A stretch of DNA of 64,000 nt. It comes from Chloranthus sessilifolius (taxonomy: Eukaryota > Streptophyta > Magnoliopsida > Chloranthales > Chloranthaceae). The stretch is from the NCBI GenBank assembly GCA_021018995.1, contig CM037593.1, positions 35,477,810 through 35,541,809 of the forward strand, given 5' to 3'. The notes under the pieces were generated by a model, which was given only the letters and a program-made list of their open reading frames with translations, was not told the origin of the DNA and did not search any database. Both the position numbers and the translations under genes were made by a program. Positions within the stretch are counted from its first letter, which is position 1; every line of letters starts with the position of its first letter. Of this stretch, positions 1 through 64,000 are shown in pieces.

Positions 1-2074
1 TACATCCAGTGACACTGGACTAGACCACCTAACAGTGCCTCTGATGCCAAATGTATGGGCAAGTGAACCGTAATATCGAAGAATGCAGGAGAAATTTTTT
101 TCTCTAAGTAACAAAGAACCAACACAATGCGTTCCTCGAGTCTCTTCAAATCAGCGATCACACAAACTTTCGAGCATAATTTCTGAAAGAATGCGCTCAA
201 TTCTATCAATGTAGATGTTAAATTCTTGGGCAGCAATTTTTGAATCGCCAGTGAAAGAAATTGTTGCATAATGACATGCCCGTCATGGCTTTTCAGGCCA
301 AAGATTTTACGATCCTTAATATTGACGCACCTTGCTATATTAGAGGAGTAACCATCAGGAACCTTCAAATTTTTTAACACACTCCAAAACTTCTCTTTCT
401 CATTTTTTGTCATAGAATAGCATACAGGTGGTAGATAAGCTCGATTATTTTCTTCCATTCCGGGTGAAGCTCGTCTTAGCGTCATTGCTTCTAAGTCTTG
501 ACGTACTTTTAAATTATCCTTTGTCTTTCCTTCAATATTCAATAAAGTTCCAAGAATATTGTCAGATATGTTTTTCTCAATGTGCATCACATCTAAATTG
601 TGCCTTAGTAAATTATGCTCTCAATACGGAAACTCAAATAATATACTCTTTTTCTTCTAGTTATATGACAAATTTGTAGTCTCTTTGTTTCTTGATCTTT
701 TCCTCACTTGCTTCTTTCCGAAAATATTTATACTGTTCTCTAGCTGGTTTAATATATCAGTCCCTAACAGAGGAACTGGTGCTTCTTTGACCTCTACGGT
801 GCCATCGAAAGATTGTTTCTAATTTCTAAACTTATGATTTGACGGTAGGAAACGCCGATGACCCATATAACAATGCTTCCTACCATTTGACAAGTAGCGA
901 CCACATGTATCTTTATGGCATGAAGGACATGCCAATTTCCCTTTCACGTTCCAACTTGACAATATAGCATATCTTGAGAACTCACTAATGGTCCAAGCCA
1001 AGGACACATGCAGTTGAAATGCTTATTTCTTTGAAGCGTCATAAGTATTGACTCCAAATTCCCATAATTCTTGTAGCTCATCAATCAAAGGCCTTAAGTA
1101 TACATCAATTTTATTTTTAGGGCTAGATGGACCAGGTATAAGCAATGACAGGATCATATTGGGTTGTTTCATATACAACCACGGAAGAAAATTATATGGA
1201 ATAAGTATCACAGGCCAAGTACTATGCGTAATACTCATTGATCCAAAAGGGTTGAAGCCATCACTTGCCAACCCAAGTCTAACATTGCGAGAGTCTAAAA
1301 CAAATGTAGGGTTGATGAGGTCGAATTTTTTTCATGCTTGAGAATCTGTAGGATGCCTTAATATACCATCTTTAGTGTGACCCTCTTCATGCCATCTCAT
1401 ATCACATGTAATTTTTTATGACATGTACAACCTTTGTAGTCTAAATTTTAGAAGGAAATGATGTAGAAATTTTGCGGGACTCTTTTTTATATAGCCTCCT
1501 ACATGATTCTCTTGGGATTTCCATCGTGACATGCCACAGACATTGCATGATTGTTTATCGGTATACTCCTTCCAATACAATATAGAATCATTTGGGTAGA
1601 CATCAATTTTCTTATAATTTAAACCCAAGTCTGTAATAATTTTCTTGCTCTGTGAAAAAGATTTTGGAAACGTAGACCCCTCAGGGAAGCTTCTCATAAC
1701 AAATCAAGCAACATACTAAAGAACTTAGTGCTCCATCGACCTAAACATTTGATATGCCACAACCTAATAATGAAAGATAATGTCGTATGTGATTTACACC
1801 CCTAATATAAATATTTTTCGATATTATGTGCTAATCTGTAGAATTTTGCGGCACTTTCATTGAGTAAATCATTTGTTCCATCTACTAAACCATCATGGAC
1901 TTCTGTTGGAACTAGAACTCCAAATGCATCATGCACCATAGTCCTCATGTCGTCACCGATGTCATCTTCATCGGATCCATTGTCTATCACAGAATCTTGC
2001 CTATAATTTTGTAACGTCTCTAAGTTTTGACCTGTGAACAATATGCCTCGGTGTGCGTGCCTGACTGTTCGCAC
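1..2074 (-). pseudogene. CACTA (En/Spm) TNP2-like transposase, broken, runs off left edge
   Basis: Read leftwards on the minus strand, successive frames give the order of a plant TNP2-type CACTA transposase. An acidic N-terminal piece (2074-1802) is followed by PEGSTFPKSF and YPNDSILYWKEY with a CNVCGMSRWK cysteine pair (1697-1500). Then come MRWHEEGHTKDGILRHP and LASDGFNPFG (about 1410-1240, the Transposase_21 core), DVYLRPLIDELQELW (about 1100) and CPSCHKDTC...CYMGHRRFLP (about 930-840). From about 420 to 1 the frame gives GLKSHDGHVIMQQFLSLAIQ, FFQKLCSKV and FFDITVHLPIHLA, the DUF4218-like C-terminal part, and the window starts inside it. In active elements this protein binds the element ends and catalyses excision and insertion. 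Here several stops and frameshifts separate the blocks, for example a stop after HPTDSQA near 1340, so it cannot be translated as one protein. The CACTA termini are not in view. The family call is from remembered motifs. Confidence 0.88.
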
Positions 2075-2222
2075 ATTGAAGACTATGCCAAAAGACTGAG
2101 TATTGTGTGTGGATTTAATCCTAGGGATTGGATCTTGTGTGAGAGATAGATTTAGGATGTGTTTGTATGGTTGAGAGAACTCTCATACACCTGGCATAGG
2201 TGTAGCAGCTTAACACCTGAGC

Positions 2223-2227
2223 CTAGG
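2223..2227. repeat. Target site duplication, left copy (CTAGG)
   Basis: CTAGG lies immediately before the TGTAATATCC start of the solo LTR and is repeated exactly after its end at 4818-4822. This is the 5-bp duplication expected from Ty3/gypsy integration. Confidence 0.9.
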
Positions 2228-4817
2228 TGTAATATCCCGAAAAATTGAGCGTTTAACTTTGACCTTGAGATCCGTGTCCGATTGGTCGTAGGGTTGACCA
2301 AGTGATGGTCAAACAATGAACTCATGGAGTGATGAGCTAACATAGTACAAATGTGACCTAAGCGTGATATATAGTGTGAGTTAGTGGTCACATACACCTA
2401 TCTCTGGTGTATGTGTTTAGCACACAAGCAGGAGAAAGGATATAAGGGTTTTGATAACCCTAGAAACCCTTTTGTCTTGGTTGGTGAAGGAATTAAGAAG
2501 AGAGAGAGAGAGAGTAAAGAAGAGTTATGGAAGCTAGATGTTAATGCAAATCAAGAGGAGTTAGCACTGATTGCCAGATTCAACGCGTTCGGATCATTGA
2601 AGCAAAAGATGGAACCCTAGCCATCAAACCCAATAAATCAACCCTTTGAAGGATTTATTGAGGTAAGTATGATTGGATTTCAATACCTAGAGAATTGATG
2701 GGTGAAATTTTGTCTAGCATGTTTAATATGATAGATTAAAGACTTAGAAAAAGAAAGAAAAGAAAATGAATGAATTTTGGAAGAACAACCCGAAAGGAAG
2801 CTGATCTGGCCAAATCGATTAATTGAAATAGAGGTTCGATTAATCGATTTTGGCCCAGAAGTTGAAAAGTCAAGGATGCCCAATTTCGATTAATCGAATT
2901 GGATTTCGATTAATCAATTTGGAAGGTCGATTAATCGATTTGGAAATCGATTAATCGACTGGGTACCTCCAGTGGCTGGAGAAACAAGACCTGGGGAAAT
3001 TGACTAATCGAGTTGGAAAATCGATTAATCGATTTTGGATTTCGATTAATCGATTTGGGATCGACTAATCGATTTCGGATTTTCAACCACTCGATTTGAG
3101 AATCGACCTTATTATGTTAGAGATTCCGATTAATTGATTTAAGATCGATTAATCGAATTTGAATCTCGATTAATCAATTTTGGGAATCGATTAATCGATT
3201 TGGGCTTCGATTAATCGATTTTGGGAATCGATTAATCGATTTGAGTTTTGATTAATCGATTTTGGGAATCGATTAATCAACTTTGGCAGTTTTATTTAAC
3301 TTTCTAGTTTTACTTTGAGATTTATGGAGGGTCTAGGACCTTCTTCATTACATCTTTAGTGATGTATTGCATGTGTTGTGATGTACCATAGGTGGTACGT
3401 GTGAAAGCGGGCACAAGGAGCCGTGTGGGACCTTGATGTTTGGACCTTCAGGGAATTGAGGTAAGGAACACCTTGAACATATACTTTAATTGCAAGAGCA
3501 TGTATGTAGTGATATGCTTATCAGAATTGAAAATATTTTAACTATGAAAAGCTTTGTGAAAATGGGTGTGTGTGTGTGACACCAATAATGTGATAAAGGC
3601 ATCTGTGTGATGCGAATAACTGAGATCAAGTAATCTAATGAGAATAAGACATCCCCAGGGGATGAGAAAGTAATAAAGGCATCAGTGTGATGTGAGTAAG
3701 TTATACATCCCAGGGATGTATATATGATTGAATAATTACTGTTGAGGCCTAACTGATATAAGATAGCACTTTACACGGTGAATAACTATATGTAAAGCAC
3801 ATGTTATTTTTATTATTTGAGGTTTGTTTATAATACCCCACCGACGTGGCGGGATACCCATGACTGAAGCGGCAGGATATCCGTGATCGGTACGGCGGCC
3901 AATCCGTACACTAGTGCGGAGGTCTATCCGTACACAGTAATCACATCCCAGGGATGTTGAGTTGAGATTTAACCCCACCGCCTAGTGAGAAAGGGGCTTG
4001 GGTAGTATTCCCAGGGAATACATTTTTACAACTGTCTATTTAGGTGATGATGGTGGGTAACCCATCGGGGCTCGATGCTATATTGCTCGGGGATTACTTA
4101 AGTTGAAGATTTAAGTTTTGCTTTAGGCTTGTTCAGTGTCATTCATGATAAATCAACAGTAAAGTAAGACAAGCAAATTACCAGTAAACTTGAATGCAAA
4201 TCATCAGCTTTTAAACTAATTTTCTAGCAAATGCATAGACACATCATGCTTAGAATATTATGGAATATATGTGAGATTTTAATTTATATGTTCATTGTGT
4301 TGTTCCCTATTGAGTTAGGATGTAGCTCACCCCTTTAGACTATACATCGCAGGTCCTTTGTTAGCAGCAGCTGAGGCTTCGAGAGACGTAGATTCGGGCG
4401 ATTCGGATTACGTGCTTGGGGACGAGTTGGAACCTCCTCCCGAGGACTCTTCTAGGAGACTCCGCTGAGTACTTTGAGAGAGAGTTTTTGTGAGCAAATT
4501 GTACGGCTTGGTATGTCAAGCCTTTATTTTTTATAACAATGTAATTAAATTGACTTAATTCTTTTGGCGAACCATCTGGGGTGATCAGTCTATCACTGAT
4601 GGTTCGAATCGGTTCTCTGTTCATGCAGTGGCATGGAAGTAGAACTGTCTTTTGTTTATGCCAGATAGGCATGTTACTTTTTCTACTTTATGTAATTATT
4701 TGCTTTATCTCTTTATTATTGCTTGTTATACCAATGTTTCATGCATAGCTTTGGGGCACGGTTTGGAGGATCGTGCTGATGGCAAGGGTTTCGGGTGCCT
4801 AAATCCGGGCTGTCACA
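2228..4817 (+). mobile_element. Solo LTR of a Tekay/Del-type (chromovirus) Ty3/gypsy element
   Basis: The segment starts TGTAATATCCCGAAAAATTG and ends GGGCTGTCACA, so it has TGT...ACA inverted ends, and it is flanked by a perfect CTAGG duplication. No gag or pol lies inside, so this is a solo LTR of 2590 bp left by recombination between the two LTRs of a full element. The TGTAAYAYCCC start is typical of plant Del/Tekay LTRs, which is the basis of the lineage call. A TATA-like GATATAAGGG lies near 2438 and a splice-donor-like GAG/GTAAGT near 2660. About 500 bp are packed with AATCGATTAATCGATT words. Flanking bases (2100-2222 and 4823-5284) resemble another LTR of similar design. Exact boundaries are strongly supported; lineage moderately. 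Confidence 0.88.
2810..3300. repeat. Array of AATCGATTAATCGATT palindromic words
   Basis: Roughly twenty copies of the palindrome TCGATTAATCGA, often extended to AATCGATTAATCGATTTTGG, occur at irregular spacing of about 15-40 bp. Variants lose one CpG (TTAATCAATT, GACTAATCGA). The spacing is too irregular for a plain tandem satellite. The array lies inside the solo LTR, downstream of its TATA-like box, in what may be a 5' leader intron beginning near 2660. Confidence 0.93.
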
Positions 4818-4822
4818 CTAGG
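4818..4822. repeat. Target site duplication, right copy (CTAGG)
   Basis: Exact repeat of 2223-2227, directly after the ...CTGTCACA end of the solo LTR. Confidence 0.9.
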
Positions 4823-5283
4823 CCTTGTTATAAGATAAATAAATAGCCTTATTAGTTTTGCATTCAATACCCTTTATTGCTAATGATTAGAGTTATAAAG
4901 AGAGTAGGGTAAAGGTCCTTTGATTCGAAACCTTGGGGAAGCAATCACTCAAGTTGTGCACGAAGCAAGGATTGAAGATCAATCCCTAAACGCATTTCAC
5001 ACAAGCCCTAGCTGGGAGTAGGATTCATGGATCGTGTGAACGATCGATTTGAGGTAAGAAGTTGTGTGATGTTGTGAATTAGCATTAAGTAGGTTTTGTT
5101 TAGCATATGATTGAAAAACCATAAGGAGCAAGATCAGATTTGAGAAAGAACGGAGAAAGAATGAGAAAACCGAAGAACATATGAAATTTGTTAATTTTGA
5201 TCAATCAAAATTTGATTCGATTGATCGAAATTAACCCAAGAGAGAAGGATACGATCAGAGAAAATTTATTCGATCGAAATAGG
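4823..5283 (+). other. Probable fragment of an older related LTR, no gene
   Basis: No coding potential is seen. The segment resembles the solo LTR in layout rather than in exact sequence: an AAACGCATTT...CCCTAG stretch, GAGGTAAGAAG (compare GAGGTAAGTAT in the solo LTR), TTTAGCATATGATTG (compare TCTAGCATG), and then AT-rich palindromic words such as TTGATCAATCAA and CGATTGATCGAAA at 5200-5275. I infer that the solo LTR inserted into this older LTR, whose other side is 2100-2222, and that element A then truncated it. The similarity was judged by eye only. Confidence 0.4.
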
Positions 5284-5297
5284 GACAAATTTTACAC

Positions 5298-5415
5298 TGG
5301 CGCAACTATTAGTTGCGCCAAGGTAAAATATGGGAGTTTAAAGCTGGCGCAACTATTAGTTGCGCTAGTTATAAATTCCAGTGTTTTTACACTGGCACAA
5401 CTAATACATGCGCCA
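5298..5415. repeat. Palindrome cluster 1 of element A (three copies)
   Basis: Three copies at 5298-5320, 5345-5367 and 5393-5415. The first is perfect: TGGCGCAACTA, one T, then TAGTTGCGCCA, so two 11-bp arms around a single base. The second ends GCGCTA and the third is TGGCACAACTA...ATGCGCCA. GGCAAAAA follows the third copy, as it does at other sites. Confidence 0.95.
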
Positions 5416-6947
5416 GGCAAAAACTGCCTCTCCAGAACAAAAAGCAGCAGCCACTAATGCCCGAAATGAGTCTCTTTTTTTGGTTTTTGTGGAAGCTAGG
5501 CTTCCGGGAATTGAGCTGTTTTCTTGATGATCGATTCTCTCCTCACCGACGCCTAAAGGATTGAGTCCGGTATAACTCGCTAGCGACTCCCTAAGGGTTT
5601 TAAGCTTTGTAGGAATGGGAACCCACCCGATATACCTCCGGCGCAAGTGCCTTCTCAGATACTAGATGAGCTGGGACTTTTCTAGATCATCACCACTAGG
5701 GGCTGCCGCCATACTATGACCCGGGTGTTTGTATGTGTGCCTAAACCAACCCTTTTGAAAAATCTACCCCGCAAAACAGATTAATTAAGCTCCCTAACTT
5801 AGTTCAATTTTAATTTTTCAAAACTTTTCTCTTTTTTTTTGGAAGTTTTCTTTAGTTCAAAGACCGAGGGTGATTATCCCGTGCCGCCACTACGGGCCGA
5901 CGTCCACTGTTAGGATATGATAAATAAAAAAACGGGGCCAGTCAAGCGACTAGGCGAGAAATATAAAATGCTGAAATTTAAAAAGTGCCAGTCAAGCGAC
6001 TAGGTAAAAAGTTGCTGAAATTTTAAAGCGGAAACGTAGGGGTGATTAAAAAATGGTGCCAGTCAAGTGATTAGGCAAAGATTGCAGAAATTTAAAGCGG
6101 AATCGTAGGGGTGAGTGACAAAAAAATAGCAAAAATAATAAAAAAAAAACAGCAATAAAATGTTAGAAAAATAAAAAAGGAAAGGCCTAGTTCAAGGGGA
6201 AGCTCTACTAGCAAATCCCCAGTAGAGTCGCCATCTGTGCAACCGTGGGATCCGTGACGGTCCCGTCGCGACGATGCGCTCTCTAATGAAAAATATAGAG
6301 TCGCCACCGGGAGCTTTCGGTGTCCCGGGATACCTAGTTCATTTTTATGAGCACCGAAGTGCTAAAAATATGACTCTAAATCCGGTCCACACCAAAGGCT
6401 CTTGGGTAGGGGCTTCGGTTATCGATCGGGAAGGTGTTAGGCACCCGATCAAGCCGCTTAACGCGGTCTCTACTAATGGCCTAAAATAAAATGATATAAA
6501 ATAGCTTCCTCTTGCCCAAAAGGACTTAGAATCCTATTTGTGCCCCTCCGTTCCTACAGAAAAATCGGCGGCGTAACGGCACAAATGAGAGGATGGAGGG
6601 AGCTAGAAAGAGATAAGAGAAGAAAGGGGAGAGCCGGAGCCCTCGGGCCCTTGTAGCACTGAAGAGGAGCCTTGCGTGGCTTGCTTTGATGAGCTTTCGA
6701 AGGCTTGAATGGTGGAGAAATGGGTTATAACCACTTAGGACTTAAAGCTAAGAGGTAGGGGATGGAGGCTAGGGGATCACACAAACCTATGCTAAGGGTT
6801 TTGGATGCAAGAACAAGCTTGAAAGGAGGTTTTGGAATTCTGGAATTTGGATGAAAATAGTGTACAAAAGGGAGGAAGAACTTCTCACTTTGAGCTCTTT
6901 CTCTCTTAAGCAAATTTCTCAACCTTTAAACCAAGGGGAGGGGGGCT

Positions 6948-6956
6948 CTATTTATA
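6948..6956 (-). promoter_or_regulatory. TATA box of left LTR of element A
   Basis: The minus strand reads CCTATAAATAGAGCCCCCC, a canonical plant TATA box. The matching position in the right LTR is 27391-27398 (TATAATAG). It lies on the gag-pol strand and downstream of the palindrome half-sites. Confidence 0.7.
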
Positions 6957-7238
6957 GGAAATGGGTGGGTTAGGGGGGCACTTAGATACTAATTGGGTTT
7001 ATCAATTAGGTAATCTTGCATCTAAGGATTCCTAGGGTTTTTGGGGCCTTGAAAGGTGTGGGAAGGTCCTCCAATGGTGGATGATGGGGTGAGGCCTTAA
7101 GCCACTAAAGGGGTTGCCAATAGGTGAGGAATGGGTGCAACAGGACTATCAAAACACACCCCAAAGGTTGAGGTGGTCAACAAGTCAAACCCCCAGCACG
7201 AATTTTAGGGAAAAACTGAACAGCTATTGTTCATATGC

Positions 7239-7345
7239 CTAGCGCAACTATAGGCAAATGTACAGTAAAACAGTGCTGCACAGTTCCCTGGAAGTTGCGC
7301 CAGGCAAAAATCTTGGGGGAAAATGGATAGTTGCCCCAGGCAAAA
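7239..7345. repeat. Degenerate half-sites of the element A palindrome
   Basis: TAGCGCAACTATAGGCA (about 7240), GAAGTTGCGCCAGGCAAAAA (7291-7310) and TAGTTGCCCCAGGCAAAAA (about 7328) are single arms of the 23-bp palindrome. They occupy the place of the four-copy cluster at 27680-27883 in the right LTR, so sites have been lost here. Confidence 0.8.
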
Positions 7346-7725
7346 ATCCTGAAATTCTGTCCGATTTGCAAATGGCCATAACTTTTGATGTACAACTCCG
7401 ATTGGGGTGATTCTTAGCTTGTTGGAAAGCTGGAGAAGTCCTCTTTCCAAAGGTATATGATTTGATATCAGTAAAAGATCTAAGGTAGTCCTAGTGCACC
7501 ACTCTTCATCCATTACCCGGGAAGGTTAGGTTTAGGGTTCGGAATGGGTTCTAAGGGTTGGGATTGGTTTGTAAAGGTTCGGGGTAGGTTCCTAAGGGGT
7601 CTAGGGTGATTCTTAAGGGTTTCGGGTGATTCTTAAAGGTTCCATTCATACCATCAAAAGCTTAGAATTACACCTCTCTTAAAAGGTGTTTCTATCGGGC
7701 CTTGGGCCAAATTTGGGTGTCTACA

Positions 7726-7738
7726 GGTCCCCAAGTGC
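7726..7738 (-). promoter_or_regulatory. Candidate polypurine tract of element A
   Basis: The minus strand reads CACTTGGGGACC immediately before the LTR start TGTAGACACCC. The position directly 5' of the 3' LTR and the G-rich content fit a plus-strand primer site; it is short and imperfect. Confidence 0.5.
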
Positions 7739-9208
7739 TTAGTGACATTACTGGGCATAACCGAGGTGGAACAAGTTGCGAAAGCCCTGTATGTCAGGCC
7801 AAACATTCGTTTCTCGAGATGATTTGAACGTATTTGATGTTTAAGATTTATTCTGAATACAACAGCTTTGCAAGTAAGAGGGGTGATCGACCCATATTCA
7901 AAAATAGGCGCGAAGTAAACATACGCAAGGCTCCACAATTTGTGTCCAATCCTACGAGCCATTTGATTGCCCCATCTGACTATTCGCAGGTGCCCCTGTC
8001 AGAGGCAGGGTTTGCAATCTTTGGGCAAACCCATCGATTCAAAAGTTTACTTGGCATGACTACCCGAGCGGAGCGAATAGACGTTGCAATGCTTTTTGGG
8101 AGTACGTGCCATTTTTGAAAACTTGCCCCCAGATCTACATGACCTAGAGCATCCAGCTTCAATTAATCCTGAACAGATACAACCAAAATTGGGTGTCTTC
8201 CAAAAGAGGCATCCAGTCCTGGTCTCTGCCAATAATGATCATAAACATCATTTAACTATGCATAATCATGCACCCATTAGGGGCGATAAGCAACAAAGGA
8301 GATGGAAGCCCCGACTCGGACCTGCCTGGGTATAATTTACGAGAACAAACAACCATCATACGGATACCCAGACGCATAGTATACACTTTACAGGGATACC
8401 GCTGCACATACAGGTTTTAAGCCTATAGAAAATAAAGGGGAAATGAACCCTTCTTGATGCATGGTTGGACATAGTTTGATTGATACGTAATCTCATTCTC
8501 AACAAGTTGGTCTCAACCAACGATTGACCTTTTCCAACAGAGAATCTGAAGCTTAAGACACTTAAGTTCATATGAATCCAAAATAGAGTGCTCATCGCAA
8601 AGATTTAGTAGCGGAGTCGTCCTGATCGAAACATTGACCGTCTGATCATGATTGAGCCCGCTGCTCCTACTTTGAAGTAGGATCCATGGATCCAAGGCGA
8701 ACCTTAGATCTAGGAAATTAGTTTTGCATAGCTGTATTGCCGATAAAATATTGATAATTTATCCCATTGAAAACACGCATGTGCGTAAGTCTATGGGGAA
8801 ACACAAATAGGTAATTATTTTATGTGTCTTATTTTTGTGATTTTCTATGTGATTTTTTTTGGATTTTTGAAGTCATTATTTTATGTGGTTTTTTCAAAGT
8901 TATTATTTTTGGTTTGGTTTTTTTTTTATGCGAATTACTCTAACATTTTATGTGAGTTATCTTTTTGGATTTTTTGTGGGGATTTTTTTCCATCAGTTTT
9001 TGGGTTTTTCATGTTTCTCTATGTAGGATCGGGATGCCTATTGCTCTCGGTCCGCTTTATTCTTAGCACGGCTTCCCAGATAGGTCGAATGAGGATCGAC
9101 ACATCGCTTGGGAGCACGTGCATCTGCCGGGGGTAACAAGCAATGAGAAGGGGTGTACCGGGTTATGAAAGCGACCGTATCAGGCCCAAGACCCGACCTA
9201 TTAATGGC
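7739..9208. other. Noncoding spacer of element A next to the 3' LTR
   Basis: No coding potential is convincing on either strand. The reading frames here are short and do not resemble known proteins. From about 8800 the plus strand becomes strongly T-rich, which makes frames look hydrophobic. The segment is the distal part of the spacer between the left LTR and the first antisense ORF. Confidence 0.6.
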
Positions 9209-9327
9209 TAGCACAACTATTAGTTGCGCCATGCAAAAAGGGGGCTAAACTTTGTTTGGCGCAACTATTAGTTGCGCCAGGCGAAAAGGTGCTCCAAAAT
9301 TGCCTAGCGCAACTAATAGCCGCGCCA
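9209..9327. repeat. Palindrome cluster 2 of element A, upstream of the PMD ORF
   Basis: Three copies at 9209-9231 (TAGCACAACTA...), 9257-9279 (perfect 11+1+11) and 9305-9327 (TAGCGCAACTA...CGCGCCA). A weak TATA-like AATTTAAAC follows at about 9343-9351, preceded by a G run and CAAT. The cluster lies 1.1 kb upstream of the PMD start codon, with a probable 5'-leader intron between. Confidence 0.95.
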
Positions 9328-10456
9328 AGCTTAGCTGGGGGGCAATTTAAACAACCCGAGTTTGGGCTGTAGGGCATTTTTTTTGAAAATTTTCTCCCTC
9401 CTCTTTAAAACTGAAAATGACCTCCTTAGGGTTCCTTTACATTGCCTCTACGCATGCCTCATTATCGTTGCTTGCTTGTGTCGATCGATCGCCAGCATAC
9501 GCTAGATCAAAGACCCAATTTTTTTCTCAAGGTAACTATTTAAAACTCATTTTTCTTGAATTTTCTTATTTTTTTCTTGCAAATAGGATCATGATCTTGC
9601 ATTCTTTGATGAGTAATGGTTTATTTTCATGGTATGTATGTTTATTGATGATGTGTGGATGGTTTCTTATGAATGATGCCCCATTTTGTTGTTTAATACA
9701 CTTTTTATATATTTTTTGTTGTTTTTATTTGTGCATGTAAAAGGGGTTTTATTTTTGTATTTTTTGTGTTTCTCTTTTTGAAGATTAATTAAGGGAAATG
9801 GTAGATGATTTTTGGCTTTTGGTTTTTGTTTTCCCTCTTTTTTTGTTTTTGCAAATAAAGTAAAGGGATTTCTTTCTTCTTTTTTTTTTCATTATGAAAT
9901 AAAGGGAGTTTTTTGGTTTTATGGACATAGACTAAGTTTTTTTTTTTTGTTTTTGTAAAAGAAGAGCTCTTCTCTTTTTTTTTTTGGTTTGTTTTTCGTT
10001 TTTAGGAATATAAAGCAACGATTTTTTTAACATAAGAAAAAGAGAGATTTTTTTTGGGTTTTGATTTTAGAAGCATGATGATGATGATTATTTATTTATT
10101 TATTCTTTTTTTTCTTTTGTTTTTCTAAACATAAAGGATTGATGATTTTGTTTGTTTTTCTATATATAAAAGAAGGACTTTTTACTTTATTTTAGAAACA
10201 TAAAGGAACGATTTTATTTGATTCTAACTTGCTTTATTTTCAAAAAATTGGAAGGGGAAATTTTTTTTTTTTTTTTTTGAAGAAAAGATCTTTTTTGCAT
10301 TTTCAATCTAAAGGGATCTTTTTTTTTATGCATGTGTATCTCTTATTTCTGAAAATAAGTAAAATGATGAGTGTACTTACCTTCCTTTGTAGCATAGTAT
10401 ATCATGGTTCTTTATCATTGATCTGCTCTGATGTGATTACTTTTTGTCGTCCTAGA
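9328..10456 (+). other. Probable promoter, leader exon and T-rich leader intron of the PMD ORF
   Basis: After the palindromes comes a weak TATA-like site, then a moderately complex stretch to about 9527 ending CTCAAG/GTAACTA, a good splice donor. The following ~900 bp are extremely T-rich on the plus strand, as plant introns are, and end GTCGTCCTAG just before the ATG at 10457. I infer a spliced 5' leader. Hydrophobic frames in this stretch are by-products of the T runs. Confidence 0.45.
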
Positions 10457-12909
10457 ATGTCTGGTGATGATGAGCACATTCCTGAGGGGAGCCAGGAGGA
10501 CGGGCCCAAGGTAGTATATTGTCCTCGAGGGGAGAAGTTCCTTTGCTTAGAGCGGAAAGCAGGCTCTTGGCTCGAAATGCAGGGCGAGGCTGCCCGAGTC
10601 GACCTCCTACACCAACAGTATATCCACCTTTCTAATTTTGGTATAGCAGGCAGGGTAAGAGACAGGTTCAATTTCTTTCTTTTATGTAGCTTCGCTTTGT
10701 TTCCTCAACCTAATGCGCTATTCTTTGGACACAGGACCTTCCCTCTATTGTATTCGGAGGGGATGGCTCGATTTTCATGATTTCTACCTCTATGTCCCCC
10801 CTGTGGTGAAAATCTTGCTGGCGCAGGTAGGCTTTGGGGAGTTTTTGTCCTGCGTATCTGAAGGCATTGATCGAGCAGTTCCATCTCGAGATGATGACCT
10901 TTCATATGTCGTACGCTGAGCTGGCCTTGACGCCCGTTGATTGGGCCATGATTACTGGTATCCAGGTGGGGGGCATACCGATAGCTGGTCTCACAGTGCC
11001 GAGCAAGGAGGACATTATCCGGATGATAGGGGTGTACCCCCCTCATGGGCAGATACATGGTATCGAGGTCAAGATGACCTGGCTAACCACGCTTTCCACG
11101 GCCGATGAGTTGGTGGATCTAGGGCAGCCTGATAGGGTGCTTTACATTATGCCCGAGCGGGCGATCTTCTTGGCTCACATCATTCTCCTGCTTCTGTTGG
11201 GTAAGACCCTTTTTACCAATGCGAGCGGTGGCCGAGTCAGCCTAACGTTGCTGAGCGTCATGGACAACTGGGGCGACGCCCATAGGTATCACTAGGGCGG
11301 GGCCGGATATGCTTGGTTGATGTATGGCATAGCTCGGGCCACCATTGGGGAAGCTAAATCCATCGTTGGCTTTTGGGCGGCCCTAGAGGTGATCCCGTAC
11401 CTTTTGCTCTTATCAGTTCTACTTGGATGGTCTTAGTATGTTACTGACTTGTTCTCTTACGCACTATTTTTCTTAGGTATGGGGGTATCACCACTTTCCA
11501 CCTGGGCGCCCGCTCCTCTACTCGGATGCATTTACCTATCCTCTTCTTAGCAATTGGAACCATGCCCGGCGCCGTGATGTGGGCTTGAAACACCTGGAGA
11601 TGGGCTTGAGGTCCCAACTTGACCTGATGATCCCTAAGCAGGTAAAGCCCTTTTCAACTTTGTTTACTTTAGCTCAGAGATTCTCTCTAATTTGCTATGC
11701 TGCTTGTCTGATTGACTGGTTATCTCTTAACTTGGACAGATGCTCCATGATCCGTACCTCACTTCTGCTTTCTGGGATCGGGCAGCTGTAGGTCCATCGC
11801 GCCTTCTCAACAACCGCCGCGTTGTTTCTTTTACAGGGCATGGGTGAGGGTTTACTATTTAGGGGAGCGGGTGGTGCACCAGTATCAGGGTTACCATGCC
11901 ATACCCAAGGATCCTCCCGTCGATGTCATGGGTCCTGCAGGTAGTGTTGAGGAGCTCACAGTGGCCTTCCATAATAACGGGCTTCCCATCAATGCCCTTC
12001 TCGTACTCAAAGGTTATCACATATGGTACAAGTACCTGCCGTATCGGTTCATCTTGCCACGCTTTGTCCCTAGCGCTAATTTCCTTACATTTGGTGGCCC
12101 ACTCAGGCAGGTAATTCTCCTTTCCTTTTTCAGATTTGTCTCCTTTTGTTTTAATTTGGCCTTTGTCCTTTTTGAGAAAATTTTTGTCTTATTTGTAGTT
12201 GGCTCAAGGGGATGGTTCAGATAATGAAGGCGGGGTAGCGGCGGGCACCGCTGGTTCCTCTGGGGCGGGTCCTTCGGGTGAGGACCCCTCTGGTGCGGGT
12301 CCGTCAGGAGAGGGTTCTTTCGGTGTGGGTCCGTCAGGTATTTCTCAAGCTGGTACTCCAGGGGTGATCCGACCGTGGTCTATGGGACCTTCCGACGCCT
12401 TGATGGTAGCTTTCTCTCGGACCTGTGTGCCGACATGGATAGGCAGGTGCGTATCTCCACGAAAGCGACCCATGCCCCTCCTCCTAAGGTGATCCCAGGG
12501 GTAGGCCCTCTGATGACCCATCTCTTTCTTATTTCAGCCTCCTTTTGCACATGTTTTATGCTCCCCCTAATTGCTGACATTGTACCTCTCTGAATGTAGG
12601 ACTTTGATTCGGCTATGGAGTATGCGGCGTACCATCGTAACATTATGGAGCTTCGGGATGTGGAGACAATGAGTATTCTGCTGCTCTACTTTTTCTGTGG
12701 GTTCCACCATTTATTTTTAATTTTTTTTGTTGCCCCCTGATCAGCACTGATCTCTTATTTTGGCTATGACTTGCAGCGTGCGCGTGCTAAGGAGTCCTGA
12801 TCTTTGCTTAGCAGGATTTCTCAGGCCTGGTCCCGGGTGGGGGATATGCAGACTTACCAGGGCTCCTCTCATCGTCGGAAGAAATCAAAGGGCGTGGACA
12901 GGGAATAGG
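10457..12909 (+). pseudogene. Antisense accessory ORF 1 of element A: plant mobile domain (PMD, aminotransferase-like) protein, decayed
   Basis: Exonic blocks in order are MSGDDEHIPEGSQEDG (ATG at 10457), GWLDFHDFYLY (about 10765), LKALIEQFHLEMMTFHMSYAE and LTPVDWAMITGI (10860-10970), GKTLFTNASGGRVSL (11200) and GGAGYAWLMYGIAR (11297-11338). Then FWAALE joins VWGYHHFPPGRP across an intron with GT...AG ends at 11389-11476. A further intron is likely at 11642-11739, and later blocks are VYYLGERVVHQYQGYHAI (11848) and GYHIWYKYLPYRFILPRF. The tail holds GPSG repeats (12240-12350) and AMEYAAYHRNIMELRD (12614). PMD proteins include Arabidopsis MAIN/MAIL1, which affect transposon silencing, and many transposon-borne copies. 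A TAG replaces the Trp before GGAGYAW at 11293, and frameshifts exist near 10830 and 11830. The gene lies opposite to gag-pol. Confidence 0.8.
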
Positions 12910-13329
12910 CCTTAGTTTCTGCATTTGAACAATTCAGACATTTTAGTACTTTTTGAAACAACTTTTATTTGGGATTTTTACAAAGCTTTGTAAGAGATAT
13001 TTGTGGCATTGGTTGGATGATTTTATGCTTGGACATGTCCAATGCTTTTCTTTGGTTGCAATGTTATCTCTTTCTTGCATATATCCGATTGCTCGCAGGA
13101 AGATCTTTGATGATCACTCGTAAAAGCGGCCCTTGATGCCGCATGCCTTGGTGCAGGCGCCTCCTGCACAAGGGTCAAACCAATGTTAATGTTAGACGCC
13201 CCTTTGATTCTTGGGTGCAATTGTTTTCATAAAATAGGTAAATCAGGTTAGTGGTCTAAGGGGGCCAGCAGAGGTCCACAAACATCCACAAAATGCTTAG
13301 AAAAATGGCCTGGGGGGAGTGTTTTGTGT
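12910..13329. other. Intergenic spacer between the two antisense ORFs
   Basis: This 420-bp stretch lies between the stop of the PMD ORF and the third palindrome cluster. It probably contains the PMD 3' untranslated region. No gene or repeat is recognised in it. Confidence 0.6.
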
Positions 13330-13441
13330 TGGCGAATAGTTGCGCCAGGCAAAAATATGAGGGAGATTTATTGGCGCAACTAATAGTTGCACTAGGCAAA
13401 AATCTGGGATAAATGCACTGGCGCAACTAATAGTTGTGCTA
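13330..13441. repeat. Palindrome cluster 3 of element A, upstream of the DUF7745 ORF
   Basis: Three copies: a shortened one at 13330-13347 (TGGCG, AATAGTTGCGCCA), 13372-13394 (TGGCGCAACTAATAG then TTGCACTA) and 13419-13441 (ending TTGTGCTA). The last ends 28 bp before a TATA box at 13469. Two of the three are followed by GGCAAAAA. Confidence 0.95.
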
Positions 13442-13468
13442 GTTTTGGCTTGGGGAGCTGTGGGTCCT

Positions 13469-13474
13469 TATATA
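13469..13474 (+). promoter_or_regulatory. TATA box of the DUF7745 ORF
   Basis: CCTTATATACCC lies 28 bp downstream of the palindrome cluster and about 140 bp upstream of the ATG at 13611, giving a compact promoter: three operators, TATA box, short leader. Confidence 0.65.
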
Positions 13475-13610
13475 CCCAAGCCAGTCCAAAAACTTTCTCT
13501 TTTCTGTTTGACTTGGCCCTTTTGACTGATTTTTTTTGTTCTCATTTTCCTAGGGGCAGGTCTATTAACATACATCGAATTTTATATTCTTCAAAGATCC
13601 TTGTACGTTT

Positions 13611-15109
13611 ATGGACCTGCTTTCCAACCCTCCCTTATATGGAGGGCCCAGGACCAATTTACCCATCTCTTTGGGCATGGGACCTAAATTTCTAACAAGT
13701 TGGGTTGGGAGCTTGAATGAGGGTGAGCTCGCTGACTTGGAGCGCCTTGGGCTATCTCGCCTTCCATGCTTTCTTGAGGTTCCCCCACGGTGGGACCTTC
13801 TTCATGCCCCCACATCCTTGTGGAATCCAAATGGTCATGTGTTCCAATTTGGGAATCGGGAGATGACTCCTACTCTTGAGAAATTGTCCAACTTGTCTAG
13901 TTTGAGGCTTCACAGGGGCCTTGCCAGAATTGTACCGAAGCCGGGCTATGGCAGAACCGTTCACCTTATCCTGGGTTTGAAGAAACATGAGTATGAGAAA
14001 AGTCTCATTGGGGGGCCCACTAGGTGTTCGATGAAATCCTGAAATAACTTTTTGGTGACGAAAGTCTCCAAAAATTGCCGACTCGGAACATCTTCAACGT
14101 GAGAGCATTCTCTCTTGGCCTTATCTCAGAAATCCTTTTCTTTATCGGGGGAGAGAGCTTCTCCTTGGCAATTTGTGATATTTTGACCGAGTTGGAGGCG
14201 GGCCGATCTATGATGCTTTTGGTGCTCGTCGAACTTTTTCGGTGCCTTGATGCGTTTTCCCTTGGGAAGACCAAGGATCTTAGGGGTTGCCCACTTTTGC
14301 TTCAGGTTTGGCTGGGAGAGCATCTTGCCATTTTGGGACCAGTGCCCCGCTTTTATCTTGCTCGAGGAGAGGTGGTTCGATGCTTTTTGGGCAGGTGCCA
14401 CATGATTCCCCAGGGAGATTTGTCAGAATTGAAGCTTTGGCTGATTGGCGTGGATCTTATATGGAGACTTCCTTGGCTAGAATAGACCTTCCATGTGATT
14501 CATTCCATAGACCATGAGGGCATCACCCTTATGGGGTTGACCGGCAGCACCTTCTACTTCCCATTTTGGGTGTTGCGTTAGTTCGACTACACTCAGTAGG
14601 TGCTCTGTGAGGCAAAACCCCCTTTGTGTTACTTGATCTTTTCTAGAGGGTCCTCTGGTGACATAGATCGGATCGTCGCTCTTTGGGAGACACGTCAGTT
14701 GACGCTGATGTACGATATGGAACAGGGAGATTGGGTTCGGTCTTCTCCTGAGTACGAGGCCTGGCTATTGACTGAGCAGCCTATTGCTGATTTTCTAGAT
14801 TCAGCAGAGAGTATTGACACTGGAGGCCCCTGGCCAAAGAAAGAGACGGTACTCTGAGCCCGCATTGAGCTGTTAGTGGATGAGAAGAGGGTCCTGCACG
14901 AGCTTTTAGTGCAGAAAAAAGTTAGAGCAGAGATAGCAGGGAGCGAGGTTCTTCGTCTGAAAGGATCCTTGAGTGTAGCCCTTGGAGCCGCTGATACCTC
15001 TCGAAAGAGGTATAAGAGCTTGCATGGTCGTTGGTTGACCGAGCGGAATGTCCGGGAAGATGATTTTCGTGCTAAGATTAGTGCCTTGAAGCACGAGCTG
15101 GGCCGCTGA
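13611..15109 (+). pseudogene. Antisense accessory ORF 2 of element A: DUF7745-like protein, decayed
   Basis: From ATG 13611 the frame gives MDLLSNPPLYGGP, then LWNPNGHVFQFGNREMTPTL (13830-13890), which matches the WDPxxRxFxFxxxxMxPTxEE pattern I associate with DUF7745. After a stop at 14040 the next block (14080-14485) gives FSLAICDILTELEAG, LVELFRCLDAF, CPLLLQVWLGEHLAILGPVP and LIWRLPWLE. Then come GITLMGLTGSTFYFPFWVLR (14518-14577) and SSPEYEAWLLTEQP (14742). The C-terminus (14876-15109) is charged, heptad-like coiled coil (EKRVLHELLVQKKVRAEI) ending ISALKHELGR. DUF7745 genes commonly accompany Ty3/gypsy elements and their function is unknown. At least four stops or shifts interrupt it. The domain call is from memory of the pattern. 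Confidence 0.7.
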
Positions 15110-15394
15110 TTCCTTCCTGCACACATAACTTTTTACATAGATCAGATACATAGAAAAGGGGCGTAAGAAACCCCTTTACAGATACACACATTTTTTTGGT
15201 ATACATATTTTCTTTATGTTTTTTTTTTTTAATGTTTTTTTTGTTTTTTTTGCTATTCGTGAAAAGGGAAGGATAGAAAGCTAGTCATCACACCAGCTAT
15301 TTTTTTGGGATGTGGTGTAAGCAGTGCATGTTGTAAATGAAGAGAGGTTTATTATATATATCTACATAGGCTTTTTTGTTCTTTTTGTTTTGTG

Positions 15395-15402
15395 TATATT
15401 AT

Positions 15403-15446
<44 letters not shown>
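15395..15446. repeat. (AT)n microsatellite
   Basis: An almost pure AT dinucleotide tract, just downstream of the DUF7745 ORF. Confidence 0.97.
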
Positions 15447-15448
<2 letters not shown>

Positions 15449-15802
15449 GTGTGGTGCCTTAATCACCGGGTGAGACCTCGAGTCCTCTTTTGAGCGTGGT
15501 CGAACCCTCTTTTGAAAGGTCGAGTCTGAGAGAGCTTCAACAGTTTTACCAGTACTAGAATGTCGATCCCCTCGAATTGAGTGAAACCTTTCTCCTTATC
15601 TTGAGTTATACGTTTGACAAAGCAGTTCTTAAGACACACCTAGTCGGGACCCGATTTGAACTAGCAAGAGCGGCCCAGAAAAGGGGATCTGGGAGAGTAG
15701 CCAAGAGAGCTCTTCAAACATTAATCAAACATTTCAAACCTTTCCTCTTTTCTCTCCTTTTTCCTTTTTTTATTATTTTTTTGTTTATCTCCTTTTATAC
15801 CC

Positions 15803-15940
15803 GTGGCGCCCTTTTGGGTTTTCACCACGTCCATGGGCTTGACTCTCTTACCCCAAGCGCCATTTCAGGTTTTCACCTAGCCTGCACAAACTCATTGTTT
15901 TTATCTGTAGCGCCCTTTCGGGTTTTCACTGCGTCCATCT
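15803..15940. repeat. Three copies of a ~52-bp GCGCCCTTTCGGGTTTTCAC unit
   Basis: GGCGCCCTTTTGGGTTTTCAC, with its first base dropped here as GCGCCCTTTTGGGTTTTCAC (about 15806), AGCGCCATTTCAGGTTTTCA (about 15858) and AGCGCCCTTTCGGGTTTTCA (about 15910) each continue into a CCACGTCCAT or similar segment. Period is about 52 bp. Confidence 0.8.
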
Positions 15941-16565
15941 TGCTTTGAGCTTGTATTTTTATTTTATTTTTCTTTTTATTTCTTTATTTTTCAAAAGCCA
16001 CGTCATAGACGTTGATTCTGTCATAGCCGACTGGATGAGGTTCTGGCGTTGTCTCACAACTCGGCTTATGTTGAATTAACAGATACTATGACTGCTTGTA
16101 AACCTAAAAAGAGTGCTTTCTTCTGGGTGTAGCTTGGCCATGGGTTAGGTTAGAATTTGAAGGTATACTGGGCTAAAAGGTTTTTCTTGATACGGCTTCA
16201 GTTTTCTCAACATACTTCCTTCCTTGGGGGTTTTACTGTACATGCCCCGTGATTCTTCTATTTTTTGTTTTTTCTTTAATTTTTTTTTTAATTTCAGACA
16301 ATATCTTTTTGGGGTTTTGCTTTTCCGATTTTTTTTGGATTTTCTGATAGTAATTCTACTTCCTCTCTTTTTTGTATATGTACTTACTTTTTCTTTTTTG
16401 GGAAGGGGTTCATTAAAAGGAAGGGCCAGGCTCAAATGGGGTAGCAAAGGATATCATTATTTTAGGGATGTTTTTTGGCTACTGTGCTTGAAATGATGGC
16501 CTCTTTTGGGGTGTTCTTAAGTAGTCATGCATCTTTTTCACCAATACTTAGCTTATCGCAATAGA

Positions 16566-17623
16566 CTACGAGTAGAACCGTCGGACGTATCCAGCGTTGA
16601 TGGGCTCAGGAAGATAATCTTCGTCCATGGTGGTGAGGCGGATGGCGTATCCTGGTAGCACCTCTCGAACGACGTAAGGTCCTTCCCAATTTGGCTTGAA
16701 CTTTTCTCTCAGATCGGCGTGGAGGGATGGGAAGATCTTCTTCAGTACAGTGTCTCTTACCTTTAGATCTCGACCGCGGACACGTTTATTGTAAGTGCTT
16801 CTGATTCGCCCCTGGTAAACTTAAGTGTGACACAAGGCTAAGAGTCTCTTCTCGTCCAATAAGTTCAATTGTTCGAAGCGGGATCTCTCTCTTTGCTTCG
16901 GGTAAGCCTGATACCATAAGGATTCGGAGCGAGGGTACTTCAACCTCAACTGGTAGAACGGCCTTGGTTCCATACACAAGGGAGAATGGTGTTGCCCCTG
17001 TAGCAGTACAGATCAACGTTCTATAGGCCCATAAAGCAAACGGTAGCATTTCACTCCAATCTCGGTAAGTGGCGACCATCTTCTCAAGGATGCGGATGAT
17101 CGTCTTGTTCGCAGCTTCTATGACTCCATTAGTTTGAGGGCGATAAGGTGACGAGCGATGGTGTGTATTGCTCGCAGAAGGCTCGGATGCGCTTATTTGC
17201 CAAGTTTGTGCCGTTATCTGTAATAATATCCTTGGGTACTCCAAATCGGCACACAGTATTACTTTTGAGGAACTTCTCATCGTGACTGGCTGTGATGTTG
17301 GCATATGATGCCGCTTCTACCCACTTGGTAAAGTATTCAATGGCGACGAGGATGAACCGATGTCCATTTGACGCTTTTAAATTAATCATTCCGATGACAT
17401 CAAGGCCCCAGGTAGCGAATGGCCAAGGAGTGGTCATGCAATGAAGATCGATGGCAAGAGCGTGTATCAGACTGGAGTGTTCCTGACACTTGTAGCATTT
17501 TTGAACATGTTTGCAGCAATCTGATTCCATAGTGGTCCAAAAGTATCCCTGCCGTAGAATTTTCTTAGCAAGTATGTGACCGCTGATGTGGGCTCTGCAT
17601 ACTCCCTCGTGAATCTCCTTCAT
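16566..17623 (-). pseudogene. Element A integrase
   Basis: On the minus strand the zinc-binding domain reads HEGVCRAHISGHILAKKIL...CYKCQ (17615-17480), an HHCC arrangement. The catalytic core has GLDVIGMI (first Asp, about 17400), ITDNGTN (second Asp, about 17210) and NGVIEAANK (Glu, about 17110), so the DDE triad is present. It continues with LWAYRT, SLVYGTKAVLPVE and, close to the end, FKPNWEGPYVVREVLPGYAI and RRFYS with a TAG stop at 16566. Integrase joins the cDNA to host DNA. A frameshift near 17140-17160 separates the second Asp from the Glu, so no intact protein is made. Confidence 0.88.
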
Positions 17624-17734
17624 GATATTGATTGCTTCACTTTTTGTAAGGCACCTAAGTAAGATGTTATTGTAGGATCACTTGTAAAGGCATTCCCCAC
17701 AAATGACATAGCCTGCCGCTAGACGTTGAATGGT

Positions 17735-18300
17735 TCACCGGTCCATCTTGGATGTGCCCTCAGGGAAAGTTAGTGTCTCGAGGAAATTCTTGATATCTGA
17801 GAACCAAGGTGGCTCATCATCAGGTCTTGTAGGTTCCTCAATCTGGAGGCAGAATGCCGGCTCATTCCTTTGCTCGATCATGATCGGCTTCATCTCAGCA
17901 CCATACGGGATTTCTATCATTGATGTCAGCATTGCTAGTGCATCAGCAAAGCGATTCCTTATCCATGGGACATAAGAGAAAGTGGCATCCTCAAAGCAAG
18001 CTATCAGATCCTCAAGGTGCTCATGGTAGGGGATCTGTTTCTCATCTCTCATCTTTCAGTCACTGTTCGTCTAGCATATGATTAACTGATAATTGCCAAA
18101 CATTCGAAGGTGAGTTACATTCAGATCGAGAGCCGCCTGTAGACCAGTGGCACAAGCTTCGTACTCAGCCATGTTGTTAGTGCAAGGGAAGTTGAGCTTG
18201 ATAGAGACTGGTACATGGGATCCTTTCGGAGAAATCAGAATGGCACCAACTCCCTGACCCTCGGCATTAGCTGCCCCATCAAAGTGCATTACCCAAGATT
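17735..18300 (-). pseudogene. Element A second (archaeal-type) RNase H
   Basis: Minus-strand frame: WVMHFDGAANAEGQGVGAIL (about 18295-18235), CTNNMAEYEACATGLQAAL (about 18180-18120) and LRMFGNYQLIIC, then after a stop YVPWIRNRFADALAMLTS (about 17980-17930). DGA, E in AEYEA and D in FADALA are catalytic-type residues, but the usual GDS is GNY, so one Asp is lost. A second RNase H placed between the RT-linked RNase H and integrase is a recognised feature of the Tat lineage. Confidence 0.82.
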
Positions 18301-19650
18301 CCTCTGCTTCTTCAGTATCATCTTCCATCATGGAAAGGATGTCCTCATCGGGGAACTCAGTTCTTAAAGGTTCATAATCTAGCAAAGGATTGTCGGCAAG
18401 ATGATCAGGAAGTGCCTGCCTCTTGATTGACTTTTGAGTGACATACGTGATGTCGAACTCGAATAACAAAAGATGCCATCGTGCAGTTCGTCCAGTAAGA
18501 GTCGGCTTCTCGAAAAGGTACTTCAACGAGTCCATTTGGGTTAAAAGTAGAACGACTTGAGATAGCAAGTAATGGCGGAGCCTCTGAGTAGCCCGTACAA
18601 GAGCTAGGCATGCTTTCTCTAGATGAGAATAACGCATTTCATAATCAGTAAACTTCTTGCTCAGATAGTAAATGGCTTGTTCTCTTCTTACCGTCTCGTC
18701 ATGGTGCTCTAAGACACATCTGATCGAAACTTTCGTCATGGAGAGGTACATTAAGAGTGGTCTCCTCGGCTCGGGTGGTACCAAAACAGGTGGATTGAGG
18801 AGGTAGCTTTTGATTTTATCGAATGCTACCTGGCAATCATCATTCCATTCGACGGGTGAGTTCTTTCGAAGTAGCTTGAAGATTGGCGTGCAGATTAGGG
18901 TTAGTTGCACAATGAACCGACTGATATATTGTACTCTGCCTAAGAACCCTCTAACTTCTTTCTCAGTAGACGGCGGTGGTATTTTTGTGATAGCTTTGAC
19001 TTTGATTGGGTAGACCTCGATCCCTCTCCTGCAGACGATGAGCCCTAACAGTTTCTCGGACATAGCGCTAAATGCACACTTCAGCGGATTCAGACGTAAC
19101 CTATATTTTCTCAGCTTCTCAAACAGTTTTTGGAGGTTTACCAGATGGTCGCCTCACTCCGGTGACTTGGTGATCATACCATCGACGTACACTTCAATCT
19201 CTCGGTGCATCATGCCATGAAACAGTGCAGTCATAGCTCTTTGGTACGTTACACCGGCATTCTTCATCCCAAATGGCATGACTTTATAGCAAAAGGTTCC
19301 CCACGGAGTGATGAACACTGTCTCCTCTCTGTCTGCCTCTACCATCTTTTGTATCCTGAGAATCCATCCATAAAAGAAAGCAACCCGTGCTTAGCAGTGT
19401 TATCGACCAAGATGTCGATGTGCGGCAATGGGAAATCGTCTTTCGGGCTTGCCCTGTTCAGATTGTGGAAGTCGATACACATGCGAACCTTTCCATCTTT
19501 CTTCATTACAAGCAAGATATTGGCTAGCCACTGCGGGTACTTGGATACCATGAGAAACCCCGTATCATACTGCTTGATGACCTCATCTTTGACTTTCAAC
19601 ATCCACTCGGGTCAGAGATGTCTCAGCTTCTGCATAACCGACTTCATATC
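18301..19650 (-). pseudogene. Element A reverse transcriptase and RNase H
   Basis: Minus-strand order: KDGKVRMCIDFHNLNRASPK and DDFPLPHIDILVDNTA (19490-19390), LSFMDGFSGY (about 19370), TPWGTFCYKVMPFGMKNAGV (about 19300), EIEVYVDGMITKS (about 19185), LLGLIVCRRGIEVYPIKVKA (about 19030), FLGRVQYISRFI, WNDDCQVAFDKIKSYLLNPP, LEHHDETVRREQAIYYLSKK and a SLKYLFEKPTLTGRTARWHL block. This enzyme copies the element RNA into cDNA. The catalytic box is YVDG in place of YVDD, which removes an essential Asp, and there are frame breaks near 19340 and 19150. It is clearly a dead RT. Confidence 0.9.
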
Positions 19651-20840
19651 AGGGTAGAGAGGCAACTCATGCTCGACCAAATCGATGTCCAGACCAGGCA
19701 TGTCCTCGTACGACCAGGCAAAAATGTCTTGGTATGACCGAAGGAAGTCGATCATGCTTTTTCTTTCTTCGGGAGATAGTGACGTTCCGATCTTGGTAAT
19801 TCAGGGAATCTCCTCAGTCCCTAGATTAATGTCCTCAGTTTCTTAGACAATGGGGTAGAGCCATGCTCAAATTTGGCAAACCGGTCAAGGAGCTCATTGG
19901 GTAGCTCCTCCAAAGGGACATCCTCGTCCAGACTCGTAACTAATACCTTTTCTTGTATTTCTATAGGAAAGGGATGGATTTTACGTGGGACGGGTATTTC
20001 GATTAAGGCATCTTTTTGTGGGACTATCTGGAATTTTAAATGACAATGTTTTTGGACTTTGGACTTTTTTAATGTTTTTGAGATTTTGTATTTTTTCAAT
20101 GTTTTTGAGATTTTATATTTTTTCAATGTTTTTAAGATTTATGTTTTCTTTGGAAATGGACCCTTAGCAGCGCGAGTCTGTGTATATACAAGGTATTTCC
20201 TGCCAAGGGCTTATCTCACTTTTTATAGGTTATTTTTTTTAGGGAAATGGGTGCCAAATGTTAGGCCACTCCCCTCTTCTAGGGTTTGGGGCAAAGATGC
20301 CCAGTTGCATACCTGAGGGGTCGCTCCTTTACATGATTGGATGGAGGGGGCTGACTGGTATGACTCATTGGAGTCAGCTTCCATCATGTTGATCCCCATT
20401 ACGTATGAGATTTCATCCTCAAATGTCAGCAGAGTTCTATGGTGGTTTACCACAAGAGGAGTTTGTTCACGTATGGAATGCTGCTCCTCAAATAGGGATA
20501 GGGCAGCCAGATCTATTTTGAGGGTGGGAAGGGAGATGTTGGGATTGGTGGGATGGACAGGGGCTATGGGTTTTTGAGGGGTCAAATGGGTTACCCCATT
20601 TCGATCAATCTTTACCACCCCAGCACTGACAAAGGATTCCCTTATGTGTGGCCTAGGGCGAGGTTTCTCTTCTATATTGATTCCTCGAGCTTTTGCAGCT
20701 ATAGAGACCCTGGCTTTCTCTTTAGCCTCTAGGACCTCTTCCTCTGTGGGCTTGTAACCTAACCCGAATCAGACTTTCTGTCCTTTGGCAACAATTGGCT
20801 CTCTTTTGCTTTGCAGTCTAGGCCCGAGCCCTCTGCCTTT
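19651..20840 (-). pseudogene. Element A pol linker between protease and RT
   Basis: Minus-strand fragments such as VPLEELPNELLDRFAKFEHG (about 19920-19860) and LTFEDEISYVMGINMMEAD (about 20440) sit where Tat elements have a poorly conserved linker. A 27-bp tandem repeat (20064-20145) adds KISKTLKKY units to the frame. Several stops are present. No enzymatic domain is recognised. Confidence 0.55.
20064..20145. repeat. 27-bp tandem repeat in the pol linker of element A
   Basis: Three copies of TTTTTCAATGTTTTTGAGAT plus a TTTATAT tail, a length divisible by three. On the minus strand each encodes KISKTLKKY-like residues, so the expansion kept the frame. Confidence 0.85.
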
Positions 20841-21677
20841 CTAATGGCCCCACTTTTGGAGCATAGCCACCACTGCTACCATTTTGCCTCCAATTTTAGG
20901 AATGATGCCCTCAATGGGCTCCGGGAGTATTGCCGATACTTCATACTCGAAACTGTGGAGGTCGACATCCTCAGCGGTGTGCGGTATATCTAGCATATTG
21001 GGTTTCTCCACGCTGTTGATGGCCTTCTCTTTCTCACTATGCCCCTCACCAATGATCGTGATGATCTTATGCCCAAATACAAATTTAGGTTTTTGGTGCA
21101 GTGTGAAAGGTATGGCTCCGACTTCGTGCAACCACGGGCGCCCCAACAACAGGTTAAATGAGGATTTAATATCCATTACCTGAAATAACATGGAAAAGGT
21201 CATTGGCCCGATTAACAGCTCAAGATCAACATCTCCCATTATTTCTCTCCTGGTATTGTCAAAACCTCTAACATTGGTTCTTGTGGGTCTCAACATGCAT
21301 GGATCTACTCCGATCTTTGTGGCGGTTCTTAATGGGCATATATTCAATGCAGACCCATTATCGATTAGAACCAAGGGGATTACCATGTTTCTAGACTCAA
21401 CGGTTATATTCAAAGATTTCGAGTGGCCACCTCCTTCCTCTGGTAAGTCAGCATCCGAAAACGAAATGGCATTCGGAGCCATTACTTGGCCAATTATCTG
21501 CCCAACTTCTTCTAGGCTAACTTGAAGTGACACATGCAGATTCTTTAACGTCCCCATTAATGCTTGAAAATAGAGTGGGGACATCATCAACAGATCCCAT
21601 ATAGTTATATGGGCATGCATTCTTCTCAGTTGAGTCTCTAGTATATGCTCTCGACTCATTTTCTCGAATGGGTTCAC
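20841..21677 (-). pseudogene. Element A retroviral-type aspartic protease region
   Basis: An open frame of 278 codons contains VIPLVLIDNGSALNICPL (about 21390-21340), where LIDNGSALN corresponds to the DGGSSLNI active site of Tat proteases, and FNLLLGRPWLHEVGAIPFTL (about 21150), the conserved LLGRPW motif. The Asp is retained and the following Gly is Asn. The protease would cleave the Gag-Pol polyprotein. Confidence 0.85.
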
Positions 21678-21903
21678 TGTGCTATCTTTCTTCCCCTCTG
21701 GCTGGGCTTGTGCTGCTGCTGGTGCTTCTGGTTCCTTTGATATCCTCCTAGATCATGTGACAAAGTCCACTACCCCTTCTCTATGGCTGCCAGTATTGAC
21801 ATCTGTTTGTTCATAACTCAGCGGGACTTGGTGAGGATCATAGGTCGGCCTCGATATCTTAAATGACATAGTTATCGGTATTGGAGGCACTTGCACTGCG
21901 GGC

Positions 21904-23723
21904 TCAGGAGGTGTGGGTAATGCTTGATTTACCTCTGTAATAGATGGTTAAGTGGCCAAATTGGGCCAAATGAGAGTGATGAAGCTTGAGGGTGGTGGTA
22001 CTGGGGTAAAAGTAGGCCATTGAGAGCTGATAGGTGCCGGCGAAGGATTGGGGGTATGATGTGTCATTAGGCAATTGACGGGGGTGGTGGAGTTTGCTAG
22101 TGGTTGAACTGGGGGTAATGGGGTGGGCACGGGCCATTGGTAGTTTATTGGCGGTGGAGGATTGGGGGGCTGTTGGTTCATTGGATAATTGATGGGGGTG
22201 GTGGTGCATGGTTGATATGCATTTATGTGCACATAATTGATTGGTGTGGGTGATGGAAAGTACGCCCTGAGATCCAAGGGTTTAGTTTGTGGAGTCGGGT
22301 TGGGGAAATAATCTGACAAATTCAGGGGTTTAATCACCCCGATATTCTTTTCTTCAATATTTCTTAGCAATGGTGCTACATTGCTCTCCCGATCACTGAT
22401 GTAATCGGACGGGTAAAACTCAAACTCCTCATTTTCCTCTACCATCCCGATGGTGGGTCTGAGACCTGCTCCTCTGATAGGATGTGGGGGCAACGACACT
22501 TGATGGATGGTTGCATGCTGGTTTGCTTGAGAAGGTGCTGGGGGAATGATCTTCCCACCATCTATTAAATCTTGGACCGCATGCTTCAATGGGAAGCAGC
22601 GATCAGTCGGGTGACCCGGACCCTGATGAAAATTGCAGTGAGTATTTGGGTCATAGTTCTTTGGGATCGGGTGAGGAGGAGGTTGCGGTTGACAGATAGT
22701 AACTAATCCCTTTTCTATTAATAAAGGCAAAAGTACACTTAGTGATTGCCCTAGGGGCATAAATACTCGGTCATAGCGGGCCTTCCTTTGTTCAGGAGTC
22801 ATCTGCATTCCCTGCCCATTCCCTATCCTCTGCATCTGCTCAGTTCTGACTGGCCCTAGTTACGCTACTTGGAATTGGAATGGGGCTACATTATTATTAT
22901 TGGGTCGGGTTTTTGTAACATTTTGCACCTCTGCCCCTGTTCTCTTATCATTCTTCTGTTTGGTAAATCTCCTAACCCCACTGGGCCCCCCGGGTGCATT
23001 CTTGTTCAACCGTCCTTCCCTGATGGCGTCCTCACAGCGGTTGGCGTTTCTTACAAAGTCAGCAAAACTGGACTGTTGCTGGTATACAAGGAAATCTGAG
23101 ATCACTGGCAGGGTATTCTTTGAGATCATTTCTATCTGCTCGTCGTCAGGTATCCCGTTTCTGACTTGAGCTGCTAGTGATCTCCATCGCCCTAAATAGT
23201 CGCTAAAGGTTTTATTAGAGTTCTACTTCAATCGGGCTAGATCTGACTTGCGGAGCTCAATGTCTATGTTGTAGACATATTGCTCTTGGAATAGGCGGGT
23301 CAGATCTTTCCATGTCTTCATCATAGATGGTTCCAAAGATGTAAACCATCTCAAAGCGGGACCGGTCAAGCTCTTCTGAAAGACTTTTATCAGCAATCTT
23401 TCGTCCCCTCCATATTGGCACATGTCCCCACAGTAGGACTTCAGGTGTGCTATTGGATTGCCGGTGCCGCTGTATTTGTCGAAGGCTGATGTTTTAAATT
23501 TGGGGGGCAAGGGGACCTCAGCAAATAGACATAGATCTATGAAGTCCGTGGCGTGGCTCTCAACACCACCCATTTTCATTAGCTGCTTATGTATCTTGTC
23601 CAACTGTTCTTTTAGCTGCTCTGACTCTTTGGATACAAGAGTCACTTTCTCGACAGCTGGTTGGATCTCACTTTGTGCTACCAGGGGGTGGAGAACGATA
23701 GGAGGGGGGTTAAGGCTGGTCAA
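21904..23723 (-). pseudogene. Element A gag
   Basis: The minus strand gives LPPKFKTSAFDKYSGTGNP, LKSYCGDMCQYGGDERLLIK and LTGPALRWFTSLEPSMMKTW (23500-23320), a typical Ty3/gypsy capsid. After a stop near 23223 come FSDYLGRWRSLAAQVRNGIP and DFVRNANRCEDAIREG (about 23200-23010). A knuckle-like CNFHQGPGHPTDRC and LKHAVQDLIDGGKI follow (22640-22560), then a proline/asparagine-rich tail. The C-F-H...GH...C form followed by VQDLID is usual for Tat gag. At least two stops (about 23222 and 22860) break the frame. Confidence 0.85.
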
Positions 23724-23749
23724 TGCCCCACCATAGGCTCCATTGTTCC

Positions 23750-25249
23750 TTATCTCTTCCTCTTCATACTGCTGGTCGGCATAGTGTGCAGTGAGGGCGA
23801 GATTCTCTTATTGGTGTTGCATGGGCTGAATGGGAATGACATGAGTGGGGGTCGGGTGAGTTCATTGGGAATGAGGAAAAGTTTGTTGGATGATGGGATG
23901 AGTGGAAGTTGGGTTTTGGGGTGGGGCCTGGCGAGGCCATTGGGCAAGAGGGAAGGTTTGAAGCCGGTCTTGGGGTATGGGGCCATGAGAAAATTGGGTT
24001 TGGAATATGGCATGGGTTTGACCCGGGTGTGAAGGTTGGGGGTGGGTGGAATGTTGGGGGTATTGTGGAAGGTATGGGTGTGGGGCATCAAGGGCTGGGC
24101 CTTGTTGGGTTTGGGTAAAGGGCCAGGGATTTGGTGGATCTTGGCCCATTAGGCTTTGATGGGTGTAGCCCATTGGACTTTGGAGGGTTTGGGCCATGGG
24201 CCATGGGTTATTGGTGGGTTCGGGCCGTGGGCCCTTGATGAGATTGGGTCATGGGTCCTTGGTGGGTCTAGCCCATTGGACCTTGGCGGGTCTGACCCAT
24301 TGGGCCTTGGTGGATTTGGCCCATGGGATCTAGTGGGTATGACCCATTGGACCTTGGTGGGTCTGTGCCATGGGCCCTTAGTGGGTCTGGCCAATTGGGC
24401 CTTTGTGGATCTGGGCCATGGGCCTTTGGTGGGCTTGGCCCATTAGGACTTGGTGGGTCTGGGCCATGGGCCCTTGATGGGTATGGCTATAGGGTTTTAG
24501 GCCATGGGGCCATGGGGCATGGGGGTTTGGATGGTATGGATTATGGGGGGTTGATAGAGGTCATGGGAGAATGAGGCATGGAGATTGGCTAGGGTATGGG
24601 ATGGATCCATGGATGTGGGGTGTGGAGGAGAGGAGGCATTTTGGAAAGCCTTCCACATGGAGTAGGCTTGGAACATCTCCTCCATCATGGTAATGGAAGG
24701 AGGGTTGGATAGAGATGCTGGATTTAATGGGTGATGGGGTATAGACGGGATGGATGTGGAGGATAAATTGGGCATGGCCCCGGTAAAATAAGGTATGACC
24801 CGAGTAAGTGATGGAATATGGGGTGGATTGGAGGGATGAGGGTATGTATTGGGTATGTTTTGGGATGATGGGGGATATGGTGTGGAGGGGTGAGAAAAAT
24901 CAGGCATGGTATATGTGAATGTGGGTGGATTGGGCTTATAGGGGGAAGATGGAAAATGGGGCATGGATGTGGATGGGGAATGTGTAGGATTTGGCATGGA
25001 AGTGGATGGAAAATGTGTTGGATTTGACATGGGAATGGTTTAGGCAAAAGATGGGGAGTTGGGGGTTGGACTTTGGATATTTTGGGTGGTAGCTGTTGGG
25101 AAAATGGGGGCATCAAATGAGCCGATAACGGCAAAGGGCGGTTGGGTGAGGGGGATGGTGGAAAAGACTTCCCTCGAATGGGAATGGGTTAGAGAACATG
25201 GTGGGGATGAGTCGGGATCAACGTAAGCCAGGTTCACTACCCATGACAT
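23750..25249 (-). pseudogene. Element A proline-rich leader ORF upstream of gag
   Basis: Minus-strand frames between PBS and gag are very rich in Pro, Ser, His and Asn (for example HPSTPYPPSSQNIPNTYPHP) and include MEEMFQAYSMWKAFQNASSP near 24650. Part is a 24-bp minisatellite. The region may be the N-terminus of gag or a separate leader ORF. No domain is recognised, and stops interrupt it. Confidence 0.5.
24125..24490. repeat. 24-bp minisatellite in the gag leader of element A
   Basis: About fifteen imperfect copies of TTGGTGGGTCTGGCCCATTG plus GGCC or similar, plus strand. On the minus strand each unit encodes 8 residues of the type GPNPPRPN, so the array is in register with translation. 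The surrounding 23870-25200 is also strongly G/T-skewed on the plus strand. Confidence 0.92.
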
Positions 25250-25341
25250 TCTACGGGAACGGGTTGGGTAAGGGTGCCTTGGATAAGGCCCAAAAATCCT
25301 CCTCCTTCTCCCTCTATGGGACGACGGAGGGCAAGATGATG

Positions 25342-25358
25342 CCGTTGTGTCGGCACCA
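25342..25358 (-). promoter_or_regulatory. Candidate primer binding site of element A
   Basis: Minus strand TGGTGCCGACACAACGG, starting with the TGG complementary to a tRNA CCA end. TGGTGCCG is common in Tat primer sites. The LTR would end about 23 bp before it, at 25382. The tRNA was not identified. Confidence 0.5.
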
Positions 25359-25738
25359 TAAAGGTTCTATTTTTAAGTTTTTGATTTTTTAATAATTAAT
25401 TTTTTTGGAGAAATTTTTTTGTAGAAAACAATGGTTCCGAGGCCTTGGAATTCCCTTCTCGGGTGGCTTTTGTACCTTAACTTGAGACCCGCTACGACTA
25501 TTTTGACGTGCTTCGGAAGAATCAAAGAAAGGCCTTTGATCTATTAAAGGCATGGAAATCAAGGCAAACGACCCAATCCCTCGAAATGAGTCTAAGAGAA
25601 GTTGCCTTCTTTTGACCGGCGAGGGCGTATTGGGTGTCGGAGGTGGCGGGGCCCAACCAGAGGCACTAAAACACTAATTGGGGGACTCGAGATGTGGAAA
25701 AGGGCCATAGATCCGAACTGAGCTGCTCAAAACTATAC

Positions 25739-25858
25739 TGGTGCAACTATTAGTGGCGCCAGAGCAAAGTTCCAGTTTTTAAAGTTGGCGCAACTATTAG
25801 TAGTTGTGCCAGGGCATTTCTGGGAAATTTTGTATTGGTGCAACTAATACTTGCGCCA
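25739..25858. repeat. Palindrome cluster 4 of element A (right LTR, inner end)
   Basis: Copies at 25739-25761 (TGGTGCAACTA...GGCGCCA), 25786-25811 (with a 3-bp TAG duplication in the centre) and 25836-25858. It corresponds position by position to cluster 1 in the left LTR. Confidence 0.95.
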
Positions 25859-27390
25859 GAGTAAAATGGATTGCCGGTTTTTTGTGATAGCAGCAGCCTG
25901 AGTTCGAAATGGGTCTCCAAACTGGTTTTTTATAGAAGTTGGGCTTTTGGGAACTGACTGTTTTTATATGATCGATCATCTCCTTTTCGAATCCTAAAGG
26001 TTTGAGTTTGGTATAACTCGCTAGCGCGCTCCCCAAGGGTTTTAAGCTTTGCAATGGGAACTCGCTTGATATACCTCCGGCGCAAGCGCCTTCTCAGATA
26101 CTAGGTGGGCTGAGACTTTTCTGGATCATCACCACTAGGGGCTGCCGCCATACTATGACCTGGGTGATTGTATGAGTGCCTAAACCCAACCCTTTGAAAA
26201 TCTATCCCGTAAAACAAGTTAAATTAAGCTCCCTATTCTTGGTTCAATTTTAAATTTTTTTTCAAAGCCCTTTTTTTTTATGGAAGTTTTCTTTAGTTCA
26301 AAGACCAGGGGTGATGACCCCGTGCCGCCACTACAGGTCGGCGTCCACTGACGAAATATGTTTGCACAAGTAGACCCGCAAATCGGCTAAGGCACTTTAA
26401 ATGGCAGAAAATTAAAAGAATTAAAAGACAATGCTTAAGTAGGCCCTCCAATCGGCTAAGGCACCTAAAATGATGGAAAAGTAAAGAAAATTAAAAGACA
26501 CTATGCAGGTAGGCCCGCCGATCGGCTAAGGCACATAAATGATGGAAAAGTAGGGGTGAGTAGAATAAAAAATAATACACAAAAATAGCAAAATTTTTAG
26601 TAAAATCAACAATAAATAGCCAAATTTCAAGGAGAAGCTCTACAATCTATCCCCAGCAGAGTCGCCATCTGTGCAACCGTGGGATTCGTGACAATTCGGT
26701 CGCAGTGATGTGCTCTCTAACAAAAATATAGAGTCGCCACCCGGAGCTTTTGGTGTCCTGAGAAACCTAGTTCATTTTAATGAGCATAGAAGTGCTAAAA
26801 ATATGATTCTGAATCCGATCCACACCAAAGGTTCTTGGGTAGGGGCTTCGGTTATCGATCGGGAAGGTGTTAGGCACTCGATCAACCCGCTTAATGCGGT
26901 GTCTATTTTTAGCCAAAACAAAAATAATGTAAAAGAAAAGAAAATGCCTTCCTCTTACCCAAATGGGTCTTAAATCCTATTTGTGCCCCTCCGTTCCTAC
27001 CAAAAATTCGACGGCGTAACGGCACAAATGGGAGAATGGAAGAAGAACTAAAAGTGATAGGATAAGAAAGGGGAGAGCCGGAGCCCTCGGGCCCTTATTG
27101 CACCGTTGAGGAGCCTTACGTTGGCTTACTTTGATGAGCTTTTGAAGACTTGTATGGTGGAAATAGGGGTTCTAACCTCTAAGGCTTGCTAGCTAAGAGG
27201 TAGAAAGGGAAGGTAAATGGGTAGCATATACCTAAACTAAGGGATCTAAGGTAAGAAATATCACTCCAAGGAGGTTTTGAAATTCTGGATTTTATATGAG
27301 AATGGTGCATCAAAGGGAGAAAGATCTCACTTTAAGCTCTTTCTCTCTTAGGTAAAATTTCTCAACCTCTAATCCAAGGGGAGGGGGGCT

Positions 27391-27398
27391 CTATTATA
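27391..27398 (-). promoter_or_regulatory. TATA box of right LTR of element A
   Basis: Minus strand CCTATAATAGAGCCCCCC, aligned with the perfect TATAAATAG at 6948-6956. It would drive the genomic RNA; the palindrome cluster at 27680-27883 is 280-490 bp upstream. Confidence 0.65.
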
Positions 27399-27679
27399 GG
27401 AAAAGCGTAGATTAGGAGGCTACTTAGATGCTAATTGGGTTTAGCAATTAGGTAATCTCACATCTAAGGTTTTCTAAGATTTTAAGAGCTTCGAAAGGTG
27501 TGAAGGTGGTTCCAATGGTGGATGATAGGGTGGGGCCTTAAGTCACTTAAAGGGTTGCAAATAGGGTGCAAAGGGGTGCAACAAAACTATTAAAACACAC
27601 CCCAAAGACCGAGGTGGTCAATAAGTCAAACCCCAGACACAAAATTTGAGGTAAAACCAGAGGTCACTGTGCATAAGCT

Positions 27680-27883
27680 TGGCGCAACTATTAGTTGTGC
27701 CAGGCATATGTACAGTGAAATAGTGTAGCACAGTAGCCTAGAAGTTGGCTTCCCGAGGTGGGGTCCACCTCAATGCTGGCGCAACTATTAGTTGCGCCAG
27801 GCTTAAATCTAGGGAAAGTGGCTTGGCGCAACTAATAGTTGTGCCAGGCTAAAATATAATTGGTGCAACTATTAGTTACGCCA
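27680..27883. repeat. Palindrome cluster 5 of element A (U3 of right LTR, four copies)
   Basis: Copies at 27680-27702, 27777-27799 (perfect), 27824-27846 and 27861-27883. Differences are mostly C to T or G to A within CpG, as expected from methylated-cytosine decay. A G run and CCAATTG follow on the plus strand, recalling cluster 2. Confidence 0.95.
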
Positions 27884-28283
27884 AATCTCTAGGGGGGGGC
27901 CAATTGAAAATATGCTTTTGCCCTCTGGGTTCGAACTGCCATATCTTTGCGTACATAGCTCCGATTGGGGCTATTCTTGGATCTTTGGAAAGATGGAGAC
28001 CTCTAATTTTTAATGGTATAAGATTCGATCATAGTAGAAGGCTATAGCTAGTCCCGGTGTACCACTCATCCATGGCTTGGAAAGATTAGGTTCACGTCCG
28101 GAATGGGTTTTAAGGGTTCAGGTGGTTCCTAAGGGATCTAAGGTGATTCCTGAGGTTTTGGAAGGGTTCCTAAGGGATCTAAGGTGATTCCTAAGGGTTT
28201 CATACATGCCATCAAAAGCTCAGAGATGTGTTTTTCCCGAAATATGTTTCGATCGGGCCTTGGGCCAAATTTGGGTCTCTACA

Positions 28284-29316
28284 ATGGGATCATTATAAGC
28301 ACACTCCAAGATATCTGTGAGGTCGATAAAAGTCCCACCGTCACTTGACACTGGGGCATTTTTTTAAGTGCTAGCACCTTGATAGCAATAATCAGGTCAT
28401 GAGACTGGCACCCCAAACTGGGGCATTTTTTTTAATATTTAGTTTAAGTCTTACTTTTTCACCATAGAGCCCCAAAAATAAACCCATCAAACATCCAAAA
28501 GATAACAAAGATACACACAACGTACACAAAAAAAATAAACATATACCCCCGCACTATCCTAATATTACCCATTCGCCCTCCAACACAACCCAAGAAACAC
28601 ACAACAATAAACAAGAACAAACACAAATAAAAAACAAACACAATAAACAAAAAAATACCATTTTATTTGTAACAAAATTCTTACAGGTGTCACTGGAGGC
28701 ATACCTTCTAAACATACAACCCAAAACGAAAACATGAAACCTACCATACAACCTAAAATTCAGGACACCTCCCAATGCCCTGTCACAATCAAACAGCTAA
28801 GGTCTTGAAAAATAATAAACAATAGAAAAATCCCCATCGCAATGCCAAACCGGCACCCGAACAAGGACAAAGCATCCATATGATGAACCAAGTCTCATCG
28901 CACACCCTCTACCTATCCCTCCATGATTGAAATCACTATCCCTTGCCTCATCGCGTGACCCACACGTCGACTGGAGAGGAGGTTGCCGGCATCCCATCAC
29001 ACACCTTCACAAGTAACATGTCCCATCATGACAAGATGCACACATAACCAACGCTATCCCAACACCCAAAACTCATTGCCATGTCCTCCTGTCCCATCAC
29101 GACGCTACCCCACCACACGCACCCACCATACGCCCACAAGTACATCGCCATCAAAAATCTGCCGCACCTTAACACTAAAGACAGTCCCACCGCGACATGG
29201 CTACAACTTAACCCCATCGTATTGTTGGTGCACACTTTTTCTGGGTTTCTCTTGGTCCTCATTGAATCAGTGGCCCAATTCTGTCCAAGTGGACTCTAGA
29301 GATGCAGCGTTTGGAA
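28284..29316 (-). mobile_element. Fragment of a Tat-type spacer, inverted relative to element B
   Basis: No gene. The reverse complement of 28660-28780 (TTTTCGTTTTGGGTTGTATG then a GAAGGTATGCCTCCAGTGAC block) matches B at about 35560-35640 (TTTTCATTTTGGGTTGTAAA, AGGTATGCCTCCGGTGG). The CCCATCAC repeats at 28990-29110 are the complement of GTGATGGG repeats in B at 34100-34700. Two CTGGGGCATTTTTT motifs are present. Frames are short and biased by A/T runs. Confidence 0.6.
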
Positions 29317-29584
29317 TGTTAGAAATAAAATAAAAAAGGGGGGTTTTCTAGGAAGATTCCTAGTTTATTGCGTTCGCCAACTGCAAATATTTAACGACAC
29401 TGTAATACGTCAGTGATCACACTTTAGAGCGGGTGTGGGTCACTTCTTTACTGAATCGTCCGCCTACGAACGTCAGCAGTTATGACTCTTCCTTATAGTT
29501 TAGATAATTCAGTTTTCCTTTTCATCCCTGTTATTATTGTAATTCGAATCAGTTTAGATTTCCTAATTCTATTGTGAGTCTAGT

Positions 29585-30240
29585 GGTGTGGGTTTATTAT
29601 AACGATTTGATCTAATATTATAATTCTATTCGGAGTTTAATTAATGTAGTGCCCTAATCCTATTAGAATTCTAATTAATTTAGTGTCCTAATTATACTAG
29701 AAGTCCAATTAATATTAGTCTCCTAATCATACTAGGAATGCAAACATATTAATTTTAATGAAACTTTAATTAAATCAAGCATGCTAATTGTACTGAAATT
29801 CTAAGTAAAGCAAGTATACTAGTCCTACTGCAATTCTAATTAAAGTAGAGAACTGATTTTTACCGAAATTCTAATTGGAATAGAAGACTGATTTGACTAA
29901 AACTCTAGTTAAAGCAATGAATTAACTTCATAAAATCCAATTAAAATAAAGGAACTAATTTTTTTCTAAAATTAGAATCAAAGCAATGAATTAATTATAC
30001 TAAAACTCTTATTAATAAAAAAATAAATTAACTATAATGGAATCTAATCAAGCAACAAATTAACTATGCTAGAATTATCTAATTAAAATAGAGGAACTAA
30101 TTTTATTAGAATTCTAATTAAAGCAATTATTCTAAGGATCTAATTAAAATAAAGCATGTGAATTAATTATACTAAAAATCTAAGAAAATTAAGGACTTGA
30201 TTTTCTAATTCTAATTAAAGCAATAAAATAACCCTAAAAA
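29585..30240. repeat. AT-rich degenerate array of ATTCTAATTAAAGCA words
   Basis: About fifteen degenerate copies of AATTCTAATTAAAGCAA, spaced 30-45 bp apart, for example at 29850, 29900, 30107 and 30210. No gene lies in this stretch. Confidence 0.75.
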
Positions 30241-30988
30241 AAGGGATTTTAGGCCCGCTATGCTAAGGAGGGTTGGCCTCGTTCCCGAGTACCCTTCGAA
30301 AGCTCCCTTAGGCAAATCGGGTGGTTGAGATTAAGGATAAATTAGATTTTTGGATTATAAAATAGTATTTTTAGATTTTCGGAGTCGTTTTCGAGATTAT
30401 AATTAAGAATTAAATTATGAAACTAGGATTATAGAAGACTAAAATAATGTTTGGGATTTTAGAAATATTAAACTAAGGAATTAAAGCTAGAATTTAAAAG
30501 TTTTAGGACTGAATTCGGGTCCGAAATCAGAAAATAAGGCTGTATGATTAAGGACTGGTTCTAGAAACTATGAACTGGAACCAGAGATTAATGATAGGAT
30601 TGGAGAATAAAATTTTAGAACAGAATTGAGTCTATGGTTGGTGAATTGGGCCGTCAGATTAAGGACTGGTTCTAAAAAACTGAGAATTAGAAGCAGATAT
30701 TAACATTACGGTCCGAAAAAGGGTGCTATGGTCTAAGACTGAATTAATATTAATAATATAAAACTAAGAAAAATCCTAAGTCTAAGAACTAAGAGCTATG
30801 GTCGGAAATTAAGTTCTTACCTAAGGTCGAGGCTGCGGAGAGAAATCCGAAAGATTTGAAGCTTGAATCTCGAAATCATGGCTATGTTCTTCTATGGGTT
30901 CGTTCTCAGAGTTCTCTGATTTCGAAATCCCAAAAAAATTTCATTATCTTAAAATTTCAGCCTCTCCTCGGGCGAATTAGAAAAAAAT

Positions 30989-30996
30989 CTTTTATA
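30989..30996 (-). promoter_or_regulatory. TATA box of LTR B, duplication copy 1
   Basis: Minus strand AACTATAAAAGATT, a canonical TATAAAAG. Word arrays and hairpins lie upstream (31040-31593). Confidence 0.6.
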
Positions 30997-31455
30997 GTTT
31001 TTTCTCCAATTAAGCTCTCTGTTTTAGGCGTTTAACTGGATTGCATGCCAGTTTCTCGGTGCTTAATCGCTTTAAGTCGGTCATCGACTCAGTGAGCGAC
31101 CGACTGACTTTCTCAGTGAGTTTTCTAGTTCTAATCATGTTAGAATTAATTGTGCGCCCAGTGTGGAGTGCACAATCTGATTAAGTGTCTCATTTGAAGC
31201 ACTTGATCGAGGAAGCTTAGGGGTCAAGGACGGTAAGACTAGGTCGGGCGTAGGCCAATTATACACCAGTGGTGGGGCGCTCAATCTGATCGTGCGTCTC
31301 GTGTGAGGTGCATGATCGAATCTCGAAGTGGTATGGGAAAAGAAGTCTAGTCTGAAAGGGGACTGATTGCACACTTATGGTTTAGCGTGCGATCGAATTA
31401 CGCACGTAGTTTTAGGCACGAAATTCAGGGTTGTCCTGGTCCGGGTTAGGTCTGA

Positions 31456-31593
31456 AATGCCAGGCTATTATTTTAGCTTGCATTCCAACTATATACTATT
31501 ATTTCAGTATATAGTCTCCTTACATTGGGATCTAAGCCACAGAGCTATTATTTCATCCTATGTCTAGCCATGTATAATTATTTCAGTGCATGG
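31456..31593. repeat. Hairpin chain, copy 1 (four hairpins)
   Basis: Hairpins at 31456-31484, 31488-31515, about 31538-31563 and 31568-31593. The second is perfect: ACTATATACT, loop ATTATTTC, AGTATATAGT. Others have different stems around the same loop. Confidence 0.92.
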
Positions 31594-31732
31594 TTCCCAT
31601 GTTAGGGTCATGGGGCCTAACATGGCTATGTTCTTCTATGGGTTCGTTCTCAGAGTTTTCTGATTTCGAAATCCCAAAAAAATATCATTCTCCTAAAATT
31701 TCAGCCTCTCCTTGGGCGAATTAGAAAAAAAT

Positions 31733-31740
31733 CTTTTATA
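31733..31740 (-). promoter_or_regulatory. TATA box of LTR B, duplication copy 2
   Basis: Same TATAAAAG on the minus strand, 744 bp from copy 1, with the longer hairpin chain (32199-32670) upstream. Confidence 0.6.
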
Positions 31741-32198
31741 GTTTTTCTCCAATTAAGCGCCATGTTTCAGGCGTTTAACTGGATTGCGCGCTAGTTTCTC
31801 GGTGCTTAATCGCTTTAAGTCGGTCACCGACTCAGTGAGCCACCGGCTGACTTTCTCAGCGAGTTTTTTAGTTCTAATCACGTTAGAACTAATTGTGCGC
31901 CTAGTGTTGAGTGCATAATCTGATTAAGCGTCTCATTTGAAGCGTTTGGTTGAGGAAGCTTAGGGGTCAAGGACGGTAAGACTAGGTCAAGCGTAGGCCA
32001 ATTGCACACCAGTGGTGGGGCGCTCAATCTGATCGCGCGTCTCGTGTGAGGCGCATGATCGAGACTCGAAGTGGTCTGGGAAAGGAAATCTAGTCTGAAA
32101 GGGGACTGATTGCACCCTTATGATTTAGCGTGCGATCGAATTACGTGCATAGTATTAGGCACGTAATTCAAGGTTGTCCTGGTCCAGGTCGGGTTTGA

Positions 32199-32670
32199 AA
32201 TGCCAGGCTATTATTTCGGCCTGCATTCCAACTATATACTATTATTTCAGTATATAGTCTCCTTACATTGGGATCTGAGCCACAGAGCCATTATTTCAGC
32301 CTGTGTCTAGCCATGTACTATTGTTTTAGTGCATGGTTCCCATGTTAGCGTCATGGGGCCTAAGTCACAGAGTTATTATTTTAGCCTGTGTTCAACCATA
32401 TACTATTGTTTTAGTATATGGTCCCATATTAGGGTAAAGGGGTCTTAAATGCCAGACTATTGTTTCAGTCTGCATTCTGACTATATACTATTATTTCAGT
32501 ATATAGTCTCCTTACATTGGGATCTGAGCCATAGAGTTATTATTTTAGCCTGTGTTCAGTCATGTATTATTGTTTCAGTGCATGGTTCCCACGCTAGGGT
32601 CATGGGGCCTGAGCCACAGAGCTATTGTTTCAGCTTGTGTCTAGCCATATATTATTATTTTAGTATATGG
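32199..32670. repeat. Hairpin chain, copy 2 (about twelve hairpins with a constant loop)
   Basis: Hairpins at 32199-32227, 32231-32258, 32281-32305, 32311-32336, 32366-32390, 32395-32422, 32448-32476, 32479-32508, about 32529-32554, 32561-32584, 32615-32639 and 32645-32670. The loop is always ATTATTTC, ATTATTTT, ATTGTTTC or ATTGTTTT, closed by CT/AG or a close variant. Stems change as pairs, for example ACTATATACT/AGTATATAGT and ACCATATACT/AGTATATGGT. Linkers repeat TTAGGGTCATGGGGCCT. Confidence 0.93.
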
Positions 32671-32749
32671 TCCCACATTCGGGTTATGAGGTCAAAGGTT
32701 TACCAAATAGATTTCTATATTTTGAGAGGGGAAAATGGGGGTGTCTATA

Positions 32750-32763
32750 GATTCCCCTCTTCA
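32750..32763 (-). promoter_or_regulatory. Polypurine tract of element B
   Basis: Minus strand TGAAGAGGGGAATC directly before TATAGACACCCCC, the (mutated) LTR start. Purine content and position fit. Confidence 0.65.
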
Positions 32764-32971
32764 GTGCCCTGTTGCGAAGTAAGAGCGCATTGAAGAAGTA
32801 GACACCCCTCATTCGAGGTGTCTTCTCGTTTCTCTTGGGAAATCACAGATGTGAACTGGGGATGCTGACATGAGATGCTTGGCTTTCTTATCTATTAGCG
32901 CAAGCTAAAATGGAGCATTCGAGGGCCCAGTGATAGCTGTCAAAAGGCGTGTTCCATGCTGTGGATGCCTA

Positions 32972-33205
32972 GGGGCGATCCCGTCATGTATCGCGACCCG
33001 CTGTCATAGACAGTCGATGGGGGAAGTCAGCGTATCCTATTTCGCAAGTGCAAGGGGCATCCCATCGCGTGTCGCGACCTGCTATGAGTGACAGTCAAAC
33101 GAAAAGGAGAATCACCATATCTTAATCTGTGGGTGCAAGGGGCATCCCGCTGTATGTCGTGACCTGCTGTAAGGGGCAGTCAAACAGAGCGGTATGACGT
33201 AGTCG
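32972..33205. repeat. Three-copy ~84-bp tandem repeat
   Basis: Units start at about 32972, 33054 and 33138, each GGGGCATCCCGTCATGTATC-like, then CGCGACCTGCTGT, a CAGTCAAAC segment and GTGCAAG at the end. The third copy is partial. Confidence 0.88.
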
Positions 33206-34139
33206 AGGTACTAGGGGGCGTCATACAAATATCCATAAATAAGGTCCAGGGACCAATAATATAATGTAATATAATGTCGAAGGCTTTTGCAGGTTATGCC
33301 AGACCGAGCGCATCATTGCTCACACCAATGTGGGTCAGGCGTTCTTTTTCCAATAGGCGTTTCTAAGTTCTTAGATTAAATATACTCATTATTTAGTTTC
33401 CCAAGGGAATGACCGATTTGGGTTGGTAATTAGAGTAAATTTTGGTGAATTTTGGTGAGTCTCTTTGTTTATTATTTATTATTATTATTTCTTGTTGGTT
33501 TCTTTTTTGGGTAGTTTGATTGTTTTCTTTTTTTTTATTTGGTTTTGATTTTGGTTTTGGAAGTAAGAGTAAAAAATTATGGTTTTGGAGTAAAAGATTT
33601 TTGGTTTGAGAAGAGATTTTTTTTTTTTTTTTTTGGAAGTAAAAGATTTTTTTCTTTTGGAAGTAAAATTCTTTTTTTCTTTTGGAAGTAAGTAAGGGGG
33701 TTTTAAAATTTTGAGAGTTTAACTTAAGATCAATTCAGTGGTAAAATGGTGGAAAATGTGGCTTTCGAGACGTCGCTGAGTAGATCCACTGGTACGGGTT
33801 TTATGGACCCGACCGTTTGTGTGGTTGTCAAGACGACACTTGGCATGCCGGATACTCTGTGTAGCCTTCTCGGTAGATACTGATGATTGTCTCTTATGGG
33901 AGGACTACAGTGATTCGCGAGTTGAGAGAGATGAGTTTTAAAAATGTTTGATTTAATCATAGCTAACTATATTTTTACAAGGAATATCGAGTAATTGAAA
34001 AGTGGGTAGTACTTACCTGAGGGTGATACTTACCTGAATTGTGCATAGCTTGTATGGTCTGGTGGTGCCATAGTGTCGCTAGGGGACTTTAGAGATTTCT
34101 TCACTTTTCTTCATGTCTGCTATGGTAGAGCTTGGCGGT

Positions 34140-34700
34140 CGTGATGTAATGTCTTGGAGAAGTGATGTCACGATGGGACCTGGAGATTCTCCCTTTCTTT
34201 GGTTACGTGCTGGGTGAGTCCTAGTGGGACGTGGGGCTCAATTCAGGAGAGAGAGAGCTTTTTGCTTTAGCGATGGGACTTAAACGAGCTTTCCCTCTCT
34301 CCGTCATATGACGTGGTATCTGAACTTTTTTTGTTTTCAGGTAGTGATGTTTGTGATGGGATATTGGCTGAGCATAGTTAGTGATGGGATGCTGGTAGGA
34401 TATTTACGCAATAAGTGTGTCTTGTTTCTTTCTCTGGCAGATCTTGGGTTTTAAAAAAAATCACGTTGTGGTTGCGTCGTGATTGGCTTAGTGTTTTTGG
34501 CGGTGTGCCCGCGTATTCGGGGGATTTGCTTTTGGCTTTTCGCGATGGAACATGAGGGCATAGAAAATTTATTGTGATGGGACTGGATATTGAGGTAGTG
34601 TCGTGTGTGTGCATCTTGTCATGGTGGGATGTGCATGAGTGGATGCCCCTCTCTCCTTTATTCTCTCTGAACAGCCTATGAGGCTACGCGATGGGACAGG
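34140..34700. repeat. Array of GTGATGGGAC words
   Basis: About nine copies (CACGATGGGACC, GCGATGGGACTT, GTGATGGGATATT, GTGATGGGATGCT, GTGATGGGACTGG, GCGATGGGACAGG and variants) over 560 bp. The complement recurs in 28990-29110. Confidence 0.85.
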
Positions 34701-34756
34701 AGAGTTTTGATCAAGGTGAGGTAGAAAGATGTGAAGGTATAGATTTTATCCAAAGT

Positions 34757-35110
34757 CAAGAATTGCGCACCTGATTTAGGTCGCTCAATATGATTGCGCA
34801 CCTATTTCCGGGTATGCGATCATAGGTTCGAAGGGCTGTTTACGCATGTCGGAGTGTACGTGTGATTGAGTTATGCGCTTTAATCCTCTCGCGTGATTGA
34901 GGAATCACCAGGTCACTGTGCGGGCGACCTTTCGTATTGCGCGGTGTGAAGTGGTCATTTAATAGGCTTGTGCGGTTTATAGTGAGCGCGTGATTGAAGC
35001 GTCGTGCGGGCGATAGTTTATTTGTGCACTCGATTCGGAGCGCGGGTTTTGGATTATGCGGGTCATGTGATGCGTGTGACCGAGTTAAGCGCACGTGTCT
35101 AGGCGCATGA
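34757..35110. repeat. GCGC/TGATTGA word array 1 in front of a TATA-like site
   Basis: Many copies of words such as ATTGCGCACCTGATT, TATGCGATCATAG, GCGTGATTGAGG and GCGCATGATTAAG. The same vocabulary fills the LTR at 31130-31430. TATAAG follows at 35127-35132. Confidence 0.8.
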
Positions 35111-35126
35111 TTAAGTCCGTACTCAA

Positions 35127-35132
35127 TATAAG
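35127..35132 (+). promoter_or_regulatory. TATA-like site downstream of word array 1
   Basis: CTCAATATAAGCGGGG follows the array. It could be an upstream promoter of the PMD gene; no coding exon is recognised nearby. Confidence 0.35.
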
Positions 35133-37009
35133 CGGGGGAGCCTTCATTTATTTTTCATTCTCTGGTTTAGTCTCGAGTTTAACTTTTTTTGGATCTCTTA
35201 GGTTATAAAATTTGTGCTTTAGTGATATCGAATGATCTAACCGTCTGATTGAGATATCGTTTCTTCCTATATTCATAATTTCACGTGATCTTCATCCTGA
35301 GGTGATGCTTAGGGACGCCATTATTTTTAGAATGGGCGGTATTGGGAATGAGGGCGCCAGTCTTCACATCGATCCCTTTTAAGGAACAGTGAAGGCAGCG
35401 TTGGGGAGGTGACGGCGGAGGAGATGAAGATGGAGGAAGAGGAGTAACGAGTGGAGGGATGTGTTCCCTAACCAATCCTTCCTGAAGCCTCCGAATGGCG
35501 CTCCGCCCCTTGCTTCGTGTTGATATCGGGTCTCTGGTTTTTGTTTTGGGTTGTAGGTTAGGTTCTAAGTTTTCATTTTGGGTTGTAAATTCAGGAGGTA
35601 TGCCTCCGGTGGTACTCGTAAAATTTTTTATAAATAAAGAAGTATTATATTTTTTATTTATTGTGTGTATTTATTTCTTTTAACTTATTAATGGATTAGT
35701 TAGGCATATTTGGTTTGATTTAGTTTAGGATTTAATTTAGCATAGGGTTTATCCTGGATTAGTTTGCTTTATTTAGTTTTGTTTAGAGGGTTTGCTTAGT
35801 TCTGTTTGGGTTTATTGGGGGCATTTTTTTTGTGTGGTCCTAAGCAAGTTAGGGTCTCATTTTGGGAAAGCCCTTTTTTATTGTTTGTTTTGTCTAAGGT
35901 TTAGGGTATTTTGTTTTTAGTCCTTTTATTTAATTTGAGATGACACTTGTTAAAAGTGTGTGAATTTAGGGTTTCATTTGAGGTTTCCAGATGGAGGTTA
36001 AGTATTCGAATCCTATTGGCTTATCTATTTTGCTTTGGGTTTGTGTTCCCTTGGAGGGGTAGGTGTTGCATGATTATTGGTTTATCTAGGTTGTCATGGA
36101 TTGTGGTCTTTCAAGGGGGTATGTGTTTGGTTTTGAATTTAATTAGATTGGAAGGGTTTAAAGGTGTGACACTTATCCCTCTGGTAATTTAGGAGGGTAT
36201 AGTTTATAAATGTGAGTGCTAAAAGCTTTGGGTTCTCATTGTTTTGAATTTCTATTTCAAGTTTTAGGATTAGGAGTTTTGGTGCATTTTTTTTGTTTAT
36301 GATTTTGGGCATTTTTTTTCATTATTGTCTTTTCTTCCTTTCTCATTTGTATCCCGGGTATTGAACTCAAAGAGTTCTGATTATTAAGTGGATTATTGGG
36401 AATGAACAGGATTGGGAATGTGAGGTGACACTTGGGTTGGTGCCATCACTCCAACTCGAAGTGGTTTCTCGAATAAATCCGGATTCGGGCACTGCCTGAA
36501 CGTGCAGATTTTAAGTTTCTTATTTTAAGTTGTATATTCAAAGGGCATGCCCTCGGTGTATTTTATAATCATTTTTTATTTATTTATGAAGTGATTATGT
36601 TTTTATTTCATTTGTGGTAATTTCTATTTAGTAAATTTTTGTTTGATTTATTTGGTAGCTTGCTTCGACTTGTTTTGAGTGTGGTGCTTATTTAATTAAT
36701 ATTGGTTCGATCTTATTTGTTTAAATTTGGTCTGGGGTGTGCTGGGAACAGTTTTTTGGTTTAGTTTAGTTTAGCTTCAAGTGCATGAATGACGGGGGGC
36801 ATTTTTTTAGTTTTTTCTTGTTTAGTTTGGTCTTAGTTAGAGTGTGTAGGTGATGTTGGGGCATTTCTTCATTTTTTTTGTTTTGTTTGTGGTGTATATG
36901 TTCTTCGTCAGAAGTGTTTTTGGATTGGCCTTAACAAGGGCATAGTTTAGGTTGGTAATCAGTGTCGGAAGTCTCCTAATTTGGTCTTGTGACCTTATTG
37001 TTCTGGGCA

Positions 37010-37390
37010 CATATTGTGTTTTTGGGGAATTGCACGCTTCACTATGGGCGCATAAACTAATTGCACGCCGGAATGGAAGCGCACGTTTCGGAGGGTCAGA
37101 AGGTCATTAAGCGCCAATGTCCGATCATTTAACCAAGTTAAATGCACGGTATTGAGCACAGGATTAGGGTGGTGGCCGGTCACTGTGAAGGTGACTGCTG
37201 GCATTCGCACGCACCGATTAGGGCGCTTGATGTGATTACGCGGCTGGTAGGCAGCGTGCAACTAGGCGGTCGGGTTAGTTTGAGCGAGCGATGATTAATT
37301 TACGCTCTCAAAACTGATTGTTTGATCTGAATTATGTGCGGAGATTGTGGTGCATGATTGGGTTGAGTGCGTGAGTTCACGCGTGCGATT
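37010..37390. repeat. GCGC/TGATTGA word array 2, upstream of the PMD ORF of element B
   Basis: Words such as ATTGCACGCTTCAC, GGGCGCATAAACTAATTGC, GGCGCTTGATGTGATTACGC and GTGCATGATTGGG. It ends about 12 bp before the TATA box. Confidence 0.8.
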
Positions 37391-37401
37391 TGGGTACGTT
37401 C

Positions 37402-37409
37402 TATATATA
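37402..37409 (+). promoter_or_regulatory. TATA box of the PMD ORF of element B
   Basis: GTTCTATATATAGTTAAA, about 165 bp upstream of the ATG at 37573. It is directly preceded by word array 2, the same arrangement as the DUF7745 promoter in element A. Confidence 0.7.
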
Positions 37410-37572
37410 GTTAAAAAAACTTTCATTTTCTCATGTGATCCGTTTTAGTCTTTGATTCTTGGTTTCCTTGTTTCATTGTGCTCTAGTTTTCGTGATATCT
37501 TGCGATTCGGTCATCCATTTCAGACGTCATTTCTTCCTTTTTGTTGAGTCTTTCGAGCTCTTTCGTTATAGG

Positions 37573-40500
37573 ATGGAGTATGAGGGTGGTGGTAGGCGCG
37601 ATCTTACTATTTTTGAGTTAGAGAGGATGATGATGGGGGAGATAGGTGAGACCTCTGGGGCTCGGACCGATGCTGTTGTCGGGGAGGAGGATGTCAGGGA
37701 GGTGGCTAGTGAGGAGCTACTGGAGGTTGACCAAATGGAGGTCAGGGAGGAGGTACTCGAGATTGAGCAGGGGGTAGTTGAGGATGAGGGTGAGAGGGTT
37801 GAGGGTGAGAGACTTGAGGACGAGGCTGATGGGGAGAGAGATGAGGACGAGGCTTAGGAGCACTCGGGTGTGGAGCGTCGAGATCGCAGACACTTCCCGC
37901 TAGAGGATTTCTTCACTTGAGGCCGGGTAGGTACTCGTGAGCAAGAGTTCCTTCATTATCCTAGGCATTTACGTTATGGCATAGACTTATTAGGATATGA
38001 AAACTCTTTTTAATTTATGTCGAACCTGTATTGATTATTGATTGTGTGCTCACTCATGCATCATGACGGCCTCTAAAGGTAGGTCACATTTTTATTCAGT
38101 TGTTCTTATCATGCTTTGTGTATTCGTTCTGAGTTATTATTGTGTTTGGGGCATATTTCATTTTCTTTTAGCTGTAGATCTGTTTGTCTTTCGACATAGG
38201 TGTGTGTGTTAGTTTTATTTTCTTCTACTTTTGTTTTGTTCGATAGGAGTCCCCCGTAGTTGGCTATCAACTCAGCATGGACCGAGTCCCATACATGGTA
38301 TCATGCCTTGTCGAAGTTTTAGTGGGCGCGGTTGGTGTCTTTCAACTTCGGGCCGATCCTAGAGCTAGAGCCCTTTCAGGTCGATCATGGCCTAATTGCG
38401 ACGATTCTGGAGAGGTGGAGGAAGGAGCATCAGGTGCTTCTCTTTCCAGTTGGTATGATGTTGCCGACTCTAGAGGACTGGGTCTGCATTACCAGTCTTC
38501 GTTTTGAGGGTGAGTCGATCACGGGACAGATGGCAGGAGAGTATTTGGAGGTGTGTGAGGAGATTTTGGGTGTGCCATATAGATCGAGTGGATTAGGGCC
38601 AGGTGTAGTTTGAGTCACTTGGTTCTTTGATACGTTCGCTAGTGGCTTCGTCCCTCCGTGGTGTCATTCGGAGGCAAGGGCTTCTTATGAGGCGCGGTGC
38701 ATGGTGTTGGCGGGTCGGGAGCCTGTGGTTGAGTCAGGTTGGCTGTAGATAGGATGCTTTGAACGTTCTTGATGCACTTCCTCGGTTAATACTCTTTTCT
38801 TCTTCAACTCGAGGATGCATCACCGGGTTGTTTTTAATAGTTCTCAGGGACTTGGATCGAGTCCCTACTTATGCGTGGGGTGTAGCTGCATTGGCGCATC
38901 TCTATGAGCAGCTTTATCATAGGGGCGAGGTGTCACGACAATCGGAGGTTTCCTTCCCTTCCTCTAGGTTAGTGTTAGTTAATCGGTGTCTTTGTGTGTT
39001 TTTTTTTTGGTCGCAGCGGATATTTAATATTTCTTCTTTTTGCATTTTCTAGTTTTGAGCGTATGATCATTTTGCTTTTCTTCATCCGGGGGTTCCGTTG
39101 GAGGTGAGGTTAACATTTTCATGGATGCATGTGTGGAGGGCAGCGCTACTGGGTCGTCGTTGGTCTTCTGATATTCAGACTGCACGAGATCTTTTTAAGG
39201 ACATGCATGCAGGGTAGGTATATACCATCGTGTGTACATTTTGTTTCGGTCTTTTAGGATCTAAGGTTTCATTGACGGGTTAGCTTGCTTGTTTGGGTTA
39301 TATGTGATTTGGAGGCCCTACAAGGATGGGGAGGATGCGAGTGTGCCAGTGATTCAGTCCAGCCTGCCCTTCTTCGACGTGGACATATGGGTCCATTGTT
39401 TTGAGAAGGTGGAGAGGATCCACCTGTCTCGGGCGGTACGGCAGCTGCGGTCACTCAGGGAGTCCCTCCAGAGATTCGCCACAGGGTGGCGAAGAGGATG
39501 ACCGACCCCTCTAGCCGAAACTTTGCGGAGTGGATGGCGTTTCAGATGACAGATTTTAGAGATGGGGGGACCAGGGTCACGAGGGCGCGTGACGAGGGGG
39601 ATGTTCAAGAGTATAGGAGATGGTTTAGTGCATTGGGTGGTGGGCGCCTCTTCACACATCCCTTTCATGGGAGTGGTTCTTTCGAGATTTGCAGGCCAGA
39701 GTCGGAGTCAGCGTCGGCATTGAGGAAGAGGCTGGCTGCATTGGAGCAAGGCCATCTCATAGCGAGTGTGTGGGGGCATTAGATGCTGTCCATAGGGCGA
39801 TGGTATGGGGTGTGCTCCTTGTCCGGATGAGGAGATGTTACACTCCTTAGCCCTCTCGGTTGCTCATACTAGGGGAGTGGAGGATGGGTTGGGAGCTCGG
39901 CTGGCGGAGACTCGACGGCTCCTGGTGAGTTGATTTATTGGTCTAATTGTTTATGTATTATGCGGGCTTGGTCTTTCGGTCATTCTAACATGATTGTGGT
40001 GTCTCATTTTATTTTGGACAGTCTGAGAGGGAGGCCGAGGTCACTAGTCACGTGGCAATGGTAGGGTTGTTACGCGGTCAGCAGCAGGCCGGCCGAGAGG
40101 TGGAGGCCAGTTTGCAATATGAGATTGATCGATTGGTGTCTATATGAACTTAGTTTTATTAATTGTTAGTGTGGTGAGCTTGCCAACTGATGTGTTTATT
40201 ATTATTCGTAGTGGGCCGAGCTCGCAGCTGGAGGTCCCACTCCGGTGTTTGATCGATCTTAAGTTGCTTCCTCCAGTCGGGAGGATGCAGCGATGGCTCA
40301 GCTTCCGGCCGAGCTAGAGCATTGGGTAAGTTCCATTCAATCTTTTATCTCGTTTGTGTCATTGCATTAGTTTGTTGGATGCTATTATTTCGCTTTCTTA
40401 ATATTCTACTAACATTACATGGTATTTCAGCGTTAGGTTGCCGAGGATCTTCAGACGAGGGAGGCGACTGCTACCTCCCTACGCCCGGAGAGTCAGGTAT

Positions 40501-41455
40501 AGTTTCTGGTGTGGTGTACTTCAGCTCAGGTTATTTTGTCTTATTTGTCCTGACATATCTTGTGTCAGCTTGTTTGGTTCTCTGCACAGGCTGTTCCAGA
40601 CTCTGCTCCCGAGGCTCCCCCTTAGGGGTCTATCCCTATCCCCACTCAAGTATTTTTTAGTTATTGTGTTCATAGTTTATTTGTCATTACAGTGTTATTT
40701 GATGTCGTTGTTTGTTCTTATTGCAGCTGCCTATGTCTGCTGTCCCTTCCATGCCTCTTGCTAATCCAGTGACCGCTGAGACGGTTGTGCGACTTCTGGA
40801 GGAGAGGCTGGATCTGGTATGATTCTTTCCTTTTCAAAGTTTTTTTTTATGTTCATATATATATACATACATTGGTTTTCCTTGTCTTGGTGTGGTTACG
40901 CAGGTTCGTCAGCTTGAGTAGGTGCGTCTAGAGGCGATACGAGCGCGCACCACTCCCAAGGCGAGACGGATCCTTAGGGAGACGCAGAGTCGCGATGACC
41001 TGTTCATTGAGATGATGGTTGTGCAGAAGACTCAGGCTAAGGCATTAGAGGCGGTGCATCGAACGATGCGGGCAGAGATGCAGGTGTCCCTAGATCAGCT
41101 GTGTATCGTCTGATGAGGAGTGAGCAGCGGGTTTATAGGCTGGCTAGTCATCTTGATGGATCAGAGTCGAGGGCTATGGGTTCCTCGGCTCAGCAGTCTT
41201 GTCACACATCACGTGATCGTGTCAAGGGTGATGCTCGTGAGGATTCTGTTATTCGTGAGATTCTCGCTGGGTATCCTCCTCATTCGTGATCGAGGCAATC
41301 TATTAGCCAGATGAGTGAGGAGAGTTCTGTGGCGGGGCCTTGTCGTCTAGAGGTTCCGAGGACTCCGAGTGCCAAGATTGTATTTTCGGAGGACCAATCT
41401 ACAGACCTCCGAGCTAACGATACTGGGGATAGCGGTGCTCGTCCATCCCAATGAT
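37573..41455 (+). pseudogene. Antisense accessory gene of element B: PMD (aminotransferase-like) protein with coiled-coil tail, decayed
   Basis: From ATG 37573 there is a very acidic leader (EEVLEIEQGVVEDEGERVEG and similar). After an intron-like gap comes the PMD: FQVDHGLIATILERWRKEHQ, LFPVGMMLPTLEDWV (38375-38480), then TYAWGVAALAHLYEQLYH (about 38865-38920), the PMD signature, LTFSWMHVWRAALLGRRWSS (about 39110-39170), VIWRPYKDG (39305) and VAKRMTDPSSRNFAEWMAFQ (39483-39545). Downstream exons to 41455 are charged and heptad-like (RMRSEQRVYRLASHLDGSES near 41110), matching element C at 57285-57650. Introns have AG/GT edges but were not all resolved. Stops (for example 38611, 41287) and frame changes make it a pseudogene. 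MAIN/MAIL-type PMD proteins act in silencing, so an anti-silencing role is conceivable but unproven. Confidence 0.8.
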
Positions 41456-41469
41456 AGCGTAGGGAGTAG

Positions 41470-41601
41470 GTGTGTGTGTGTGTGTGTGTGTGTTTATTTT
41501 AGCCATTATGTGTGCATTGTATATATATAGGGGGGATGCCCCCCAGTGATAAGTGTAAAAAAAGAAATTTTTGATATATATATATATATATATATATATA
41601 T
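41470..41601. repeat. (TG)n and (TA)n microsatellites with a G6/C6 hairpin between
   Basis: (TG)n at 41470-41493, GGGGGGATGCCCCCC at 41530-41544 and (TA)n at 41573-41601, directly downstream of the PMD gene. Element C lacks the hairpin. Confidence 0.95.
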
Positions 41602-42216
41602 GGAGATTCTTTGGTTTAGATGTACCTGATTAGCTCCTTTCCTTTTGATTACCTCTTGCATTTGTCTTTTTAGTTTCTTTAGCGCCATCGACCGTTGTTG
41701 GGACTTGGATGCTTCCTGAGCTGGCCCGGTGATGGTTGAAGGTTGCTTTGTATCTACGTATGTAAAGGTAACGCTATCAATAATTTTTGTTCTCCCCCTT
41801 GCTAGTTGTCAAGGGGGTGAGTGTCTCAGACCGGGGCTTGGTAGTAAAAGTGGATATTTTCTCTGTTTTTATTATTTTATTTTATTTTATTTAGTTATTT
41901 ATTTATTTATTTTTATTATTATTTTATTTCTGAAATAAAAATAATGCAACAGGGAAAGCAAATAACTAAGATAAAAATAAATAAAATAAAAAAATGCCTC
42001 AGTGTAGAAGCGTGGTAGGATTGGTAGTATAGTATCTTCTCTAGCATTCTCCAGATAGTGATTTCGTTATTTTGCATCTTCCTTGTGGATGAGTCGACAC
42101 TTCAAAGGTGATTCTCCTTTTGATAAAAAAATGCTTTAGTGTCTAGATGCAATGGAGCTTTCTTGGGTTTTAGATGAGCACTTTGGGCCTATGGGTCTAT
42201 AAGAAGTCATGGGTAG
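41602..42216. other. 3' spacer of element B, homologous to element C inverted
   Basis: No gene. GCTGGCCCGGTGATGGTTGA, CCTTGCTAGTTGTCAAGGGG and GGGTCTATAAGAAGTCATGGG (first base dropped here: GGTCTATAAGAAGTCATGGG) recur, reverse-complemented, at 56600-57070 in C. Homology stops at about 42216 where the Athila ORF of D begins. Confidence 0.75.
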
Positions 42217-43087
42217 GCATCTACTATGGGGACTCTTATTTCTTGTTGGTGCCCACTCACATACATATTCTTTCTCAAAATGGAGTCAAAGAAGTGCATG
42301 CTGGGGTGCAAATCTCTTCTCATTATTGAGTCCCCAGACCCCACAATGCCTTGAGTGAGGTGCCTGGCCATTGCTTTGAAAGAGACATTCTCAGGTGCAG
42401 CCAGGCCATAGACTGAATCAAAAATAGAAGGGACCCCCAATGCTATCCCTATATCTCTATAGTCCACCACCATCTCTACATCATCAATAAAAATTACAAG
42501 GCAGGGCTCAAGTAAATCTGGCTTGGTTTGTTTTCTAAGATTCTGATACCACAACTTAATCCACCTTGGGTAAGATTTTTCATTCAGTGGGCTCAACATG
42601 GGTGTCAGGCCTGCCTTCACCAAATAATTCAAAGTACCTGACACTCCTCTACCTTAGAGAAATAGGGGGTATCAACGATAGTGCTTGGGATCAAACCTAA
42701 TGCATCCACAAATTCATTAGGTGTGGATCTGAGAAAAGGGACTTCAGGCTCTAATTCAGGGTTATGCTCAGCCTTAGAAATTTCAGGCAAAAAGTTAGGT
42801 TGTGTCTCAGGGGCCTCCTCAATAATGTCTTCACTGATTTGGGCCTTCTTAGATTTCTTGGCCTTCTTTGATTTCACAGTTTTCTCAGCTTGGTCCATGA
42901 CCAGCTTCCTTTTTACTGGTGGGGTATCCTTAGGCTTTGTGAGTTGCCTAGTGGATTTCCTAGTGGCTTTGGTGGTGGATTTGGAAGGTGCTTTGAAAAG
43001 GGTGGCCAAGGTGTCTTCTTGATCATACATTGTATACTCAAACAATTGCAATTCACTTCTAATCACCACACAGACCTTTGTTATCAA
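42217..43087 (-). pseudogene. Element D downstream ORF (Athila ORF2 position), one frameshift, truncated
   Basis: The N-terminal part (43087-42629) is Lys/Ser/Thr-rich with nuclear-localisation-like KRKLVMDQAEKTVKSKKAKK, then acidic EEAPETQPNFLPE and ALGLIPSTIVDTPYFSKVEE. A single frameshift near 42635 leads to SGTLNYLVKAGLTPMLSPLN, WIKLWYQNLRKQTKPDLLEP, VDYRDIGIALGVPSIFDSVY and MHFFDSILRKNMYVSGHQQE. This resembles proteins annotated 'putative plant transposon protein' found after integrase in Athila-like elements; I could not fix the family. It has no obvious signal peptide or membrane segment, so an envelope role is not supported. The frame ends at the junction with element B. Confidence 0.55.
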
Positions 43088-44244
43088 TCAAATTAACCAC
43101 ACCAATTTGCAAATGTAATGCCAAAAGCACAAAGTGGGACAGAAGAGAGGCTTACCAGTAGAAACCTAGGGTTTCACAGATCTTGAAATGCACAACACCA
43201 AACCAAATCAGACAAAGTGCAAAGTGTAGCTTTTGATGAATTGAAGCAATGGGGAAAATAGCCAGGAACTTGTTGTAACAGCCAGTGAGGTAGGGAGAGA
43301 AAAAGAAAAATGGAAAAATCGCCAGAGAAGACTTAAAGCACAAAGAGAAGCTGTCGAATGGCAAAAATGGAGTTGTCGTTAGGTTTAAAGCAATGGGAAA
43401 TGACTTTCGACGGGATTGGGACAAGGTGTCGACAGGTTGATGCAACCTGTCGAAGAGTAAAAGGCCACTGATCCGCGCGAGAGATGCATGCATTCCTGTC
43501 GAAGAGTTCAAGAAGACAGAAATAATCATTTCGAGAGGTTCACAGAACATCTCCATAGGTTCTTTGAAATCAATATACAATCCTCTTGACAGGTTCTAGG
43601 CTCCAGAAAAGTTTCTTCGAGGGGTTCACAGAACCTCTCGATAGGTACCTTGAACCTGTCGAGAATTCAACCAAAAATCTTCAAAACCTATCGAATACTC
43701 CTAGATCCTATTGAGAACCATTTTTACACCTTTAAAACCTGTCGAGAATTAGTTCACACCACTCGACAGCTTCTAGATCTTGTCGAAAAGCAAACTGAGA
43801 ACTCTCAAAACCTGTACAGATGTTCATAGAACCTATCGACAGGTTATACTCAGTTTAAAGAGGCTTGTAATCAATTCCTAGTTCATGTCCCAACAGATTT
43901 GACACTCCAACTCAGGTCACTTCACCAATTTGACTCATTATCCTACCTGGGTACAGACATACATGGCAAAAAAAATTATGTACAATGACAAACGAAAATG
44001 AAACAAAAGAAACAGAAATAACTAAACACATGAGTTTTATACGTAGTATACATTGTGGAAACTCAGCCATGTTATGAAGGTTCATGATAGTGAATGGTCA
44101 GTACAGGCCCCACCACATTTTCAATAACAAGCTTGAGCCTTTGCCCATTCACTTTCGTGATCCTTCCATCTTTTGGATCCTTGATTTCCACAGCTCCAGA
44201 TGGGGATACATGCTCAACTGTGTAAGGTCCCTCCCATCTGGATC
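43088..44244 (-). other. Spacer of element D between integrase and ORF2, with word array
   Basis: No protein is recognised. It contains TCGA-type words at 43380-43860 and probably the promoter or intron upstream of ORF2. A fragment at 44090-44220 may be the ragged end of pol (the plus strand reads GGTCCCTCCCATCTGGATCT, complement of a WRSRWEGP-like integrase tail). Confidence 0.6.
43380..43860. repeat. TCGACAGG/TCGAGAGG word array in front of ORF2 of element D
   Basis: About fifteen copies of words such as GTGTCGACAGGTTG, CCTGTCGAAGAG, ACCTCTCGATAGGT and CCTGTCGAGAATT. The full form AACCTGTCGACAGGTT is a perfect palindrome. The same words fill the LTR at 51290-51990. Confidence 0.92.
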
Positions 44245-45170
44245 TCAACTTGGGAAAATTTTCAATTTAGAGTTGAACGACCATACCTTGCTGCCAGCTG
44301 TGAACTCTTTCCTCAGCAGATGCTTGTCATAGAAAGCCTTGGTTTTCTCCTTGTAGATCCTAGCATTTGAATATGCCTCCAACCTCAGTTCTTCCAGCTC
44401 TGACAGCTGGACTTTCCTGTGCATGCCAGCAGATTTTAAGTCAGTATTCAACGCTTTAACAGCCCAATAAACTTTGTGCTCAAGCTCTATTGGTAAATGG
44501 TATGCCTTGCCACATACCAGCCTGAAGGGAGACATGGCTATTGGGGTCTTATAGGTAGTCCAATAAGCCCACAGAGCATCAGGTAACTTCAAGAACTAGT
44601 CCTTCCTATCCACTCCCACTGTAGTCTCCAAAATATATTTGATTTCCCTATTAGAAATTTCCACCTGCCCATTGGTTTGTGGGTGGTATGGGGTGGCAAC
44701 TCTGTGTGTCACAAAGTTCTTTCTAAGTGGGTTTTCAAACTGTCTATTGTAAAAGTGGCTCCCCCCATCACTAATGATAGCTCTGGGGGTGCCAAACCCA
44801 CAGAAAATGTTGTCCTTCAAGAAGTTGAGGACAACCTTGTGATCATTTATTCTTGTAGCTATGGCCTCAACCCATTTGGACACATAGTCCACAGCTACAA
44901 GAATATAATTGTATCCAAAGGATGGAGGGAAAGGACCTATGAAGTCTATCCCCCAAATGTCAAAGAGTTCAATCACAAGTATTGGCTATAAAGGCATAGA
45001 GTTTCTTTGAGAGATATTTCCCATCTTTTGGCATCTTTCACAAGTTTTACAATGAAGCCATGCATTCTTGAAGAGAGTGGGCCAGTAGAATCCACTTTGA
45101 AGCACCTTGGCAATAGTTTTGTTCCCACTGAAGTGGCCTTCACAAGCCTATTCATGACACATAGCTAGCA
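44245..45170 (-). pseudogene. Element D integrase
   Basis: Minus-strand frames: ATSVGTKLLPRCFKVDSTG remnants of the zinc-binding domain (about 45130), then [20 protein letters not shown] and [10 protein letters not shown] (44960-44870), [15 protein letters not shown] (44800-44750), [20 protein letters not shown] (44690-44640) and, after a stop near 44597, [40 protein letters not shown] (44590-44450) and [22 protein letters not shown] and E of the catalytic triad are present. [13 protein letters not shown] and the closing [10 protein letters not shown] are typical of Athila integrase. Confidence 0.88.
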
Positions 45171-45264
45171 CATTGTGGAATTCCTCATCAGGGACACATC
45201 TCCTCACCACTTGGTTTGCACAATGCTTGAATAGGTATGAATCCTCTCACATATAATGTTTGAT

Positions 45265-46385
45265 CTATGAAAAGATCAGATCCTTATCCATTTTGTTCGA
45301 ATGAGGGGGGATCTTCCTTACTGCCAAGTAATTCATAATATTTGCAAACCAAGGTGTAGAGGTGCTGATAACAATCAGCTGTTCATCCAGAAATGAGTCA
45401 TTAACAGGTAGCCCATCAAATTCCTCTGCTAGGATCCTAGACCAGTGGTCTGCAGCCATATTTTTAACCTTTTTTTGTCTTTGATCTCAAGATCAAACTC
45501 CTATAATAGGAGGATCCATCTGATCAATCTAGGCTTTGCATCATTTTTTGACAAAAGGTATTTTAGGGCTGAGTGGTTTGTGAAAACCACTATCTTGGAT
45601 CCCAGAACATAAGACCTAAATTTATCTAAAGCAAAAATAATTGCCAACAGTTCCTTCTTAGTTGTGGTGTAATTTAACTGAGCATCAATCATGATTTTAC
45701 TGGCATATGCAATCACACAAGGGGCCTTATCCTTCCTTTGTCCCAAGACTGCACCAATTGCAAAGTCTGATGCATCAGACATCTGCTTAAAAGGTATTGA
45801 AAAATTAGGTGCTTGAAGGATAGGTGCTGAGGTAAGGCAACTTTTCAACAGCTCAAAGGCCTTAAGGCATTCATCATTGAAATCAAAGGGAACCTCTTAG
45901 CACAACAGATGGCAAAGAGGTTTTGAGATTTTGCTGAAATCTTTGATAAATCGCCTATAGAAGCCAGCATGCCTCAAGAATGATTTGACTTGTTTTACAG
46001 TTTTTGATGGTAGTAAATGTACAATCAGATCTATTTTAGCCTTGTCTATCTCAATGCCTCTATGAGAAATCACATGGCCAAGGACAATGCCTTGAGTGAT
46101 CATAAAATGACTCTTTTCCCAACTTAAAACCAAATTGGTTTGCTCACATCTCTGTAGTACAAGGTTGACATAGTGTAGACATTGGCTAAAACTATCCCCA
46201 AAAATAAAGAAATCATCTATGAAAATCTCTAGAAACTACTCAATCATGTCAGAAAATATAGCATACATGCACCTTTGGAAAGTTGCAGGTGCATTACACA
46301 ATACAAATGACATCCTTCTATAGGCAAAGGTGCCAAATGGGCATGTGAAAGTTGTCTTTTCTTGGTCTTGTGGATAAACAGGGAT
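45265..46385 (-). pseudogene. Element D RT C-terminal half and RNase H
   Basis: Continuation of the 801-codon frame after a TAA. FGTFAYRRMSF (about 46330), EIFIDDFFIFG (about 46215; the two Asp of the catalytic box are intact), LGHVISHRGIEIDKAKIDLI (about 46080), FLRHAGFYRRFIKDFSKISK, then SDASDFAIGAVLGQRKDKAP (about 45785) and LNYTTTKKELLAIIFALDKF (about 45690) of RNase H, and NHSALKYLLSKNDAKPRLIRW. Stops lie near 46384, 46237, 45897 and 45500. Confidence 0.87.
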
Positions 46386-48791
46386 TTAGTTATACCCCGA
46401 ATATCCATCAAGAAAATAATAAAAAGACTTTTTGGCTAACTTATCCAAGATTTGGTCAATGAAGGGCAAAGGGAAATGGTCTTTTCTGGTTTTCAGATTG
46501 AGATTTCGATAATCTATACACAGCCTCCAACTTGTGGTTTCCCTAGTTGGAACAAGCTCACCAGCATCAATTTTAATCACAGTAATTCTAGATTTCTTAG
46601 GTACCACCTGAGTAGGTGCCCCCCATTCAAAATCTGAAATTGGGTAGATGACTCTAGCATCTAGCAATTTGACCACTTCTTTCATCACCACTTCTTGCAT
46701 GTGGGGATTCAATTTTCTCTGTATTTCTCTAGAGGGTTTGGAAACCTCTTCCAGGTGAAATTTATACATGCACATAACAGGGTTGATGCCCCCAAGGTCA
46801 CCAATGGTCCATCCAAATGCTCTCTTATGCTTCTTTAAAACACATAATAACTCTTCCTCTTGCTCATCAGTGAGAGAGGAAGAAATAATCACTGACAATT
46901 TCTGATTTGCCCCCAAAAAAGTATACTTCAGGGTCTTAGGCCACTGTTTCAACTCCACCTCTGGTGGACATACTAGTGAAGGCAACAAAGGTGCCTTTGA
47001 TGGTGGTGGAAGAGGCATCATAGCTGATTTCCAAGGAAGATACCTTGTTGCTGGCCACACATCAGAAGTTAAGGCTTTCACCTCTTGAATCATGGGTGTG
47101 GGGGCCTTCTCTTCCACAATCTCACTCCACACATTCTCAAAAATATCACCAAAATCATCCCAAAAATCATTACAATACAACAGCTTGGGCAAAGTCTCTT
47201 CCATAAGCTCATCCAATACATCAATTGAAAAATAACCCTCACCATTCAAGTGAGGCTGATTTGCTGCATTATAAACATTCAATTTAACCTTCATGTTGCC
47301 CAAAGACACATCCATTACTCTTAATCTATACTTAATATAAGCATTGGCAGTGACCAAGAAAGGTCTACCCAAAATCACAGGAATAGAGGTGGTGTACTTG
47401 CTTGGCTCCATGTCAAGAATCAGAAAATCTGCTAGATAGAAAAATTTATCAACTCTAACTAAAATATCCTCTATCATTCGCACAGGCCTCCTTTTATATC
47501 TATCTGCTAGTTGTAGCACCACATGTGTGGGCTTTAATTCTCCCAAGCCTAACTTCTCATAAACAGAATATGGAAGTAGGTTGACACTAGCTCCTAGATC
47601 CAATAAGGCCTTCTCAATAGTATGATCCCCAATGATACAAGGGATTGTGAGAACTCGAGGGTCTTGAAGCTTGGTTGGAGTTGCAATAGACAACACTTGA
47701 TTCACTTTCTTAGCACAAAAGACCTTGGATAAGTGTATCCTAGACTGTCTTTTGTGGGTGCACAATTCTTTCAAAAATTTTGTATAAGCTGAAACTTGCT
47801 TGATGGCATCAAGTAAAGGCAAGTTGATCTTTACTTGTTTAAAATTTTCCATCATCTCCTCAACCTTAGCATTCCCCTTGTCAAAAGAAGAAGCTGCTTT
47901 CAATGCATTAGAAAATGGAAAATGGGGAACTGTCCTCCCATTTGCAGTCTTAGTAAGTTCATCAGATTTTTTTATATATTTTTTTTCAATTTTCTGTTGG
48001 GGCACATCATCACCCCCCTTATTTTTTATATGCTGCTCCTGCTGCATATTTTCATGGGTTGTTTCTTCATTTTCTTCACTTGACTCATCAGGCTCAATAC
48101 TAACTTGGTTATCCACCAGCTTCACACTCCTCAGGGTGGTGACAGATTTTACTTCTTCATGGGAAGGAGTCTCACCAACCATGTATTGCCCCTTTAGATT
48201 GTTTATGGGTTGACTGGGCAGTCTCCCCTCCTCTCTCCTAGCCAAAGAATTGGATAGCTTACCAAGGTGGTCCTCTATCTTCTTGATTCTTTGACTGTGG
48301 GAGTTAACAGTTTGTGATAAAGGACCCAAATTCTGCAGTGAAGCAAGAACTTGCTCTTCAAATGTGAGGAACCTAGAGGGTGCTGGGGCTGGTGCATTTT
48401 GATGCACAGGTTGAACCATTGGCTGGGCCATAGGTTGTTGGTATTGGGGCCTTAGAAAATAATTCTGCTGGTATTGCTGGGCAATCCTATAAGGCATGGA
48501 TTGTTGTGGCTGCTGCTGCTGCTGGTTTTGAAAGTTATCTTGTCTCAACCTCAAGTTGGGGTGGTTTCTCCAACGATAGCCAACACTAGGCTGTTGTCCA
48601 TAGGACTGAACAACATTCACATGTTCCATCACAAAGTCTGGAAATTGGGCAGCTGAGGGACATTCCTTAAGAGAGTGAGTAGGAGACTGGCATATGACAC
48701 ATGCCTCCTCCACTTTAGCAGCCATTGGAGATTGCATTGCTCCCATGAGCTTATCAAACTTTTGAGTCAAGCTGTCCACTTTCCTCTCCAA
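46386..48791 (-). CDS. Element D gag C-terminus, protease and RT N-terminus (801-codon open frame)
   Basis: The frame starts MERKVDSLTQKFDKLMGAM with a zinc knuckle CVICQSPTHSLKEC (C-x2-C-x4-H-x4-C, residues about 31-44) and a Gln/Pro-rich stretch (about 90-150). An aspartic protease follows: CIIGDHTIEKALLDLGASVN and LLPYSVYEKLGLGELKPTHV (about 405-440), then IPVILGRPFLVTANAYI. The RT begins with RLCIDYRNLNLKTRKDHFPL and ends FYYFLDGYSGYN at a TAA. In an active element this is part of one Gag-Pol polyprotein. The frame was probably longer on both sides: gag homology continues upstream of 48791 in other frames and RT continues past the stop. It is open but not a complete functional gene. Confidence 0.85.
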   Translation of the reverse strand: MERKVDSLTQKFDKLMGAMQSPMAAKVEEACVICQSPTHSLKECPSAAQFPDFVMEHVNVVQSYGQQPSVGYRWRNHPNLRLRQDNFQNQQQQQPQQSMPYRIAQQYQQNYFLRPQYQQPMAQPMVQPVHQNAPAPAPSRFLTFEEQVLASLQNLGPLSQTVNSHSQRIKKIEDHLGKLSNSLARREEGRLPSQPINNLKGQYMVGETPSHEEVKSVTTLRSVKLVDNQVSIEPDESSEENEETTHENMQQEQHIKNKGGDDVPQQKIEKKYIKKSDELTKTANGRTVPHFPFSNALKAASSFDKGNAKVEEMMENFKQVKINLPLLDAIKQVSAYTKFLKELCTHKRQSRIHLSKVFCAKKVNQVLSIATPTKLQDPRVLTIPCIIGDHTIEKALLDLGASVNLLPYSVYEKLGLGELKPTHVVLQLADRYKRRPVRMIEDILVRVDKFFYLADFLILDMEPSKYTTSIPVILGRPFLVTANAYIKYRLRVMDVSLGNMKVKLNVYNAANQPHLNGEGYFSIDVLDELMEETLPKLLYCNDFWDDFGDIFENVWSEIVEEKAPTPMIQEVKALTSDVWPATRYLPWKSAMMPLPPPSKAPLLPSLVCPPEVELKQWPKTLKYTFLGANQKLSVIISSSLTDEQEEELLCVLKKHKRAFGWTIGDLGGINPVMCMYKFHLEEVSKPSREIQRKLNPHMQEVVMKEVVKLLDARVIYPISDFEWGAPTQVVPKKSRITVIKIDAGELVPTRETTSWRLCIDYRNLNLKTRKDHFPLPFIDQILDKLAKKSFYYFLDGYSGYN

Positions 48792-48794
48792 ACA

Positions 48795-49650
48795 TTATGT
48801 CCACTCACTTCATACATTTTCCCTCTGGTAGTATTTTCTCTCACCAATCTAGGGGTCTCAACATCTCTTGCCTAGGTCTCCCTTTGCATGGAGTTTTCAC
48901 TGATAATATCAAAAAACTTTCAAGCCTCATCAGCTGTCTTGTGAAGGTATGTACCATCACAAGAGGCATCAACCATATCCCTGCTTTTGGGATCAATTCC
49001 TTGATAGAAACTTTGGACAAGTTGTCATTCAGGAATTTAGTGATGGGGATATTACTTCAAGAGTTCTTTAAGTCTCTCCTAGGCTTGTTAAAGTCTTCAG
49101 TTGGGGCTTGAGCAAATGAGATAATGCTCTTCCTCAGCTGACTTGTTTTGGACATGAGGAAAAACATAGCCAAAAACTGACATTGAAGGTCATTCCAGGA
49201 CTGAATACTATTGGTTGGGAGCATGGGCAACTAAGTTCTGGCTCTATCCTTCAGTGAAAAAGGAAAGAGTCTCAACCTGGTTGCTTCTTTCCCCGGACCT
49301 ACAATATTGAAGGTAGTGCACAACCCTAGAAATTCATCAATATGCTTGTATGGGTCTTCTTTGCTCAGGCCATGGTATGAAGGTAACATTTGTATGGTAG
49401 AAGACTTGATCTCATAGTTCCCTTGGACAGCAGGAAATTGAATGCAGAAGGGAGAATTGTAAACCCCTAGTGCATTGAATTCCTTTAAAGTCCTAGGCTG
49501 CTCACCCATTGCAGCAATTTCAGAATCAACTAAAGGTGTGTGTATGGTTTGCTTAGGTCTAAGAAGTCTTTCAACTTCAAGATCTAAGGGAGCAATCTCA
49601 GGATTAAGAGATCTCCTCCCAAGCATACACACAAGAAAAACCAAATTCAA
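48795..49650 (-). pseudogene. Element D gag N-terminal half
   Basis: Minus strand: MGEQPRTLKEFNALGVYNSP, FCIQFPAVQGNYEIKSSTIQ, MLPSYHGLSKEDPYKHIDEF and LRLFPFSLKDRA (49510-49235), the typical Athila capsid opening. After a TAG near 49231 the homology goes on in short frames to the zinc-knuckle ORF at 48791. Gag forms the virus-like particle. Confidence 0.87.
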
Positions 49651-49942
49651 AGCAGAAAATTACATCACAAAATTCAATCAAAACAATCACAAAATACACA
49701 ACTAATGTTGCAGATCTATAAAGCTACAGATCTAGAAATTTAAACAAAGTTAGGAAATATAAACTTAAGCAAAGCTTGCTCCTCGAATTGGTACAATGCT
49801 CTTTTCAACACCACAGATCTAGATCTGAAATAGACAGTTAAACTATAAAAAACTATAGCAGCAATTAGTCAAACACTAATCAGGCAATTAAAAATTTAAT
49901 TCTAAAACTGAGAACTTAGATCTACCAAGTTAAAAATACAGC

Positions 49943-49960
49943 TCCCCAGCAGTGGCGTCA
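49943..49960 (-). promoter_or_regulatory. Primer binding site of element D
   Basis: Minus strand TGACGCCACTGCTGGGGA, close to the TGGCGCC...GCCGGGGA primer site usual in Athila elements (complementary to a tRNA, reported as Asp). A 6-bp spacer separates it from the LTR end ...CACAACA at 49967. Confidence 0.8.
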
Positions 49961-51005
49961 AAAACTTGTTGTGCTGCCACTTTGCAATTATTATCTGATT
50001 AAAACAGTCAATTAAAAGGCATAAATTATAAATGTATGAGATCAAGGTGGGCAACCAGTCCTGCAAGAACCAGGGCTATTGTAGCAAGTTTTAAGAGGTA
50101 AGTAAGGGTATGTCCACAGGGAGATGTGGTTCAACTATAGTAAATCTCCAGATCTATGGTAGATTTAGCACTCTATCCTAATTTAAACTAGACTAAAGTA
50201 GGAAAGAGGAGAGGTTCTAGGTTTTTATCACTTTTACTACAAACTACAAAAGTTAAATGCAATTAATCTAGATCTAATCAAACACAGAGATAAGGGGAGA
50301 TATAGAAAAGATGAAAATTCAAAAGGTGGAGAACAACAGCTAAGGGTCTTGGTCTCTTACTAAAAATCAAAGGAATCAAAAGTAGTTTAGAGGACTGATT
50401 TACAACAATCCTCTATTCTGGCTCCAAGCTACCCAGGTTCTCCTAGCAGAGGTAAGGTATAAGAATCCAATCTCTACCAATGGATCAAAGTAATCCTAAG
50501 GTTAGGATCTGCCCTTCTACTGGATATAGTCCTAAGATTATGATCTACCCTTCTGTTGGATACAGTTCATCCCCGAGATTACTCCAATCTATTGATCTTG
50601 ATTGGAACAAGTAAACTATTACAGATGTTGCAGATGCCAGGCTACCAGCTCCCCATTTCTGGCTTGCATCCACAGGAGTATCCAATCTAGGGAAATCAAA
50701 TATAAAGAAGTGAAATATAAATTAGAATCACCTTTAGAAACCACAATTATATTATAAGCTTATAATATTATTGTGCCAAGATCTGTAATCTATGTAATAA
50801 ATAATCTCTTATAAGCCTCTGAATCTCTCAATTTATAGCTCAAGACCTCACCTTAACTACTGAAAAGAGTTTAGCCACTCATGATTGGCTAAAGAGAGGA
50901 TGGGAGAAGAAGGAAGAAAAAGGGAGAATTTTGAGGGAAAAATAGATCTCGCACTAAGCTCTAGTTCTCTCAAAATCTGGATGGTTCTTCTATAAAAGCT
51001 CTCTT

Positions 51006-51014
51006 CTATTTATG
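51006..51014 (-). promoter_or_regulatory. TATA-like site of LTR D
   Basis: Minus strand GGCATAAATAGAAGAG, one base off TATAAATAG. The word array begins about 280 bp upstream. A plus-strand TATAAAAG at 50991-50998 points the other way, so orientation is not settled by this alone. Confidence 0.5.
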
Positions 51015-51289
51015 CCTTCTCCCTTTGTCTCAGATCCATTTCAGCCAATCAGAGCCCAAGAGAATAATTCTATTATTTTGGGCTGCTAATGTGGCTGATT
51101 TCTCTTCTAGAAGCTCTTCTCTCATTGGTCCACAATTGGCAAATACACGTGAAGCAGTTAGGATTTCCAATCATGCACAATTGAAGGCTAAAAATACCCC
51201 CAGGGGTCACTGACATGTTTTGGGATGTGTGCATAGGCTTCTAAAATTGGTATCTACTGAAGAAACATGCTGAGAAGTTGCCAGTTGGA

Positions 51290-51990
51290 GTGTCGAGAGG
51301 TTCAAGGATCCTCTTGACAGGTTCTGAATTTTCATTGTGTTCACATCGACAAGTTGTAGTGGTTGTCGACAACTTTATAGACTTCTCGAGAGGTTTGAAG
51401 TCTTCTCGACAGGATGAGTGGCACTCGTCGATAGGATTAGAGTAGCTCTCGATATATTCAACTTCACTAGTTGACAGGATTGGAGAGTATTCTCACCCTC
51501 TATCCAGTTTCGCATTCGTCCTCTCGACAGGTTATAGAAAATCCTGTCGACATCTTTGTGCAATTCTTGTTTGAGCTTTCGAGAAGTTTCCTGAACCTCG
51601 CGAGGATGAGCGTCATTTAGCTTCAGGTGAGTTGTCGACAGGTTGTCTTGGACTGCTCGACAAGTTCAGCTGAACCTCTCGAGATGTACTTGGAACCTCT
51701 CGACTTATCCTGCACCTTTAGGTAAGGTGTCGATAGGATCTTTTTGCTGAACTTCCAACCTCTCGACAGGATCTATCATCCTCTCAATCTCTTTACAGTT
51801 TCTCCTCAGAACCTCTCGACATGTTATAATTAGCCTTCAGAACTTCTCGACAGGTGCTGGGGAGCTCTCGACAGCTTCATGGAACCGCTCGACGCTTATT
51901 GTCACCTCTCGATACTTGGCTTTCGAGCTTTAGAACCTTTCGACAGCTAGATTTAACCTCTCGATAGGTTCTGCCTTATGCTTCCACAGC
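51290..51990. repeat. TCGACAGG/TCGAGAGG word array in LTR D
   Basis: About thirty words such as CCTCTTGACAGGTTC, CTCTCGACAGGTTATAG, TTGTCGACAGGTTG and AACCTCTCGACAGGAT at irregular spacing of 15-40 bp, many with perfect GTCGAC or CTCGAG-like centres. Confidence 0.94.
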
Positions 51991-52539
51991 TGGCACACAT
52001 CTTTGGTGTGTTGCTCTTCACTTGTTCAACACTCAGCATCTTCTTAGTAGGTTTAATCTTTATTCCTAGCAGCTGGACTTGGTCCTAAGCATTTCCAGTT
52101 GGGTCCATGACCTTCTCATGAATCTCTAAGGCTCTTGTGGACTGCTTGATTGGTTGGCCTTTAGGCTGTAAGGTCGCCTATTGAGCAGCAAATTGCTTCT
52201 TTGGCTCTTTTAAGTGAATACCTGCACTAAGCTTGTAATTCATTACTTATCTATAAAATACACTTAAAACACATTATTAGTCGGCTCAAGGGTCCACCAA
52301 AGGTTAGGTTAGGAGGTGAAAAATGATATTTTTCACTACTTAACAGGCACTGAAGGGAAACCCAAGAGGCTATGATTAGCGCAACGCTTAATTTCAAGGA
52401 ACATCAACAAATTGTACAAGTCCTACAAGAATGCTTGACTCCTTTGCATGGTCCTATGAAGATATGCTTGGTTTAGACCCAAGTTTACTAGAGCACCGTC
52501 TTATCTTGGAACCTAATGCATAGCCCGTTAAGCAAAAAC

Positions 52540-53790
52540 TTCGAAGGATGCACCCACAAACAACCCTTTATGTTAAAGAGGAAGTTGACAAATTGCACAA
52601 AGCCAAATTCATCTGAGTTGTCCTCTATCCCAAATGGATCGCCAATATAGTACCTGTCGCTAAGAAAGATGGGAGAGTACAAGTTTGCATTGACTTCTGA
52701 AACCTCAACCAGGCATGTCCAAAAGACGACTTCCCACTTTCGTACATTGACACTCTAGTAGACAACACTGCTAGACATGAGATGTTATCCTTTATGGACG
52801 GCTTCTCTAGGTATAATCAGATCAAATTAGTAGAGTCTGACCAAGAGAAGACTTCTTTCACCACACCATAGCGAACTTATTGCTACGTCATCGTGCCTTT
52901 TGGGCGTAAGAACGTAGGAGCCACGTATCAACACACCATGATGGTTATTTTTTACGACATGATGCATAAATGTGTAGAAGTCTACATCAATGACATATTA
53001 GTGAAGTCCCAAATGTGGGCAGGACATGTTGAAGCACTCTAATCAATGCTACAAAGAGCTAAGAAGTATCAGCTAAAAATGAACCCAAAGGAATGTGTCT
53101 TCGGAGTCCCTTCTAGAAAATTACTCGGTTTCATAGTCAACAAGTGAGGAATCGAAGTCGACCCTACAAAAGTCAAAGCCATCCTTGAGATGCCACCTCC
53201 TAGTAATATCAAAGAATCACGAGGCCTGATAGAAAGATTGCAATTCATCGAGAGATTTATCTCCCAGCATTCGGACATATGCGATCCTTTCTACAGACTA
53301 CTTAACGGGGGAGTTGAGTATAAATGGGATGACCAGTGTCAGCAAGCCTTCGACAATATCAAAAAGTACCTCCTTAACCTGCCAACATTATTGCCACCAA
53401 CCCCTAATCCTCTACCTCTTAGCAAACGACAAAGCAATGGGAGTAATTTTGGGACAATATGAAGAAGAAGGCAAGAGAGAGAAGGATATCTATTACCTTA
53501 GTAGGATGATAGTTGAGTATGAACGAAAATATACTTTGATGGAGAAGACTTGCCTCACATTGGTGTGGGCTTCAACCAAATTATGACACTACTTCAGAGC
53601 ACATAAGATATTAGTACTAGCCAGAATGGATCCTCTGAAGTATGTATTCGAAAAGCCCGCAACATTAGGAAAGATCCTCTGAAGTATGTATTCGATCAAA
53701 GGACAAGCAATCGTCAATTACCTTGCAGATCTCCCACTCTCGAGCAATGAGCTTGTACATAGATTTTCCCGATGAAGACTACTCACAATT
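52540..53790 (+). pseudogene. Element C reverse transcriptase and RNase H
   Basis: Plus-strand frames give RRMHPQTTLYVKEEVDKLHK, NLNQACPKDDFPLSYIDTLV, MLSFMDGFSRYNQIKLVES (52785-52845), RTYCYVIVPFGRKNVGATYQ, EVYINDILVKSQ (about 52976-53010), GIEVDPTKVKAILEMPPPS, WDDQCQQAFDNIKKYLLNLP and IYYLSRMIVEYERKYTLMEK. The YxDD box is YIND, so one catalytic Asp is Asn. At least five stops interrupt it. Confidence 0.87.
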
Positions 53791-53799
53791 CATAACGAA

Positions 53800-54413
53800 G
53801 AGCCCGATAAGACATCATTGACCCTTTATTTCGACGGTGCTCTAAATCACAAAGGAAAAGGCATCGGGATAGTCCTCCTAAGCCCAGAAAGAGTTTTCAT
53901 ACCTAAGGCCTTTCAACAAGACTTCCCTGTCACTAATAATGTCACAGAATACGAAGCTTTCATAGCTAGACTACGAGCAGCGCTACAGCTAGGCATTAAA
54001 CAGTTGAAAATCATTGGTGATTCCAAGCTCGTAATCTCACAAGTTATAGGAGAATGGAAAACCAAGGAAAGGAGACTGATGGCATATTTATAAATCGCTC
54101 AATATTTGGTAAAGAAATATGAAAAAATCTCTTTCACGCATATCGCTAGATTAGAAAACGAGCTCGCAGACTCCCTACCCACATTAGCCTCGGTCATCCA
54201 AATACCCATCGGACAAAGTACCAAGACCTTCTTTATTAAAAAGCTGACAGTACCCACCCACGAGGTAGCATGGATAGTTAAGAGAGAATTACCAATCCTC
54301 CCCACTAACATGGGACCAAAAGAAGCAATCACTCCGAAAAAGCACATCAAGTCAGAAACTAAAGTCGTTATGTTTAGGTTTGAAAAATCACCAACCGACA
54401 ACGAACAACCATG
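53800..54413 (+). pseudogene. Element C second RNase H
   Basis: LTLYFDGALNHKGKGIGIVL (53818-53877), VTNNVTEYEAFIARLRAALQ (53926-53985), LKIIGDSKLVISQVIGEWKT (54006-54065) and, after one stop near 54090, HIARLENELADSLPTLASVI (54136-54195). All four catalytic-type acids (DGA, EYEA, GDS, ELADS) are present, unlike element A. This second RNase H before integrase marks the Tat lineage. Confidence 0.85.
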
Positions 54414-54429
54414 ATATTTCAACATCTAG

Positions 54430-55676
54430 AACTTTTTGAAGCATCAACATGTCCCTCCATTTGCCACGAAGATCGAATAAAAGATTATAAGGAATCGATG
54501 CGCCTGATTCTGCATACTCGATGAAATACTATACAAAGAAGCCTTCACCAAAGGAGTACTGCTATGATGCATCATAACTACTGAAGGACAATACATCATC
54601 CAAGAAGTACACGCTAGTGCCTGCGATGCTCACGCTGATAGATAGAGACTCACTGATCAAATCATACGACAGGGCCACTTCTGGCCGACAATGATAAGAG
54701 ATTGCCACTCTATGTTCAATTCTGTAAGCAATGCTAAGAACACGCCGCACTTATCAAAGCTCCATTAGTTGCATTGAACACTATGACCTCGCCATGGTCA
54801 TTTTCGATGTGGGTCATCAACGTCATTGGACCTTTCACAGAAACAATTGGGAACACTCACAAGCACGCATTCATACTTATGGAAATTGAATACTACACCA
54901 AATGGGCAGAAGATGAATCCTACGTCAGAATCACCACTTTGACACTCGTAAGGTTTATTGTTCAAAATATCATCACCAAGTTTGGAGTACCCAGAATGTT
55001 CATCACTGACAACGGACCACAGTTCATCGCAGAGAAGACGAAGAAGTTATGCAAGAAGTTTGGCATCTATCTACGGCACTCATCGTCATTTTACCCTCAA
55101 GGAAATGGACAAGCAGAAGCTACAAACAAAATACTGATTCGAATCCTGAAACACATAGTAGAAATAAGCAATGGAGCCGACTGGCCTGAATGACTACCAG
55201 AAGCGTTCTGGGCCTATAGGACCTCTATTCGTATGATCACTGGCTAAACTCCCTACCTTCTTACCTACGGGATGGAGACAGTCCTACCATATGAGATACA
55301 AGTACAATCCTTATGGATTCAACTCAATGATGAGCTATCCTTAGACAAGAGGAGAATTGCCCTACTCACACAGCTAGAGCAGCTCGATGAAACATGTCTA
55401 AGGGCAGCTGATCACGCTCAGGTGTACCAGAGGAGAGTGGTCAGGGCTTATTATAAGAAAGTCCTCAAACAAACCTTTAATATTGGAAAATTAGTCTTGA
55501 AGAAAATCATGCCTTCCAAGCACGCCCATCCGAAAGGAAAACTGAAATCGAACTGGGAAGGTCCTTAGGTTATAATAGCTGCATACCCTGGGAATGCATG
55601 CAAACTGGCGAACCAAGATGGGGAAGAACTCCCTAGCCCTTGGAATGCCATGTACCTTAGAAAATACTACCCTTAG
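54430..55676 (+). pseudogene. Element C integrase
   Basis: A degraded zinc-binding part (GHFWPTMIRDCHSMFNS near 54670) is followed by MTSPWSFSMWVINVIGPFTE (54780-54840), FGVPRMFITDNGPQFIAE (54980-55033), SFYPQGNGQAEATNKILIRI (55088-55147), TYGMETVLPYEIQVQS and LVLKKIMPSKHAHPKGKLKS (55490-55550). It closes with LRKYYP at the TAG of 55674-55676. The first Asp of the DDE triad is Asn (VINVIG for IDVIG); the second Asp and Glu remain. Confidence 0.86.
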
Positions 55677-57284
55677 CCCTATGATCATCACATCCCGTGG
55701 TTAAATACTTATACTTACCACCCCTGTAGTTATCACGACCCATTCATTGGTCATACGCCATCAATTCTCATAATATCCTTAAGACCTCCAATTTATTGCC
55801 CACTTTCACATTCAGGCGAATTGATCAAAGGACTAGTGACACACCTAACCTCTTTTAAAAGCATAAGTCACGCCCGATCCTCATTTCCCTTTCCCCTACG
55901 ATTGAAAGAGACGTTAGAGCAAAAAAATGAAGATGCTAGGTTCAATCAAAACTCATTATTCTTACGCTACCAGGATGCTTTCAAAAATATATATATCCAA
56001 AAATCTAGTGAGAGCATTACGACGAATGAACAAATCAATGAGCTCAGGGAAGCATAAGTAGGCCGTGAGGATATCTCTGGTAACTTTACTAGAAATGTAT
56101 AAGCAAGCTGCGAGGGCATCCCTGATATCCCCATACTACTAGATATCATCGTAAGGCGGCTGGAGGAGGACAAACTCTTGCTAACCATAGAATATGAGAT
56201 TTTGATGGTACCAAAACATGATGAAGAGCTCAATCATGGCACCCCGTATCCCTCTGAGAAAAAGACTATTACACATCCCTTTTGGAAAGCGTTAGTTACA
56301 AACTATTCCCCACATCACTAAACCTTACCCCCTCTTTGTATTTTTTTCTTTTTTTTTATTGTTATTTTGGATGATAAATCGAAACCTTTTAAGAGACCCC
56401 TAAGAATGAAACCGAAAACCGATGAATGATGATTGATGCAATCACTTACTATACCTACCGTACTTCTCCCTGATAATGACCACGGGATAGGATGACCACC
56501 AACGAAAGGTAGACCCTTAGTATACAACTGATATAATCAAAGCAACCTCCCCTGGTTCGATGACAGTACTGATGAACTTTTCTCCAAAACTAACTCACCA
56601 AATACCCATGACTTCTTATAGACCCAGAAGTATTCATCTAAAATCCCAGGAAAATTCCATTGCATTTAGACACTGGGGCATTTTTTGGTCAGAAGGAGAA
56701 TCACCTTAGAAATGCCGACTTGTCCATAAAGAAGAGGCGAAATAATCAAGTCACCATCCGGAGAACGCTACCGAGATACTATACTGTCGATCCTACCACG
56801 CTCCTACACTGGGGCATTTTTATTTTTATTTTTAGTTTAGTTATTTGCTTTCCCTATTGCATTATGTTCATTCTAAAGAAAAAGTGAAAAGAAAAAAAAG
56901 GGAAAAAACAAAGAGAAAAAGAGAGCATATATTCATCTTTTACTACCAGGGCCCGGTCTGAGACACGCGCCCCCTTGAAAATTGGCAAGGGGGAGAACAA
57001 AATTATTGATAGTGTTACCTTTACATGTGCAGGTATAAGCAACCTTCAACCATCACCAGGCCAGCTCAGGAAGCAACCAAGTCCCACCGACGACTGACGA
57101 CACCAAAAGCAGAAGGCAGACACAAGAGATAACTAAAAGACAAGGAGCCAATCAGGTACATCTAAACTAAAAATCTCTCTCTATATAAAAAAAATTCTCT
57201 TTTTACATTTGTCACTAGGGACATATGCCTTGTATATACAATGGACACACACAATGAACAAAAAAATAAAATACACATGCACCC
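55677..57284. other. Spacer of element C with a short unassigned frame and GGGGCATTTTT motifs
   Basis: A plus-strand stretch 55821-56300 reads partly as coding-like (HARSSFPFPLRLKETLEQKN, then after stops RRLEEDKLLLTIEYEILMVP) but matches nothing I recognise. CTGGGGCATTTTTTGG and CTGGGGCATTTTTATT occur near 56672 and 56808. 56590-57070 is the inverted homologue of 41700-42210 in B. Confidence 0.55.
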
Positions 57285-58600
57285 CTACTCCCTACGCTGT
57301 CGCTGGGATGGTCGATCACCGTTATCCCCAATATCATCAACTCGGAGGTCTATAGACTGGTCCTTTGAAAACACAATCCCAGCACCCAGAGTCAGCAGAA
57401 CCTCTAAATGACGAGGCTCTGCTATTGAACCCTCCTCACTCGCCTGACTAGCAGACCGCCTCGATCGAGAACGAGGAGGGTACCCCGCGAGAATCTCATG
57501 AATGGCAGAATCCTCATGAGCATCATCCTTGACATGATCACATGACGTGCAATGCGACTGCCCGACCGAGGAACCCGTAGCCCTTGACTCCGATCCATCA
57601 AGCTGACCAACCAACCTGCGCACTCCCCGCTCACTCCTCGTCAAACGATACTACAGTCAATCTAAGGACACCTACATCTCTGCCCGCATCATCCGACGTG
57701 CCACCTCCAATGCCTCAATTTGAGTCTTCTGTGTGACCATCATCTCGACGAAGAGGTCATCGCGACTCGATGTGTCTCCAAGGATCTGTCTCACCTCAGG
57801 AGTGGATTACATTCATACCACCTCTAGACGCGCCTCCTCAAGCTCGCGTACCTACGTAATCACACCAAGTCAAAGAAAACCAATACATATATATATATAT
57901 ATATGAACATAGAAACTTTGAAAAGGAAAGAATCATACTAGATCCGCCCTCTCCCCCAGAAGTCGCTCAACCATCGTAGCGGTCATTGGATTAGCAAGCG
58001 ACACGAAAGGAACGACAAACATGAACAGCTGCAAAGAAATAAATAAGTACATCAAATAATACTATGATGACAAATAAACTATGAACACAATAACTAAAAT
58101 GCACCTGAGTAGGGATAGGAGCGCACCCCTGAGGGGGAGCCTCGGGAGCAGAGTCTGGAACAGCCTACACAACACCAAATAAGCCAACACAAAATATGAC
58201 AAAATAAATAAAATGAAATAACCTAAACTGAATTACACCAAATTAGAAACTATACCTGACTCTCGGGACGTAGAGAGGTAGCAGTCGCCTCCCTTGTCTG
58301 AAGATCCTCTACAGCTTGACGCTGAAATACCACATGATGTCAGTAAACTATTGAGAAAAATGAAACAATAACACCCAACGAACTACTACAATAATACAAA
58401 TGAGTCAAAAGATTGAGGAAACTCATCCAGCGCTCCAGCTCGGCCTGAAGCTAAGCCATCGCTTGATCCCCCCGACTGGAAGTGGCAACTGAAGATGGAT
58501 CAAATGCCAGAGCGGGACCTCAAGCAGCGAGCTCGGGTCTCTACGAATAACAATAAGCACATCAGTTGGCAAGGTCACGATGCTAACAATTAACAAAACT
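57285..58600 (-). pseudogene. Antisense accessory gene of element C, C-terminal exons
   Basis: The last exon (57644-57285, minus) reads RSERGVRRLVGQLDGSESRA, HEDSAIHEILAGYPPRSRSR and IVFSKDQSIDLRVDDIGDNG, matching B exon 41101-41450 (LASHLDGSESRAMGSS, IREILAGYPP, IVFSEDQSTDLRANDTGDSG). Upstream exons (57660-58550) align with B 40200-41100 and are charged, probably coiled coil, with AG/GT intron edges. The PMD itself would lie to the right but LTR E cuts the gene at 58614. The last exon is open, so it is better preserved than in B. Confidence 0.78.
57886..57904. repeat. (AT)n microsatellite in an accessory-gene intron of C
   Basis: Pure AT tract; the homologous intron in B (40855-40870) has a shorter TATATATATACATACA tract. 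Confidence 0.95.
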
Positions 58601-59573
58601 TAGGAAGACACTTATGTTGTGGGATTTTAGTGTGCTGATTATTTATTAATGACAAAAGCAAAATAAAAACAAAGTAAAATAAAGTGGATGGATTCAGCAC
58701 ATCTAAAATATCCTAGACCTGTAAGATACAGGGTCAATTTGTACCAAGTTTTAATAAGTATGAGTTTGTCCCACAGGGAGTAGTGATCTAAACTTAGAAG
58801 GTGTATAGTAGACCTCCAGATCTGGCTACAGATCTGGCAATTCTAAGAAGAAAGAGAGCTTTTTGGGTGTCACTAGATCTAATTAATTTATAAAACAGAA
58901 ATATAAAACTAAGTCCAAAAGATGGAGGAAGATGGATGGTAAAATGAGAGATCAAATGGTGAGAAATACGAAGCCAGGGACTGGTTCTCATTGCAAATCA
59001 ATTGGATCAAAGGCAAAGTATAGACTGATTTGCTACAATCTTTTATCTGGCTACAAGCTTAGATACAAGGTATAAGAATCTAATCTCCACCAATGAATCA
59101 AAGGAATCTTAAGGTTATGATCTGTCACTTCTACTAAACACAGATCATCCCAGAGATTGTCCCAATTCAATGATCTCAATTGGAACAGGTTAATCATTGT
59201 AAATGCTGTGGGTGTCAGGCTACAAGCTCCCCATTTCTGACTGGCATCCACAGGAATTTCCAATCCAGAGAAATCAAATATGAAAAAGTGAAATTTAGAT
59301 CAGAATCACCTTTCATATCCACAATTACTGTAATAACATCTTACAACTTATTGAGCTCAGATCTACAATCTTGTGCAACATCCAATCTATTCACAAAGCT
59401 TCAAAGCTCTTGATTTACAATTACAAAACAGATATGGACTACTTATCTAGATCTAATCAGAGAAGGGAGAAGAAAAAAAGGAAAATAAAAACTAAACTAA
59501 ACCTAAATGAGCTAAGGAGAACCAAAGTTATTTTATGGATTCCTTGCTGAGAAATTACAGCAGTAAGGAGTTT

Positions 59574-59581
59574 TATTTATA
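59574..59581 (-). promoter_or_regulatory. TATA box of LTR E
   Basis: Minus strand CTTGTATAAATAAAACTCC, canonical. The word array lies 0.5-1.45 kb upstream. Confidence 0.6.
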
Positions 59582-60109
59582 CAAGTGTAGTGATCCATGT
59601 GCTTTAGATTGCAGCCAATCAGAGGAGAGATTTTTATGCTTGAACCCTATTTTAGCCTTTCAACCAATCAGAGAGCAGAGATGGATCAGGTTTTGTTGTG
59701 CTCAGCTGAAGTAGTTTACATTCCCGCCACAATTTAGTTTATTCCCGTATGCAGCCTTCTCTTGCATGCTTGGAGTTCCCAAGTTGCCCCTGCCAATCAA
59801 TAATATTTTACCCAAAAATATAACTCCAGTTGTAGCCTTTATCTTATATTTTACATTTCCTAAAATTGCCCCTGCTATTATTGCTAAAACTCCAAAGTAT
59901 CTCTGCTGCAAATATTCCCAAAACAGCCCTCACAATTCACATTTACTGAAATCCGGGCTGCTATAGACTTCCATTTGATAGGACAATTGTGGACCTGATG
60001 CTAGTTTGAGAGGATAGATAGGAATGGGAGGTTAGGAACTGCTGAGATGAATTTCTTGAAAGGTTGGGATCTGCTGGTTCGATGGTTGGAGTGTGGAAGG
60101 CTAGAGGAT

Positions 60110-61030
60110 AACAGCTTCAGGTGTGCTGTCGAGAGGTTGGGAGGATCAAATCGAGAGGATGTGGGCTGGTGCAATGGAGCTGTCGACAGGTTCTGTAGGT
60201 GTAGGGAAGCTGTCATGAGGATAGAAGGTGCATGCAAATAAGTTCTCGAGAGGTTTTGGAGCTGGGCTGAAGATCTGCTCAATAGGTATATGAAGGCTAC
60301 TGCATGCAAGGTGTCGAGGGGATTGAGGAGCTACATTTCAAGAGGTTTAATGGGAGGTTGCAAGCTGCTATTGGTTGACAGGTACAATGAAGATTTATGA
60401 GCTGCATATTGATAGGTTCGACACTATTTCAAGTCGATAGAATGGCTTGTTGTTGTCGACAAGTTCAAGGGGCTACAACTTATAAGTCGATAGGTTCAAA
60501 GGTGAATGGGAGCTGTAACACCTCGAGAGGATGCATGGGAGGATGGAGCACAAGGCCTCGACAGGTTTAAATCTTGGTAGTTGTTGCTCTTTGAGAGGTT
60601 GAAGATTCAGCTGGTCGACAGGTTTAGAAGTAGCACCTGCAAAGGTGTCGACAGGTAGGTTGTACTGCACTAAAAAAGTTGCTTGACAGGTTTGGTAGAG
60701 CTGCAGGTCGACAGGTTCTCACCCCAAATGGTCGACAGGTTGGCTGCAAAATTGAAGTGCATTTCAAGAGGTATAAAGCTTGGAGGCTTGATCTGCTCAG
60801 GGGATTAGGAGGTGGCTTGCTTAGCTGGTCGACAGGTTGAGAAGCAGCACCTGTCGACAGGTTCAAGGTTGCATGGTAGCTGAAGCTCTCGAGATGATGC
60901 ATGGGAGGATTGACTGCACAACAACTTTTGAAGGTATTTATAGTCGAGAGGTTCAAGTGCATTGTGGTTCTGCAATTCGAGAGGATGGCTAAATTGCTTT
61001 GGACTACTCGACAGAAAGGCTTCAAATTCT
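60110..61030. repeat. TCGACAGG/TCGAGAGG word array in LTR E
   Basis: About thirty words such as GTCGAGAGGTTGGGAG, CTGTCGACAGGTTC, GGTCGACAGGTTCTC and ATTCGAGAGGATGG. Vocabulary is that of LTR D and the array is at the matching place in the LTR. Confidence 0.94.
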
Positions 61031-61156
61031 GCTGCTTTTAGTGACTGCTCTTTAGATTTTCAGCAATTACAACACTTTGAGAGGGAATAAATGCATCCAA
61101 AGCTCAGGCTTTTATCAACAGCAGCTGCCTGCATACATCTTCAGATCCGATTGGGA

Positions 61157-61183
<27 letters not shown>
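61157..61183. repeat. (AT)n microsatellite
   Basis: Pure AT tract just beyond the word array of LTR E. Confidence 0.96.
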
Positions 61184-61190
<7 letters not shown>

Positions 61191-63022
61191 ATAATTTTGC
61201 AGCTGCTAGCTTCACATCTTCACGTATTGCAGCAACATTTAGCATGTTTGAAGTGCTGGTTTCTCAGCAGATTTCTAAGGGGCCAAGCACACTCAACTGC
61301 TCCAGTGATGTAAACCATCATCTCATGATTGCATAGCTTGTGTGCTCAAGACTAAAGCTTATGCTGAGCTTCCCAAGTGAACACCTAGCGACTCTGCTGA
61401 ACCATGTTGGTTTACCTCAGGTGCCTAAGTGTTGATGTTTATTTAAGTGATGTGATGGTAAAATCAGAATACAAAGGTGGAGTAAAATGGTTATAGAATT
61501 AGCAACCTAAAGTACACACAGTCTACAAGATACTAGGCTATTGTAGCAAGTTTTGATAAGTAAGAGTTTGTCCCACAGAGAAATTGATCTAGAACCTAAA
61601 ATAGGCTATAATAGTAGGCCTCCAGATCTAGCAATCATAAAGAAAGAGAGTTGGGTGTTAAAACTATACTAAATTACCTACTAAAAAGAAAAGAAATAAA
61701 GTACAGTTCTATCCTAAGAAAGGGTTATGGAGAAGGTGGTGATGGTGTGTTAAAATAAAGATAAAAGGATGGGCAGTAAGTAGTTTAGGCAAAGGTTAAT
61801 TCAGTTATGTACTCAGATTTAGCGTTGTTTCTGCAACAAATCCATACTGAAGTGCTATAAAAAAACTCAGCAAGGAAGAAGAATCCAACTTAACCCATGC
61901 CATTTAAACTGCTCTTAAGGTTATAATCTGTCCACTTAAATGGTCATAGACTATCCAATAGAGTTTGTCAAATCCTATTGATTAAATCAGAAAAGCTAAC
62001 CTAATCCAAAGGAGTGGACTGATCTTAAGGCTATAATCTATCCACTTTAATGGTCACAGGCTATCCAATAGATTTCCTTCAACCAATGAATTATATCATG
62101 CCATGAATACCATTACAGACACTATATTTTCTAGGCTATAAGCACCCCAGATCTGTTACAAATCTGGCAGACATTTATAGGAGCAAATAGACCTTGAAAA
62201 CTTGGTGGGAACCACAAGGTATCTCAGGCTGAATGAGGATTTAGATTCAGCTGATCCTTGCTACAAAAGGTCTACAATGACTCAGCTCACAAGTCTGCAA
62301 TCACTACAGAGAAGCCAGATCTAACATCTGATAGTGGTTAAGTAAAATAGAAGGGAGGCTGTTCGTACAGAACCTCTCACTAGGCTATAAGCTCAAGTGC
62401 AGAGGAGAAGAATCCTTCTCAGATCTGTGACCAAGACCTACCCTAGGGCTATAGTCTGTCCATTCAAATGGTCACTGGCTATCCACAGAGGCTGCCTTAC
62501 CAACAGATGATGAGATAAAACATGTAAACTGCTGCTACCACCATGGTCCCATGACTACAAGATCAAGCTTCCATGGGCCTTTCAATAAGCTCAAATCCTA
62601 AATGCATGTTATAGCCCGAATAAAACTACGGGAAAATAGGAAAATAACAGATTAAATGAATATTTAAAGCACAAATTCCATTGATCTAAATTGCCTATAA
62701 TGAAATTTCTCAAGGCATCAGCCTTATGCACAATAGCTCTTCACAAAATCCCAATGTTTAAATGACCTATTATAAAACTACATGAAACTACACCTAATTG
62801 CTTACTAAATATTTAGCCAGTAAGTGTTGGGCTAAAAGTGAAGAAAAAATGGAAAAGGAAGTGATCAAACCCTAACCTTAACCCTAATCTGCTTGAGCTC
62901 TTAGCCGACAAAGGTTGAAGGAGAGATTGATAAATTCTAAGTTATAAGCATAGCTTGTATACTCAGTCCTACTACCTTGGCTAAGAGAAGAGTAAACCCT
63001 AATTTTTCTAGCAGATGTGACA

Positions 63023-63030
63023 CTATTATA
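63023..63030 (-). promoter_or_regulatory. TATA-like box of LTR F
   Basis: Minus strand GAGCTATAATAGTGTC. The CGCGAG array begins about 40 bp upstream. Confidence 0.5.
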
Positions 63031-63064
63031 GCTCTTAGATGTCTTAAGATGTGTGCCTCAGGAT

Positions 63065-63800
63065 TCAGGCCTCGAGATGTGTGCCCTAGACATGGGAAAA
63101 TTCCCAAAAGGTCCTTGAGTTAAGAGAATTGGAGAGCCCGAGCTTCACGAGGCTGCCTTCTACAAATTATTTCTGTCGCACAGATGATTTATGCTCTTTA
63201 GTTCCTTCGTGCAGCTTGCAGAGTCCTCGCGAGGTAGGAATTAGCTTAGAAGGTTTGTTCACTCACGCAGGTGGACTTTGGATGATCGCGCAACTGATCT
63301 GGCTTTGAATGCACTCGTGCGAAAGAGTTTACAGCACTTGGCTTGCTTGTACAGTAGAGCATCAAAATCTCCTGTCGCGAGGTGCTTGCACAGATGCCTT
63401 TACATCTCGCTTGGTACAGGGTTAAACTTTTAGGCGCGCGAGAGTTGCGCAAGAGAACTTTTGGGCGTCTCTCTCCTCCATAGCCACGCGAGAGATTCCC
63501 GGGGTTGTCACTGCTATTCGCGCAAATTGGTCTCCCGAGGTGGTGCGCGTGGTTGCTTTAAGGCTTGATCCTCATGAGAACTTCACGAGCTATATTTATG
63601 AAGGCTTAGTGCGTGATTACTTTGCAAGTTTCTTTACATGTGGATTGCAGCTGAAGTACCCGACTACTGCACGAGAGGCTGCTTTGTGATATCCTCTTCA
63701 CTAAGCTGCTCGACTGCTTTACGAGCTCTAGTATGCTGCATGTCTTAGCTATGCGAGGAAGCTTTGCTAGTGAATTTGACCAGCGCGAGGCAGTATCTCA
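63065..63800. repeat. CGCGAG word array in LTR F
   Basis: Words such as CTCGCGAGGTAGG, GATCGCGCAACTG, CTGTCGCGAGGTGC, GCGCGCGAGAGTTGCGCAAG, CCACGCGAGAGATTCC and CAGCGCGAGGCAG, about fifteen to twenty copies, at the place where D and E carry TCGACAGG words. Confidence 0.85.
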
Positions 63801-64000
63801 ATTGTGCGAGATAGGTCATTTGTTCCTCTGCCGCTATGGACATACTTCTGTTGCAACTTCCTCCACTCTCATCTATGCTTGGTTCATCTGCTAAACTTTT
63901 GTGGTCCATAATGACATGCAAAAGTGTCACCATGGTGTGTATTACCATGGTGTTCCATCAATCTCTGGCTCAACTGTCATTCTTGGCTTAAATTCTCTCT

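What the first reader, a model, noticed from the sequence alone, without database searches (positions are those of the whole stretch)
5284..63800. Family-specific palindromic word arrays sit upstream of TATA boxes of LTRs and also of accessory ORFs
Seen: in element A the 23-bp palindrome lies upstream of the LTR TATA (27391), of the DUF7745 TATA (13469, 28 bp away) and of the PMD ORF. In B the GCGC/TGATTGA words lie upstream of both LTR TATA boxes (30989, 31733) and just before the PMD TATA (37402). In D the TCGACAGG words lie upstream of the LTR TATA-like site (51006) and of ORF2. E and F repeat the LTR arrangement. Words differ between families but are shared between promoters of one element. 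Known: VANC proteins of VANDAL elements bind short family-specific motifs clustered in their own element and counter silencing; PMD proteins MAIN/MAIL1 affect transposon silencing. Inference: the accessory proteins, or a host factor, recognise these words and co-regulate the element. One A cluster near the LTR inner end does not fit the upstream rule.
Basis: partly seen in the sequence, partly recalled or inferred. Interest (0 to 1): 0.9.

Follow-up and report, generated by a model that had tools for sequence, protein, structure and literature searches.

The report
Self-marking word arrays in plant retrotransposons
Large plant retrotransposons carry family-specific mirror-image DNA words in front of their main promoter and their extra genes, and in a related family the word differs at every site examined, which suggests that each family carries its own recognition code to control itself.

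Summary
The core observation is confirmed and holds beyond the window. Element A's 23-bp dyad forms clusters, mostly at 47-48 bp steps, and occurs 8,967 times exactly in this 2.17-Gb genome, against 0 for the reversed pattern. In 20 fetched regions all 26 clusters sit at four places: LTR U3, end of the 5' leader, before the PMD gene, before a second accessory gene. Models trained on the B or D LTR alone find arrays before accessory ORFs of the same element. Within family A words are 88-90% identical, in-array spacers 57-71%. New: two related families keep array place and step but have different dyads; in A'' the word differs from A at all three arrays examined. D words are phased to 10.5 bp. 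Best reading: operator arrays for a dimeric factor that co-evolves with each family, probably the element's own PMD-type protein, working like VANC of VANDAL transposons. Binding is untested; a host factor is not excluded. Corrections: 'DUF7745' unsupported; F weak; one solo LTR has its array downstream of its TATA.

The parts
27680..27883 (.). A array in U3 of the 5' LTR (4 dyads TGGCGCAACTANTAGTTGCGCCA), 281 bp upstream of the minus-strand TATA
7240..7338 (.). A array in U3 of the other LTR, broken half-sites only
25739..25858 (.). A array at the end of the 5' leader, outside the LTR
5298..5415 (.). Second copy of the leader array, following the left LTR, a second PBS and leader (tandem or recombinant structure)
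9209..9327 (.). A array before the antisense PMD gene (recognised PMD domain starts 1.5 kb further on)
13325..13441 (.). A array before the second antisense accessory ORF; TATATA at 13469
26670..28283 (-). A 5' LTR (TGTAGACACC...TTGCACA); PBS at 26650-26667
6236..7725 (-). A 3' LTR; a further PBS at 6216-6233
10834..12221 (+). A PMD gene pieces (PF10536 1.7e-7 on 10834-11292, 31.2 bits, below cut-off 34.9)
13572..15106 (+). A second accessory ORF pieces (PF10536 9.9e-6 on 14051-14482, below cut-off); no DUF7745 match
31028..31405 (.). B array, LTR module 1; TATA 30989 (minus strand)
31771..32148 (.). B array, LTR module 2 of the 744-bp duplication; TATA 31733 (minus strand)
34763..35115 (.). 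B array before a possible first accessory promoter; weak TATA-like site near 35126
37048..37401 (.). B array before the PMD gene; TATA 37402 on the plus strand
38326..39049 (+). B PMD gene pieces (PF10536 4.2e-11 on 38326-38610 and 5.4e-7 on 38756-39049)
51264..51970 (.). D array in U3: 25 words (9 bits or more) AACCTSTCGASAGGTT, phased to 10.5 bp; TATA-like 51006
43370..43845 (.). D array before ORF2: 13 words (9 bits or more), phased to 10.5 bp, no TATA found
42210..43087 (-). D ORF2 pieces (only a weak Transposase_32 match, E 0.0076, far below cut-off)
60050..60953 (.). E LTR array, 18 words of the D type, not helically phased
63140..63810 (.). F LTR array, weak CCTCGCGAGG-like words
2815..3280 (.).

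Best explanation
Each array is a row of operators for a sequence-specific DNA-binding factor that acts as a dimer (dyad words), placed in the LTR U3, in front of the accessory genes and, in A, at the leader end. In A, B and relatives the factor is most likely an accessory protein of the element itself (the PMD protein, or the second ORF product). It would bind family-specific words at all these sites of its own element and keep them active or unsilenced, so that protein and words co-evolve and families keep separate codes. Shown: the arrays, their places, word conservation over spacers, and word differences between families that run through all arrays examined. Inferred: dimer binding, element origin of the factor, and the activating or anti-silencing outcome.
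For: 26 of 26 A clusters, in the 14 of 20 regions that held A words, fall at four fixed places. A copy without accessory genes has no words between pol and 3' LTR, even at 8 mismatches. Words are more conserved than in-array spacers in all four array types (0.877-0.902 against 0.572-0.714; 28 of 32 arrays aligned). Different A clusters in the window share words (0.86) but not flanks (0.37). Held-out models find accessory arrays of the same element in B and D. A'' has one different dyad in U3, before PMD and before ORF2 (10 words, 0-5 mismatches of 24), with 47-48 bp steps, no A words at 4 or fewer mismatches, and accessory proteins at 51-60% identity to A against 60-77% for two A copies. A' has another dyad at the same U3 place. 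U3 spacers stay alike between families (0.63-0.68 against shuffled means 0.53-0.54; 7, 3 and 2 spacers), so words probably changed in place. D words are phased at 10.5 bp in both arrays, also without the short steps, and close neighbours are no more alike than other pairs. Precedents: VANC proteins bind short family-specific motif arrays (PMC5735166, passages); MAIN/MAIL1-dependent genes share a DNA motif (PMC7156037, passages); 'PMD protein-DNA motif modules' (Nature Plants 2025, title only).
Against: No binding, expression or methylation data. The PMD fold could not be modelled. The solo LTR has a comparable array downstream of TATA and no accessory gene in view. E words are not phased (p 0.57) and B words not at 10.5 bp. 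D's ORF2 is not shown to be PMD-like. The leader end is not known to be a promoter. Sequence just downstream of the U3 arrays is nearly as conserved (0.829) as the words (0.882), though less so elsewhere (0.49-0.79). Between families words differ about as much (identity 0.56-0.68) as spacers. A host factor would also give shared words at all arrays of one element. The concerted difference rests on one A'' copy; its leader could not be examined, and the A' leader was not found.
Confidence: 0.55

Rival explanations
1. The words are enhancers for host transcription factors; each family has captured a different host factor and uses it at all its arrays.
For: Equally predicts shared words at LTR and accessory genes. 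The solo LTR array lacks any accessory gene in view. Dense U3 enhancer repeats are common in LTRs (general knowledge).
Against: The A word is long (32 bits over 23 bp), more than a typical host site (general knowledge). Related families keep array place and step but differ in the dyad at all three arrays examined; with a host factor each switch needs a new host partner for every array at once.
Confidence: 0.27
2. The arrays are tandem repeats that expand by slippage; conserved words and even spacing are by-products without function.
For: Arrays have 47-48, 31/109 and 20-21 bp steps; TRF calls some of them tandem repeats.
Against: Words outlast their spacers in copies and between clusters. A words recur at four fixed places only, in the regions examined. 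D neighbours at about 21 bp are no more alike than distant words, 0.49 against 0.50 in the LTR array.
Confidence: 0.1
3. The words are marks used by the host to silence the element (CG-methylation or PMD/MAIN-type pathways recognise them).
For: Arrays taken together are CpG-rich (observed/expected 0.98 against 0.52 in the rest), although 3 of 14 are not (A U3 right 0.52, A leader right 0.54, E 0.45). CpG positions of 14 A words have changed to TG or CA in 9 of 28 cases against 12 of 252 changes elsewhere, as expected if dead copies were methylated. MAIN/MAIL1 act in silencing (PMC5418596, passages).
Against: An element should lose words that silence it; instead they are kept in related copies. 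Methylation decay is expected in any silenced plant TE.
Confidence: 0.08

Closest known systems
VANC anti-silencing proteins and motif arrays of VANDAL MULEs (PMC5735166, PMC10398659; passages read)
   Same: Short family-specific motifs in dense arrays in the element's own noncoding DNA; motifs and element diverge rapidly together.
   Different: DNA transposons with VANC proteins; VANC21 motif YAGTATTAY arrayed in one orientation, VANC6 motifs AGTTGTCC/AC. Here LTR retrotransposons, dyad words, fixed or helical spacing; neither motif occurs in the window's arrays; no binding shown.
Plant mobile domain proteins MAIN/MAIL1 and the DOWN motif (PMC7156037, PMC9899485; passages read); PMD protein-DNA motif modules (Nature Plants 2025, title only)
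   Same: PMD proteins linked to a promoter DNA motif; A and B encode PMD-matching proteins.
   Different: Host genes in Arabidopsis; the MORC1 DOWN instance CATGCAGTTT does not occur in the window; here words are long dyads inside PMD-carrying retrotransposons.
Retand/Tat antisense ORFs with TRP28 domain and family-specific tandem repeats between pol and 3' LTR (PMC11963269, passages read)
   Different: In the passages read the repeats' function is left open; here the repeats are dyad words shared with U3 and leader, and accessory genes are of PMD type.

Membership tests
Tat/Ogre LTR retrotransposon (element A) | Additional RNase H between RH and integrase (Tat clade, Ogre and Retand) | tested here: met
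   RT_RNaseH at 129-233 and RVT_3 at 291-358 of the piece 18074-19153, upstream of integrase pieces; definition from PMC6317226
Tat/Ogre LTR retrotransposon (element A) | PBS complementary to tRNA-Arg | tested here: met
   TGGCGACTCTGCTGGGGA at 26650-26667 and a copy at 6216-6233; the tRNA-Arg end is recalled, the Ogre rule is from PMC9289625
Tat/Ogre LTR retrotransposon (element A) | PMD extra ORF (57% of Ogre, PMC6317226) | tested here: met
   PF10536 1.7e-7, below the curated cut-off
VANC/VANDAL anti-silencing module | Family-specific short motifs in dense arrays in the element's noncoding DNA | tested here: met
VANC/VANDAL anti-silencing module | Element is a VANDAL MULE encoding a VANC protein | tested here: not met
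   A has LTRs and gag/RNase H domains; D pol resembles A; B has an LTR and a PMD gene; no transposase-type match above cut-off among the ORF pieces scanned
VANC/VANDAL anti-silencing module | Known VANC motifs present | tested here: not met
   0 in the window's arrays for YAGTATTAY and AGTTGT[CA]C; fewer than 1 expected by chance
VANC/VANDAL anti-silencing module | Protein binds the motifs and removes silent marks | not testable with these tools
   needs DAP-seq, EMSA and methylomes
PMD protein-DNA motif module | PMD protein encoded | tested here: met
   B above cut-off, 43 bits against 34.9; A below it
PMD protein-DNA motif module | The MORC1-type DOWN motif | tested here: not met
   CATGCAGTTT absent from the window
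PMD protein-DNA motif module | PMD protein recognises the motif | not testable with these tools
   no binding data; fold prediction pLDDT 36.8

The most novel reading that the evidence does not exclude
PMD-carrying Ogre-type LTR retrotransposons have evolved a self-recognition code independent of VANC: an element-encoded dimeric regulator reads a family-specific dyad at the LTR and accessory genes of its own element, and new families arise by concerted change of the dyad (both arms, all arrays) while array place and step stay fixed.
Probability: 0.45. Interest if true: 0.9.

Novelty: new variant of a known kind. Interest (0 to 1): 0.78.

Why it matters
What the extra ORFs of Ogre/Tat retrotransposons do is left open in the passages read (PMC6317226, PMC11963269). 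Arrays with a family code that changes in register give it a direct test: thousands of words per genome, several families, each with its own candidate reader. It would extend sequence-specific anti-silencing from DNA transposons to giant LTR retrotransposons and could explain how a PMD domain came to work with DNA motifs in host genes.

Tried and rejected
Protein relatives of the A PMD piece and D ORF2 piece: none at E 0.01 or better. PDB sequence search of an A and a B PMD piece: 0 and 3 matches, the best at E 0.23. Structure prediction: pLDDT 36.8, not used further. Exact A core in viral contigs: 0. 10.5-bp phasing in E and B: not found. B pre-PMD array modelled alone: not above shuffles. 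A'' leader and A' leader: stretches fetched, no words and no leader or LTR homology there, so untested. Homology of the two B accessory 5' leaders: suggestive in the alignment, blastn best E only 0.019, not claimed. Genome counts for A' and A'' words and a PF10536 survey were asked for and never answered; counts for B and D words were not asked for. RNA-hairpin or packaging role: not pursued, because arrays also precede antisense genes and the D dyad has no loop (inference).

Limits of counts: the 20 regions were chosen from the listed places of exact A words, all on contig C1, so the 26 clusters are not a random sample; 6 of the 20 regions hold no A word. In one search blast matches under 60 bases were dropped and words with up to 5 mismatches of 22 kept. 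One search used 14 of the 16 full A words (13325 and 25786 left out as too degenerate) and no left-LTR half-sites. One search aligned 9 of 12 U3 arrays, 7 of 8 leader arrays, 6 of 6 pre-PMD and 6 of 6 pre-ORF2. Words are recognised by their match to the dyad, which inflates their apparent conservation somewhat. D and E word counts use a threshold of 9 bits. Jitter tests keep word order and are not a full model. The TATA matrix is recalled, not from a database.


Full report
What is in the window. The window lies in a 2.17-Gb assembly (G000, contig C10), evidently a plant, and is made of nested LTR retrotransposons. Element A is a Tat/Ogre-type element on the minus strand: LTRs 26670-28283 and 6236-7725, tRNA-Arg-type PBS, gag and pol with two RNase H domains, and two antisense accessory genes on the plus strand, PMD (10.8-12.2 kb) and a second ORF (13.6-15.1 kb). 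B is a truncated PMD element with a 3' LTR that reaches to about 32.75 kb; its other end was not fixed. D is a further gypsy-type element on the minus strand (pol resembles A) with ORF2 at 42.2-43.1 kb. E is an LTR related in part to D, and F in part to E.

The words are real and are dyads. The A word TGGCGCAACTANTAGTTGCGCCA occurs as 16 full copies in five clusters. Most centre distances are 47-48 bp (others 37, 50, 97), and each of 20 simulated windows gives 0-2 matches. A symmetric motif search without seeds gives gcGCttaATc.gATtaaGCgc in the B LTR (log-likelihood 60.0, six shuffles 26.5-32.0), AACCTSTCGASAGGTT-like words in D and E (171.1 and 139.9, shuffles 28.8-47.9), and a weaker CCTCGCGAGG in F (57.8, shuffles 28.8-42.9). 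In an unbiased scan of 318 windows these arrays are among the 45 best for one or both word widths, next to AT repeats, poly-A tracts and other repeats (24.0-24.6, 29.6-30.2, 32.2-32.6 kb).

Words are shared within an element. Held-out tests: the model trained on one B LTR module finds five further sites of 15 bits or more outside the LTR, all in B, in two arrays. The D LTR model finds 10 words at 11.8 bits or more before ORF2. The B array at 34763-35115 is new.

Words are kept while spacers drift. Between different A clusters words are 0.86 identical and flanks 0.37 (14 of 16 words). Across genomic copies at corresponding places, words are 0.877-0.902 identical, in-array spacers 0.572-0.714, and sequence just downstream 0.485-0.829. 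The second-ORF TATA is kept as TTATAT in 6 of 6 aligned copies.

The genome repeats the arrangement. The exact A word occurs 8,967 times; the reversed control 0. In 20 regions of 10 kb (14 with A words), 84 words form 26 clusters: 10 in U3, 6 at the leader end, 5 before PMD, 5 before the second ORF, none elsewhere. 'Before PMD' means in front of the conserved segment that leads to the PMD domain, which in the window starts 1.5 kb further on; the other three measured arrays lie 172-346 bp from their ORF. One copy with target duplication CCATT (L005/L006) has no detectable accessory genes and no words between pol and 3' LTR, yet keeps U3 and leader arrays; its LTRs are 92.7% identical.

Word switching in register. 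In L019/L020 an LTR homologous to A (68-81% in parts) has no A words. At the same U3 place, with steps of 47-49 bp, it has CTTGCGTATAT-AAA-ATATACGCAAG (family A'). In L016/L026 a third family, A'', has TGGGCGTATATA-T-TATATACGCCCA in U3 (9615, 9715, 9762, 9809; one step of 100 as in A, then 47), before PMD (2186, 2234) and before the second ORF (6148, 6196, 6243, 6291), with 0-5 mismatches of 24, no A words at 4 or fewer mismatches, and accessory proteins 51-60% identical to A. The A' and A'' words are related (0.68 identical). U3 spacers stay alike between families (0.63-0.68 against shuffled means of 0.53-0.54, largest 0.57-0.61), which suggests change in place rather than replacement of the array; words themselves are 0.56-0.68 identical between families. 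Both arms of a dyad differ together. A, A' and A'' share GCG at the same distance from the centre (GCG-N13-CGC), read from the words. A B-related LTR in L019 has a variant word with the B steps of 110 and 31 bp upstream of a TATA-like site, although only about 0.6 kb of the LTR aligns.

Helical phasing. D words are spaced at multiples of 10.5 bp in both arrays: cosine mean 0.78 (24 spacings) and 0.75 (12 spacings), reached by 0 of 5000 jittered sets each. With only spacings over 25 bp kept, p is 0.0001 and 0.008. Close neighbours are no more alike than other pairs, which argues against recent slippage. E shows no phasing (p 0.57), B none at 10.5 bp, and A has a fixed 47-48 bp step. The solo LTR array is phased near 10.3 bp.

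Mechanism. Dyads, fixed or helical spacing, conservation over spacers, confinement to a few places and word differences that run through all arrays of an element point to a dimeric DNA-binding factor that co-evolves with the family. The element's accessory PMD-type protein is the most economical reader, as VANC is for VANDAL (PMC5735166), and PMD proteins are linked to promoter motifs in Arabidopsis (PMC7156037, PMC9899485; a Nature Plants 2025 title seen only in a reference list). This last step is inference. A host factor remains possible. The CpG positions of A words have changed to TG or CA in 9 of 28 cases, against 12 of 252 changes elsewhere (Fisher p 3.6e-5), as expected if silent copies are methylated at the words.

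Literature seen. Passages of PMC5735166, PMC10398659, PMC7156037, PMC9899485, PMC5418596, PMC6317226, PMC9289625 and PMC11963269; a reference-list entry in PMC13409832. Searches answered. None of these listings showed, by title or start of abstract, dyad arrays shared between LTR and accessory genes of PMD retrotransposons. Subscription papers are mostly not held and the Nature Plants paper could not be read, so priority is not claimed.

Noticed in passing
2228-4817: Solo LTR with TSD CTAGG and 18 TCGATTAATCGA words about 370 bp downstream of its TATA; an 88% copy with the same words in L014. A word array without an accessory gene in view.
   Followed up: partly
5293-6235: The left A LTR is followed by a second PBS and leader, so element A is a tandem or recombinant structure whose homology ends at the dyad array.
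   Followed up: partly
30877-32363: 744-bp tandem duplication inside the B LTR gives two TATA-plus-array modules, 91.5% identical.
   Followed up: no
40149-42215 and 56603-58603: 78% identical inverted segments: apparently the end of the B accessory gene and that of a second element with pol on the plus strand.
   Followed up: no
L005/L006: A-family copy without detectable accessory genes but with TSD and 92.7% identical LTRs: possibly a non-autonomous form that moved.
   Followed up: partly
L019:7091-7700: B-related LTR with a variant dyad word (GYGCAYAATTYGATTATGCRC) at the B step lengths, in sequence that aligns to B only in patches.
   Followed up: partly
1802-2182: Minus-strand ORF fragment that resembles a CACTA-type transposase by eye; not tested.
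   Followed up: no
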